In this document: positions 1 through 64,000 of the stretch, one piece after another
Numbering within the stretch: the first letter of the stretch is position 1
Layout of the letters: each line of letters starts with the position of its first letter
Source: Isoetes taiwanensis
Taxonomy: Eukaryota > Streptophyta > Lycopodiopsida > Isoetales > Isoetaceae
Direction: 5' to 3'
Assembly (NCBI GenBank): GCA_021234155.1
Contig: JAJEKV010000047.1
Span: forward strand, 1,042,494 to 1,106,493
Length of the DNA: 64,000 bases
Made by a program: the position numbers and the translations under genes
The notes under the pieces: generated by a model
Database searches by the model: none
What the model was told of the DNA's origin: nothing
Seen by the model: the letters and a program-made list of their open reading frames with translations, nothing else

Positions 1-203
1 ATATGGACGAGGAGGAGATGACATGATGTACAACTTCACCGCCCGCCACATAGAATCAAAGGAGCACAAGTCGAATTTGCGAAGAAACTCACCATGTGTT
101 GTTGACAGTGAGGAGAGTGCCTCAAAGGATAAAGAGGCAAGTGATATTATGGCTGAAAATAGGGCAGTTGTTGAAGAGTGCATGGATTTGAAAGTTAGAC
201 CTT

Positions 204-704
204 TTGTCGAGCAAATTGGTGAAAGAGGACATTTGCATCTTATGCGTGCTTTGTCAAAGGCCCCTACTTCTCTTTTCGCCAAGAGGAGACAACGTTGAAA
301 ACATGAAGGAGCATATTAAGAGTAGTAGACATGCTCAAAAATTGAGTGCCAAAGAAAGGAACCAAGAGGACAAATTGCACGAACAATACAAGCATGGAAG
401 GCCTCGAAAGGATACTGTGGATCCTTCGCAAAAGAGCATGCTATCATTCTTCAATCGAAGTATTACTGAAATTCAAAATGCTGAATCTGATTTCTTACAT
501 TCAATTCACTATTTTGAGTTGCCTTATAAGCTTACATCCTCTTGCAGGTGGCTGAATTTCAGCGCATTAATTCATGGCATCATTTGTTTTGTATATATTT
601 CACCTTCGTACTTTAACTACAGAGATTTATGGGTTGTTTGCTATGCTGCAGACCACTCTAAGGAGGCGGAGACAAGCAATGCAAGCGAGAATTCAAGTAT
701 GTAA
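204..704 (+). pseudogene. Decayed zinc-finger-like gene fragment, unrecognised
   Basis: A reading frame of about 166 codons has a possible zinc-binding arrangement near its start (CILC, then HIKSSRH about 30 residues later). A basic stretch (KHGRPRK) and QKSMLSFFN follow, a layout often seen after BED/C2H2 fingers in transposon-derived proteins. The last third (from about 550) looks like intron or untranslated sequence. The overlapping frame at 23-298 is an equally plausible upstream exon, so a frameshift or splice lies near 250-300. I do not recognise the family. It may belong to the same decayed gene as 1094-1538. Confidence 0.3.
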
Positions 705-1093
705 AGGACTTTGTGTACCATTAGTTGTTTGTTTGTTGTGAGATTCCTATGTAGATGGCATATCTATTTGGGATTTTTGGCAACTAACATATAGATATGC
801 ATCTAAGACAAGGGATTTGAGGCCATTCTTAGATGAGTCCAAGGCAGGCCTGAATTGGTATTGTGAGCCAGATTTGCATGAAGAGTTCATGGTAGATGGC
901 AAAATAGTAAAGATCGGAGGAACATTTAGGCATGTCAAATGTGCTAGAGTGAGTGCAAGAGCTGCTATGTTTCCAAATTTTCAATGTTCTTAATTACTGC
1001 ACTACTGTCCCAAAGAAAAGAGACTTCCGTATGAGAGTTTATAGACAAAGTCAGAAGAAAGTAGAGCGGGGCTTGAGGGACACTTAATCCCAT

Positions 1094-1538
1094 TTGAGAG
1101 TTGACTATTTGATAAAGCCCGTGATGTGCAACCTTGCCAAGGAAGCAAGGATTGAAAATAGAAACTTGAGAATGGAATTGAAATTATGCAGGATAAGGAC
1201 AGTTGCATTGTCAGTAAAGTTAAGATCTCTTCGAGATACATTGTGTGAATCTATGAAATATGGTGATGTGCATAAGTTTTGCATGGATATTAAAGAGGCA
1301 TTCTCTCATGGGAAATTTGGATGCAAGCCTGCATTGTGGAATTTTTTGACGGACATTGTGCTGAACATATTAAGGCCGGGCCATAAGAAGCGGTAAGTTG
1401 TTTGAAACAATCAAAATTTGGAGAGGGAGGAGGATGCACAATGTTTTGTCTATGAACTTTGGAGGTCCAAGTTTGGCAACAACAAGGCAGTCTACTGGTA
1501 AGACACTTTGCTACAAGACTGGAATTAATGAGGAAGCA
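1094..1538 (+). pseudogene. Unrecognised coding fragment cut by a gypsy LTR
   Basis: A 100-codon frame (1094-1396) is rich in charged and leucine residues (ENRNLRMELKLCRIR, KLRSLRDTLCESMK) and continues with GCKPALWNFLTDIV, which reads like real protein. It ends at a stop close to a GTAAG (1394-1398) that could be a splice donor. A second frame at 1398-1538 continues with RRMHNVLSMNFGGPSLATTR. The coding sense stops where the LTR begins at 1539, so the gypsy element probably inserted into this gene or pseudogene. The domain is unknown to me; a transposase-like origin is only a guess. Confidence 0.3.
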
Positions 1539-3177
1539 TGTGACGTCCCCTACTGCATTATACGATTGCACTCACCGTATGCAAACAGGAGTTCATCCCC
1601 CATACCAGCTCCATGCCCGATATAGGGCCCTCCCACATGACACCGCAAACGTGGATCGGTTCCAGTGGGAAGAGTGAAGGGGTCATTTTACCCCGTCTCC
1701 CTCAGGGCCTACCTAGCTGCGGAAGCGTAACATACATGTCAGTATATAACATAAGCACATATCCACCTCGAAGGGTGGTTCATCACATCTGCATAAACAA
1801 GGTGGCGCAATACACATGGGGAGTTCTACCCAAGGCTCGGACTCAAGGGAATGGCGGCTTAGGTCTCGAGTTCATTGCGGGGCAATTCATGGCAATGGAT
1901 TTGGGCGGCATATGAACATGGCATCGGAGTTGTCCACTCCATCCGCCCCTCCCACATGCACACTTTGCGAGTAGGCTGAAAAGTGTCGGGGACTTTGTAG
2001 CCAGCGGGATGCATAGCGAAGGGCTATTCACGGGTTTCATCCTCCCGATTCAGATGGGGCGAGGAAGGGATCACTCCCTCAGGAGATCTACATCGCGACT
2101 CAAGGTGACTAGAGGGCCAGCTTGCGGTATTCATTGAACCCTTTGGAAAGTGTACACCACTTCCGCGGTGTGTCGAGTCCATGCCTCACCCTTTCGGTGG
2201 TGAGCCATTAGACCTAGTCACAATGATCCTGGTAGGCCTTATAACACACCCGGAGGGATGGTTCAAGAGTCGAGGACATGAACCTCCTTCTTAGCCGGTC
2301 GGCCCCTTCACCCCAACCCGGTGTGGTTCTTGTACACAGTAGAATCTATAATGTGCTAGAGAGGCTACTCTAGGAGCATCTACTACCAAGCTTTAGGTCT
2401 CTACCCCCTTCCCAATACAAAGGAGTTCATAGAGATACATCATCCATATTCATCATAGAAGAACTAAAGAACTATATCTAATCTACATCATAGAGTTAGG
2501 TTCTTTAGTTAGAATTTGGTATCTAGAGATCTAGAAGGCTGCTATGGGCAATTTAATAGGCTAAACCTGCTGATTCTATGGAAGTAGGGTTTAGACTATC
2601 TAATTGGCCAAATACACGATCCTTGAGGGACTCCTCGACTGAGCTCGACCATCCTGCTGAAACGCTCGAATCAAAGAGAAACTAAAGTCTACAGTTCTCA
2701 AAAGGTGACGGGAGGCGGTTTTGGCTGTTGAGGCAGCCAAAGCGAGTTCCAAAAGAAGCGAAAATTGGGCAAGTTAGGGTTTCCCTCCTTAATAGACAAA
2801 GGGGTTGGCTAGGGTTTCCAATTATCCCCTTTAGGCATGTGGGATAATTGGTAATGGCCTTGCCTTTAATGGCTAGGTGGCAAAATGTGCTCACATGGAA
2901 ATGTGTGCCCACATTAATGTGTACATTGGAAAATGTGCACATTAATACACACCTATGGGTGTGGCCCACTTGGCATCAAGTGACCACATGGAAATGTGTG
3001 CCCACATTAATGTGTACATTGGAAAATGTGCACATTAATAGTTCTTATATTCTGTACGTTGCCCCCTAGGGCTACTCACCTGGCTACGCGTTAGCGTACA
3101 CGTCAGTCGGAGTGGCGTGTACGCGTGACGAGGTAGTACAATATACGATCGGGATGGTATCGTCACGGAGCGTCACA
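1539..3177 (-). repeat. 3' LTR of the gypsy element, about 1.64 kb
   Basis: The stretch begins TGTGACG and ends CGTCACA on the plus strand, a 7-bp terminal inverted repeat with the TG..CA ends expected of an LTR. Directly outside its right end is TTCTCCCACCTTGAA, the reverse complement of a purine-rich tract, where second-strand priming would occur. The 5 bp left of it (AAGCA, 1534-1538) would be one half of the target duplication, but the partner is lost with the 5' LTR. No coding sequence was found in the LTR. Confidence 0.85.
2892..3040. repeat. 56-bp direct repeat inside the LTR
   Basis: A 56-bp sequence starting CACATGGAAATGTGTGCCC occurs at 2892-2947 and again, apparently identical, at 2985-3040 (offset 93). 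Each copy is rich in ATGTGCACAT-like palindromes. This is a local duplication within the LTR, near the end that would act as U3 on the minus strand. Confidence 0.8.
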
Positions 3178-3192
3178 TTCTCCCACCTTGAA
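3178..3192 (-). other. Polypurine tract (plus-strand primer) of the gypsy element
   Basis: On the minus strand this reads TTCAAGGTGGGAGAA and abuts the LTR start TGTGACG. The second gypsy remnant has a near-identical tract, CAAGGTGGGGAGAA, at 25895-25908 beside its LTR, which supports the assignment. Confidence 0.75.
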
Positions 3193-4035
3193 TTGATGAT
3201 GTCGCGGCATGGTGGGTCTTCCACCTTGGGATCGTCTAACCCCAATCAAACGATGCATACTATAACTACTATAATACTTACACATTTATTAAGATTACCT
3301 TAAGGTAATATTTTTAGGACATTATCACGCTCTCACATTATGACATAACTTATCAATTCATAACATCAAAAAGAGGTTACTCAATAATTCAGTTAACATG
3401 ACAATTAAGTTTATCAAAATTAAAATTAACGTCAGAGGTACTCTTCATTCCTTGCAACACATTCCAACAAAATTTGTGTTGCAAGTCTTAAATCTTCGAC
3501 CTCCTTGCCCTCCGGGGCTCTATTGGCTGCAGGTCGACACTACGTTAGTACCATTATAATTATTAATAAAAATTTTTGGTTATATGGTGACCACCCCACC
3601 TATCTACATGGATGCATGGCTAATCTCCGTAGGAAGAGGGTGAATCTTCCATTATGGCCGTGGAGGCGGCACCTATATGCCTATATGCGGCTCATGCCTA
3701 CACCCTAGTTGCCCCAGCGTGGAGGATAGGTCCTTCCGTATATGGGGCGTGAAGGCTGATTCCTCCCTATCGAGCATATATGGGGCTAGAGGTGCTTTTC
3801 CTATCGGTGCATTCCTTCATGACCTCCTTTCTCTAAAGTGTCGTCTATACGTGAGGCAGTAGACTTTCTAATCTACCTTCCACTTTCGCCCAAGCGGAAT
3901 CAGCGGTCATGCCTACATTGACATTACACCACACCCTAGAGATCACCGTAGTGGTCTCATCATCGATCTAGCGCATGCGACCATCCCTAGCATAGGTTGC
4001 ATCGTGGATTAATCTAAACTATACATAGAATTAAT

Positions 4036-5329
4036 CTACACAAATCGACATGCACGAGCCGATTTCTTGGGAGATGACCTTGCCGTCCCATTGCTCCATA
4101 AAGCGTGGGTGCTTTGCTTTGCAAATCTTTTCTTAAGTACCCATGTCAAGGCGTCTTCCAGCGGTAAGTGTTTCCACTTGACCAAATCTTTGGAGGAATT
4201 CGATCTCCTCGTTTTCTTGAAAGCTTTATCAAGAATCAATTCAGGAACTATTTCAATTTTGCTCCTCCGTCATTTCCAACAACGTTGTAGAGTCCAAGAC
4301 CGTGCGGATTTGGAGTGTGCTTCTTCAACAAACTCCGTGGAAGACCTTATGAATCTTTAGGTGTCTTTGGCAAGTCTAGCTTGTAGGATTGATTACCTAC
4401 TCTCTTGACTATTACGAAGGTCCAGACCCACCTTGGAGCAAGCTTTTTGCAATTCGATTCTGAGCCGCTGCTTCACCTTGATCTTGAGCCAAACATCATC
4501 TCCAACTTTGAACTCCCTTATCGTTCGATGCTTGTCGGCGATGCTCTTCTGCCGACTTCTTTGCGCTAGCAAATACCCTCGAACCTCTTCCACAAAGGCT
4601 GCCGCATATCGGCCAACATCTGGCTGCGAAACTTCCACTTTTGACACGGGGTTGTGCCAAATTAATGCGGAGTTAAACAGCGATAGCCGTAATTAATCAT
4701 AGCGGCGACATTTGGGATGATTCTGCTTGGTGCTATTGTATGCAAACTCCACCAAGTGAATAAATTCTTCCCACATACCTTGCTTATTCGGACATAGTTT
4801 AAGTAGCATGTCTTCTAAAATTACGTTAATTAAAGCTCCGTTTGGCCATCCGTCGAGGATGATATGCGTGCTCATGGATAACCGTCTGAATTGTCGTAAA
4901 GAGGTCTTGCCGGAAGGCACTCATGAACCGGATCCACAATGGGAGATAATCTCCCTTGGCATGCCATGAAGCTGAAGATCTCTTTGGTGAAGAGCTTCGT
5001 ATCCATAAGCGTATCGTGGTCTGCCGCAAGGTACAAAATGTGCCATTTTAGACAACTTGTCGAGCTACTACCATCAAAGCGTCTTTCCCTCTTACGGTCC
5101 TTGGGAGTCGTGATGAAGTCCATGCTAATCACCTCCCACTTAGCGTTTGGCACCGCCCGATGGCTCTAATGCCCCTGGAATTGAGGCATTACGCGCCGTC
5201 TGGCGACATAATTGGCATTCTCGATGTAGCGAGCTACTTGCTTCTTCATTCTGGCCAATAATAGGCTGCTGCGACTTTGAAATATGTTTTCATGAATCCA
5301 TGGATGGCTATTGGGCTATTGGCTGTTAA
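4036..5329 (-). pseudogene. Gypsy integrase plus C-terminal chromodomain, frameshifted
   Basis: On the minus strand the catalytic core starts near 5153 with PNAKWEVISMDFITT, the usual first-aspartate region of gypsy integrases. After frameshifts it continues through a frame (4920-4693) with WPNGALINVILEDMLL and EEFIHLVEFAYNS. The C-terminal part (4647-4393) has ADKHRTIREFKVGDDVWLK, the typical post-core motif. The last frame (4239-4036) has ILDKAFKKTRRSNSSKDLVK then KWKHLPLEDALTW, matching the chromodomain of chromoviruses. At least three frame changes separate these blocks, so no functional protein is possible. Confidence 0.85.
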
Positions 5330-5566
5330 GCGTGTCGTGGAGGATCAATTTCCTTACACGATGATTCGAATGCGCACAACTTGTTCTTATGGTATAACAA
5401 GGTTGCCTTCCTTCTTATAATGTTTAAAGACTTCCGCTCCTTATACATTTCTAGCCTCCCTAGAGAGGCTTGCCCATACTTCCTTGAAATCCATATCGTT
5501 GGCAAGGACTCTTCAATCTTCTTACCAAAGTCATTTGGAGGCGTCGAAATTGCATTACAATGCACT

Positions 5567-6107
5567 CTAGTTGTCGAGGGGATGCCTTGAAAGTGCATCC
5601 GCTACCACATTGAGCTTCCCCGGCTTGTAGACTATATCAAAGTCATACTCTTCAAGGAACTCCATCCATCTTCTCTGCCTCAGGTTGAGGTGTGGTTGCG
5701 TGAATACATCTTTGGAGGTTCGGGATGGTACGTATCCAACTGGAACTTCCTTCCCAAAAGATAGTGCCTCCAAATTCTTAATGCCCTGACAACCGCAAGC
5801 AATTCGATCGTGGGTGGGGTAGCACGCCGTTGTCGTTCATCTTCACGGAATCATACGCTACCACCACGGCTCTTCTTGCATGAGCACCCTTTTTGTAGCT
5901 ATCTTACGGCGTCGTCGCTACAAGCTTGTCTTTCTCCGGGTCCGGCAGGGTTAAGACTGGGGCGGTTGTTAATGCTTCCTTCAACAATTCAAACCCTGCT
6001 TGGGCTTTCTTGTGCCAATGCTCTGCCCAATCTTTCACTTTCTCCGCCCTCGTCAAGTCTGTTAACGGGGCCGCTATCTTAGCGAAGTTCTTCACGAACT
6101 TCCTGTA
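5567..6107 (-). pseudogene. Gypsy RNase H and tether region
   Basis: Minus-strand frame 6095-5904 carries KNFAKIAAPLTDLTR and FELLKEALTTAPVLTLPDP, the conserved connection between RT and RNase H. Frame 5773-5567 has NLRQRRWMEFLEEYDFDIVY and GKLNVVADALSRHP, the end of the RNase H domain. The segment between is shifted out of frame. The upstream codons for YRKF sit at 6098-6107 against the end of the nested MITE, which separates this piece from the RT. Confidence 0.88.
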
Positions 6108-6666
6108 GTCATTAGAGGAAAAATGAGATCATATTTTGTCCCATTAAGGGATGCTTAAAATGCCATGTCAGCTTTTTAAACTGTCCAATAAGAGAAGAGC
6201 TACAGTATATCTCATTCCAGTATTATGTGGCAGCCTGTAATTAATGCAGCTGCAACTAACTTCTGTAGTATCATTTTTTCATTATAACTTTTGATCCAGA
6301 AGTCCGATTCAAAAACTTTTTGTAGCAATGGGTTCGTCTTCACAAGATCTATCTAGTGATAACCCATCCATACATCTTTTACGATATAAATATATAAGAA
6401 ATAAGCAAATAATCATATTTTTTTAAGGTTAACGCATATGACCATATTGAAATACATCATAACCATATATCATTGGAAAGATCTTTTCATTCCGCATCTA
6501 ATGCAATAAACGCCGCAACATTTTGACAAGTGGATCAAAAGTTATGGGGGAAAAACAACAGCAATGAAGTTGTTGGTGCTGCATTAATTGCAGTTAATAG
6601 TGGGTAGCCATTCCATTGGAGGATTCTTATGGGGATGAAATGAGATCTCAAATTTCCTCTAATGAC
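6108..6666. mobile_element. Nested MITE with long imperfect inverted repeats
   Basis: Both ends read GTCATTAGAGGAAA when viewed inward (6108-6121, and the complement of 6653-6666). The similarity continues to about 37 bp (TGAGATC..., CCCATTAAG against CCCCATAAG). Further inside, TAATGCAGCTGCAACTAAC and ATAACTTTTGATCC near the left have inverted counterparts near the right, so the arms are probably well over 100 bp. The 559-bp element has no coding frame and sits exactly between RT codons (FLGLAG) and RNase H codons (YRKF) of the gypsy element. I could not define a clean target duplication, so the superfamily is open. Confidence 0.82.
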
Positions 6667-7500
6667 CCTGCTAGGCCTAGAAAACTTCTGACTTCATGCA
6701 CATTCTTCGGCGCCGGCCACTGAATGACGGCTTCAATCTTGGCAGGATCCGTCGAGATTCCTTCTGCTGAGATCACATGACCAAGGTATTCCACCTTCTC
6801 CGTTGCGCAGTGACATTTCGACAACTTGGTTATAACCGGTGCCTCTTCAACTTCTCTAGCACTCTCCTCAAAGTGTTTGCACGTGCTCTTCAAAGGGATC
6901 TGCTATACACCAAAATGTCATCAAAGAATACAATCACAAAGGTGTCTAAAACTCCACGAAGATGTCGTTCATGAGCCTCATGAGCGTCGGGGCATTCGAT
7001 AAGCGAAAGGCATTACCGTGGAACTCATAATGCCCATCTGCGTTCCGAAGGTGGTCTTATGGATATCTTCTTCTTTTATCCTCGATCGATGATAACGACC
7101 TTTTAAGTCGATTTTGAGAAGACCTTTGCACCTTGGAGTTGATCCATCAAGTCATCTGATCACGGGGGCGCATACTTGTTCTTAATGGTGTGCTTGTTCA
7201 AGCGCCTATAGTCTATGCACATCCTTAAACTTCCATCCTTCTTCTTTACAAAGAGAATGGGCGCTCCAAATGGCGAGACACTAGGTCTAATGAAACCTAG
7301 GTCGAGCAACTCCGCAATTGCTTCTTCGACTCGCGTCGATTCTGCGTCGTCATTACGTATGGAGCCTTGCTTGCCGCTTTGCTCGGTTCGAGTGCTATCT
7401 CACACTTTCGACTCCCTATAAGGCCGGAAGTTGCTTGATCTCATCTGGAAAGAGATCATGGAACTCCGTGATCAGCTGAGCTATTTGCCTCGGCAACTTG
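6667..7500 (-). pseudogene. Gypsy reverse transcriptase remnant
   Basis: The clear part is minus-strand 6893-6667, with CHCATEKVEYLGHVISAEGI, AKIEAVIQWPAPKNVHEVRS and FLGLAG, the thumb/connection end of gypsy RTs. Upstream (about 7230-6900) short pieces such as LLKIDLK and IYRL resemble the palm region, but stops and shifts break them. The catalytic YxDD block is not readable in one frame. The frame ends at the MITE insertion. Confidence 0.75.
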
Positions 7501-7539
7501 TTGAGCACCCTGTCTTCCTTGCTTCCCTCTGATTCTGGC

Positions 7540-7930
7540 TCATCAATCTCGAGCTTGAAGATGTATGCTACTGCTTTCGCTCTTGATGCGCTTGAGCGGC
7601 CGCTTAGAAGACATGCCTTTGCATGATGGGAACAACTTCTTTACCGCGTGATCTCGATGATCTTGCCGTCGGGTGTTGGGAAGGTCACCTTCCGCTTTCC
7701 ACAATCGATAATATTTTTGCTGGTCCAAGGTACTCCATTCCTATGATCAAAGTCGTACTTGCCAATGCCCATTACTTCTGCCCCATCACGGATATTAATC
7801 CACGGCAAGTCGATGTCGAAGTTAATTCTCTTTGCCCGATGCGCGCTTTTGCACCACTTGCTAAGACAACGGGCCTTGGCTTTGACTTTAGTGGTTTCAA
7901 CTTCAACATTTGGACCATTGCGGGGGATGC
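7540..7930 (-). pseudogene. Gypsy protease remnant
   Basis: Minus-strand codons around 7770-7640 read YDFDHRNGVPWTSKNIIDC followed by KRKVTFPTPDGKIIEI, which resembles the region after the active site in gypsy aspartic proteases (GMDWL-type segment and strand). The expected DSGA active-site motif upstream (about 7860) is degenerate. The call rests mainly on position between gag and RT. Confidence 0.55.
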
Positions 7931-7999
7931 AAAGTTATGGCTACTTCGAGTCTATCAAGACTATGAAAGACTTGGCCTTGGCCTTCCCCTTTGTGGAAA

Positions 8000-9167
8000 T
8001 TACTTTATCTTGGCTCTACTTTTGCTCGTATCTATTGCGGCAAAGATATGACCTCACCACAGATGTAGTCGCGGGCTTCCTCGCCGCCGTCGTCGGGGGG
8101 GTGTCCCAATCCCAACTCGCTTAGCGCGCGCTCATGGCGTAGGGGGGTTCCATTCGTCCTATGGCACAGGCCGGAAGCACACGAAGCAAAGGCTGCTTTT
8201 CTATGCATTCTGTCTCTTTTCCTTGGGCATCGCACGCAAAAGGATCGCCTTTGCTTTGGAGTAGTTTGATCCTTCTTGCTTGTCCTTGAAGGACACCTTC
8301 CTCTCCTCTTTGTTTCCCCACGGTTTGCCACCATATGGGGCTCTTTGGACACTCGGTAGGCTGCTCTAGGGCTATAGCTTCCTGCCCGCCTTGCCTTTAT
8401 CCGGAAATACTGGCACGCTACGCCCGCTATTTCGAGGTCAGATCCCTTGCAAGCTTATAGCCTTGGACTCGCCCGATCTTGTCTTAGGGTTTATTGCCCT
8501 CACAAGCTTCTTGGATCTCCTCATTCAGCCCCCTCAATATAGCTTTCTACCGCATGCTTCTCACCCAACTTTGGCACATCTGACCCCTCGACCTCATGAA
8601 TTCCTCGTATATTTACGGGCCAGTTGTTGCCTTCTTTGTAACACTGTAGAGAACTGGCGCATCATCATACGGACTTATGTTCCCTTTGGGACGTAATGGC
8701 GCTTGGAAGGCTTTAGCAAACTTCACGAACTTACAAGCATCCTCGCTCAAGCCATGTGCCTTTGCATAACCCTTCCACCAAATCCGTGCGGCTCCTTTTC
8801 AAGTTGGCTATTGCCACTCTTCCTTTGTCTTTATCCTTCATGCCATAAGCATTGCGTACTCACTCATTTAGATCCGACCATGCCTCTGCTTCTAATCGAC
8901 TGTTCTTCCCGAAGCTGTTCCGGTTCAGGGCCTTCCATACATTGCCAGTCGCGGAATCTACCTTCTTACGGTAGTCGGAGGCCACGGTGTCTCTTTGTCG
9001 TCCATCACGGGGTGTTCCTCCTCGCCTTCCATCTTCCGGTCACGGGCTGCTCTTCTTCTTCCTCGGGTCGGAGATCGAGTCGAGCTTGAGTCGGAGGAAT
9101 CCGAATTTTGGGGATCTCCTTCTCTTGCTCCTCTTCTTGTCCCTTCCTGTTTTCCAAAGGGGAACAA
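8000..9167 (-). pseudogene. Gypsy gag remnant
   Basis: Minus-strand frames from 9167 downward start with a charged, serine-rich leader. They continue through short capsid-like pieces including MKDKDKGRVAIANL (about 8840) and IYEEFMRSRGQMCQSWVRSM (about 8610-8550), the latter typical of gypsy retrotransposon gag. Stops and shifts are frequent. The first methionine at 9167 is plausible as the old gag start because the LTR edge lies just outside at 9174. Confidence 0.6.
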
Positions 9168-9180
9168 GTATGTTGTGACG

Positions 9181-12100
9181 TAAACAGATGCAGTTAAAAA
9201 CTTCAGATTATAACTTCAGTTTAGGAAGAAAAAGATCAACACACTTAACATGTTCTAGAAACCATGTTATATTCTTATATTAAAGCCTGTTTTACAAAAC
9301 AGCAAGTGCAGACTGCAAGCTTGCATGTTTTTACAAGAAGTCACAATATATTATAGCAAAAAGCACATTGCACTTTACATTATTTACATCAATACACATT
9401 TACAGTACAGCCGAGTAGAAAAACAGAAGGATTTCAGACTAAAATTGATATCAGAGCACTATTTTCAGATTAAATATGAGATTAGAACACTAAAAGTGGC
9501 CGGGAGGGGGCATCTTCAAAACCACTCGAAGATAAAGCCCATCTGCTTCCATACTAATCTGCAAAAGGCTCTTCTCAGCTGGATTTACTACCTTATTAGA
9601 GACTCTACTACTTGTTCCAGCAAGCGCTGCACCCCCAAGCACGAACATTTAGCCACAGAAGTCATCTGCATGCCCGGATGGCTATATTCTTCCACAGGTT
9701 TCTTGGCAGTATTTGATTCTTGCCATATTTCCAAAAATAAAAAGTGCAAACTGGAAGAGAAAGTCCAATAGAAGGTGATGGCACCAAACCGAGAGAGAAG
9801 GTGAGGAATCGAAAGAGAAGGTAGAAATGAATCAAAATTTCTGAATCTGAAATAGAGCCAATCCGTCCAATGAAGCCATTATTTAATGCCACTATGTGCA
9901 TGCCTCAAAACTCGAGCCATGCAATAATACCTTTAATATCTTTCTTATTTAACATAGTGACACATTTTATTCATCATTCTAGATTATATATTTAAAAAAA
10001 ATTTGGACTTATTCAAATCCAATAGATATACTTCAAAGATGCCATGTTAAGATTATATGTATTTTTAACTTTTACGGATTTTAATAATTTGTTCAATTCA
10101 TATTTAATAAAAAGTATGATGGTTAGTAAAGGATAAAATTATTTTCTAACTTAAATTTTCACTTTAATCTATTTTCATCTTTCTTATTAAAATACTATCC
10201 TTTAAAAAATATTTAAAAAAGAAAATTCTAGATTGAAACTAATCAAATGATTACGTTTATGTTTCAATATAGAAAAAAGGAATAGCTTATTACTGATTAA
10301 TTTTATTTCAATTTCATTTCATCAATAATAAATTGTTCAATAGCTATTATAAAAACATTAACTTTATCATTTAATTAATTTCAACTTAAAATATTTCTTA
10401 AAGTATTTTTAAATGTGTAAATACTTATAACTTGTGATATTCTTATTAACCCATCCGATTTTATTTAGAAATTATCATGATTGCCAAATTTTAAATTTGT
10501 TAAATCACTAAAAGTTGAAATTTTATATTCTTGAAATATTTAATTAAATAGATTCAAGTGAGAATTAATTTAGAAAGCAACTTTATTTTTTGAGTTTTAA
10601 ATTAAAGATAAACTTATATAATTAAAACATAAAAAAAGTTAACAATTAAGAAGAATTAAACAATACATATCTTTATATATTAACATGTTTTAATGTCGTA
10701 GATCCAGCCCTAAATCTGATGGTGTAGATTTGATTGGCTTAATCGGATGGTGAAGATTTGATTGACCTATCGAAAAGAACATAGCAGAGCCTACCGGAAC
10801 TCCTTCAAAACTCAAACAAATGTAATATTTATCTAAAACGACCTCTTAGGCTTGACTTCGGCTTAATCTAGCCTGGAGCTTGAAGCAATGGCAGCATTTT
10901 CCATCACAGATGGAGCAGATCTGGTGAGACCTCATTTGCTTCATGAACCCAAATGACCGTATTTTCTTTGTACATTCTTTGTCTGTTGTAGTGCAAGCAA
11001 ACTGGCCGGCACTATCAGATAAGCTCTTCTGCTTCAAACTGGGAGCAACTCTCCATTCCGTCCTGCACCATCCGCTTTTTTCCATTCTTCAAACTTGGCC
11101 TTACAATCTGGACGATTCATGTCTGAATCTACAGTTGTTTCTCACAGCTGCAAGCCGATGAGTCTTATCTATCATGGAGTTTGCTTTGGAGATTCGAGGT
11201 GCAGACCAAAGATTATGTTCTCTAACGAAGGTAGAACTATAAATTCGAACCCAGTTGCATTGGCTACATAATAAAATTGCAGGAGAAGCGTGTCTACATG
11301 ATAGGCCATTTTTGTGATGTGTAGAGCCATACACACTGGAGAGCAAGCTATAGGTGTTGGCATAGTTGGTTCATCTGAAGCCATTATACTAGTAAGCTTA
11401 TTATTTAAAATGAAGTGGCAAAATAAACAGAAGACAGACAAAGAACGTTTCCAAAATTCTAATTTTATAGCTGGAGCCAATGTGCATCAGTTCAGTGCTT
11501 AGAGGTTGCTACAACAAGCTCATATGGTATACTGGATAGTATTGGAGATAGTTTTCTATTCTATTCCTTCAATGAGTAGTCGTGCTTCTATGGATTATTT
11601 AGGAAAGCTTTTAATTAATCCTCTCGCACCAGCTTATGGAAAAGCAAAAAGGGCTTTACGGAATGGCAAGAACGGGTTCTTCACTTTCTCAACATTCTTA
11701 AACTATTCAAATTTTAGTGCATTCTAAACATGTTATCCTTATGTTAGGTGGTTTCCATGGTAGAATTAAGCTGAAGGGACATTGTAGCAGGCAATTTCAA
11801 AAAGTTTTCCTCTATGTCTTGGTGGTATTATGCTATCCATTGTAGTGCAACTTTCAGTTTCTGATTTTGCTTAAATTATACAAAGGTATGTTGTGAGTGG
11901 ATAATATTTTATATGTTAACTCTTAGCATTGTTGGTACATCTCAGAATAGTTATTTGTATTTTCATGGCTTTTGCTGAGGCATATACAATCTGCTAATTT
12001 TTAGTATTCAATGCAACATAATTTAATGGTACATGCATTGCAGTATATGCTTCTTTAGGCATTTGCAGCATGTCTTTACTATCCATCTGCTGCAACTCAA

Positions 12101-13057
12101 GTGGTTTGTCATCTTTATGCAGATAAAATGGTCCATGGCTATGAGTTGGTCACTAATCTATATTCTTGGCATTTTTTAAACTCAGCAATCTATCAGAACG
12201 ACTAGAGATGGTTCATTGGCAATCTCTGTTACAAGCTTTATCCAATAAGGCAATTGGACTTCCTGTTAATTTAAGATAAGCCTCATTCTTGCCTCAGAAG
12301 CTGATGACTTCTTAATTTTTGCTGACAAAACCCACAGAAAAGATCGATTTATAGATTCACATTCTGGTTCTTAATATTAATTACCTTAGAGGCCGATGGG
12401 TGCTCAATTTCTGTGTCAAGTGCATAGAAAAGGCCAATCCTTTGGATGTCTTGCAGCTTTATCATTGATTTGCAAACACCATAGCCACGGCAAGTCTAGC
12501 CTTATTTACCTCTCTATTTTCTTTTATTTCTAGCTAGATTAAGTTTACGAATCATCTGCTTCTAGAAACATACAGCTCCGTGGCATGTTTATGGAAAGTT
12601 CCCCCATTTTTTAGCATTTTTTTGAAGCTCAACTATGGCTTCCACTCAGGGGATTCAGTATATTCGATGCATTTGCTAATAGAATCCTCTAATGGGATTA
12701 GGAAATGGCCCACAGAGAGACCGCTTGGGTTCCATCAGGAAAAGGTGATGATTTTGTTCAGAATGATTTCATAGCCACAAGTGAAATGCCTTTTGCCAAG
12801 CTATCATTTTGATGCAGGAATATTGTTAATTAAACATAAGGCCAGCACATGGACTGACTTTCCTGCCTAAGGACCAAGCATGTCACTATAATGTTTTGAA
12901 CTTTAAATTTCTATGCGGTCCATTTTGCCAAACTCAGGCACACAAGAATGTGTGCAGTGAAATCTGCATTATAATAGTTACAAGAAGTACAACTATGTTG
13001 ACGTGTCATAATAACAGCCCAAATGGACTCAGCTATAAACTTAGACAATTTTGCATA
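9181..13057. other. AT-rich intergenic DNA without a supportable gene
   Basis: The stretch 9940-10690 is strongly AT-rich with long A/T runs and no coding frame. Small frames exist at 9325-9771, 10846-11085 (minus) and 11506-11727, but none shows a domain, and neighbouring frames are equally open. I see no RNA gene or clear transposon end here. Confidence 0.6.
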
Positions 13058-13262
13058 GAAATGATATGCATGAGAATCTCCTACTAGGTGTTGAAGCTGG
13101 ATAAATGTATTCATATGTATTTGTTATATATAGAGAAAAACTTGGTTATGTATAGAGAAAGACTTGATTATGCGTAGAAATGATGTGCATGAGAATCTCT
13201 TATTTGGTTTGAAGTTGGATAATATATTCATATGTATTTGTTATGTATAGAGAAAGACTTTT
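13058..13262. repeat. Tandem duplication of about 119 bp
   Basis: The sequence starting GAAATGATATGCATGAGAAT at 13058 recurs as GAAATGATGTGCATGAGAAT at 13177. Both copies run into a shared GTATTTGTTATxTATAGAGA tract. The first copy also contains a shorter internal repeat (ATGTATAGAGAAAGACTTG). The second copy is slightly shortened. It is non-coding. Confidence 0.75.
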
Positions 13263-13728
13263 GCAATGTCATGAAGCCAACTAGATAAAGATCATTGTCT
13301 GCAAAAGAGCTGAATAAACCAAGGGTTAAATATACCTTGCTCGAAACAGGAGTAAGGAGGGTATTTGCAGGAGAAAGGAAATACCATAGCAGGCTAGATA
13401 AGAGCATTTCGAAAAGGGAGATTTTTACAAGATAATGATCGAAGATCCTCCTTGCAGTAGGAGCGAGCCTACTCAGCTTTGTTTGATGCATTGGAGTTAA
13501 TAAATTGAGCATTAGATGTTCTTATGCATTTGAATAATAGTTGAAATGACACTTGAAAATGATGAAACCATCATTCATTTAAATTGGATTTATGTCAGGA
13601 TTTTCTGCAACTTTTTCCCGGGTTAGTAAATTTGCATCGAGAATGTGACTCTTTTTATAACAGCACAACATGATTGCATTAAAAATTGAAAATATTTTAC
13701 ATATGTATGTCGAGTGACATGATGCCAA

Positions 13729-15005
13729 TTACTTCTCAGAAGTGACACCTAGTGATATCATAGCTTTCTTCCTCACTTCCACAGGTATTGTAACCCTAGC
13801 AGTCTTGTTTGGGATGACCTTTGGGGTCCATGAAAACAAAATAGTATCTAACTCAACCCAATCATCCCCTTCAATAGGGTTTCTCTTCCATCTCTTTGTC
13901 CAACAGTCTCTATACCTTTCTTCCCCTGCTACTGCATTTAACTGGTGCACTGGACACCACCACTCCACACGAACTTTGTTCACATTGCGGTCACCCACTT
14001 CTTTGCAAACATCTGAGATGGTGTAACCCATCCACACAGGGTATATCTCTTTGCGCTATGGTACTATACGTGCAAATTGATGGCAAAGCAAGTCATCTTT
14101 GGGATCATAATCCTCCAGCCCGAGATATTTAGGCCTTCCTTTTCTAGGACCAACATAATGTTTTTCAGCAGCTGGAGGAGCCATCGACTTGCGAATACTA
14201 CTAACCACATCATCAACTTCCTCAGGTGTTATCAAGTCTCTCCACCTAGTCTTAGGTAGCCATCCATCTTTCAGTTCATCAGAGGATGTGTCTACTTGTC
14301 CCAATAATCCATGTACCTGTGTCCAATAATCTATCAATGCAAGGTTGGTATCATCAGGGTTATTTTTCCAATACTTGACGTATTCAGAAATGCCGTCCAA
14401 TGTGCTCTGCAATGAATCCACCTCTGCAAAAGGTTTAAGAGCTTTTGGTTGACCATTTGGAATCTTAGGTTTACCATTTTCATCTTCGTGCCATATAGGT
14501 ACCCCCTCATCTGGCCTCCATTTATCATTTGAAGGTCTCATCTTCCATTGCATTATTGGCTTATTTCCCATGACCCAGAAAGTGTACTGAAGAGGTCTAG
14601 ATTGACCTTCCATATCAAAAGCATAACCTTCGATAAAATTCTTCCAATCAGGCACTTCTTGTATGATCAACCCTATAGGAGAAGGTGAAATGCATTCACT
14701 AAGAACTTCCATTAGTCTAGGAAGATTGGTCACAATTTGAGATTTCAACTGGCCATTATACTTCCCAAACAATGCATCCACATCCTCATGAGTATGTCCA
14801 GGCATTAAGAACCCTAAATTCACTCTTTCATGCAAGAAGCACTTTTTATTGTTGGGGGAGAACAAAACAAGTATGACATTGTGATAAGTGATGTATACAT
14901 GTCAGACATGGATGGTTTCAAACTACTGGAGCTAGATAAAAGTTCCATATGAAACATAAGAGCAATTGTCCATTGTTTGTCCATTGTTGTCATCAAATTG
15001 TAGCA
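13729..15005 (-). pseudogene. DUF7869-like protein gene with one in-frame stop
   Basis: The frame 14865-14056 encodes NLGFLMPGHTHEDVDALFGK close to its start, the GHTHEDxD signature I associate with DUF7869-type proteins, followed by about 240 residues without domain breaks. The same frame continues past a single TAG (14056-14058) to 13729, adding about 102 residues (VWMGYTISDVCKEV onward). The full open stretch is therefore about 379 codons with one nonsense codon. Upstream, 15005-14866 still reads LQFDDNNGQ, as expected just before GHTH in this family, but with stops, so part of it is decayed or intronic. The function of this family is unknown to me; many members appear transposon-linked. 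Confidence 0.6.
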
Positions 15006-15029
15006 AAAAGAAGATAACAAACGAAGCAA

Positions 15030-16610
15030 AAACGAATAATTCTAACGCTATGGACGAAAATGAATACTTCTAATGCTCAAAGGATGAGACAAATTAGAAG
15101 AATACGATTCTGAATTATGCATAAAGGTCATGTGCTAATTCTAAGAGAGAATGCCTCCAAATTTATTTGGAGACTTTTCTACACAATAAACTTGCTTTTT
15201 ATCTGTATTTTAATCACTAAAAACCTGTAATATGGCTTGATGATTCTTAATTGATCAACACTACTATAGAAGCCTGAATTTTAATCTCATTTATGCATCT
15301 AAGATGACTTCTTGAGCATTTTGGCCACTTAGTTTTGACTAAGCAATTCTTCAGCTCCAAAAGTGAACTTTTAACATGTCTCTTCCATTTGTAAGTGCAT
15401 GCACCTATGTTTAGTAGGTATATACTGCATGGGTAGCGTCCAATCCAGGTTTTGCACATAATGCTCAGCCAAAATTAGATAACGAAGTCCACATATGCTA
15501 TGAGAGTAAGATTTTGATCCTCCAATAGATTAAGCGCCAAGTAATGCCAATGAAGTTCATTATGTCCTTTAGAACATGTATTTGGTTGATTTGAGAAGGG
15601 CGTTATAATTTGAATTTGTTTTTATGTTGTATTCAAGATGCCGGAAGCTGATCTTTTCTTATATTTCTTTATCATGGTATTATTCATCTGGTATATGCTT
15701 CGTGATCCAATTTATACTCTTGCATGCCATCAGTAAAACAATGGTTGTTGCCATTAGCACGAACTGTTTGGCTTGGTCTGTACACAAGAACAAGTTGACT
15801 CACTATTATCATTGAATTTCCAGATTATTTACTAAATTTTGGCTTCTCTATGCAGTCTAGAGCAAGTTTTATATAGACCAACGTAATTGGCCATGACAAC
15901 TAAAAGTAATTCCTATCAAAGGAGTTAAATTACTGCCATATATAGAGCAGAAAGATGGAAGCTTTGGAATGCAGTAACATGAAAAGCCATAGAGAACTCA
16001 ACTCACATTTTGCGGAGCTGAATGAAGGAGAGTGTGTTAAAAACAAGAAAGAACCAGTTGGATTGAGGCAGGTCAATTTGCAAGTTCCAGAGCCTTAATA
16101 ATAATAAGAGATGAGCACTTTTGTCAATTCAAATCTCTGATGCATTTTGTTCTCATTTATCTTTTCAAAACTTATGCTTCCTGTGTGACTATTTTGCAGA
16201 TTTGAAGGGTGGAATAAGTATCGCCTGCAAGACTGGAAACAATATACCCATTACTAAAGGGATATGTAGAATTCCTATATGAATGGCTGGTTGCATTACC
16301 TGATTCGTCAAAGCTCTTTGCAACCAATCCATTAGTTTCCCTAAAAAATGTGTTTCTCAACTAAGATGAGAAGAAGACATCTGTGAGTTATGCTACTGCA
16401 ATCGACATGGCAATCATTCAAGATGTTTTTCAGGCAACTATGTCTGCAACTAAAGTATCTTCTTCTTCTTTTTGTCATTCAAATTTCACAAATATGCCAT
16501 TTTCTCAGATTAATCTTGAATCCGATATTGGGAGATATAAATACAGAGTTTACAAGCAGCCATAAATTGCCATGCACAATATTAAAGTAATCACTGATTA
16601 ACTACCTTTG
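15030..16610. other. Intergenic DNA, nothing recognised
   Basis: Only short frames (under 75 codons) on both strands, none with a motif. Base composition is moderately AT-rich. I see no repeats beyond short A/T runs. Confidence 0.5.
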
Positions 16611-16614
16611 TTGT

Positions 16615-17030
16615 AAAAGGAGAAGGGAAAAAGAGCACAGGATAAAGAGGAAGAGGGTAGGGAAAGGAAGAAGGGCCAAATGAAAAGTTGGAGACAAAAG
16701 AAGAAAAAAAGGCATGGGAAAAGGGAAAGAGAAAAGGAAAACAAAGGGGAAAAGGAAAGGGAAAAATGGAAGGGCGGGAAAAACAAAAAAGGGAAAGGGA
16801 AAAGGAAAGGAAAAGGGAAGAAGGGGAAGGGAAAAGGGAAAGGGAAGAAGGGGAAGGGGAAAGGGAAGGGAAGGGGAGGGAGAAGGGGGCTAAAAAAAAA
16901 AGGGAGAAGGGAAAAAGATAACGTGTAGGAAAAATAAGAAAAAAGGAAAAAGAAAAAAAGAAAGTGTGTAGGCTAATGAGAAAAAGAGGAAAACACGGGA
17001 TAGAGCAAAAAACAAAGGGAAGGGGAAGGG
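16615..17030 (+). repeat. Polypurine (GGGAAA-like) low-complexity tract
   Basis: Over about 415 bp the plus strand is almost only A and G. The stretch 16785-16889 has 105 consecutive purines without a pyrimidine, built from GGGAAA, GGGGAA and AGAAG units. Lysine/glycine-rich frames across it are by-products of the composition. Such tracts can form triplex (H-DNA) structures. Confidence 0.9.
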
Positions 17031-17096
17031 TATTAAATGCACAAAAACCTTTTATAGCTTAGCAACACTGGGCTTTAAATGTTTCTATTATATTCA

Positions 17097-17625
17097 TTTT
17101 TTTTGTTTTTTGAAGGACGACAAGCTTTATTCACCAACTCAAAACTAGAGCAACATAAATTATAACCCCAGTGGACAAACCGATCCAACTGAGCACAATC
17201 ACCTGCCTAAGAATAAATCTGAAGGTAAGTATGCCAGATCAGTACTTTCTTCTCTTGATCAAGAGAAGAACAATTGTAAGCCATGACAATTTTATTTTTT
17301 TAATCGAAGAACAATCTCATCTGCAGTATCTCGCCCTTAAAGATAAACAACCTCCTTCTCTTCAGATTGACCATAAAAGCCACCACATGCGAGATGAAAA
17401 GCTTCGTTTCCGTAGTTTGGGCCAAGCATCAGGATAGATAGCAAGCAAAATTTGCTGGCTAGATCGAGACGTGCCAAATAGGGTCAACAACCAAGACCAT
17501 GCCTGCCGAAGCCGCTCACACAAGAAAAAACAATGCTCAACACTCTCAACCCTTTGCTGGCATAAAGGATATTCATTTATGAAAAGAAGTCTGGGATGAA
17601 TAGGTTTCCCCCCACACAGGTTCCC
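17097..17625 (-). mobile_element. LINE 3' end with zf-RVT domain and poly-A tail
   Basis: The minus strand encodes KPIHPRLLFINEYPLCQQ, then RVESVEHCFFLCERLRQAW and SWLLTLFGTS (about 17620-17440). This is the C-x2-C ... H-x3/4-C zinc-binding tail (zf-RVT) that ends the ORF2 protein of plant L1-type LINEs, although the first CxxC pair is reduced to one clear cysteine. The segment closes at 17097-17111 with a T-run, i.e. a poly-A tail on the minus strand. It is severely 5'-truncated. Confidence 0.75.
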
Positions 17626-18099
17626 AACTTATGCTCAGCAACGCTGGGCACCATTACTAGTATTCTTATAATGGCGTTCTTGAAGTGTTACCTATTAAAT
17701 TTGAATGTGTCCAAGTTTTGTTGAATATGTCATCTAGGCTAGTTCTCTACATCATCAACCATCAACCCTATACAACATCTACAACCCTAAACAACATCCA
17801 ACCCTACACATTTCATATAACCCAACATCTACAATCTTGGTCATAACAATCCACAACCATAATCCATATTCCAACATCTACAACCTATACATTTTGCACT
17901 TGTTCCATTTAGGTTAGAATGAAGGAATATGAAGTGGAATCTCCCAATATATGCGAGAAATGTATATTAAAAACATTGTGAAATATTTTTCGCCAACTAA
18001 ATACCATTATTTCTCTAAATAAGGCTACGATGCACAAACTCAAGTATAAGATTGGGTAGGGGTATATAAAAACTAAGACAGACGGAAGGGGGCAGGGAA

Positions 18100-18235
18100 A
18101 CTGGCTTTTCCTACTTACGTATGTAGGGGTTTTCCACCTCCAAAAAGTCGTATACAGGGGTTTTTTTGTGACCCCTTGCACGCAGATGAGGTATCCCCAT
18201 ATTCCTAGATGAGACCCCCGGAGGCAGTTCAACAT
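18100..18235 (-). repeat. Dispersed repeat copy (shared with 56515-56650)
   Basis: On the minus strand the sequence reads CTCCGGGGGTCTCATC, then CTGCGTGCAAGGGGTC, AAACCCC, ACGACTTTTT, AAACCCC and ACATACGTA in that order. The same series occurs on the plus strand at 56515-56650. One copy flanks the unknown gene at 18258 and the other begins where the kinase-like gene is interrupted, so this is probably the end of a mobile element. Confidence 0.55.
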
Positions 18236-18257
18236 TTTGAAGCAACCCCTTTTTGCT

Positions 18258-20835
18258 TCATTCCACATTCTTCCCAACAATCATGGATAAAACAGAGTGC
18301 TTGACTGCCAACTTGTCACTGCTATCTTTGAGATTTTGTAACAATGAATGTTTCACCACTGCTTCTGAAGGTAGCCCAATCACAGGTTTAAACAACCCCA
18401 ATAACCTATTGTCTTGCAAGTTCCTGGAAACCAATACCTCTTTTTGACTAGAAGATAGAGAACTGGCTTCATTTCTAAAGCATTCAACAACCTTTTCTAC
18501 TATTTTTCTGATTTTGTTTGTGGTGTACCTGGAATATGATCTGCCATTCTCACTGTTGACAATATCACTCTCTGTCATTTCATTCAGCATTTCATTCAGA
18601 GTATCTCGTTCAACCATTTTTTGCTTCCCTTTATCAATTTCGATATCACTATCCTCATTTTGGACATCACTCTGAGTCATTTTATAAATCATATTTTAAT
18701 TTTCTTGTGCCATTGTTCCTACTGCTATGAAAACTGATATGCATGTAAAGATCTGGCAAGAATTTGAAATTCTTTTCTTGGGTTTAGATTCTTAGACCGT
18801 AGATTGGAAGGAATTTGCTTGCGCAACAGATGGATTGGAGGGAATTTGCTTGGTTGGAGATGGATTGGAGAAAATTTGCTTGGATCGAAGGGAATCCAGT
18901 GGTTGCACCCAAAATTTCGCAACAACCGTCAGCCACTTTATGTCATGATGACAAACAACCAAATATACTCCTTTTTAAATATATACGACAAGCACGTGGC
19001 CTCCTACTATACATTCAAAATTACATAAAAAATGCATTTTCTAGTGCAAAATAATACACGAATTTAGAAAGAATGTATGACACCCTAGCGTGCTTTTACC
19101 CAAAGGTAAGAAAATACACATACCTACAGCCATTCGATACACCACTAGCGTCAAGGCGGTAAAGAAGCAAGGGCCAAAAGGTACATTGGGTATTCTCCGC
19201 TTATAGCATGTTTACCCTTTGTGACCTTTTTTCCATGCTTAGAAAAATGAAATGCAAAGTAATGGAATAGAGAAATCAAATGAGTTCCACTTAAACCGAA
19301 ATAAATAGTTGATGTTTTCAAACCTGTCTGCACTGATCTTGTAAATGTATTTAAAGATAAACAAATCACATATGGATGGTTTGCCACAACCTAGCAGGGA
19401 AAAAATTAAGCATACTATATATTTTTTCATAAAAAATAGTTTGGCTATTTTTTAAAATTTTACAGTATTTTATGATATATATTTGGCTAAAGTTATTATT
19501 CTCATTACATTTATATATATTTGGACTTGGCGAAACTTTTGAATTAAGTACTATAAACTTTCACTTGGCTATTTTTTCTAACTGGAAAAAGTAAAAAATG
19601 TAAATTTTGTAGCTTTAGATATATTATACTACAATTATAAGTAATAATCAACAACCAAGGAACATACAATAATGTTAAAAAGCTTTTAACAGAAGCTCAC
19701 AACATAGCTTATAACATCCGCAGTCTGAACTACATTCAATGCAACGACACCTTCTAGATATGGCCAAATTGCACTTGTCTCTAACCCTTAAGTGAAGATG
19801 TTATACAACCAACTTGGGCATCTATTCCTTTTTGTAATAGAAATTCATAGTTTGAAAAACTACTAGCACTAATGACGTGGTAGATGGGGATGTGTAAAAG
19901 TCTATAATACAAATTCAATTTTGTCTGGCTATTAATGATTTAATATATAATTATTGTAATATAAAGAAAGGCTAATCCCTTTTTCTTTAAGGAAAAGGGA
20001 AAAAATAGCTTGGCTAATCCTAAATAAATAGAGTACTTCTTTTAGCTATGGCTATTTTTTATTTTTTTCCAAGAAATCTCCCTTCATAAAATTCGCCGCA
20101 AAAATTGCCTAGACCCCCTAAAAAATCGCCATTTGGCTATTAATAGCCACTAATTTTTTCCATGCCTATATGGTCTCATTCCATAAGGAATATATCTGCC
20201 ACATTCCCTATTAAATACACGCATCCAAATTACCTAAACTTCTTCTTTGTCTGAGCCAAGATCATCTTTGTTTTATGTTTCAGGGACAAAAGCTTCAACA
20301 GGTTTTTTGTTGTGGAATCCAGCTTTGGTGGTTTTGCCTTACTATAATACTGTTTGTTGCTACTATGATCATTCTTTTGTGTCCTTTTGGGTATCATAGC
20401 ATTAAGATCCTCATACCTCTCAGATAGATTTGTAAAACAAGAGCTGTTTAGGCAAAACTCAAACTTTCTTTCTAAGATCCGCCCATTCAGTTTCTTTTCA
20501 TCAGAAGAATCAAAAGACAAGGAATCCCAATCTCCGTTTTCCATCATAAAGGCGGAGCTGTCTCTAAAGTTCACAAGTTGGGCGGTCATCTGTTAAAGTG
20601 TGTGAACCACGAATACCATCCTCAACCTCAAGATTTTACTAAAGAGGTTTCGCCAGAAGACCAAACATCCAGCTAAACTACCGGTCATGAGATATATCTG
20701 TTGTATTTTGCTTGGAATATATGGAAACAACTTCACTAACCTTGGATAAACGCCATCTGGACTAGCCGAGCTCATGCGAATCTTTAAGATCTCATGTGGA
20801 TCTTCAGTATACGTCAAAAAATCTTTCCGAAACAT
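18258..20835 (-). CDS. Possible three-exon gene of unknown function
   Basis: Three frames on the minus strand can be joined by good splice signals. Exon 1 starts at 20835 (MFRKDFLTYTEDPHEILKIR) and could end at a GT near 20685. Exon 2 follows a TTTAACAG acceptor (about 20590) and contains MENGDWDSLSFDSSDEKKLN, ending at TTTAG|GTAATT near 20235. Exon 3 follows ATGACTCAG near 18673 and holds DIEIDKGKQKMVERDTLNEM and an acidic/helical C-terminus ending at 18258. The second intron would be about 1.5 kb and AT-rich. Read without splicing, exons 1 and 2 share a frame with one stop between them. No domain is recognised. It may be a real but unknown gene, or a decayed one. Confidence 0.4.
19430..20165. 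repeat. AT-rich stretch with scattered TTGGCTA motifs
   Basis: The heptamer TTGGCTA or TTTGGCTA recurs at least eight times (for example near 19440, 19480, 19565, 19925, 20010 and 20130), often followed by TTTTTT. It lies in the presumed second intron of the gene at 18258-20835. It may be a decayed MITE, but I cannot define ends. Confidence 0.4.
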
Positions 20836-21416
20836 GTAATTCTTGTGGTTTTAGGTCTGGGCATCTATTTTCACACATGCACACAAAACCCTAGAGACTG
20901 AAAAAAATTGTACATGTACCAAGTCGTATGTGTATTTAGATGGCACATACTAGAGCGTACAAAAAGCATCATTACGGTTAGTTGTTCTCTTCTCATGAAC
21001 AAATTTATGAGGCCTACGCTGTCTATATGGTCAAGTCCTAGTTCTAATCGCAGAACCTAGCATGTCTGATATGCATGGAGTCCAACGCTCGTCTAATTTA
21101 AGAAATAAACTCTTAATCTTGTAAAAGAATAAAGCAGTAAATATTCAATCCCTTTCTTTACCATAAAGTTCTCTCTTTCCTAGCCTATTATAGACTCTGT
21201 GCCATTCAATGGTTGATGCTTTCCATTTAAATAATGTTAAGCCCCCTTAGATATGCCATGTTACTAGCCATTTAAAGAATCTTTCTAACGGTTTGTACTA
21301 CATATCATGTTGTCATAACTATTAGTACAGTGGTGCCATTAGTGGGCAATTTTCTTATAAAATTCCATCTACACCAGAAAATTATAGCCTCACTAGATGG
21401 ATTGTCTTACACACTC

Positions 21417-21438
21417 AAAAAAAAAAAAAAAAAAAAAA
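21417..21438 (+). repeat. Poly-A run of 22 bases
   Basis: A pure A22 follows ACACTC and precedes GGCGAAG. It could be the tail of a retroposed sequence on the plus strand, but no recognisable retroelement body lies upstream. Confidence 0.9.
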
Positions 21439-21601
21439 GGCGAAGTACAAGACTACCACCTAACATATCAACATATTAGGCAAGGAGTCAATGAAGGCAT
21501 ATAATCTAGGTAAACTAGATAATATAACTCTTGATAAGCTCAACTTCCATGGAGATCACATAGGCCTATTGGACAACATTAAATGGAAGGGAAGGATAGC
21601 A

Positions 21602-21712
21602 TATTTGCTCCTTTACATGCATGACATCAATAGATTTTGCAACATAACATGGGAAGGAACTATGGTGTATTTGCTCCTCTACATGCATGACATCAATAGA
21701 CTTTGCAGTTTG
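21602..21712. repeat. 66-bp tandem duplication
   Basis: TATTTGCTCCTTTACATGCA at 21602 and TATTTGCTCCTCTACATGCA at 21668 start two near-identical units with the same continuation (TGACATCAATAGA). Confidence 0.8.
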
Positions 21713-22185
21713 TAACACCCTTAAGGTATAGCCAAACTTAACCCAATTCCATGTTGGATAATCTACTGAAATGGAAAATCACAATGAAATATGGCATAAG
21801 CTTTATGATCATCAGGATCATTAGGAGATACAGATCTTCAGAGTGATATATAATTCCATATTTCCGTATGCGAGTTTCATATACTCGATGATGAGAGCTC
21901 ATTAGCATGTGCGCCAAGGCATGCACCATACAAGGAAACCTATGAGAAGATATGGTTGCACCTTATGCTTCCCTTTAGAATTAAATTAAACCGCTCGACA
22001 TGGTGCTGAAGTCTGGTGTAAGGTATATTGTATACGTTGAAGACCCTCCTCAAGATGAGCTCTTTGGACCAAGAACTAGGGAACCAAGAACCAAGCTAGG
22101 GAACCAAGATGGTTTAGACAATTTTCTTGTTGAAGCTTTTAATGCTTGGGCCACCAACCCATATGGATCCCACACATCCTTTACC

Positions 22186-22731
22186 TTAGATTTTGTCAAG
22201 ATTCTCAAATTCTAAGATAGGCCTACTTGTTGTGAGGCTAAAGAATTCGAAGAGCTTGCTGTGTTGACAAGCACTGGAAGGGTTTTGTGCGATAGCATGG
22301 AGGATCTGATCAAACAAGCAGGCGGAACACGGAATTTGGAGGGGACCTTGGTATGCGAAATCAAATTGTTGAGCAGATAAGCGCAGCAGAATGCCCATGA
22401 GCGCATGGTTAAAGTAAGAAACAGGCACCAAATATTTCCTTTCTTGGGCGCCCACATAGACTGGCACAAACCCTTTAGGCGCTAAACCCTGCTGTCCAGG
22501 CATCGAAAAACAGGATTTTAGGCTCCTTAGTTTCCGATTGAAATCCGTTCCCGCTCGAGTTTTCCATTTTCCGCAAAAAAATTGGTAGAAATTTTGGGGT
22601 TTCATACAAAATCCGGCAAATTGGCTTGCATGCAAATCCGGATCGAGCAGCATACAACGGCAAATTATCCAACTGTCTGGATAGCGGTACTGGGATGTCG
22701 AATTAGTTCCCAATATATTGACCTCATGCAA
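22186..22731 (-). CDS. SAUR-family auxin-responsive protein
   Basis: This is a single uninterrupted frame with a typical SAUR domain at residues 83-145. It contains LAPKGFVPVYVG, then KYLVPVSYFNHALMGILL, FDFAYQGPLQIPC and CLFDQIL, which correspond to the family pattern PKG..VYVG / PVSY..HP / LL..A...F.F / G.L.IPC...F. SAUR proteins are small, intronless early-auxin products; several inhibit PP2C-D phosphatases and so activate plasma-membrane H+-ATPases. The frame opens at 22731 (181 residues). An internal methionine at 22605 (MKPQNFYQFF) gives 139 residues, closer to the usual length, and may be the true start. The C-terminal tail (about 35 residues) is longer than in many members. It is the best candidate in the window for an intact host gene. 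A frame on the other strand (22000-22215) overlaps its end but shows nothing. Confidence 0.88.
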   Translation of the reverse strand: MHEVNILGTNSTSQYRYPDSWIICRCMLLDPDLHASQFAGFCMKPQNFYQFFCGKWKTRAGTDFNRKLRSLKSCFSMPGQQGLAPKGFVPVYVGAQERKYLVPVSYFNHALMGILLRLSAQQFDFAYQGPLQIPCSACLFDQILHAIAQNPSSACQHSKLFEFFSLTTSRPILEFENLDKI

Positions 22732-23923
22732 TTTTGTTCCTTCCTTGAAGCTTAATAGGGAATGTCTTCCCCATTCGTTGAGTCAAGGTTGGCTACCCCT
22801 CAAATCAACATGCATGTGTATTAGAAGTCGTCACGTCTTCCCTTGCGATGTCACCGAATTAGAATTTTCTTACTAGCGCTATTTCTCAATAACATTCCAT
22901 CTCAATTACTAATTAGGTTGATCTTCAGCTTAAGTCAAACCATTCCTGTCAATGATATGATGAGGTCATGATTTAAGTCATTCAATATACGCCCTAAATA
23001 ACATATAACCACTACTGGGCAATATGAGGTTATTATTTTCTTCTTTTCAAAAGAGGAATATTAAGTGGTGGACTGAGTCTTTAAAGACGTAATTCTAAGA
23101 GCTTGTCTTTACATGAAGGTATCCTTCGACTTTAACAACATGGGAATAGAAGTTAAAGACAAGTTTGGCAAGACATATCCATCTATTGTAATGCTACTAA
23201 AGAATTAGTAGGTCAACAATTTCCAATGTGAACCATTGAGTTTTAGATGGTTGAGATTAGTTTTACGTGAGAAGAGGCGTTAGCATTGGTTATGGTGGTT
23301 CTTTTTGGTAAACTGAGATGTAGTTGCAACAGAGATGACACATTTTTCTTGGGTATCCCTTGTGTTGCATGGGACGCTTTGAGATAGAATGGTGGTATTC
23401 TACTTCTGGCTATCATATCTTTTTATTCCGTTTTGGTGCTTCTACATTTTGTTTCTAACAACACGGCAAATTCTAAAACGGACCAAACGTTGGATTTGTC
23501 AACTGACTGCATACAAAGTTAGTTTTTTATTTTTAGTTGATTTATTTTTTTAATATCTCTACAGCCTGTTATAATCATCACAGTAATAAAGACTTTTGAT
23601 CCATGCTAAATACATAGGATTTCCATCCATAGTTGGGGCCAACCTAGGTTGGCCCTAAAATGCCATCTGGCCAACCTATGGTTGGGAACCGCCATTGTGA
23701 TGTTCTACCATAATATATGATATACATGCGTATGTTATATTGTAATGTCACAGTATATGTCAAGAAAATTGACGTGTACAAGGGTATCATATGCCTCCAT
23801 GTCAATATATTGTGCCAACTTGTTGGTATATGTTTGAATAGGTTGCATTTGGAAGACGATTCAACAATATTAAATTATCTCATAAGCAACCATTAAAGCC
23901 CCCATTATCATATGACAGCTCCA

Positions 23924-23924
<1 letters not shown>

Positions 23925-23979
<55 letters not shown>
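23925..23979. repeat. (ATCT)n microsatellite, about 13-14 units
   Basis: Uninterrupted tetranucleotide ATCT repeats; a useful polymorphic marker. Confidence 0.97.
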
Positions 23980-24032
23980 AATCATATAGGTCCAAGTAGG
24001 CCAATGATTGGGTCTAATGCTAACTTCATGCC

Positions 24033-24040
24033 TATAAAAA
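24033..24040 (+). promoter_or_regulatory. Possible TATA box of an LTR or retroelement leader
   Basis: CCTATAAAAAGGC lies about 580 bp upstream of the gag zinc-knuckle fragment on the same strand and is followed by an AT-moderate leader. It may be the remains of a 5' LTR promoter, but LTR edges are not visible. Confidence 0.35.
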
Positions 24041-24613
24041 GGCATAAACCCTAGAATAATTTAGGTTCCACCAGACAAAAAGCACCAACAACATACAGTG
24101 CAAGCGCTGCTCCAATACCAACCACCCTCATCTTCAAGAGCATAGAGGCATCTAAGGGAGTAGGTGGCAGTCAAGAGTCAGATACGTTTAATAGCTAGGT
24201 AGCTCAGTAGCATTAGATGATGTCTTTAAGGTGGTTCAGCATCTCTTAGCCTTAGTTGCTTTCTAAAGCTCAAGTAACCAAACCCTAAAATTGGATTAAC
24301 AAAGCTAATCATGTGTTCTTATACATGATTTGTATCGTTGTTCTCCCTTTCATAAGCTGGGTACTTGTAATCCAGACCTTAGTATAGTACCTCTCTAACG
24401 TGGTCTATGGCAAATAATCATATGCCGCTTCTCCCTCAGATGTATGATGCTATATCCAGTCTCATTCTATGTTGGATGCCATATATATGGCGCATGATAT
24501 ATCAATCCTCGTAATTATTAAGTCCAGTGATTCAATGGGATAACAAACATCGTCATACCAATTCTCTCGACTATCAATCCAAAATAAGGATACCTTAGCA
24601 CTCCGTATTCCGA

Positions 24614-24799
24614 ATGTGCCACGCCTCTACTTCAAGCAAGAGTCCAAGACCTGCTCAACCGTCATCATATGACAGGCTCAAGAAGGACCAGGCATGCTTT
24701 CGATGCTTCTGCCGTCGACACAATAGTCACAATTGCCCTTCTGTGATACATGATGGCCATAGCATCAGTCGACACCAACCCAGGCGCCATCAACTTTAA
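24614..24799 (+). pseudogene. Retrotransposon gag zinc-knuckle fragment
   Basis: The frame contains KKDQACFRCFCRRHNSHNCP, a complete CCHC knuckle (C-x2-C-x4-H-x4-C) preceded by a Ser/Pro-rich linker, as at the C-terminus of gypsy gag proteins. Nothing recognisable of protease or polymerase follows, so a large internal deletion joins it to the 3' part of the element ending with the LTR at 25909. Confidence 0.7.
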
Positions 24800-25894
24800 C
24801 GGTGCCCCATAGAATGTCTCTGTAAGGTGTATCTGTGCGATGTCAATGTAAGAATATATGTATGTCTGATAAATGTATAGATATAACTAATGAATTAATA
24901 TGTGTGCTCATGTGAATGTAAACTACGGTAAAGATAGAGAGTGTGAGTGTGGAAACATTAAAGATAATCAAAAGTAGAAAGGTATTTAAACACATAGTCA
25001 AATATAATAGAATAAGATAATTATGTGTGTGTTACACAAAATATTGAAGGAATAACGAGACTTAGATTATGATTATAAAAAGGTTATGAACAATAAATGA
25101 TGAAGAACGTGTGTGTGTGTAATTAATATTAAAGTATATATGTAAAAAAATGTGAGATATAATACAATATATAATTGTATTAAAGGATAACTATGGGGGG
25201 CATGTAAAACACTGAGGATAGCAATATATGGCTTGTTAAAACTGTAACGAAATAAGAAAACAAAATTTTGATACAAAATTAAATTAGGGCAGACTGTAAT
25301 AAAACAAATTCTAATGTCAAGGAACAGTATAATACACATATAGACAAGTCTTAATATGGTTAGAATGAGTTTGTACTAAACAGTGCAAAAATTATAAGTG
25401 GGTATTATATTAAAAGAAGAAATAGAGGTCGTGTATATCTATGCCCGTGTATAATATATAATCACCTTCATATGTGTGAATAAAGAATGATTTCTAAATT
25501 AGGTATACTGTGATATAGTGTCACTACAATGTATAAGAGAATAACATGAATGACTACTCTAGTAATGAGAGGTATGGATCGATCAGTATGGTAAAATAAA
25601 CAACTCAGTAGTCATGGATTCCAGAAGAGTTCCAACCATTGCGGAACTCATCACCCCGAATGTAACAGTATGTGCCCTTCCACATAAAGTTGCTCAAACT
25701 AATTACCGTTCAACTCTCACATAGTTATGAATTGCACATTATGCGTCATTTCAAACTTGATCACTTTGAACACGACAACTTTTGTGTGGCTTATAATTTC
25801 GTGTTACATCTTAAAGATGGGGAGACTTGCCTCCGACATGCCATGTGTTGGCCCAAAGCAAGAACAATCTTGATGCTAAAGACAACATCATTTT
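24800..25894. other. AT-rich remnant between gag fragment and 3' LTR
   Basis: No pol domain is visible. The stretch 24830-25560 is AT-rich with short GTGTGT runs. The last 220 bp (25672-25894) has a 99-codon frame leading into the polypurine tract and may be the 3' non-coding end of the gypsy element. Confidence 0.45.
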
Positions 25895-25908
25895 CAAGGT
25901 GGGGAGAA

Positions 25909-27446
25909 CGTGACGTTCCACGTATTTATATCACTTTTGGATATAAATACATGACACGTCACTATGAATAATTAATGGTGCATTAATTATTCGTAAGCTA
26001 AGGTTAGCTATGTAAATCATTAATTATTAAGGTGGAAACCTAACCTTAAACCCTAATTCGAATTTAGAGCTTAACCTAATATTAAAAGGGGTTAAAATAT
26101 TAAATTAGTTAATATTAACCAATCTGGAATGGCAGCTGGCCCAAATCGATTGGGCAAGGCAGACCTGCTAACTTGGAACACCCAAACTGGGGTTTCTACC
26201 CCCCAATTTACCCCAATTCGAATTGGGGGAGATTCAGATTGGTGGAGGAGGAGCTGTTGTTCAACCCTGTTCTAGCCAGAAGGATGGAGAACGTAGATAG
26301 CTTGGATAGTACGTAGATAGCTTGGATTCCTAGATAGTCATAGGATTAACCCTTGTATGCTCAGAAGATAGCTAGAATTAACCCTTGTATGAATAGATGT
26401 ATGGTTAATCTCTATTTTATGTTCTATTCGAAGCTATGGATGGATGGATGTATAATGGTAGTTCTCTTTCTGTTCCTATTGTGTTGTATGGGTAAAAAAA
26501 GGGGTAGAGAAATAAAGGCCATCTAGAAGTAGAGATGCTCCTAGTTAGAACCCTTAAAACCCAGTAAATGCGGCCTGCGCACAAGAGCCCACCTGGCTGT
26601 GGATGCTATGAGGTGGTTCAAGTTCAACACCAAATAACGGACACAATTGGTGAAATGGGGGTGGAGTCTTGCTGAGCGTGGCTACTGGGGCTCCTACAGT
26701 GTGCTAGGCTTATAGTCGGCCACTACGTATGGGCCGCGTATGGGTCTGACACCCCCTGGGTCGCAGGATACATGCCTATACGGACGTCCTGGACTTTGCG
26801 TAGATTTAGGGGGGTAAGTCGGGTACGGATGCGGGTGCTGCAGGTGTGGCACGTATCCTCTAGCACACCCATGGAACCGTTGTGATCCGGGATTCTTTAA
26901 CCTGCCTCATCGGACTGGGAAGATGTAACCTGGAGTAGTCTCATAGGGTGATCCCTTGGGATTGTGTCTCCGGAGGGCTACAACTGCAGCATAGCATGTT
27001 CCAGCCTATCTGCAAAGTGTGCATAAGAGGGGTTCTATACCAGCCAATGCCATGTTATACCTCTATCTCCTGTTATCCGGAGGCCTTGACTGTCAGTCGA
27101 CCCCTATGAGTCTAAGCCCAAGGTAAAGGCCTTATTTATGGTGCATTTCCTTTGTTACATTGTTCTATTGTTAGTTGTATTGATGATGATGGGCCACCCC
27201 TCGTGGTGGTATATTATTTATTAGAATTATTGTCAAGTACTAACATGTATGTACGCTTCCACTATATAGGATTCCCATAGAAGGCGTGGGATGAATGACA
27301 CCTCCATGTCCATCAACTTGACACTTGGCCATCACAAGTAGTCCGAGTCAGACGGAGGGCCTTTTCGTGGTGATGGATTCACCAGGGGAGGGGAATTTGC
27401 CGTATTTATACGATGGGAGCATCCTATGGATTCGGAGAGCGTCACA
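25909..27446 (+). repeat. Second gypsy LTR, about 1.54 kb
   Basis: It starts CGTGACG directly after the purine tract CAAGGTGGGGAGAA and ends GAGCGTCACA. This mirrors the LTR at 1539-3177 (TGTGACG ... GAGCGTCACA, similar length) in opposite orientation. The two interiors differ, so they are related families or old copies. No 5' LTR of this copy is seen. The right edge at 27446 interrupts a minus-strand frame. Confidence 0.7.
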
Positions 27447-27880
27447 AAAATGGAAACATTTGGATCCATAACCACCAATGCTTGAGAGTTTCCACATGAA
27501 ATAGAATTTTGACTTACTGGCCCTATTTCCAAGTTTATCCTTTTAGCACAAATTGTTGTAGAATCCGATCGGCTTCTTGTTCTCTTTGACTCATTTTGAG
27601 AAAATAGTGCTTGAATTATAGAGATAGATACTAATCCGGTCATCTTCTTTGCATTTCTTCTCTGAAATCCCTTCTCACGCCTTGGAGGGACAAAGGACTC
27701 TGAATGATCCGAAGCCCTTGTCATAATTTCTGAGAATCTAGAACTTATAAGGCAGTCAAGAATGAAGACAGTCAAATTTATGACATTAAATTCCCAATGC
27801 TGAACTAACAATCTGAGTTGTTCAAAAATATGAAGCAAAGATGTTAAAATTTGAAGCAAGAATGCTTGCATTGATCTCAA
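27447..27880 (-). pseudogene. Unrecognised coding fragment cut by the LTR
   Basis: A minus-strand frame reads SDHSESFVPPRREKGFQRRN and KRTRSRSDSTTICAKRINLE before running into the LTR edge at 27446. The composition looks protein-like (basic, Ser/Arg-rich) and a possible splice acceptor (CCTTATAAG) precedes SRFSEIMTRAS near 27750. The family is not recognised. An overlapping plus-strand frame (27841-28107) is an alternative. Confidence 0.3.
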
Positions 27881-29229
27881 TCGCCTTGATCCGGTGGGAA
27901 TTGCACCAAGAAGCTCAGCGACGCTGTCAAAATGCAGGGAAATTGTGGGAAATCGTAGGAAGCCTAAATGTTCTGACTCATGAAATAGTACATAATCCTA
28001 TTACTACACAGGCTTCGGTGCAATATGTGGATATGGGAATCATTAGAATGAAGGATCGGCTCTTTGCTTGGAGTACACATGCCTTATTCGACAAAAGGTG
28101 CATATAGAGTTCACATTTGTGAAGATTTTTGGGACAGTGGGTGCTGATGAAGATCAAAACTCAGATATCAGCTGTGTGGCATGCTGAAGTCGCCCTCTAA
28201 TACTTTTTTCTTAGTTCTTTTGTGTTTCCTAGTTAACATTTTTGTGTGTTTTGTATCACGACCTCATAAAAAGACCATTTTGACAGAAAAGCCCATGTGA
28301 ATTCACCCCCTGACATAAAAGAAAAGTATTTTTGCTGATGTTTTTTATGGCTAAAAAATGCCTAATGTAACTTGCCTTTGTCAAATATGCTTCTTGTTAC
28401 CAACAAAGTTTGTAACAGTATTTGGTATCCTTAAGCTAACACAAGTTCTTTGGAGCATGCAAATGGCTGTTTCGCCTGCAGATCCTCTTATTTTTTTTAT
28501 AGTGCATGTTGTTTAATTTTCAAGTTGAGTTTTCAGATTCGTTCATTCAAAGAAAAGCACCCCATTTGAGTGCTTTTATAATTTTTACAAGCAGTTTTTA
28601 ATGAAAAATATTACATTTGCAGCCTTCATTTTTTCTCTTGGGTGTATATGATGTGAACATATCTCATCTTTATCTACTGATATATTTTACCTTTGTTTGC
28701 AGAGATGTTTCAATTTTGTCTTTATGTTTACGATCTACAAGAAAATTTCATTATGGTTTAAACTGTTTTCACTATGGTTTAAACATTATAGTTTAAGCGT
28801 CCAGAAGACCTACTAGTTTACATTTTGTAGCACTGTCTCCACATACCATCTTCATATAAAGGCAAGCAATTTCAAGCATGGTTGTCAATGCTATTCCATT
28901 GTGTGGTTTGTCTCGGGGCACAGAATCTTGTTGATGGCCTCCTTAGTCTTGTAGATCCCAATACTAGCATGGTAAAATGGCAATAAGTCAAGATTCGGCT
29001 AGTTTCTATGAATTTGTCCATTATAGCTAAGTTTAGAAGCTGAGCATGATAGTGCACAACATCATGGCAATCATCTCCAAAATCATAGGATTCATAGCAT
29101 AGACTTCACCAAGCCAAAGTGAAGAAAACATTTAGGGAGAATCAAAGAAAAAAGGCCAATTGAAGCATTCAAAGCTGGTGCGCCAACACATATTGAAATC
29201 CAGAGTGGCCTGAAAGATTTTAGTGCTAT

Positions 29230-30895
29230 GAGAAATGAAATGAAATTTGATTATTACATCTGTGAGACCACCAGGTCTATAAGACGTTCAACTTGTACAT
29301 TTAACATTATAAAACAAATCATTTAATCCATCCTCTAATATTAATGCATTAGTCTCTCCTACCTCTAACTCATATACTTTTAAGGTTCTTAAAACATCGT
29401 CCCTATATACCCTAAAATATCAATGATATATCTCCCAATACGTGATCCTAGAAAATCAAAGAAAGCCATCAACGTGGCAGCACATACATCATACTTCTCT
29501 CGAATATCTCTGTAAACAAAACAATGTAGAAGTACATGTTCCTCATCTTTAAGTATCCCTGCCTCACATATCTTACACAATCTAAGCTCATGAGGAATGC
29601 CATTCTACCTACCTACTTCAATATCAAGCCTATGTAAGTTTAGCCTCATCTCATAGATGGCATGGCTATGCTTCGTGGAAATCCCCCCTACCAAATACTT
29701 TGCCTCCTGCAATGTAGGATTGGGTCCTATAATATTTCTTTTTTATTGCCCCATCTCTCCATGTTCACTGAAGAACATTCATTTTGACCTATGTGTGAAA
29801 TCATGAATATTCGTCCCCGAGCGTGCCATCCCCTAAGTGGCATCAACAAACTAGTTAACCCATGACCCATGTGTGAAATCATGAATATTCATCCCCGAGC
29901 GTGCCATCCCCTAAGTGGCATCAGCAAACTAGTTAACCCATGTCTCCTCCAAAGCCAAGCGTGGTAAACTTTATTCGGACATAATATACAACACCTTATA
30001 GACATAATTAAGGAGTTTGCAAAGCGCCTCTGCCTCTAGTGTGAGCATCCACATTCCGCTAACATCATATCATAGGGAGTTTGCATTTTTGTTCCAAGTT
30101 CAGACCGAAGGAATTTCTTTTAAACTTTGTCAACCCTTTTCCAAGTCTCCAATGTCAATTCGAGACCCCATACTTCATATCCATACAAAACCACAGATTG
30201 GACCAGTGTTATATAGAGCATTCTTTTCAAGCTAAAGTTCCATATCTCTACTTTGGCACATCTATGCTGCATTGCATACAGTGCTTTGAAACCACCATTT
30301 ACTTTTTGCTCCACTACTTGGTTCCAATTTGGACTCTTATCCACTAATATCCCAAGTTACTTGTAGCTATTGGTATTTCTACAAGTTCACCTTGATAATA
30401 GAACTTTAAATAATCAGTCTTATTTGCCCCAAACACAATCACTTTTGTCTTACCCATATTAACTTGCATGCCTTTTGCATTATAGGTGTTTCATCTCCAC
30501 CATAGTCCTGCATCTATCATTCAAGTTGGTCTATAAAAGTACCAAATAATGTAGGCGACAGAGGACACCCCTGTTTTACTCCCACATTGCTCTCCACAAA
30601 ATTATTACAAGATTTCATATATGGAAAGGAGAATTGAACCAATACCTTCTCGTATAGCTTTCCAACTACTTGTCTGAATTCAACAGGAATGTTTAAATCA
30701 TCCATTGTTTCCCAGAGATGTTTTCTATTCACCATATCAAAAGCCTTGGAGAAGTCAACAAAGGCAGCATATAGGGGCTTCTTTTCTCCAACAACAGAAT
30801 CTATCATTGCATGCATAGTGATCAAACGGTTAATAATGGACCTTATGGGTCTGTCCCACTGGTCTAGCATTGTTATCCTCATGGGTAGAAGCATG
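29230..30895 (-). mobile_element. Non-LTR retrotransposon (LINE) fragment, RT motif deleted
   Basis: The minus strand encodes KKPLYAAFVDFSKAFDMVNR (palm motif A, 30790-30720) and VGVKQGCPLSPTLFGTFIDQ (motif B, about 30580-30520). It then jumps to NMGKTKVIVFGANK and GFKALYAMQHRCAKVEIWN, so the (F/Y)ADD motif C that should lie between is missing. Downstream come QSVVLYGYEVWGLELTLETW and a zinc-binding tail, CKICEAGILKDEEHVLLHC (29580-29520). The 3' end has no long poly-A but ATTTCATTTCATTTC-like repeats near 29230. The 5' end is cut near 30895. It is inactive. Confidence 0.85.
29786..29941. repeat. 78-bp tandem duplication inside the LINE
   Basis: GACCTATGTGTGAAATCATG (29786) and GACCCATGTGTGAAATCATG (29864) begin two units that differ at only a few positions. 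The period of 78 keeps the frame (26 codons). Confidence 0.9.
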
Positions 30896-31052
30896 AAAGG
30901 GTGGGCAAAAAAAGTGCCCGTATTTTACATTTACAAATTCAAAATGTAAGGAAATCCCTCCCCCCCATAAATTATTATTCTTGGAATGAATCATTAATAG
31001 GGCAAATAATTTTGAACTCTCCTCCCGCGCTCTGTTCAACCTTCCTCCCGCT

Positions 31053-31172
31053 CGAACCTCCATAGCAGAAAGCTTGACATCCATATTCGAACCTCCATAG
31101 CCGAAAGCTTGACATCCATATTCGAACCTCCATAGCCAAGATCAGGACCTCCATAGCCAAAAGCTTGCATTT
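31053..31172. repeat. 35-bp tandem repeat, about 3.5 units
   Basis: The unit CGAACCTCCATAGCxGAAAG + CTTGACATCCATATT starts at 31053, 31088 and 31123. The third unit is shortened to 22 bp before a fourth, diverged unit at 31145. Confidence 0.85.
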
Positions 31173-31698
31173 TCAGAGAGCTGAAGCACCAGGGAAGAGA
31201 TCATGACGAAACAGCTTGGAACAAAGACATCTCCAAGGAAATCTCCTCGCGAACAAACCTCAGAAGCCCATGCCAAGGTCTCCCACTAGAATCGCCACGA
31301 AAACTCAAGAGGTGGGTCTTCAGACGGGAGGTGTTGCCCGAGTTTGACAAGGTAAGCATCAAGGCATTTTAGGAGCAACAATTTTGATAGCATGTTTCCA
31401 GGGCTAGTGCAAATAGTGCAGGATGTTTGGGGTTCTGAAGCCCCTGCTGTTAGGGGTTATCAAGAGTGCAGGATTAAGCCTGGTTGGATGGCAGATTTTT
31501 TTTCTGTGTATGAGCACGTTTTTTTGTAGGAGGGATATTGCAAATCATCACATTCCATTGTATTTTGCCCTAACATATGCACTTCATTACAAAGGAGTAA
31601 GCATTGATTGGGATGAGGTGAAAGCAAGTGCAAGTCTTCATTCAAAAGGCTCTCAAAAAGAATCGACCTACGTAATTAGCTTCTGAGAAAGTCTTCCA

Positions 31699-32042
31699 AT
31701 GTTAAAGCTATTAAATGTATGCCTCGTAGAATTGGGGCAGCAGCTTGGAAATGATGAAAAGGTGGAGGGAAACAAGAGCATTAGATTCGCCTCCATGCTT
31801 GATGAAATACGACTTTAAAAAGAGAAAAGGAAAACAATGGAAATTGAACTGTTGAAGCATGAGAGTGATAAGAGCTTCTTGACAAGACTTGTGTGAGTAA
31901 AGATGCAAAAATATGTGAGCAAGCTCAAAGATTATGGCGGTTTAAAAGCAAAGCGGGGAAGCCAAACCGATGTGCAAATGGCTTTGGCATCCCATTTAGA
32001 GGAGGAGAAATCAAGTTATATTGCTGACTTAGATGCTCTAAT
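31699..32042 (+). pseudogene. Coiled-coil protein pseudogene, 5' part (split by CACTA)
   Basis: One continuous phase from the ATG at 31699 encodes leucine- and charge-rich helices (for example EIELLKHESDKSFLTRLV and LASHLEEEKSSYIADLDAL). It contains in-frame stops near 31816 (TAA) and 31891 (TGA). It ends exactly at the transposon target site. Joined to the other side with one AAT copy, the phase continues for 28 more codons to a stop at 63682-63684. The family is unknown; the stops suggest it was already decayed or is itself transposon-derived. Confidence 0.55.
32040..32042. other. Left target-site duplication AAT of the CACTA element
   Basis: AAT directly precedes CACTACAAG. The matching AAT is at 63600-63602. 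CACTA elements make 3-bp duplications. Confidence 0.85.
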
Positions 32043-32051
32043 CACTACAAG
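32043..32051 (+). repeat. Left terminal inverted repeat (CACTACAAG)
   Basis: Perfect complement of 63591-63599. Confidence 0.9.
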
Positions 32052-32500
32052 GGATAGTCGCCCTTCAACGACGCCGAGATCGCCGACGAACGACGGTCGT
32101 CGCCGAAAAACGATTTTATCATCGTGCTCAACGACGCATAACGTCGTTTCGACGCCGCGTTCAACGACGTGTATCGTGGCTGACGTCGGTTTCGGATTTG
32201 CCCGCGCGGGCATGGTGCCGGTGCCAAGTCGGGCCTGCCGCGCGTCAATACACGCCACCGACGCCGCTCAACGGCGTTTCACATAGCCGACGCCGCCGCC
32301 CCCCGCGTGGAAATGGGCATTGCCAACCCGGCAACTGCGTGTCAAGACGCCGCCACCGGACGCCGCTCAACGACGCCTCCGAGCCGGACGCTTTCATGTT
32401 GGCATCCGTGGCATGGTGCTGGTGCCATGCTGGCCTGCCTGCGTGCCAGGACACGTCAGCCTCGACGTCGTTAAACGACGTTACACAGAGGAAATTTTTC
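32052..32500. repeat. Left subterminal repeat block 1
   Basis: A GC-rich stretch dense in palindromic variants: TTCAACGACGCC, AACGTCGTTTCGACG, GACGCCGCTCAACGGCGTTT and GACGTCGTTAAACGACGTT (32464-32482). Two larger related segments (about 32205-32290 and 32410-32485) share GCATGGTGCxGGTGCCA and a palindrome at the end. The density of CG sites is high. This is the normal place for CACTA transposase-binding motifs. Confidence 0.85.
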
Positions 32501-32524
32501 TTTTTTTTTTTGCCAAATAAAAAC

Positions 32525-32553
32525 TCTAACCCTAACCCTAACCCTAACCCTAA
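32525..32553. repeat. Short (CCCTAA)n telomere-like tract
   Basis: Four consecutive TAACCC units followed by CCCTAAAT. The hexamer corresponds to TTAGGG, not the common plant heptamer TTTAGGG. It is interstitial, inside the transposon. Confidence 0.85.
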
Positions 32554-32648
32554 ATCCACGTTATAAGTGGATCCATCAGTAGCTGCTGTTATTCTTATCT
32601 TTTGAGTGTTCTTCCCTATCTTGCTATAATGGTCCCAAGTAGTTGAAG

Positions 32649-32934
32649 ACCACCTTCGCTACGATATGTTCCTTCTAGCGGTAATCCTCCTCCTCCAAGG
32701 GAAGACAACTCCAAAGAACCCCCCCGCTTCTCCGACGAGAACCCTCCCTTCACCATCGTGGCAAAGATGAGTGAAAAGGAGCTTCTGATTGCACTAACAT
32801 CTTGCGTTCCATGCGGGGAACGACTGGTAGAATGGCTCACCGAGCCAAACAAAGAGAAAACGACATTAATGGTGCGTATAATGATGCAAATGGTTGCATC
32901 AAACCGCCACGCCCCTCGGGATAGACATAAGTAA
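32649..32934 (+). CDS. Small open frame, proline-rich then helical, unknown
   Basis: A stop-free frame begins near 32649 with SSGNPPPPREDNSKEPPRFS, then NPPFTIVAK and, from an ATG at 32767, MSEKELLIALTSCVPCGERL and WLTEPNKEKTTLMVRIMMQM, ending at 32934. Codon usage looks protein-like. It sits just inside the subterminal block and could be a first exon. A faintly similar arrangement (ILPRNPPPLKDEDYE then a basic helix) follows another subterminal-like block at 40345. No known domain. Confidence 0.4.
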
Positions 32935-33084
32935 TGTATAAGCTTTTTTTTTTGAATGGAAATAATAAGTTTTTTTATCTATTTGTGTTGTCGTTGTATG
33001 CTTATTTTATGAATGGGAACAATCGCTTTTTTATTTATTTGTGTTATTTGTATTGTATGTTGTTTCACATTATGTTAAACAATC

Positions 33085-33362
33085 ACGCTTGGTCGTTTAA
33101 CGACGTTATGATCATTTGACGCCGTTAAACGACGCTATGATCATCCGACGCGGGCATATGAGGGGGCATCGACGCCCAAGCCGACGCGGGCATGCCTAGG
33201 TGTCGGGCCGGCCGGCTTCATTTGACGCCGTTAAACGACGTTATGATCATCCGACATGGCATATGAGGGGTGTCGACGCCCAAGCCGACGTGGCATGCCT
33301 AGGTGTCGGGGCGCCTTTACGGCGTTAAACGACGTCATACACGACGCCGATAAACGACGTTA
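33085..33362. repeat. Left subterminal repeat block 2
   Basis: It contains two tandem units of about 106 bp (ATGATCATCCGAC at 33137 and 33243, then GCATATGAGG, GACGCCCAAGCCGACG, GGCATGCCTAGGTGTCGG). Each is tied to palindromes such as GTCGTTTAACGACG, GACGCCGTTAAACGACG and GGCGTTAAACGACGTC. It has the same motif family as the right end of the element. Confidence 0.85.
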
Positions 33363-33554
33363 AATATGGCGGGAACCCGCCGCCGGGTTATTTACCATTT
33401 CTTTGTTATTTTGACTCGCTTGTTTCGATTTTTTTTGCTCGTGGGTCTTCATAAGGTAAGATCTCTCGCTAATTTGTTAATCTTTGTGGTTTTAGAGTTA
33501 AACACCTCCAAATGCTAATAGATTAGAAGATTGAATCTTGAAAGTATGTTAAAA

Positions 33555-33750
33555 ACTTGAGGGATGCATGATCAAGGTAATCGGTCGGCTCCATCCCGAA
33601 TGGAGAAGACTAGATGTATCGGGTTTATGCACCTCGTAACGTAAGTTTCAATCTTCATAGATTACAAAAAGATTTGAAAGGTTGCGTGAATATAAGGTAT
33701 CGGGTCGACTCCATTTCAAATGGAGAGGACTAGATGTAGGGTTCAAAGAA
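33555..33750. repeat. Leader repeat module upstream of the SET gene (two copies)
   Basis: Two copies of a module reading GGTCGGCTCCATCCCGAATG + GAGAAGACTAGATGTATCGG and TCGACTCCATTTCAAATGGA + GAGGACTAGATGTAGGGTTC. The same module, in three copies, lies upstream of the kinase-like gene (54784-55130). Confidence 0.7.
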
Positions 33751-33898
33751 CCCTTCAATCAAATGCTTTCTAAATATCATAAACGTTGTATGAATCAATC
33801 TTAAGAATAAACATTTGATAAAATCATGAAAAAACATGGATATTTATATTTATTATATTATTACATGGTTTTTTATTAATATTTTTTTATTGTTTACT

Positions 33899-35270
33899 AG
33901 AAAAACAACATGGACTAACGCCAAAAGGAATTTGAACGTAAAAGTGAGACGTAAAGCTTTGAGAAAGTTACATGGCGACTTCATGCAAGAATGTTACCCC
34001 AACAATTGCCATAAATAGTCCAATTAGACCCTGGTGGACCGAAGTCTTCCTAGAGGCTTTGGTGGTGTGCATGAAATGAATGTCACGATGTATGTACCAT
34101 AAACATGTTTCAATGATTAGTTAACTTTATATCTTGATGTTACTTTTTTTTTTTGCGCTTGTACTTGACAGAGCGGTTATATTGCAATTGTTCGATGTGC
34201 AAAGGACAAATAAAACGGATGAGAAAGACCGGCCCCCGACCATGTTGACAAATATGGTGAATGCCCGAAAAATCCAAAGGTTTCCGGACGCACATGTGGG
34301 GTATTCCAACGAGGTATAATACACTAATCTTCATGAACTCGAATCAACTACTCTCATGTACTTGAATCGACGCCTTAACTTAGTTTGTTTGTATTTTGTT
34401 AGGAAGAAATTGAGAATGAAGTGAGCTCAAGCAAAGATATAGATTTTGGGGTTATGTTGTCATTGGAAGTAGATGATGTTGATACTATGAATGCGCTCAT
34501 AGAAAACCCTACAAAAAGAAAGCCATCAACTTCCTCAAAGAGTATCCCATTACGTGATAGAACTCGCCGCGGCAATGGCCGCTGCCAAGATTGGAGGGAA
34601 TGACAATGTTCATCAAAATTGGAATGTACTAGATCATGTAGAAGAAAATAATCTTCCACCTTCACTAGTCCATTTGGTCCAGCCCTTTACGATAAAGATC
34701 GTGAAGAAATTCAATGCATGGCCTAGAGGCAAGCCAATTATTTATGGGGAGCAATTTACATATTGGGGTAGGCAAAGACATGATTAAAAAATAGTCGGGT
34801 CCCCGGTGCTGGGCCTGGGATTATATATTATGACCTAATACAAAAGTCAAAGATGGTACGACCGTTCCTTTAATGCCATATGTAGGTCCCTGAATATAAC
34901 TTCTATTACACTTGGCATAAATTGAGTAAGCATCGCTGGCGCATGCTCATCTATGGCCTAAATTCAAATGCACTAACAATATCCAAGCCCTGACTACGCA
35001 AGCTTCACATATATTGATGGTCGCCCTCGCTTGCATGGAAACCTTGTCGCTTTTATTAATAGCTCTATCAAGAATCTTGAAGCTACCAATTGTGAATTTG
35101 TCGAGGCAAACAAAGACCAAGAAGATTTTTTTAGGCGTAAAATTGACGGGAGATATATCATGGTTTATGCTATAAAAACTTTGTGTATTGGTGATGAATT
35201 GTTCATTGAATATGAATATGGTAGACCAATACCGAGGTCCTTTGATGATGTACTCAAATTACTCATATAA
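33899..35270 (+). CDS. SET-domain-like protein gene (multi-exon, partly decayed)
   Basis: The last exon region, 34995-35270, encodes YASFTYIDGRPRLHGNLVAF, INSSIKNLEATNCEFVEAN, then YIMVYAIKTLCIGDELFIEY and EYGRP. This matches the C-terminal half of SET lysine-methyltransferase domains: an N..AFIN-type cofactor-binding strand, NC, the A.K.I..G.EL...Y motif and the pseudoknot. Upstream exons are supported by splice signals: TTGACAG|AG near 34171, AACGAG|GTATAA near 34316 and TTTGTTAG|GAAG at 34402. The 34403-34787 part needs one frame change near 34560. The N-flanking SET half is only weakly readable at 34800-34990. If functional, it would methylate lysine on histones or other proteins, but the usual NHxxxPN signature appears altered to FINSS, so activity is doubtful. 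Its position beside the transposase suggests cargo. Confidence 0.55.
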
Positions 35271-35288
35271 TTTTCGCCTAATGCACCT

Positions 35289-35356
35289 TTTTTTTCTTCT
35301 TCTTCGAATTCTTCTTCTTCTTCTTCTTCTTTTTCAATTCTTCAATTCTTCTTCTC
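35289..35356. repeat. (TTC)n microsatellite-like tract
   Basis: TTCTTC runs with interspersed AATTC lie just after the stop of the SET-like frame. Confidence 0.85.
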
Positions 35357-35599
35357 TTGAATGAGATTGCACATATTGAAGATAAATGTGTATTATATCT
35401 TTAATATATGCTTTGATTATGACATAAAATTTTATATTTCGCTCGCTATTAAATGCTTAAAATTTAACAAACACGGCTCTCAATGCATGTATCAATCATG
35501 CATATATTTCGCTTTAATCGACCCGACGCGGTAGGCAAGTGGATATGAGACCACATCCAAGCTGCATCAATTGGCGACATCAAACGCCATTATGGATAG

Positions 35600-38500
35600 C
35601 AGTAATTAGAATACATTGAGCAAGATGGTACAAACATGGGCACAACGATAATGAAGAGTACAATGATGAAGATGAACAGAATATGATGATGAAGATGACG
35701 ACAATGCCCCTATGGATCTAACTTCATGGAAGTTGAGGAACCCATAGCCCACATGTTAGATGCATTTGGCCCAATCTTCGATAAATCCACCTAGATGACG
35801 ATATAAATACTCCTAACGATGGTCATGAAGATCACGCTTTTATTGGAGGAGGCGATAAAGCATTATATCCAGTGCAAGCATATCTAGATTGACTACATCT
35901 TTATTGATATTAAACCTTCAAGCCAAATTCAAATGGAGCAATGTTGTTACGGCTTTGTTAGAGTAAGTACAATTGCAATCACTTGACTTATTGAATTTGT
36001 AGTTGAATGTATACGTAAAGGTCCTGTTTTATACTGTGTTATTGCAAGAGAAAATACTCCCACAAGGGAACACTATGCCCAAAAGTCGACCGAATAAAAA
36101 AAATATATTGGCAGCCATCTTGGTTTAGGCTACCATAAGATTCACGCTTGTCCAAATGATTGCATGGTATATTATCCTAATGACATCTACAAGAACACGT
36201 AAACATGCCCTAAAATGTGGTGCCTCTAGGTACAACACAGGATGCCAAGGGAAAGACCGGCCCCGATGAAGGTGGTTCGCCACTTTCCATTGATCCCTCG
36301 CGATAAGGCTATTGTTTCGATGTGAATCTCTAGCTTCGCCATGGGTTGGTGTGCCGCTAACGCGTTGAGTGACAATGTAATTCGCGCGGGTTAGTGACCG
36401 CAAGCAATGGAAGCATATTGATGAAACATGGCCTAATTTGGAAGAGAGCCACCTAAATCTCGATTAGGGTTGGCAACGGATGGTGTTAATCCTTATGGAC
36501 GCCAATCGCCGCTGCGGGTCAACTTGGCCAAGAGTGTTGATCAACTATAATTTACCACCGTGGTTACTCATGAAGACTAGCCATTTAATGGTAGTACTAT
36601 TAGTTCCAGGACCGGAAGAAGCCGGAAAGTCTAGATCCAGATCCGAAAAATAGTTATTGATGAGCTTTTGACATTGTGGAGTGAAGGTATTGAAGTTTAC
36701 GATGTCTCAAGAGAACTTCGCGGCCGAACTAAGATTTACCTTGAGAGCAATCTTAATGTGGACAACGAGCGATTGGCCCGGGTTTGTATGAACTCTCCTC
36801 GACTTCAAGTGTCCGGATATGCGATGTCACTTGTGTGGGTTTGAACAGCTTGAACTCTCACGGTCAACAGCATTGCACAAAAATGTCTATGCAAACTTCA
36901 AGAGATATCCGCCAATGGAAAATCGACTTCGATACGTAGGTCCAAGAGAAAACATTGCAATCAAGAGCCTCCCAAAAGGTTGACAATGAGAGATTGGGGT
37001 AACATGTGGGATGCCGCCAAGGAAATAAGGTTAAGGGAATGAAGTGGAAAGCATCCTTCTTCCTTCTACCCTATTGATGTAATTGAAGATCCATCATCTT
37101 CTTGATCCCATGCACATCTTTAAAAACGTTTTGCGCCTATTTGGAGGCATGTCACCGGACGAAGGACACAGATGCAAAGACGAAGATCTACAAGAAGTCG
37201 GATCAAAATCTAAAGCATGGTTAAATGTCGAAGAAGGAATAAGGCCACAAGTGGATTGATCGCGTGCCTAGAAAAATGTATGAAACCCGCTCGAGAAGCT
37301 TTATCAAGGCAATAAAGACTGACAGATATATGCATTCGCTATGTAATTGTTTCTCTAACTAGGGGAGTTAACCGGGTTGAAATCTCATGATTGGCATAAG
37401 ATGTTGCAGTTTGTTATGCCTATTGTTCTCGAGGGGTCGCCTCGCCACGGGTCCACTACGCGGCAATATGTCTCCCTATCGAAGTTTTCCAGTGTTCGTG
37501 ACGGATTTAGAAAACACTCGATGCTGAACTCTCACTTAACTTTTTTCTTTCTTAAATGATATTTAGATGGATTACAAGGAAGGAGATACCAAACAAATGA
37601 AATTATGGACATGCTAACTAAGGTCGTTGAGGCATGTTGTATGCTAGAGAAAGAATTCCCAACAAGTTTTTCGGACATACAAACTCACTTACTAGTGCAT
37701 TTAGTGGACGGTAGAGCTTGCGTGCACAACAAATCCTAGATGGATGTTTTTATAGAACGCTTCGAAGGTCCTCAAGGACTTCAGACGTCGAAGGCAAGGC
37801 CGAGGGTTGCATGGCCGAGGGTTGGTTAGCACGCAGAGTCATTATTCTATGTCACCGAAGTTCTTGGCCGATCTACACCCCAATGCTCCACGATTATGGA
37901 CCGATGAAGACACTCCAACTATAATTGAGAAGTTCCCAAGGAAGACCACGTAAGAAATTGTTCACACTAGAAGAACAGCAAAAGTCAATAAGTTTTCATC
38001 TACAACTCCACTCCCATGGAGAAATGGATAAAAAAAATACGAGGAAGAAAAAATAAAGAGAGATGAGGAGAGAAGACGCTTATCGACAAAAGAATCGCGA
38101 AAACAACCACTTCCGCATCATCTAGGGTCCCGCCAAGTGAGATAAACAATAAATGGTCGCCGAACAACTAGAGATGGCAAGGCAACGTATTAACATGTTT
38201 CTAGCGAAGAATTTGCATATGCTAAAGGCGTGTCACTATTTGTAAGTGCAACTTAATAGCATATTATAATTCATGAGTTTCGCTCGCTATTTTGAACATT
38301 TGTTCCTTTACTTTGTAGTATAATTCATATGCATCAATATGGTCTTCGGGTGCTCACTTTCGACGACAAAGTGTGGATCATGGCAAACGACTTATGATTG
38401 TGGTATATCAGCAAAGTTTAGTACGCTTTGCCGACCGGTAGTGCGCACTCCAAACCCAATCGAGGCAATGTTGGAATGGATTGGTACTATAAAGACTATC

Positions 38501-38985
38501 ATGGAGGTTGATGTCGGTAGTGCATTCAAAACAATGTTGTTTGATGCCAATGGTTTGATCTTGTGTGTATCGGGTGCTCATGCCACGACATACGCAAAGA
38601 TCCGAAAGTGGCCTGTATTCACTAGATTCAACTCGCCGGATCGCGGGTCAAGACACACTCGTGAGGGTTGAGCAATGTGAACAAGTATGTTTACTTGGAT
38701 GTAATAAAATTTATATATGTCATTAACAAAGGAACTAATGTAATAGAGGTTTTGTAGGTCACCTTCGCTCCGCATCCTTTGCAAGATCGCTGGTGGTTCG
38801 TAGTTCCATGTAAGGCTCGCCCCCCGCCGATATTTGAAGGTGAAGAAGAGATGGCTACGAATAGAGAGGTTGGGGGGCTAGACTATTGTCATGATAGAAG
38901 ACTACCATCGATTGAACCTTCATTACTTTATTATGATTATATTTTCTTCCCACATATGAATAAGAAAATACTTTGGCATGCTTAA
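35600..38985 (+). pseudogene. TNP2-type CACTA transposase (Transposase_21 with DUF4218/DUF4216-like parts), decayed
   Basis: Successive fragments in all three forward frames follow the TNP2 order. They are LPQGNTMPKSRPNKKNI (36057), HACPNDC (about 36145), CPK-CGASRYNT with a one-base insertion (36203), LFRCESLA (about 36310), RLGLATDGVNPYG (about 36465), NYNLPPWL (about 36545), ATALHK-type zinc region (about 36870), LLDPMHIFKNVL (37104, counterpart of DVMHIEKNV) and GLKSHDWHKMLQFVMPIVL (37371). Then come the DUF4218-like CMLEKEFPTSFSDIQTHLLV (37640) and a DUF4216-like end with IGTIKTIMEVDVGSAFKTML (38480) and LQDRWWFVVPCKARPPPIF (38779), stopping at 38985. Over ten frame changes and stops make it a pseudogene. 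TNP2 is the DDE-type enzyme that cuts CACTA ends. Exact exon boundaries are not resolvable. Confidence 0.88.
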
Positions 38986-39930
38986 TTTGTGTATACTACA
39001 AACCATATTAGGCAACATTAGTATTGCAACTTCGGGTTATCATAGACATTTATGCCAAGTTAATTGGCAGCCTAGTATAGACCTATGGTTTGCAAGCCGA
39101 TCGTGGCAGTCCTACATACGCTTGAGTACACGCTTTATGTTTAATTAATCATAAAATGTGAAGATTCCCTTCAAAATGCAAGATTCATATACAAAAATCA
39201 TATATGTATTCCCTTCAAAATACAAAATTCATATAAAAACCCATACACAATTCAAATACACAAAACAAAGTGGATGCCAAAGGCACATCTAGCTGTATAT
39301 ATCAAGATCCAAGCAGGATCCACTGCAGTCAAGGTGCTCGACGGTGATTTCCTCCACCCCGCCGTAACAAGCCTCCCCCGGCATGGAATCCAAGCCCTCC
39401 CGGATGGTGTCTATTTCCCCAAGGAATTCATGTACAAGCACTTCCCCAAGATGCCCCGGGTTGGTCTGGTGCAACCTTTGAAAGTAGGGCTTCAAAGAAT
39501 GTTTCCCTTCCCAAAGGACCCTATCCTCTAGCATACGGGCCAAGCACAACGAAGCTCACCATGCATTTCTTAAGGCATTCGAGCCCCAGATTGAGGGGGA
39601 AGGGAAGGCCTCCCAAAGCACGCGAAGCGAGGTCTTTCTTGCCCCCTATCACGCAGCCTTTGTCATGGCTTGCTTGAACTCGCCTTTCTTAAGTTAGGGT
39701 TCGCCTCTAGCCACGTGACCGGAGGAGCTTCGGTGTGCTCCAGCCCAGCCGCAGACGGCCGGTGCGGCATCGCGGGCATGCATCGAGAGAAGCGCCATGG
39801 CGATGCAGTGAGGAGCTCACGAAGGAGGAGGAGGAGGAAGCCGGAGAGCGGAGGAGCGAGGACGGAGGATCTGGAGGGCGGGCGGAGAAGCCGGAGGACT
39901 AATAGGGCAATATATATGCGAAAACAAAAC
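38986..39930. other. Unassigned stretch after the transposase
   Basis: AT-rich to about 39270, with a small direct repeat (ATTCCCTTCAAAATxCAA at about 39165 and 39210). Then GC-rich with competing frames on both strands (39289-39549 minus, 39670-39960 plus) and no recognised domain. The part 39700-39930 is CG/GAGG-rich, like a 5' untranslated region. Confidence 0.4.
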
Positions 39931-39934
39931 AAAT

Positions 39935-40020
39935 TTCGTACGACGTCGCAAATGCGGTGAACGTCGTTATAGACGTCGTTTAACGACGCGCCGACGCCGT
40001 TAAACGAGGTCTCGTTTTTT
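39935..40020. repeat. Internal subterminal-like palindrome block
   Basis: It contains GTACGACGTCGCAAATGCGG, GAACGTCGTTATAGACGTCG, TTTAACGACGCG and GACGCCGTTAAACGAGG. It is followed by a CCCATTTCTTTATGATTTGA stretch resembling the one after the left subterminal block (33400). This suggests an internal copy of the element's left end. Confidence 0.75.
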
Positions 40021-40039
40021 TAAATGTCACCGCCCGGCT

Positions 40040-41070
40040 TTCATTTTTCCCATTTCTTTATGATTTGAGTATTGGCGCTACCGCTTTGAACGATCCTCGG
40101 ATCCTAGTTTTTCATTGCGCTATTGTGAGAGTTTTTTCTTTATTGCTTTTTGGGATACATGGCCATGGAAGGTATGCTTCGACGCTTGAACCAGATTCAG
40201 GAGGAGATGAGGATTCAAGAGCAGAGAGATATGGAACCTGTCTTCACAAGTAAGGCTACACTCAGAAGTTTATAGACTTTATTGTATTTTTCTATTTTCT
40301 AATCTATAGCTTGGTGTAGGAGCCGCCGAGGGCATGAGAAGGAAGGGAATCCTCCCGCGGAACCCTCCTCCACTCAAAGATGAGGACTATGAAACAACGA
40401 TCCATCGGATGAAGGTATTAAAGAAGTATGTGATTGGTGAGAAGGCATCGATCGAATTGCTAGGAACCCGCTGAGCTCATTTAGCATGATGAGGGTGCTT
40501 CTTGAAAAGATGGTCGTGGTTTGGAAGCACCACAGAAAAACAACATTAACATGATACTAGCGCCGACATGGCTGCCGCTGCACATACTTGACATGGAGCT
40601 ATGGTTCAAAGGGAGAAGGACAAGTGGAGGACTTCACGATGGAAACCATAAGCCAAGCTCATGAGGAGTATGTGAATTGTTCAAGTGATCTTTTGTTCAA
40701 TAAACCTATGTTTTGTACATTGTTATATTTTCTCTTGGGTACAATCTAGCATTGATACATGCATGAACATGATCTTCTATTGATCCCGCCTTCTTGGGCC
40801 TCGATTTGCCATTTCGAGCCCGAGGTTTCTCGCGACATTTCGACTTGACTGGTAGAACCAGCTTGAGATTATTTGTGGTTTGACTCTCCCTGTAGCTCTT
40901 ACAAATGGGACACTTCCATGTTCTAAATCTTTCAAATGCACATTCTTAGAAGTTTAGATGGACAGTCAGCTTGGATTTTTTCTCCAACCTCGATCGATAG
41001 AAGCAGCCCACTAAATTTATGTTTCTTTGTGGCTTGAAGTCAATGCAGATCTTCCAAATCTTCCAAATCA
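40040..41070 (+). other. Short unknown coding fragments before the array
   Basis: One fragment (40140-40253) encodes HGRYASTLEPDSGGDEDSRA; another (40345-40475) encodes ILPRNPPPLKDEDYETTIHR and MKVLKKYVIGEKASIELLG before a stop. The second is preceded by a TAG that could be a splice acceptor. From 40700 to 41070 I see nothing. Confidence 0.3.
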
Positions 41071-41073
41071 GCT

Positions 41074-44000
41074 CGGTTGCCTCGCGAACGGGCTGCTCCC
41101 GGGACGGTTCTAATGCTAACCTTTTGACCTAAACCTTCTCCCAAAAATTCCAAAATTGGGTCGCGGTGCCGGAGATGAATTAGGATCCAACTGGCAAAAA
41201 TCAGAATTTATTTTCGTGCAATGCATTAATTACGAATTTATGAGTGTGTTGCCACCGCAAAAGCGCCCCGACTTCTAATTGCCACATCGGGAGGAGGACA
41301 GGTCCAAACTCCATCCGCCGGTTCCCCTTGCTATGCTTCTACCGCAGCGGCTTCGACCACGCCTTCCTGCGCAATGGATCAGACTCGCCCCCAAAACGTA
41401 AACCCTTCTAGAGCCCGCAACCCACGTGGTTTACGCTTTGAGGCCCTCTCCTTGTTAGAGGTAGGGACCTTGCGACGGTCTTGAAGTGGAGTTGGGGTGT
41501 TGACGCCGAGCGGACCCTAAAATCCTCCCCGAGGGCTGCTTGCCCCAAATTTCCCTCTCCCCAAGGCCCCGGGACAATTTGGCAACCTCCCTCTCCCGGA
41601 ACCCACGATTTGGCTCTCCCAATTGACCTTCGAACGCTGACATTGCCCTGGGGGGACCAAGTTCCGCGGAGTTAGTGTGACACAAAGACTGGGAGCCGCC
41701 CCCAAAACGTAAACCCTTCTAGAGCCCGGCAACCCAAAAGTGGTTTACGCTTTGGAGGCCCTCTCCTTGTTAGATCTCGGCCGACTTTGCGCCATGTCTT
41801 GAAGTGGAGTTGGGGTGTTGACGGGCCGTGAGAGTGGACACTAAAATCCCTCCGAACTTTCGCCCCTTGCCGGAATTTCCCTCTCCCCAAGGCCCCCGGG
41901 AAGGACAGCAACCTCCCTCACCGTGCAATGCATTTTGCGATTTGGCTCGCCAATGGACTCATAACGCCAACATTGCCACGGGACCAAGTTCCGCCGGGCC
42001 ATAAGACCAGGACTCGCCCCAAAAAACGAAACCCTTCTAGAGCCCCGCAACCCACGTGGTTTACGCCGAGGCCCTCCTTGTCGAGTTAGGGCCGGACCTG
42101 ACCTTGGTGTCTTCAAGTGGAGTTGGGGTGTTGACGCCAGCGGACCCTAAAAATCCCTCCTAAGTCGCTTGCCCCAAATTTCCTCTCCCCAAGGCCCCTT
42201 GGGGACCGGACGGACCGACCTCCCCTCTGGGGATCGGGCGATCTGGCTCGCCAATGACTTAACGCCGACATTGCCCCGGGGACCAAGTTCCGCGGGGCGA
42301 AGACCACCCGAACTCCAAGAAGCCAAAGTAGCTCACTTCCATCACACTCCTAGTCAATTGGCCTAGGATGTGGATGCGAGGATACCGTCGTGGAGGGCGG
42401 AGTGTTTTTTTTTTGCAAAACCGACCGCGGTAACTTGCTCCCTAGGGTAATTTCGCCATTCAGGACGATTTGGTGGTCGATTTGCCATTCGAGCCTCCTG
42501 CGTGCCCGAACGACAAAACAAGTGCGGTTTCTACAAGGCCGACATCGGGACGCCCCGCGGGTTTGACAAGTTCTCCCGGACCGATCCGGAATCTTTTGGG
42601 CCTTCCCAAGAGGGGCCCATGAACGGAGGATCCAACGGCCGGATAGGGGAACCGGCCCGGAGGGTGGTCATTAGCGCAGCCCCCGGGAGCGCCGCCAGAA
42701 GGGCTGCCTCGGGAACTTTTTGGATCCCTCCCCGGGTCCGGACTCTCCCCTCTTGTGAGGGATCCCCGCAAGGTCCTGGCCTCGCTTTGACTTGGGGAAG
42801 GGTGCCACGGCGGTTCCCCGCAACGGCTCCCTCTAACCGCTCTAATGCTAACCCTTTGACCTAGACCTTCTCCGAAAATTCAAAATTGGGCCGTAGGCCG
42901 GAGATGAATTAGGGATCCAGCCGCAAAAAATCGAATTTATTTTTGTGCAATGCATTAATTGCTAATTTACTAATGTCTTGCCACTGCAAAGCCTCCTCGA
43001 CTTCTACTTGCCACATCGGGATGAGGACAGGCCCAAACTCGCCTCCGCCAGTTCCCTTGCTCCATATTCTCGGCTGCCGCTTCGGCCAGTCCCAAGTGCA
43101 ACAGACCAGACTTCGCCCCCAAAACGCAAACCCTTCTAGAGCCCGGCAACCCACGGGGGGTTTACGTTTCGAGGCCCTCTCCTTGTCGATTCGGTAGGGA
43201 CCTTGCGCCGCGGTCTTGAAGTGGAGTTGGGGTGTTGGACGCCAGAGCGCTGACCCTAAAATCCTCCGGAAGTCGCTTGCCCCAAATTTCTCTCCCAAGG
43301 CCCGGGGCCTCGACGGGCGACCTCCCTCTCCGGGAATCGCTGACTGGCTCGCCAATGGACTTAACGCCGACATTGCCCCGGGGACCAAGTTCCGCGGGCC
43401 GAAGACCACCCAGAACTCCAAGAAGCGCCAAAGTAGCTCACTTCCATCACACTCCTAGTCAATTGGCCTAGGATGTGGATGCTGGATACCGCTCGTGGAG
43501 GGCGGAGTGTTTCTTTCTTTTGCAAAACCCACCGCGGTAACTTGCTCCTAGGTAATTTCGCCATTCCTGACGATTTGGTGGTCGATTTGCCATTCCCCCG
43601 AGCCTCCCGGCCCGAACGACAAAACAAAGGCGGTTTCTACAAGGCCGACATCGAGGACACCCCCGGGTTTGACAAGTTCTCCGACCGATCTGGAATCTTT
43701 TGGGCCTTCCCCAAGAGGGGCCCATGAATGGAGGATCCAATCGGCCGGATAGGGGAACCGGGCCCGGAGGGTGGTCATTAGCGACAGCCCCGGGGGAGCG
43801 CCGCCAGAAGGGCTGCCTCGGGAACTTTTTGGATCCCTCCCGGGTCCGGACTCTCCCCTCTTGTGAGGGATCCCCGCAAGGTCCCGGCCTCGCTTTGACT
43901 TGGGAAGGGTGCCAGCTCGCTGTTCCGCGAAACGGGCTCCCCCGACCGCTCTAATGCTAACCCTTTGACCTAGACCTTTTCTCCGAAAATTCAAAATTGG

Positions 44001-47000
44001 GCCGCAGTGCCGAGATGAATTAGGGATCCAGCCGCAAAAAATCGGAATTTATTTTTCGCGGCAATGCATTAATTCGTAATTTACTTAATGTCTTGCCATC
44101 GCAAAAGCGCCCGACTTCTACTTGCCACATCGGGAGGAGGACATGCCCAAACTCCGCCTCCGCCGGGCCCCTTGCTCCATATTCCTACTCTTTTCTCGGC
44201 TAGGTCCCAAGTGCAACAGACAGATTCTCGCCCCCAAAACGCAAACCCTTCTAGAGCCCGGCAACCCACTGTGGTTTACGCTTTCGAGGCCCTCTCCTTG
44301 TCGATTCGGCCGGACCTTGGCACCCGGTCTTGAAGTGGAGTTGGGGTATTGACGCCAGAGGCCAAGACCTAAAATCCCTCCCGAAGTGCTGCTTGCCCCA
44401 AATTTCTCTCCCCAAGGCCCTCGGGACTGACGGGCACCTCCCCTCCGAATCGCTGGACTGGCTCGCCAATGGACTCTTAACATCGACATTGCCCCGGGGA
44501 CCAAGTTCCGCGGGTAAGACCACCCGAACTCCAAGAAGCGCCAAAGTAGCTCACTTCCATCACACTCCTAGTCAATTGGCCTAGGATGTGGATGCGTGAT
44601 ACTTGTCGGGAGGGCGGAGTGTTTCTTTCTTTGCAAAACCGACCGTGTAACTTGCTCCCTAGGGTAATTTCGCCATTCCGGACGATTTGGCAGGGTCGAT
44701 TTGCCATTCCGAGCATCCCGCCCGAACGACAAAAACAGTGGTTTCTACAAGGCCGACATCCGGGACGCCCCGCGGTTTGACAAGTTCTCGGGACCGACCG
44801 AATCTTTTGGGCCTCCCCAAGAGGGGCCCATGAATGGAGGATCCAACGGCCGGATAGGGGAACCGCCCCGGAGGGTGGTCATTAGCGCAGCCCGGGAGCC
44901 GCCAGAAGGGGCTGCCGGGAACTTTTTGGATCCCGGCCCCGGGTCCGGACTCTCCCCTCTTGTGAGGGATCCCCGCAAGGTCCCCGGCCTCGCTTGACTT
45001 GGGAAGGGTGCCAGCTCGGCTGTTCCCGCAAACGGCCTCCCCGACCGCTCTAATGCTAACCCTTTGACCTAGACCTTCTCCGAAAATTCAAAATTGGGCC
45101 GTGGGGCCGGAGATGAATTAGGGATCCAGCCGCAAAAAATTGGAATTTATTTTCGCGGCAATGCATTAATTGCGAATTTATTTAATGTCTTGCCACGCAA
45201 AAGCCCCCGACTTCTACTTGCCACACGGGATGAGGACAGGCCCAAACTCCGCCTCCGCCGGGTTCCCTTGCTCAGTATTTCGGTTGCCGCTTCTCGCCAG
45301 GTCCCAAGTGCAATGGACCCAGGGACTCTCGCCCCCAAACGCAAAACCCTTCTAGAGCCCGGCAACCCACGTGGTTTACGTTTGGAGACCCTCTCCTTGT
45401 CGATTCGGCCGGGACCTTGCGCCGTGTGTCTTGAAGTGGAGTTGGCGTGTTGACGCCTTGAGCGGGCCAAGACCCTAAAATCCCTCCGAAGCCGCTGTGC
45501 CCCAAATTTCCTCTCCCCAAGGCCCCGGGGGACGGACGGGCGACCTCCCTCCTGGAGGAATCAGCGACTGGCTCAGCCAATGGACTCAGAACATTGACAT
45601 TGCCCTCGGGACCAAGTTCGCGGGCCGTAAGACCACCCAACTCCAAGAAGCCAAAGTAGCTCACTTCCATCACACTCCTAGTCAATTGGCCTAGGATGTG
45701 GATGCGGATACCGGCCGTGGAGGGCGTGAGTGTTTCTTTCTTTTGCAAAACCGACGTGTAACTTGCTCCCTAGGGTAATTTCGCCATTAGGACGCATTTG
45801 GGTGGTCGATTTGCCATTCCGAGCCTCCCGGGCCCGAACGACAAAACAAAGGCGGTTTCTACAAGGCCGACATCGACGCCCATGGTTTGACAAGTTCTCC
45901 GGACCGATCGACTGGAATCTTTTGGGCCTTCCCAAGAGGGGCCCATGAACGGAGGATCCAACGGCCGGATAGGGGAACCGCTCCGGGAGGGTGGTCATTA
46001 GCTGCAGCCCCGGGGAGCGCCGCCAGAAGGGCTGCCTCGGGAACTTTTTTTGATCCCGCCTCCGGGTGTCCCGGACTCTCCCTCTTGTGAGGGATCCGCA
46101 AGGTCCCGCCTCGCTTTGACTTGGGAAGGGTGCCGGCTCGGTTGTCCCCGCAACGGGCTCCCCGACCGATTCTAATGCTAACCCTTTGACATAGACCTTC
46201 TTCAAAAATTCAAAATTGGGCCGCAGTCTTTGGAGATGAATTAGGGATCCAGCCGCAAAAATCGAATTTATTTTCGCGGCAATGCATTAATTATGAATTT
46301 ACTTAATGTCTTGCCATCGCAAAAGCCCCCGACTTCTACTTGCCACATCGGAGGAGGACAGGTCCAAACTCGGGCCCGCCGGCCCCCTTGCTCCAGATTC
46401 TCATTTGCCGCTTCTGGCCAGTCCCAAGTGCAACAGACCGGGACTCGGCCCCAAAACGCAAAACCCTTCTAGAGCCCACGGCAACCCGCGTGGTTTACGT
46501 TTGGAGACCCTCTCCTTGTCGATCTCGGGACCTTGCGCCGTGTCTTGAAGTGGAGTTGGGTGTTGACGCTTGAGGCCAAGACCCTAAAATCCCTCCGGAA
46601 GCTGCTTGCCCCAAATTTCCTCTCCCCAAGGCCCTGGGGACGGACGGGCGACCTCCCCTCTCCGGAATCGCGATCTGGCTCTGCCAATGGACTCAGAACG
46701 TCGACATTGCCCTGGGGACCAAGTTCCGCGGGCTAGAAGACCACCGAACTCCAAGAGCGCCAAAGTAGCTCACTTCCATCACACTCCTAGTCAATTGGCC
46801 TAGGGATGTGGATGGGGATCTTGTCGTGGAGGGCGTGAGTGTTTCTTTCTTTTGCAAAACCGACCGTGTAACTTGCTCCCTAGGGTAATTTCGCCATTCC
46901 GGACGATTTGGCAGGGTCGATTTGCCATTCCGGAGCCTCCCCGGTGCCCGAACGACAAAACAGTGCGGTTTCTACAAGGCCGACATCGACGCCCATGGGT

Positions 47001-50000
47001 TTGACAAGTTCTCCTGACCGATCTGAATCTTTGGGCCTTCCCAAGAGGGGCCCATGAACGGAGGATCCAACGGTCGGATAGGGGAACCGGGCTCCGGGAG
47101 GGTGGTCATTAGCGTGCAGCCCCTGGGGGAGCGCTGCCAGGAAGGGCTGCCTCGGGAACTTTTTTGGATCCCGCCTCCCGGGGTCAGGGACTCTCCCCTC
47201 TTGTGAGGGATCCCCGCAAGGTCCCGGCCTCGCTTGACTTGGGAAGGGTGTGCCGGCTCGGTTCCTCGCAACGGGCCCCCCGACCGCTCTAATGCTAACC
47301 CTTTGACATAGACCTTCCAAAAAATTCGAAAATTGGGCCATGTGCTGGAGATGAATTAGGGATCCAGCCAGGCAAAAATCGAATTTATTTTCGTGGCAAT
47401 GCATTAATTGCGACTTACTTAATGTCTTGCCCAGAAGAAGCCTCCAAGACTTCTACTTGCCACATCCCGGAGGAGGAGCTGGATAGGCCCAAACTCTTTC
47501 TTTTCGGTGTTCCCCTTGCTCCGTATTCTCGGCATTGCTGCTTTCGGCCAGTCCAAGTGCAACAGAGCCCGGAATTCGCCCCCAAAACGCAAAACCCTTC
47601 TAGAGCCCGGCAACCCACGAAGGGGTTTACGTTCGAGACCCTCTCCTTGTCGAGTCGGCCGGGACCTTGCTAACCCTTTGAGTGTCTTGAAGTGGAGTTG
47701 GGGTGTTGCAATGCGCCTTGATGGCCGCACCCTAAAATCCCTCCCGGCCTGCTTGCCCCAAATTTCCTCTCCCCAAGGCCCCGGGGCCGGACGAAGGCGA
47801 CCTCCCCTCTTGAAATCGCTGACCGCTCAGCCAATGGACTCGGAACATCGACATTGCCCATTGGGGACCAAGTTCCGTGGGCGTAAGACCACCCCGAACT
47901 CCAAGAAGCCAAAGTAGCTCACTTCCATCACACTCCTAGTCAATTGGCCTAGGATGTGGATGCGGATACTTGTCGTGGAGGGCGTGAGTGTTTTCGTCTT
48001 TTGCAAAACCGACCGTGTAACTTGCTCCCTAGGGTAATTTCGCCATTCCAGGACGATTTAGGGTCGATTTGCCATTCCGAGCCTCCCCTGTGCCGAACGA
48101 CAAAACAAGGCGGTTTCTACAAGGCCGACATCAGACGCCCACGGGTTTGACAAGTTCTCCTGACCGACTGAATCTTTGGGCCTTCCCAAGAGGGGCCCAT
48201 GAACGGAGGGATCCAACGGCCGGATAGGGGAACAGGGCCCGGGAGGGTGGTCATTAGCGTGCGGCCGGGGAGCTTGCCGGGAGAAGGGCTGCCTCGGGAA
48301 CTTTTGGATCCCGCCTCCGGGGTCCAGGACTCTCCCCTCTTGTGAGGGATCCCCGCAAGGTCCCGCCTCGTTTGACTTGGGGAAGGGTGCCGGCTCGGTT
48401 GCCCCGCAATCGGGCTCCCTCGACCGATTCTAATGCTAACCCTTTGACCTAGACCTTCTCAGAAAATTCCAAAATTGGGTGTCTTTGGAGATGAATTAGG
48501 GATCCAGCCGCAAAAAATCGGAATTTATTTTCGTGCAATGCATTAATTGCGAATTTACGAATGTCTTGCCATCGCAAAAAGCCCACTTCTACTTGCCACA
48601 TCGGGAGGAGGACAGGCCCAAACTCGCTCCGCCGGGCCCCTTGTCCGTATTCTCGCCAGCGCTTCCGGCCAGGTCCCAAGTGCAACGGAGACGGGACTCG
48701 CCCCCAAAACGCAAACCCCTTCTAGAGCCCGGCAACCCACCGGGGTTTACGTTTGAGGCCCTCTCCTTGTCGATTCGTAGGGACCTTGCGCCCGTGTCTT
48801 GAAGTGGAGTTGGGGTGTTGACGCCGTGGAGCGGACCTAAAATCCCTCCGAAGCTGCTTGCCCCAAATTTCCTCTCCCCAAGGCCACGGGACTCGGACGG
48901 GCGACCTCCCTCTCCTGGAATCAAGGATCTGGCTCGCCAATGGACCTTAAGCGTCGACATTGCCCCGGGAGACCAAGTTCCGCGGGCGGAAGACCACCGA
49001 ACTCCAAGAAGCGCCAAAGTAGCTCACTTCCATCACACTCCTAGTCAATTGGCCTAGGATGTGGATGCGGATACTTGTCGTGGGAGGAGTGTTTCTTTCT
49101 TTTGCAAAACCGACCGTGTAACTTGCTCCCTAGGGTAATTTCGCCATTCCGGACGATTTGGCAAGGTCGATTTGCCATTCCGAGCCTCCCAGCCCGAACG
49201 ACAAAACAGTCTGCGGTTTCTACAAGGCCGACATTAGGGGAGCGGTTTGACAAGTTCTCCGGACCGATCGGAATCTTTTGGGCCTTCGAAGCGGGGCCCA
49301 TGAATGGAGGATCCAACGGCCGGATAGGGGAACCGCCCGGGAGGGTGGTCATTAGCGCAGCCCCGGGGAGCGCCGCCAGAAGGGTGCCTCGGGAACTTTT
49401 GGATCCCGCCTCCCGGGGTGGGACTCTCCCTCTTGTGAGGGATCCCCGCAAGGTCCTGGCCTCGCTTGACTTGGGGAAGGGTGCCAGCTCGGTTGCCCGC
49501 AACGGGCTCCCCGACCGCTCTAATGCTAACCCTTTGACCTAGACCTTCTTGAAAATTCAAAATTGGGCCGTGTGCCGGAGATGAATTAGGATCCAGCCGC
49601 AAAAAATCGGAATTTATTTTTCGATGCAATGCATTAATTGCGAATTTCATTTAATGTCTTGCCATCGCAAAAGCGCCCCGACTTCTACTTGCCACATCGG
49701 AGGAGGACAGGCCCAAACTCCGCCCGGCCGGTTCCCCTTGCTCGGTATTCTCATTGCCGCTTCTCGCCAGTCCCAAGTGCAAATGACGGGACTTCGGCCC
49801 CCAAAACGCAAACCCTTCTAGAGCCTGGCAACCCACAGGGTTTACGTTCCGGAGGCCCTCTCCTTGTCAGATTCGGTCGGGACCTTGCGCGTGTCTTGAA
49901 GTGGAGTTGGGGTGTTGGACCTTGAGCGCCAAGACCCTAAAATCCCTCCGGAAGGCGCTTGCCCCAAATTTCCTCCCCAAGGCCCCGAAGGGGCCGGACG

Positions 50001-52172
50001 GGCGACCTCCCCTCACCGGAATCGCGATTTGGCTCTGCCAATGGACTCAGAACGACGACATTGCCCTGGGGACCAAGTTCCGTGGCCAGAAGACCACCCG
50101 AACTCCAAGAAGCGTCAAAGTAGCTCACTTCCATCACACTCCTAGTCAATTGGCCTAGGATGTGGATGCGGGATAATGTCGTGGAGGCGTGGATGTTTTT
50201 TCTTTTGCAAAACCGACCAGGTGTAACTTGCTCCCTAGGGTAATTTCGCCATTCCGGACGATTTGGTGGTGGTCGATTTGCCATTAGGAGCCTCCCGGTG
50301 TCCCGAACGACAAAAACAAAGGCGGTTTCTACAAGGCCGACATCGGGGCCGCTGGTTTGACAAGTTCTCCCAGGACCGATCTGGAATCTTTTGGGCCTTC
50401 CCGAAGAGGGGCCCATGAACGGAGGATCCAACGGTCGGATAGGGGAACCGCCCCGAGGGTGGTCATTAGCTGCAGCCAGGGGGAGCGCCAGAAGGGCTGC
50501 CTCGGGGAACTTTTTGGATCCCGCCTCCCGGGTCGGGACTCTCCCTCTTGTGAGGGATCCCCGCAAGGTCCTGGCCTCGTTTGACTTGGGGAAGGGTGCC
50601 GGCTCGGTTCCCCGCAATCGGGCTCCCCGACCGTTCTAATGCTAACCCTTTGACATAGACCTTCTCAAAAATTCGAAAATTGGGCCGTGTGCTAGAGATG
50701 AATTAGGGATCCGGCAAAAAAAATCGGAATTTATTTTTCGTGCAATGCATTAATTGCGAATTTACGAATGTCTTGCCATCGCAAAAGCCCCCGACTTCTA
50801 CTTGCCACATCCGGAGGGGGACAGGCCCAAACTCCGCTCCGTCGGTTCCCTTGCTCGAGTATTCTCGGCTGGCTGCTTCGGCCGGTCCCAAGTGCAGCAG
50901 ACCGGGACTCGGCCCCCAAAACGCAAACCCTTCTAGAGCACGGCAACCCACGGGGTTTACGTTTGGAGGCCCTCTCCTTTGTCGGTCGGTAGGGACCTTC
51001 ATACGTGTCTTGAAGTGGAGTTGGGGTGTTGGCCTTGAGCACGGACCCTAAAATCCCCCTAAGCTGCTTGCCCCAAATTTCCTCTCCCCAAGGCCACGGG
51101 GACCCGGACGGGCGACCTCCCCTCTCCCGAATCGCGACCGGCTCGCCAATGGACTCGAGAACGTCGACATTGCCCTGGGGACCAAGTTCGTGGCGAGAAG
51201 ACCACCCGAACTCCAAGAAGCCAAAGTAGCTCACTTCCATCACACTCACGGGTCAATTGGCCTAGGATGTGGATGCGGATACTTGTCGTGGAGGGCGTGG
51301 AGTGTTTCTTTCTTTTGCAAAACCGACCGTGTAACTTGCTCCCTAGGGTAATTTCGCCATTCCGGACGATTTGGCGGGGTCGATTTGCCGTTCGAGCCTC
51401 CTCGGTGCTAACGACAAAGCAAGGCGGTTTCTACAAGGCCGACATCGGGATTCCGCCGGTTTGACAAGTTCTCCGGACCGATCTGGAATCTTTTGGGCCT
51501 TCCGAAGAGGGGCACATGAATGGAGGATCCAACGGCCGGATAGGGGAACCGGGCCGGGAGGGTGGTCATTAGCGCTGCGGCGGGGCGCCGCCGAAGAAGG
51601 GCCTCGGGAACTTTTTGGATCCCGGCCTCACGGGGTCCGGACTCTCCCTCTTGTGAGGGATCCCCGCAAGGTCCCTGGCCTCGTTTGACTTGGGAAGGGT
51701 GCCAGCTCGGTTGCCCCGCGGGCTCCCCGACCATTCTAATGCTAACCCTTTGACCTAGACCTTCTCCGAAAATTCAAAATTGGGCCGTGGTGGCCGGAGA
51801 TGAATTAGGGATCCAGCCGCAAAACTTCGAATTTATTTTTCGTGCAATGCATTAATTGCGAATTTACGAATGTCTTGCCATCGCAAAAAAGCCCCAGACT
51901 TCTACTTTTGCCACATCGAGGAGGAGGATGGGCCCAAACTCGGCTCCGTCGGTTCCACTTGCTCCGTGATTTCGGCTGGCCGCTTCCGGCCAGTCCCAAG
52001 TGCAACAGACCGGGACTCGGCCCCAAAACGCAAACCCTTCTAGAGCCCGGCAACCCACGGGGTTTACGTTTGAGGAGGCCCTCTCCTTGTCGATTCGTAG
52101 GGACCTTGGCGCCGCGGTCTTGAAGTGGAGTTGGGGTGTTGACGCCAGAGCGCGGACCCTAAAATCCCTCCT
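41074..52172. repeat. Tandem array of about ten 1.1-kb GC-rich units
   Basis: The anchor TAATGCTAAC(C) occurs at 41111, 42843, 43952, 45051, 46173, 47290, 48431, 49521, 50637 and 51737. Full units are therefore 1109, 1099, 1122, 1117, 1141, 1090, 1116 and 1100 bp, with a longer first unit (1732 bp) and a truncated last one. Highly conserved blocks, such as AAGTAGCTCACTTCCATCAC + ACTCCTAGTCAATTGGCC and AACTTGCTCCCTAGGGTAAT, alternate with short variable GC-rich sites. Many frames of 60-230 codons occur on both strands but shift between copies, so I do not call genes. The whole array lies inside the CACTA element. Confidence 0.95.
41393..42327. repeat. Triplicated block of about 315 bp at the array's left edge
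   Basis: The marker CCCTTCTAGAGCCC appears at 41403, 41714 and 42032 (spacings 311 and 318). In the first two passes the sequence returns to the block start after ACCAAGTTCCGCGG instead of entering the AAGTAGCTCAC part of the unit. This explains the oversized first unit. Confidence 0.85.
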
Positions 52173-52272
52173 TTTGCTGGTATTTATAGTTCATACTTTG
52201 GTCTCTATTGTGTTTACCGTGTTATTATGTTCTCTAAATATTCATGTATGTATGATACACGGGTACTGCACG

Positions 52273-52370
52273 TGTATACAACCCCTGCATAAGGTCTATG
52301 ATACACAGTGGTATCAGACGATGTATACAACCCCGTGATAAGGTCTATGATACGGGGTGGTAGCGTAGAA
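52273..52370. repeat. 49-bp tandem duplication right of the array
   Basis: TGTATACAACCC..AAGGTCTATGATACxxxGTGGTA occurs at 52273 and 52322. Confidence 0.8.
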
Positions 52371-52444
52371 CGTGCATTAATTATGAATTAAGTGCCAACA
52401 AATATTGGTAATGAGTATACTTGTTCATTCTGTTATAAACTTGC

Positions 52445-52708
52445 AGATCTTATATGAAGCTGAGACTCTGAAGCTGTGTCCAAAACCCTTAGGAGTAATC
52501 TATGAAGAGGCTGCAGCCATATATGAAGTTGTATGTGATCATGCACGAGAGAATATGGCAAATCAAAGAAGCTCTTCTTGCGACTTTGCATGGATCAGAA
52601 TTTGGGCATGCCTTGTGTAGATTGTATGCAGAGGAGCAACCTGGTGAGCCATATGTTTGCACTGCTACAGTCATGACTGAAGTGGCTGGCAAGCTTGATT
52701 TAGTATGA
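52445..52708 (+). CDS. Possible terminal exon, unknown
   Basis: After an acceptor-like TATAAACTTGCAG (52445) a frame reads VIMHERIWQIKEALLATLHG, SEFGHALCRLYAEEQPGEPY and VCTATVMTEVAGKLDLV, ending at 52708. The sequence looks like protein but matches nothing I know. The alternative frame beginning ILYEAETLKLCPKPLG is also open here. Confidence 0.35.
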
Positions 52709-52844
52709 AAGTATGCAAGTGAAGCTCAATGGTGCACAAGTCTGGTTTATTAAAGTGGATAGATAAACAAGGATGGAGAGAAATCTAAGTGGATAGATAA
52801 ACAAAACAAATCTAAGTTGCTAATAATATTAACTTAAAAAAAAG

Positions 52845-53870
52845 GACACGTCGTTTGGAACCGAAACATCGTTATAAACCTCGTTCAACGAAAATTACAG
52901 ACGTCGTATAAAAAAAAGATTGCTAATAATAATAACTTAATTAAAAAAAAAGGACACGTCGTTATAAACCAAAACGTCGTCAAATGAAAGCATAGGGCGG
53001 GCTCTAGAATAGGTATAGCTTAACTGTCCAAATCCCAGATCGACAACAAATTAATTGTTGGGCGGTCACATTCGTATGGACTCATTATGGAGTAAAAATG
53101 AAATTGAATATCTCGAACTCGAAATTCAAGGTGAGTAGGATATGTTATATTAAGGTGATTTATTTCTTTGAAGGATCTATCTTGTGCCACCACAATATAG
53201 ATAAAAAACATAAGTAATAAAACAAATAGATCTAAGTTGGTAACTTAATAAAAAAAAAAAGACACGTCGGTATACACATTGGCGTCGTTATAAACGTCGT
53301 TTAACGACTATTACAGAATGCTCATTCGTCATTCCCGCAAATACGGCCCACCTCTTTTCTCTGCTCTGTTTATGCAGATCGAATATTGTAGCTCCGATCC
53401 ATTGGTGAAAAGCTGTTTTTAATCATCTAAGTTCGTCGAAAGATAAAAAATTTGAGTTTGATTTCTACATTTTCTATCACAAAAATGTCTGGAGGTCCGA
53501 GGCAAACCGGACTTTCAACATCCTGTTCAAGAGCAAACTTCTCGAAGTTAGATTCTTGCATAAATGACAGCCCTCCACGGGTAACAATCCTTCTTTGTAT
53601 AATAATTATAATTATAATAATAACTTATAATTATAACTTAATAAAAAACAAGGCACGTCGTTTAACACAAAGACGTCGTTATGGACGTCGGTCCAACCAC
53701 TATAATGGCACTATAACGGACTATAACAAATAGATCTAAGTTGCTAACTTAATTAAAAAAAAAAAGGACATGTCGGTATACACATTGACGTCGTTATGGA
53801 CGTCGTTTAACGACTATTACAGACGTCGTTAAACGACGTTACGACGTCGTTAAACGACGTCTGTAACTTT
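52845..53870. repeat. Internal subterminal-like block: 4-5 dispersed copies of a poly-A/palindrome unit
   Basis: A unit of the form TTGCTAACTTAATTAAAAAA + GGACACGTCGGTATACACAT + TGACGTCGTTATAAACGTCG + TTTAACGACTATTACAGACG occurs in varying completeness near 52845, 52945, 53255, 53645 and 53755. The last copy ends in two adjacent palindromes. The motif is the same as at both ends of the CACTA element. Confidence 0.85.
53817..53866. repeat. 50-bp near-perfect palindrome
   Basis: TTACAGACGTCGTTAAACGA reads into CGTTACGACGTCG and closes with TTAAACGACGTCTGTAA. The outer arms (TTACAGACGTCGTT...AACGACGTCTGTAA) are exact complements. It could form a strong hairpin or bind a dimeric protein. Confidence 0.85.
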
Positions 53871-54243
53871 TTTACGTAAAAGGGGGGCGGCTTTTCGCCG
53901 CCTAGTTTTTTTTGTTCTAAGCGGCCTTTTGGAGGCGTTTTTAGGTGGCGATTTTTGGCGCTGGATCATCCTTGGCGGTCCTTTCAAGCTTCAAGCAAGC
54001 ATCCAAAGGTATTTCAATGGATCAATCAACTCTATTTTTGAATTAGGCTTGTTGTTTGATAGATTTAGGGCTTCTTGTTTTTTCTTGTTTGTTTTCAATC
54101 CATCCCATTTCTATCCTCCTCTTCTTTCCATCCTTGTTTTTCTTCAATCCATTTCGCCTCTTCTTAGTATGAATCGAATCCTCCTCCTTCTTCTTCCAAT
54201 CTTCTTCCAATCATTGGTTTTTTCCTTCTAATCTTAGTTCTTC

Positions 54244-54520
54244 CAATCTTCTATTCATTTTCTTCTTCTTCTTCTTCATCACTTTCTCATTCTATTCAAT
54301 CTTTCTTTCCTATCTCCCCTTTCTTCTTCTTCTTCTTCTATTTCTTCTTCTTCTTCCTCTTCTATTTTTTTTTCCATGGAAGAAGAGGGGACGTCGTTGA
54401 AAGACGAGGCCCATTCTTCCTCTATTTTTTATTACAAGAAGGGGACGTCGTTGAAAGACGAGGCCCCTTCTTTTTATGTTCTTCCTTTTTTTTTTTTTTT
54501 TTTTTTGTTTTTATATGTCA
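54244..54520. repeat. TTC-rich tract with a 54-bp duplication
   Basis: CTTCTTCTTC tracts run to 54360. GGGGACGTCGTTGAAAGACG + AGGCCC then occurs at 54387 and 54441, with pyrimidine-rich flanks, followed by a T-run near 54490. The duplicated core carries half of the element palindrome. Confidence 0.8.
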
Positions 54521-54783
54521 ATATATAGTTCTTTTTAATTAACAATGTAAATAGTTTTAATGTCAATGATCTTTTTAACGTGAATGGTCTTTTTTTTTTT
54601 TTTTATTTCTTTATTTATGTAAGTTTTCTAATTATTGAATGCCTTTATTTTTTTGCATGTACACTAATAACAAAATGCGTCGCTCTTGGAAATCGCTTTT
54701 TTATTTCGAAGACATTCTAGGTAAGAATTTGAGTTTGAATAGGAGAATAAAAATTTTAATGTTTTATTTAGGTTAAAAAAAAC

Positions 54784-55130
54784 TTGGGGAGACTTGGACA
54801 AGGGGCATGGTCGGCCTCTTTGAGTGGAGAAGACTAGGTGTGTTCGGGTCCAAGCTCACCGATTTACTCTTGTAATTTTATTGATTAATGTATTTAGATT
54901 AGAAAAATTGGGGAGACTTGGACAAGGGCATGGTCGGCCCCGCCTTGAGTGGAGAAGACTAGGTGTTTAGGGTCCAAGCTCACCGTTTACTCTTTGTAAT
55001 TTTATTGATTAATGTATTTAGTTTAGAAAAAAAATTGGGGAGACTTGGACAGGGGCATGGTCGGCTCCGCCTTGAGTGGAGAAGACTAGGTGTTCGGGTC
55101 CAAGCTCACCGCCTACTCTTGTTTTTTTTT
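54784..55130. repeat. Leader repeat module upstream of the kinase-like gene (three copies)
   Basis: Units start TTGGGGAGACTTGGACAAGG at 54784, 54908 and 55035 (periods 124 and 127). Each carries GCATGGTCGGC, TTGAGTGGAGAAGACTAGGT and GGGTCCAAGCTCACCG. The core matches the two-copy module at 33555-33750. Confidence 0.9.
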
Positions 55131-55426
55131 TTATTAATATATCAATAAATAGAAATCTTTCTGGAGGATTGGACAAAGGCGGGGTTTTGAAAAAAATTGC
55201 ATTATTGATTTTCGGGTTTCTAGTTAAGAATGTTGTTTTTTAAAAATGTTAGGGATGTCAAAGAAACACTGATGTGGAGTGGTTAAGAGCAAGAAAAAAT
55301 TTCAATAGTTGGTTTTAAAAAAAAAATTAAAAGGGAAACTAACTCTTAAGAAAGTAGGTAAAGATTCATAATGAAGGTTTGAAAAAAGTCACAAAGCAAG
55401 ATTAATGAATCTAAATTGGTTTGTAG

Positions 55427-55800
55427 GTATGGCCCCGAGTGTGAAGACACAAATGATTAGTGAGATTAGACGCGTGGTCATAAATGAGATATGTGCTAAC
55501 GAAAGTCCCGACCGGGAGATGCAAACTGGTCAACGTGTCGACCATTTTGTCAGACATGTGAAAAGGAAGTGCCAATTTGAGTTAGCACAAAAAATGGCCA
55601 GTCAAGAAGAAATGTTGACTTCTCTCCTTGACACACATGTAAAGCCAATGATTGGAAACCCATGGATGAGCCCGAAGACATGTTTGAAGCATTCAAAGGC
55701 GACTTAAAAGTCCCAATGCCGAGGCTCGTGTCAAGGAATGGGTAGCTTCATGGAATTGCTCAAAGAAGCGGCGTGCAAGTGGATCACAAGAACATCATTG
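55427..55800 (+). CDS. Exon(s) N-terminal to the kinase-like domain, unknown
   Basis: After an acceptor-like GGTTTGTAG, a frame reads MAPSVKTQMISEIRRVVINE, DREMQTGQRVDHFVRHVKRK and ELAQKMASQEEMLTSLLDTH. After a frame change it continues as PEDMFEAFKGDLKVPMPRLV. It is probably the N-terminal part of the gene whose kinase fold follows at 56040. No domain recognised. Confidence 0.4.
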
Positions 55801-56514
55801 CGGATCTCAATGCGTCGGTTGGAGGTAATTAAAAATGCTTTGCATCGTGGGGAAGCTCTAGTGGAACAAGGCCTAGCAAGGCCCACTTTTCTTTGGAGAA
55901 TCACATGAACACATCAATCTTTGTTGATCCCATACCCGTAGAGGCCGTGGATGTGATCGCCTTATTGAGGAGAAACCAACACATCGCATTATCAAATCAA
56001 GATCAACGGAACACAACACTTCCAAGATGATGAGCTATACTGGTGGATGGGTTTTCAAGGGCAAAGATAGAGGCAGAGACGTATGAGATGGCTCAAAGAT
56101 ACATACGCTTCAAGAGCCCCAGATCCCTGCTTTGGCTACATCCATTGGACTTGCATATGAAGTTGCTAGCTCTAGTGGGGATACCATAGGGCCAATGGTG
56201 ATTCTACCTTTCATGAATGGAGAGACACTTGCACACTTGTTTGACTATTTACCTAATAACTTGTCACGTTTTAGAAGATGGTCAAATGCAATTGCTAGAG
56301 CGCCAAGAAGAACCCGACAAACACATAGGGTTGAACTTAGGAGCAAAATGCGAGTTGTATATCGGTATGTTCGAGAGATAGCTCTTGCCCTAGCAGAAGG
56401 TGTCGTTGAGATCCACAAAGGCCACTTCACTCACACAAAGCTTAATTGCAAGAGAGTCAAATTACATTTTGATGATGAGTACCAAAATGTGTGGGTGGCC
56501 ATTGGTGATTGGGA

Positions 56515-56650
56515 CAATGCCCGGGGGCTTCACCCCTTTATATAGAGCATATGGCATGTGCGTGCAAGGGGTCGACTGAAACCCCCACAGTATCACGACT
56601 TTTTTGCAAAGTGAAACCCCCAACCATACGTACATATGAATTTTAATTTT
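56515..56650 (+). repeat. Dispersed repeat copy (shared with 18100-18235)
   Basis: It carries CCCGGGGGCTTCACC, GTGCGTGCAAGGGGTC, AAACCCCC, ACGACTTTTTTG and CATACGTAC in the same order as the minus-strand copy at 18 kb. It starts at the point where kinase coding sense is lost. Confidence 0.55.
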
Positions 56651-57214
56651 TGGCCCCTTATCCGTACATGTACTCCAGTCCCAACTAGCAATCCATATAC
56701 CCTTTCCCATACATATACTGGACACCATAAGAAAAGTCCTAGCCCTTGTAGCACATATGGTAAGACATCATTTATGGAATATTTTTTTAGTCATTACAAG
56801 AGCTAGCTAAGCTAGTTTGTTGTATGGGTTTGGAGTTTGATTATTCAAATACAAGCCCATATTAAATGCAAGGTTAAAAGGGGGATTAACATCATAACCT
56901 ATGGCAAATAAAGACTATACAAAGTGTGTCAATCCCGGTGTCAATGCAATGTCCATTGAATGATTGATCTAAGTTGATTAGGGAGTTGAATTATCAATTG
57001 CCCTACAAAGTTTATAAGGCAAGATCAACAAGATCAAATAGCTTCACAATTCTTAGCCAATGTTGGCCAATGGTTTATAATGTTGAAATGTTGAAATGGT
57101 TCATGATTGCATGGCTCCTAGACTTCCTAAGGTCATTATTATAGCTTCCTATGGTTCATTATTATAAGGTAGGATTATTCATAAAATCACATCATTGCAT
57201 GGTTCATATGATTA

Positions 57215-58040
57215 CTAAATTACATGATTGCATGGCCAGAAATTGCATAATAGCAACTTATAACTTTTATTATAAGTTCTTATAACATCATCAGTTGAAT
57301 TGATATGCACAGAAGTGAGGCTTTCAAAATTCTCATATGTGTATATTGTGGGACTACGACTTGTATGTAGTAGGCTGCTTGCCTCTGCAGTTTTACTTGC
57401 CAAAACCATCCTAGTCCGCATAAGATTAATGTCATAAAACTGTAAAGACCCATCCTCAGATCCGAAATGAGTCAGTAAAAATATTGATTCAATCAAGAAT
57501 GGCAAGAAATTAAAACACGTGAAGAGGACAAATATAGCACCATACCTTATCCGGAGCTTTGTTCGCCCAACATAGCTAAGTACACTCGTGGAGTGCCACG
57601 CACATAGCCTACTATCTTCTCATCTTCATGGTTAACCACAACCACCTCTCCTTGAAGTGTCCCAAAGACCATGAGACACTTGTCCTTTGGGATGGTAAAC
57701 CCAATAACCTTCTAAGTAAATATAGACCACAGTTTTGATGATCCTTTCTTTGCTTAAGACCGCTCTGGCGATATTTACGTAAGTGCCTTAATAGCATCGG
57801 TAATGCATTTTGCAATAGCATCAACAATAGATATCCTTGGTAGCTTGTCTTTACTAGGTTACGTTGAAGATAGATTATGAAGATCACTAAGCATTGGCGG
57901 TTCGGCAAAGACTCGTGCCAACTATAGCCTTGGCACTATTATCTTCATCTCGAATCTGCTTCTCGAGACAATCTTGGCCAAGTGAGTGGTCGCTTGAGTC
58001 GCATGTTGGTTGCCTGATTCTGCATCAACATAGAACTCCT
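57215..58040 (-). pseudogene. Captured host exons, WD40-like protein
   Basis: Three minus-strand exon-like blocks are visible. The first (about 58035-57779) has IRDEDNSAKAIVGT and, after a frame change, RISIVDAIAKCITDAIKALT, ending at a GTAAAT donor. The second starts after TATATTTACTTAG at 57711 with KVIGFTIPKDKCLMVFGTLQ and GEVVVVNHEDEKIVGYVRGT. The third (about 57480-57260) has HFGSEDGSLQFYDINLMRTR. The strand-turn pattern (G.LQGEVVV, SEDGSLQFYD) suggests beta-propeller repeats. No specific gene is identified. Confidence 0.45.
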
Positions 58041-58849
58041 TTTAATGCTGAAGTACATAATGGTGTTCGAAAAAAGCATTGGATAATTATGAGATGTTCA
58101 GTTTAATGGTAGAAACACAACAAACTAGACATCTCTTTCAACACGCATAAGGTTTTCAAAATGTAAGTTAACTTATGTAAAAGCTCAATATGACATGCAG
58201 AGTGTCCTTCAATTTAGTGTAGGCAAACTTGTTTGGAAGATAGAAGACAACACGTAAATAATTTTGAGACCAAGTAAACTGCAAGTTGCTCTTGGAATAG
58301 CAAGCACTTATCTCTCCCTGCTGGAAAGACGTACCCAGAGTAGGCAAAGGCCATCGTTAATGCTGAAAATTTGTGATTGGAGATAAAATCAATGCTATCA
58401 TCAATTCAAGGGAGTTTACAGAAAGGCAAACAACCAAACATTTGGACAGTAAAAAGGTAAAGTTCTGTAAGAAAAGCAACAATATGCCAGAGCACCTTCA
58501 AAGATTTGCAACATTTGACTGTTCTACCACTATCAAGCCACTACATTATCTAGAAGTGCATGGATACTCAAACTCCAACTTTTTCCTTTATCTCAAGATG
58601 AAAAAACAATTGTGCCAAGCAGAGTAAGGAGACTAGATGTTTCTTTTGGATAAGAGAACAAAGCAATTCTTTATTGTAAAGGAGATATTTACGCAAATTA
58701 CATAAAAAAATTGGCGCATGTCCATGTACTGCTAAAACATCATTTTCCCATTCATGAAAAATCAGATAGAAGACTACCTTCAGAAGGTCCCTTGTCAGAA
58801 GGCAATATCAAGTACCGTGTTGTGTCAGACATATTTTGGTGAAGAATGG

Positions 58850-59088
58850 TTAGTCAAGTCTCCTCCAAATGTCTAATTCTTGTGACACCTTCATCCTTGC
58901 CAAATAATCCTTCAACTTCTCAATACTCTGATGCAACAACGCAGAACTCCAACAATCAGTTATTTGCAGATTTTTGCCTTATAAACCATTTATGATTTCC
59001 TTACCTTCATTTTTCCATTTTTATCAGGTGTAGCTGGCTCCCCATGGCCCTCAAGTTCAGCTTCACGTTGCTCTGTTGCGTAAATGCT
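58850..59088 (-). pseudogene. Two captured host exons, unrecognised protein end
   Basis: Exon 59088-59005 (28 codons, after TTTATGCAG, before GTAAGG) encodes SIYATEQREAELEGHGEPAT and PDKNGKMK. Exon 58927-58850 (after GTTGCATCAG) encodes SIEKLKDYLARMKVSQELDI and WRRLD, then a stop. Both are in phase 0 and join cleanly. This looks like the C-terminus of a host protein with a helical tail. Confidence 0.5.
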
Positions 59089-59246
59089 CTGCATAAACAG
59101 TATTTAGCCAGCACAATATTAACTGCCTCAACTTGGCTAAGATCTGGATTGGTCTAGCATCCAGGTCTGGCATCCAGAAACTACTTTAAGAAAAAGGGGA
59201 CCTGACTAAATACTACGATTAAACACCGAAGGATATTAAGACTTAC

Positions 59247-59319
59247 TTTCTCTTCTTCCTCCATGATTTCTTCTTTCCACCTGTTGCGCACCTTTTATGG
59301 GTTGAATCTCGTGAAATAC
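59247..59319 (-). pseudogene. RPS8: Captured exon of ribosomal protein eS8 (RPS8)
   Basis: The 73-nt block lies between TTTCTAACAG and GTAAGT and encodes [18 protein letters not shown] then SWRKKRK. This is the highly conserved N-terminus of eukaryotic small-subunit ribosomal protein eS8, directly after its initiator Met. Two residues differ from the usual sequence (Thr after DS, Cys after KR). No further eS8 exon is present nearby, so it is an isolated captured fragment. Confidence 0.85.
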
Positions 59320-60889
59320 CTGTTAGAAAGATGCAAAATAAACGCTTTTATGAGATTAGAATCAAAGGGACACAGTGCATAGCTAATTGAGAGACTACTG
59401 ATAAAAACGGGAGATGAAGGAAATACCTTTCTGAAGCAAGCAACTCTAGATATTTTAGGGTATATCTAAGAAGAGTAATGACAAAGAAATGCAAGATCAA
59501 GCCAAGAAACAACAATGTAGGCAAAAATATGCACCAAAGCAAAAATGCAAAAAATTAATTAGAACTAAAAGCGAATCGGTTCAATAAAATAAAGACCTGC
59601 CAGATCTTTGCTTCAGGCCTCAAGATCTTTAACCTGCATAACAGAACACAAAGATAAGGTAAGATTCTGCAACAAAAGACAATCTAAAAGCCCTAGAACC
59701 AAACTTTCATTTCAAAAGATCCTTCTCCAAGCACCTCCCAAGACTCGACAAACAGCTCCAAGATTCCAGAATTGGACCTTCTGCCTTTCTTCAAGAGCTC
59801 TTCCATAAATGAAAAGATTTGATGTGGCCGCTAACTTCATTCTTGAATCTGAAATGTAGCTGCAACCGACAAAGATGCAAGCGCCAAGATGTGGATCAAA
59901 TGGCACATAAAAAACACACCCCTACAAGGATCCATGCGGGGCGCCATTTCCGCCCATCACCCCTACCGCTTTGAGTAATGCTTTGCTAGAACTTGGTTTT
60001 CCAGACAACCAACCCATCGCCTACGGACCCCCTTGCCAATTAAAAAACCCCTACCAGATCCACGATGTTGGTCTATACGGGTTCTTAATGGTGAAGTCCC
60101 CGGGGGACAATGCAATTCATTTTTACGCCAAAGAGCGTCGTCCCTTGTTGAAGTGTCGGTACTTACTTTCGGATGGACAAGCAAAATATCCATGGTTAGA
60201 GGAAACTGTGTTTGAGAAATCAAAGGATGATGATGTGGTATGGGGACCACGAAATTCATGATGTCTATGCATTGGGATATATTTATGAGATGCTTTCGGA
60301 TTTTCGTGCAAGCTATGCGACTAATGGAGTGGTTTAATAATAACAACAATGCCCAATGGATTAATCCAACCCATATGTACCAACGACGTCTTGACAAGTT
60401 GGAGGAGCAAAAAATAAGAATGATGTGCCTACGTGAAGATGTATTCTCATCACGACCCAAAGCTTCTGAAGTTGTTGAAGCCTTACAAAGTGTTGGAATA
60501 TCTTCTACCATGGTTGTGAGACAAAGACGACACATGAAGTGCATGGATGCCTTGGAGATGTCAAAATTGTTGTTGTCACAACTCAAAGAATGAATACAAT
60601 ATTGTATATCTTGCCATGTTTAAGAGTATTAAATTTTTTAATTGTCTAATAACCAAATATATAGACACTTTTAATTATTCAAATCCCAATGTTTTGTAAT
60701 GAACTTCCCATGTTGCTAACATTTACTATGTTATTCATCGCACTCCATATAAATAACTTGCAGTTTTTTTGCACATGTCCAAAGAACCATGGGATGCGCA
60801 CGATGGCATATCTATTGTTTAGCAACTTTACTTTCGTGTGGCTTGGTAGCCTTAATGACAGCCCTAAACCCACAAAAGGCATTTAAGAG

Positions 60890-62573
60890 GCGGTTGGTCG
60901 ATTCGGGTTTAGTTTCGCCACCACCGCCACCTCCACCATTGTGCGGATTTGGTATGGATTTTTTCTAGGATAAAATGTAAGTTAACCATTTATTTTAACG
61001 TTCTAATGTTTTTAAATGTAGCGTGTAAATGCGGTTCGTCCTTCTTTTCCTATGCATAATGTTCGCCGTCGTGGTTGGTTACAGGCGGATCTTCTTCTCA
61101 TGAAAGGCGAAGAGTCGGAGGAAAAGGACCTCGATTCGAGGAGCCGAATTTAAGAACGGGAACTCGAGATATCAACGAGGCGATAACCCCGAAGATAGGT
61201 GGAATGCCTTGCAACTTGGGATGTCGCCCGAGAAATGGATATTGCGCTACGGCCATTTGTTGAACAAAGTAGGCGGAGGTCGGGCCTGTGACCCTCCACG
61301 TCATAGCTCATACACTCCTTTCGTAATTCAATCTTGGGCCCTTCCGGGGCGAGGGGATCCAACCCCCCGACGACAGAGCACCGACCGCCGTTCACGTTGA
61401 GTGGGACGCAATTCCTCTTCAAGCTCTATTAAAGATCGTGCACCACCCGCACCACCTCCCGAAGGCATGTCTTTGAATATGAGTGAGTTCATCTTGAATT
61501 ATGCCCTTTTTTTGTTCAACGAACACATATTCATATGTTAGTCAGTATGTTGAGTGTAGTAACAAGAAGGTGCGCTACCACAAAGACTGCAGATGGCGAC
61601 AATTTTTGGAGGATGGCTAATAGTGTCACAAATAGCGTTTGCCATAACGCCCACAAGGGTGAATGGAACTTCGGGGAGCCTATGATGAGGAAAAAGAGAG
61701 GATCAAGGAGCTTTTAGAAGCCGAGAATATCCCGAGCTCAAGTCGGGAGAGATCTCATGGAGGGAGGTTTGTTCAAAGCGAGTGGTAAACATGTTAAAGC
61801 CACCAGGTATTAGGCTCTTTTCGTTCTTCATTATAACCTCATTGTACTCATATTTTATTTATATTTTGCAGAGGTAATCGGAAGAAGGTGAAAAGCTCTT
61901 GCCAAAGCTACTGAGGAGTCTCGATAGAGGAAGTGGCCTGACCTATATCCGGGTTGACTAATGAGGCATTTCAAGTACATCATCTCTCCCATGAGTCGTA
62001 TAATTAGATGACGCCATGTGGACTAAGTCCTTGTATTGCATTGTAGTGGGAGAGTCATTATAATTAGATGACGCCATGTGGACTAAGTCCTTGTATTGCA
62101 TTGTAGTGTTTGAAGGCCAACATATTATCAAAGAAATGGGAAGCTAGAACAAAGCATTATTTGGGCCGAGGTACGAGGTGAAGCAAGTGGCGACCATAGT
62201 GCCAATAAGACTGGTCCGGGCGGTTATGGCTACGGATAAGCTATTTGTAAGTATAAATTTGGTTTATAATGTAGGTTCTCGAGTTGAACACTAACATTAG
62301 TTTTGGTGCTCATTCTCAATAGAAGTCATTTGCTGGTCGCCCGGCTGCTAAAGATGAACGCGAAAGGGCCTTCAAAAAAAAGGTATCATGCGGCCATCGA
62401 TGTCTGGCCATTGCTGAGCGTGAACGGGGGGACGTGTGTATCATTCATTAGATAATTATTTGTGACTACAATGAACTAATTGTTGCGATACAATATAATG
62501 CAGGTAAATGAAGACGAACCCGCCAATGAAGAAGAAGAAGAAGAAGAAGAAGAAGAAGAAGAGAGCAACAACT
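60890..62573 (+). CDS. Unknown spliced gene next to the right end (TNPA-like position)
   Basis: Coding-like pieces include RRLVDSGLVSPPPPPPPPLC (about 60892), NPEDRWNALQLGMSPEKWIL (about 61185), YDEEKERIKELLEAENIPSS (about 61680), SFAGRPAAKDERERAFKKK (about 62327) and a final exon after ATGCAG at 62504: VNEDEPANEEEEE... ending ESNN and a stop at 62573. Splice-like AG/GT borders separate several pieces. In CACTA elements a second gene encodes a DNA-binding protein for the subterminal repeats (TNPA/TNP1). The order after the enzyme and the acidic/basic helices would fit, but I see no diagnostic motif. Frame shifts suggest decay. Confidence 0.4.
61994..62113. repeat. 60-bp tandem duplication
   Basis: TATAATTAGATGACGCCATG + TGGACTAAGTCC..TTGTAGTG occurs at about 62000 and 62060 with no differences over some 48 bp. 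Confidence 0.9.
62529..62562 (+). repeat. (GAA)n tract encoding poly-Glu
   Basis: About eleven consecutive GAA codons lie in the last exon of the unknown gene ending at 62573. Confidence 0.9.
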
Positions 62574-62639
62574 AAAGACTCAATATATTTTGTAATGTGC
62601 AAATTACATTGTGAAATATATTAAATTTTTTATGCTTTG

Positions 62640-63015
62640 TTCTTATTATTTGTGATTTTTTTTTGTTATGTTAATTTTATGCTCGATTCTATTTTTTTAG
62701 CTTCTTAGATTTATTAAACATTTAATTACATATTAAATAATAATGCTTATCTACCATGATACTGAATACTAATATAATTTAATCAATATTTGTTTCTATT
62801 TTTTGAATTTTTGAATTTTTTAATTTTTATTCTCGATTTATTTTGTTCATATTTAATATTTATTAATACTATTAATATTATTGTTAATATTAATATTATT
62901 TAATAATATTAATAAATATTACTAAATATTTATTTATATTAAATATTTGTTAATATTGAATATGAATATTAATTGTCCTTTAAATAATATTGAATAATAT
63001 TAAATAAATATTTTT
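62640..63015. repeat. AT-rich spacer of AATATT-type repeats
   Basis: Dense TTAATATT/AATATTAA words from about 62770 to 63010; no coding sequence. Confidence 0.8.
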
Positions 63016-63029
63016 TTTTTCAAAATTCA

Positions 63030-63590
63030 TTAATCGTCGTTTAACGACGTTGAGGGCGTGGTGCCGCGTGTATCGCCACCGCGCATCATTAAATCGCCCG
63101 CCGCCAGCGGCCCATACGTCGGAACGTCGTTGAACGGCGTGGTGGCGTGGTCGCCACGCCAATGAGAATGGATGATACCGTCGGCAAGAACGCCGTTGAA
63201 CGGCGTTTTACACGTAAGGCCACACGTCTATGTTACGCGGTGGCAGCGCCGGCCAGACGCCGCGACCGCAGCGACATGATGGCGTGTATTAATCGTCGTT
63301 GAGCGGCGTTGCGAATCATCGCCACGCCCGACCGGTGGCGGCGCTGATCACTCGGGCGGCGGTCGCGTGGTCGACCCGACCGCGGTATCGCTTAACGGCG
63401 TTGAACGGCGCCAGTGTCGCCGCTAAAGACGCCAGCGGTGCGACGGCGATATAGCGACGCGATAACGTCGTTTATCGGCGCTTAAACGTCGAAAATAGGC
63501 GTCGTTTATCGGCGTTTTGAGCGTCGATAAACGGCGATGCAAACGGCGCCCGGGCGCCGTAATAGACGCGATAAAGAACAGGGCTTTAAT
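63030..63590. repeat. Right subterminal repeat region
   Basis: It is GC-rich, with at least eight palindrome variants: CGTCGTTTAACGACG (63033), ACGTCGTTGAACGGCGT (63124), ACGCCGTTGAACGGCGT (63190), CGTCGTTGAGCGGCGTT (63295), TTAACGGCGTTGAACGGCG (63392), AACGTCGTTTATCGGCG (63463), GGCGTCGTTTATCGGCG (63498) and GATAAACGGCG (63524). It has the same family as the left end, with more CGGCG half-sites. Confidence 0.88.
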
Positions 63591-63599
63591 CTTGTAGTG
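63591..63599 (-). repeat. Right terminal inverted repeat (CTTGTAGTG)
   Basis: Perfect complement of 32043-32051. Confidence 0.9.
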
Positions 63600-63602
63600 A
63601 AT
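63600..63602. other. Right target-site duplication AAT
   Basis: Matches 32040-32042. Confidence 0.85.
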
Positions 63603-63684
63603 GATTCCCATTGATTGTTTAAAGGCTGATTTGCAAGAATTAGAAGTCGCCATTGAAAAAAATCGGCAAGGATTTGAAAGTTAA
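63603..63684 (+). pseudogene. Coiled-coil pseudogene, 3' part
   Basis: It continues the frame of 31699-32042 across the transposon: IPIDCLKADLQELEVAIEKN then RQGFES and a stop at 63682-63684. Heptad-like leucines support one protein with the left part. Confidence 0.55.
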
Positions 63685-64000
63685 TTCCAACCGTGAGAAT
63701 AGAATAAAGGAGATGACTAAGCATTTGGAAAGATCGGACCCGATAGGGCTGCGAGCCAGCTCCCATACTCGCAAACAAGGCGGGCGCTTCATTCTCACAT
63801 ATAAAGCAATACTTGCGGCCATTTACAATGATTGCCTTGACTTCGACCATGGTAATATCTCCACTTTGTGGTCATACATATTGTCTATTTTATCTTATAT
63901 TGAGGGGTTTCAACGGCGAATACATGTGTACATGATTGTTTATGGTCCAGAGGACTGCGACATTGCTTAGGAATCCCTTAGAAGGTACATCTATTTCTAT
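63685..64000. other. Flanking DNA with unassigned frames
   Basis: A plus-strand frame (63653-63970) and a minus-strand frame (63850-63506) overlap. The plus frame has RFILTYKAILAAIYNDCLDF. Neither has a recognised domain, and the minus frame runs into the transposon end, so it is a shadow. Confidence 0.3.

Follow-up and report, generated by a model that had tools for sequence, protein, structure and literature searches.

In the 64,000-nucleotide stretch of Isoetes taiwanensis DNA analysed here (the window), positions 32043-63599 are one CACTA (En/Spm) element of 31,557 bp. It belongs to a family whose copies share one layout, namely left end, TAD (transposase-associated) domain, SET domain, TNP2 transposase domain, DUF4218, 1.1-kb tandem array, kinase-like ORF, and right end. 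Taken as a whole, we consider it quite likely that the window holds a single CACTA element with this family layout and an inherited array, which would move by cut and paste and whose SET protein would act with the transposase. The coordinates below are those of the window, and all features are on the + strand except the target site duplications and the nested insertion, to which no strand was assigned.

The terminal inverted repeats, CACTACAAG on the left (32043-32051) and CTTGTAGTG on the right (63591-63599), begin with CACTA as in this superfamily, and each was found only once in the window. The element was inserted inside another repeat and duplicated AAT exactly on both sides (32040-32042 and 63600-63602). 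In addition, both ends lie in GC-rich subterminal regions (32043-33340 and 63022-63599). The left one is kept in other copies, and the motif AACGACG/CGTCGTT is clustered at both ends, as the subterminal repeats of CACTA elements are. The same motif is also clustered near 53 kb. The ends, the AAT duplication, and the shared subterminal repeats had been described from the sequence alone, and all of them hold.

Searches of the 1.66-Gb genome with the element ends gave more than 300 candidate sites for the family. A scored right end was found downstream on the same strand for 9 of the 40 scored left-end hits (the window included) and never in the reverse order, and the paired ends were 462 bp to 38.7 kb apart. 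Similarly, coordinate tests placed the left end before SET in 12 of 40 cases and the kinase-like ORF before the right end in 9 of 83, without any reversed case. Exact 3-bp duplications flanked 10 of the 10 elements examined, the window copy and nine others with the same ends that are collinear where sequence is retained; the chance of such a duplication is about 0.018 per element, assuming 40% GC. Furthermore, in all 40 scored matches to empty sites (327 candidates), the joined flanks matched straight over the junction. This search was used instead of the continuous ORF that spans the empty site, because 1567 of 5000 random joins gave an ORF as long or longer, and the ORF was dropped as evidence. 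It could be supposed that the two ends come from different elements and that the interval is a composite or a misassembly, as there is a nested element in the interval and some copies carry further insertions. However, the fixed order of paired ends, the matching duplications, and the empty sites make this extremely improbable. Thus, the single-unit origin, which the sequence-only reading had proposed, is confirmed by the collinear copies and the empty sites.

The family ranges in size from 717 bp to 39.0 kb, and the 31.6-kb window element is the second in size among the 10 copies measured. The earlier statement that it is far larger than ordinary CACTA elements is reasonable against the plant elements so far as the sources describe them, but not against its own family, and 3.6 kb of its length is a nested insertion.

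The transposase domain TNP2 (Transposase_21), which is typical of CACTA elements, was mapped to 36340-37076. The Pfam match at about 36393-36935 has an E value of 2.4e-18 and a second match lies in another frame, so the domain is a frame-broken remnant, as had been suggested. In a copy of a second subfamily (L062), TNP2 was matched at E 7e-57 and contains stops. Genome-wide, the strongest TNP2 match (E 1.1e-73) contains no stops, has an open frame of 513 aa, and follows a stop-free SET of the second subfamily (C1045) at a distance of 947 bp. The TAD-like (Transpos_assoc) exon, placed by mapping and Pfam at 34161-34328, is weak in the subfamily of the window copy. For instance, it scored 14.5 bits in the C908 copy of this first subfamily against a cut-off of 27.7, and in L062 the score was 21.8 bits when the sequence was translated directly and 28.2 bits, just over the cut-off, when typed letters were used. 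An acidic linker exon in the SET-TNP2 interval (35530-35774) was mapped and has a counterpart in L062. A fragment of DUF4218, which usually accompanies TNP2, lies at 37590-37709 (E 2e-4); its 21.6 bits do not reach the cut-off of 27. Since the transposase frames are broken, the window copy is defective and probably makes no working transposase.

The SET ORF, about 272 codons long, was mapped between the TAD and TNP2 domains (34403-35245). In the window, its Pfam match at about 34986-35213 scored 20.2 bits, just below the cut-off of 22.4, and the frame is broken; the C1065 copy also fell below (18.2 bits). However, its relatives P0001 (28.2 bits), P0002 (24.4 bits), and L062 (24.7 bits) are above the cut-off, so that the SET-domain-like gene noted earlier is supported through the family rather than by the window copy. 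P0001 and P0002 were found in datasets outside the I. taiwanensis genome. The second SET subfamily is 46-50% identical to the first and keeps the same TAD-SET-TNP2 order, which L062 shows with a SET domain above the cut-off. In both subfamilies together, TNP2 lies 947-1455 bp downstream in at least 25 of the 155 listed SET loci, with none reversed. As a point against, most of the 150 listed TNP2 loci have no scored SET upstream (at least 25 have one). Of 1945 SET candidates, 142 were scored, and these include at least 28 nearly full-length SET ORFs without stops. The stop-free stretch covers 250 or more aligned codons in at least 15 places that are 76-86% identical and in at least 13 others at 46-49% identity. 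Because SET has the same position in two subfamilies and is stop-free in at least 28 ORFs, it looks like a maintained transposon component rather than a captured fragment.

The pooled pN/pS of SET by DNA alignment was 0.57 (5 copies), but the codon-position test on the copies compared was not significant (p = 0.49), and thus pN/pS values are not taken as proof of selection. Selection on SET is suggested by the intact frames and not by these copies. The usual active-site motif of SET domains is NHxxxPN. At this position, the aligned SET proteins read N-S-S, which makes methyltransferase activity uncertain. The AlphaFold model of the SET protein (pLDDT 31) was useless for a fold search.

How SET relates to the transposase could be explained in more than one way. 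The transposase of this CACTA clade could be one spliced TAD-SET-TNP2 protein, with a built-in histone methyltransferase that, during the transposition cycle, would mark chromatin at the element's copies or at its target sites. We consider this rather unlikely. No long protein containing the family SET was found at E ≤ 0.01 among 460 candidates, which leaves the fused transposase without database support, and in the first subfamily the phases of TAD and SET do not agree in the splicing as read. The chances are about even that SET, rather than being a transposase exon, is a small gene of its own within the region of the transposase gene. The same database result favours such a gene, and P0001 and P0002 are stand-alone ORFs of 272 aa with the same end point as the genomic ORF. 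Nevertheless, TAD and Transposase_21 normally share one ORF in the CACTA elements described in PMC8978399, so SET would have to be a same-strand intronic gene. In L062, moreover, conserved SET residues stand before the first Met, the TAD and SET phases match, and the downstream linker exon has no in-frame Met.

Ordinary gene capture, by which SET and the kinase-like ORF would be host gene fragments carried passively, is improbable. Gene capture by CACTA elements is documented in PMC8978399, both frames are broken in the window, and the codon-position test gave no significant signal. However, the position of SET is constant over many copies, the stop-free ORFs fall into two divergent subfamilies, L062 of the second subfamily keeps the order, and homologues exist outside this genome. 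The earlier label "cargo" undersells SET, which is enclosed by the transposase gene region and whose frame is kept free of stops in two subfamilies; in addition, the kinase-like ORF recurs in other copies, and the array is inherited within the family.

This array, claimed earlier as 11 kb long, extends from about 41083 to 52171 in GC-rich units of about 1,109 bp, and its edges are common to other copies. It is made up of three incomplete pieces, a unit that is almost whole, eight whole units, and a final one truncated at about position 267. A listed element part was found on the expected side at 21 of 33 array loci and never on the wrong side or strand; the other 12 had no listed element part nearby. 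The array is ancestral to the family and largely element-bound, inherited rather than acquired by the window copy. The Rfam search of the window gave no match at the gathering threshold, and the longest frame in the doubled consensus of the unit is 169 aa; we treated the array as presumably non-coding. An origin from rDNA spacer was considered and found no support.

The kinase-like ORF was mapped in two parts (55429-56520 and 60105-60590); its relative P0003 has 520 codons and shares 80% identity with the family query. It is split by a 3.6-kb MULE-like repeat (56521-60104), whose 14-bp ends CCGGGG[G/A]CTTCACC are alike in 13 of 14 bases and which has a 9-10-bp duplication within GGGACAATGC, in agreement with the terminal inverted repeats and 9-11-bp duplications of Mutator-like elements. 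The repeat recurs in the genome, where its copies start at the same base (of 633 candidates, 40 were scored), and it is missing from the six CACTA copies in which both flanks of the insertion point are retained. It is thus a later insertion and not original CACTA content. Pfam gave no match in the six frames of 54.0-63.6 kb, and thus no MuDR transposase of the repeat's own.

The proposal of a kinase fold was not upheld, because neither Pfam nor PDB sequence searches returned a kinase. The label comes from motifs, without statistical support, and the protein presumably lacks the usual catalytic residue. Its model (AlphaFold pLDDT 38) was useless for a fold search, and its pooled pN/pS by DNA alignment was 0.46 (7 copies; codon-position test p = 0.22, not significant). 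Downstream, a conserved 3′ region with short ORFs (60590-63020) is kept in copies and has no Pfam match above the cut-off; it is possibly a DNA-binding (TNPA-type) gene. The Pfam hits to Herpes_UL1, Baculo_helicase, Pcf11_C, CLASP_N, and Golgin were all below the cut-off and were ignored.

We propose that the element would move by cut and paste, a process in which the CACTA ends would be handled by the TNP2 transposase and the subterminal repeats bound by a second, DNA-binding protein. The window copy could move only if intact copies supplied the transposase. Less certainly, SET may be made as part of the transposase or together with it, and might modify histones on the element's own chromatin and so oppose silencing. 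The kinase-like protein would be a conserved accessory protein, and the array a passively inherited satellite whose length could be altered by unequal exchange. An intact SET in many copies may help this CACTA family to escape silencing, and transposons with their own chromatin enzymes show mobile DNA resisting silencing by the host. A SET ORF retained within the transposase region of this CACTA clade, in both of its diverged subfamilies and in a plant without seeds, would lend itself to testing whether a transposon writes histone marks of its own, and would add one lineage to the SET-bearing transposon groups found in the literature. Meanwhile, the inherited array is a clear case of a satellite spreading inside a transposon.

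Our literature search found no report of a CACTA element with SET, and "SET domain" is absent from the main text of PMC8978399. A CACTA element carrying SET would be new as far as this search reaches, whereas SET genes are already known from transposons of other kinds, and so are CACTA elements with satellite arrays. Described plant CACTA elements, such as soybean Tgmt* (20.5 kb) and Chenopodium Jozin, likewise have CACTA ends, 3-bp duplications, and subterminal repeats (PMC2613891) and TAD, Transposase_21, and DUF4218 (PMC8978399), of which TAD and DUF4218 score below the cut-off in the subfamily of the window copy. The extra domains described for them in the latter source are Transposase_24 and Peptidase_C48, and the Isoetes element differs in its SET between TAD and TNP2, its kinase-like ORF, and its 1.1-kb array. 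HarbingerS and Phytophthora MuDR are described in PMC12730594 as DNA transposons with a SET histone methyltransferase gene; they are likened to the Isoetes element by description only and belong to the Harbinger and MuDR superfamilies, not to CACTA. The fungal EnSpm with a TET/JBP dioxygenase also combines a CACTA-type transposon with an epigenetic enzyme (PMC12730594), but this enzyme acts on DNA methylation, in fungi. The En/Spm families of Chondrus crispus (16-20 kb, 4-5 ORFs; PMC6431247) are enlarged CACTA elements with extra ORFs too, in a red alga; the likeness drawn here is one of size and ORF number. Finally, a 16.5-kb CACTA element of C. quinoa also holds a satellite array, a captured one of 5.55 kb (PMC8978399), but the array unit there is 171 bp, against about 1,109 bp in Isoetes, where the array edges are common to several copies.

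The CACTA transposon of the window begins with CACTACAAG at 32043 and finishes with CTTGTAGTG ending at 63599; each sequence occurs once in the window, and AAT adjoins both. The assembly containing the window (1,658,258,908 bases, 1110 contigs) was searched, and we found at least 40 left-end matches (best 40 of 363 candidates scored) and at least 40 right-end places (best 40 of 315 candidates scored). Nine more regions were fetched and aligned to the window element, eight by the matching of both ends and one, on contig C1027, by a left end beside the tandem array. The lengths of the ten elements were 717, 6,212, 12,856, 14,080, 14,603, 19,056, 20,957, 23,688, 31,557 (window) and 38,965 bp, and in six of the ten all nine bases were perfect at either end. 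The sequence-only reading had inferred that the interval is a single unit. This is borne out: the two ends are paired in collinear copies, and the 3-bp duplication is exact in 10 of 10 elements. In addition, the 717-bp element (L059, on C1089) is a MITE-like derivative, an internal-deletion copy in which both ends remain. Although CCTTACAAG stands at its left end, the AGG duplication is exact. The C1029 element (L047-L050, 39.0 kb) carries about 14.6 kb extra between SET and TNP2. In the window copy, about five telomere-like CCCTAA-type repeats lie at 32522-32553, just inside the left subterminal region.

Empty sites were found as well. A 300-base query joining both flanks with one AAT ran unbroken across the junction in all 40 scored places at 94-96% identity (best 40 of 327 candidates). 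The window element thus inserted into one copy of a different repeat family, unoccupied copies of which are common. An open frame spanning this junction is nothing unusual in itself. The target, at about 31895-32042 and 63603-63750 on the two sides of the element, is thus a repeat itself (327 candidates). Upstream of the element, an ORF at 30517-30924 (minus strand) presumably resembles a LINE reverse transcriptase, and one at 22186-22782 (minus strand) presumably resembles a SAUR auxin-responsive protein, which would fit a land plant. A 281-aa ORF at 14056-14901 (minus strand) contains a GHTHEDVDALF stretch.

Within the element, Pfam matches were found for TNP2 (36393-36935, in broken frames) and, below the cut-off, for SET (34986-35213) and DUF4218 (37590-37709), and there was no single-frame Pfam match at 54.0-63.6 kb of the window. 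The TNP2 remnant noticed earlier is real; "broken" should be read with care: the assembly was built from Nanopore and Illumina reads (PMC8566536), and some frame breaks in the copies may be Nanopore indels in repeats. By inference from the family, the TNP2 transposase would cut and paste the element at its CACTA ends, and the window copy probably depends on help supplied in trans.

The read-through SET was used as a query against a database of 5.8 billion sequences (286 candidates), and two proteins passed E <= 0.001. These relatives, P0001 and P0002, have 272 aa each, are 81 and 80% identical to the query and both exceed the Pfam SET cut-off. When P0001 was searched against the genome of the window (best 142 of 1945 candidates scored), at least 15 places that are 76-86% identical to P0001 showed no stop across 250 or more aligned codons, and so did at least 13 more that are 46-49% identical. 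The latter range points to a second SET-CACTA subfamily with stop-free ORFs, its SET being 46-50% identical. For instance, the second-subfamily locus L062 shows, in succession on one strand, a TAD-like domain, a stop-free 273-aa SET ORF (24.7 bits vs the Pfam cut-off of 22.4) and TNP2 (E 7e-57, four stops inside the domain). At other second-subfamily loci the TNP2 domain is free of stops: 947 bp downstream of one stop-free SET lies the top TNP2 match of the genome (C1045:11894982, E 1.1e-73, open frame of 513 aa). At no fewer than 25 of 155 SET loci, a same-strand TNP2 locus follows 947-1455 bp downstream; among the matches listed, the order was reversed in none, and one case had SET and TNP2 on opposite strands within 4 kb. 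At least nine of these 25 pairs belong to the second subfamily (24 SET loci, assigned by eye). Furthermore, the left end precedes SET in at least 12 of 40 cases, with none reversed among the matches listed. Judged from these sequences, SET looks like a component of the transposon family.

In described CACTA elements, TAD, Transposase_21, DUF4218 and DUF4216 occupy one ORF (PMC8978399). Thus, a SET ORF between TAD and TNP2 must be either an exon or an intronic gene. At L062, a short intron-like gap separates TAD and SET, whose reading phases are compatible; some conserved SET residues lie before any methionine, and there is no in-frame methionine in the linker exon after SET, all of which suggest that SET may be an exon of the transposase gene. 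In both subfamilies, inspection by eye also gives frame-keeping joins from SET to the linker, at differing sites. However, the TAD-SET phases of the first subfamily, as read here, do not fit, P0001 and P0002 terminate at the stop of the genomic ORF, and no protein of 530-1685 aa containing the window-family SET was found (460 candidates, none at E <= 0.01). SET may instead be a separate intronic gene in the transposase region.

As to the kinase-fold gene proposed in the sequence-only reading, its ORF recurs with open frames in relatives (P0003, 520 aa; P0004, 306 aa). On the alignment, the order of its motifs resembles that of a protein kinase in which lysine takes the place of the HRD aspartate, but kinase identity found no support in Pfam, in PDB sequence searches or in a structure model. 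In the genome of the window (best 83 of 2141 candidates scored), at least four matches cover 484 codons or more without a stop, one of these at just 53% identity, and at least nine of the 83 precede a right end, with none reversed among the matches listed. In the fetched copies, pooled pN/pS came to 0.57 over 10 pairs for SET and to 0.46 over 21 pairs for the kinase-like ORF, but codon-position tests were significant for neither. The case for function comes from stop-free frames persisting across 46-53% protein identity, not from pN/pS.

Much of the length of the window element is accounted for by the tandem array and a nested insertion. The array, as had been claimed, is present at 41083-52171 with a unit of about 1,109 bp, and its edges are common to several copies: identical partial pieces mark the left edge in the window, C1065, C1029 and C1078, and the right edge (unit cut at about 267) is common to the window, C1029 and C1042. 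Since mean unit identities within copies (0.836-0.944) overlap those between copies (0.805-0.899), the unit sequences indicate that the array is older than the dispersal of these copies. It is lacking in C908 and C1063, two of the fetched copies. Of the 33 array loci that were scored across the genome, at least 21 have an element part within 60 kb on the expected side; among the matches listed, none has one on the wrong side or strand, and 12 have no element part. The array is probably carried along passively. Meanwhile, the MULE-like insertion (56521-60104; 9-10-bp duplication, MULE-like ends) splits the kinase-like ORF of the window copy. All six copies in which retained sequence flanks the site on either side (C1042, C1029, C908, C1078, C1063 and C1027) lack it; in C1103 and C1065 this place is affected by larger deletions. 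The first 200 bases of the insertion recur, starting at base 1, in all 40 scored places, window included, at 94-100% identity (best 40 of 633 candidates).

The word CACTA is absent from the main text of the genome papers of Isoetes taiwanensis (PMC8566536) and I. sinensis (PMC10541799), and no report of a plant CACTA with SET was found among the papers listed in literature searches on CACTA/EnSpm, SET domains and Isoetes or lycophytes. Large CACTA elements (PMC2613891, PMC6431247) and satellite arrays linked to CACTA (PMC8978399, PMC7320549) are already known, as is SET in other transposons; what appears new is SET in a plant CACTA. HarbingerS and MuDR transposons carry SET, as does the window family, whereas fungal EnSpm elements carry TET (PMC12730594). 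By analogy to these transposons, SET would modify chromatin at the element and oppose silencing, which we tentatively regard as the likeliest of its roles, at somewhat less than even odds.
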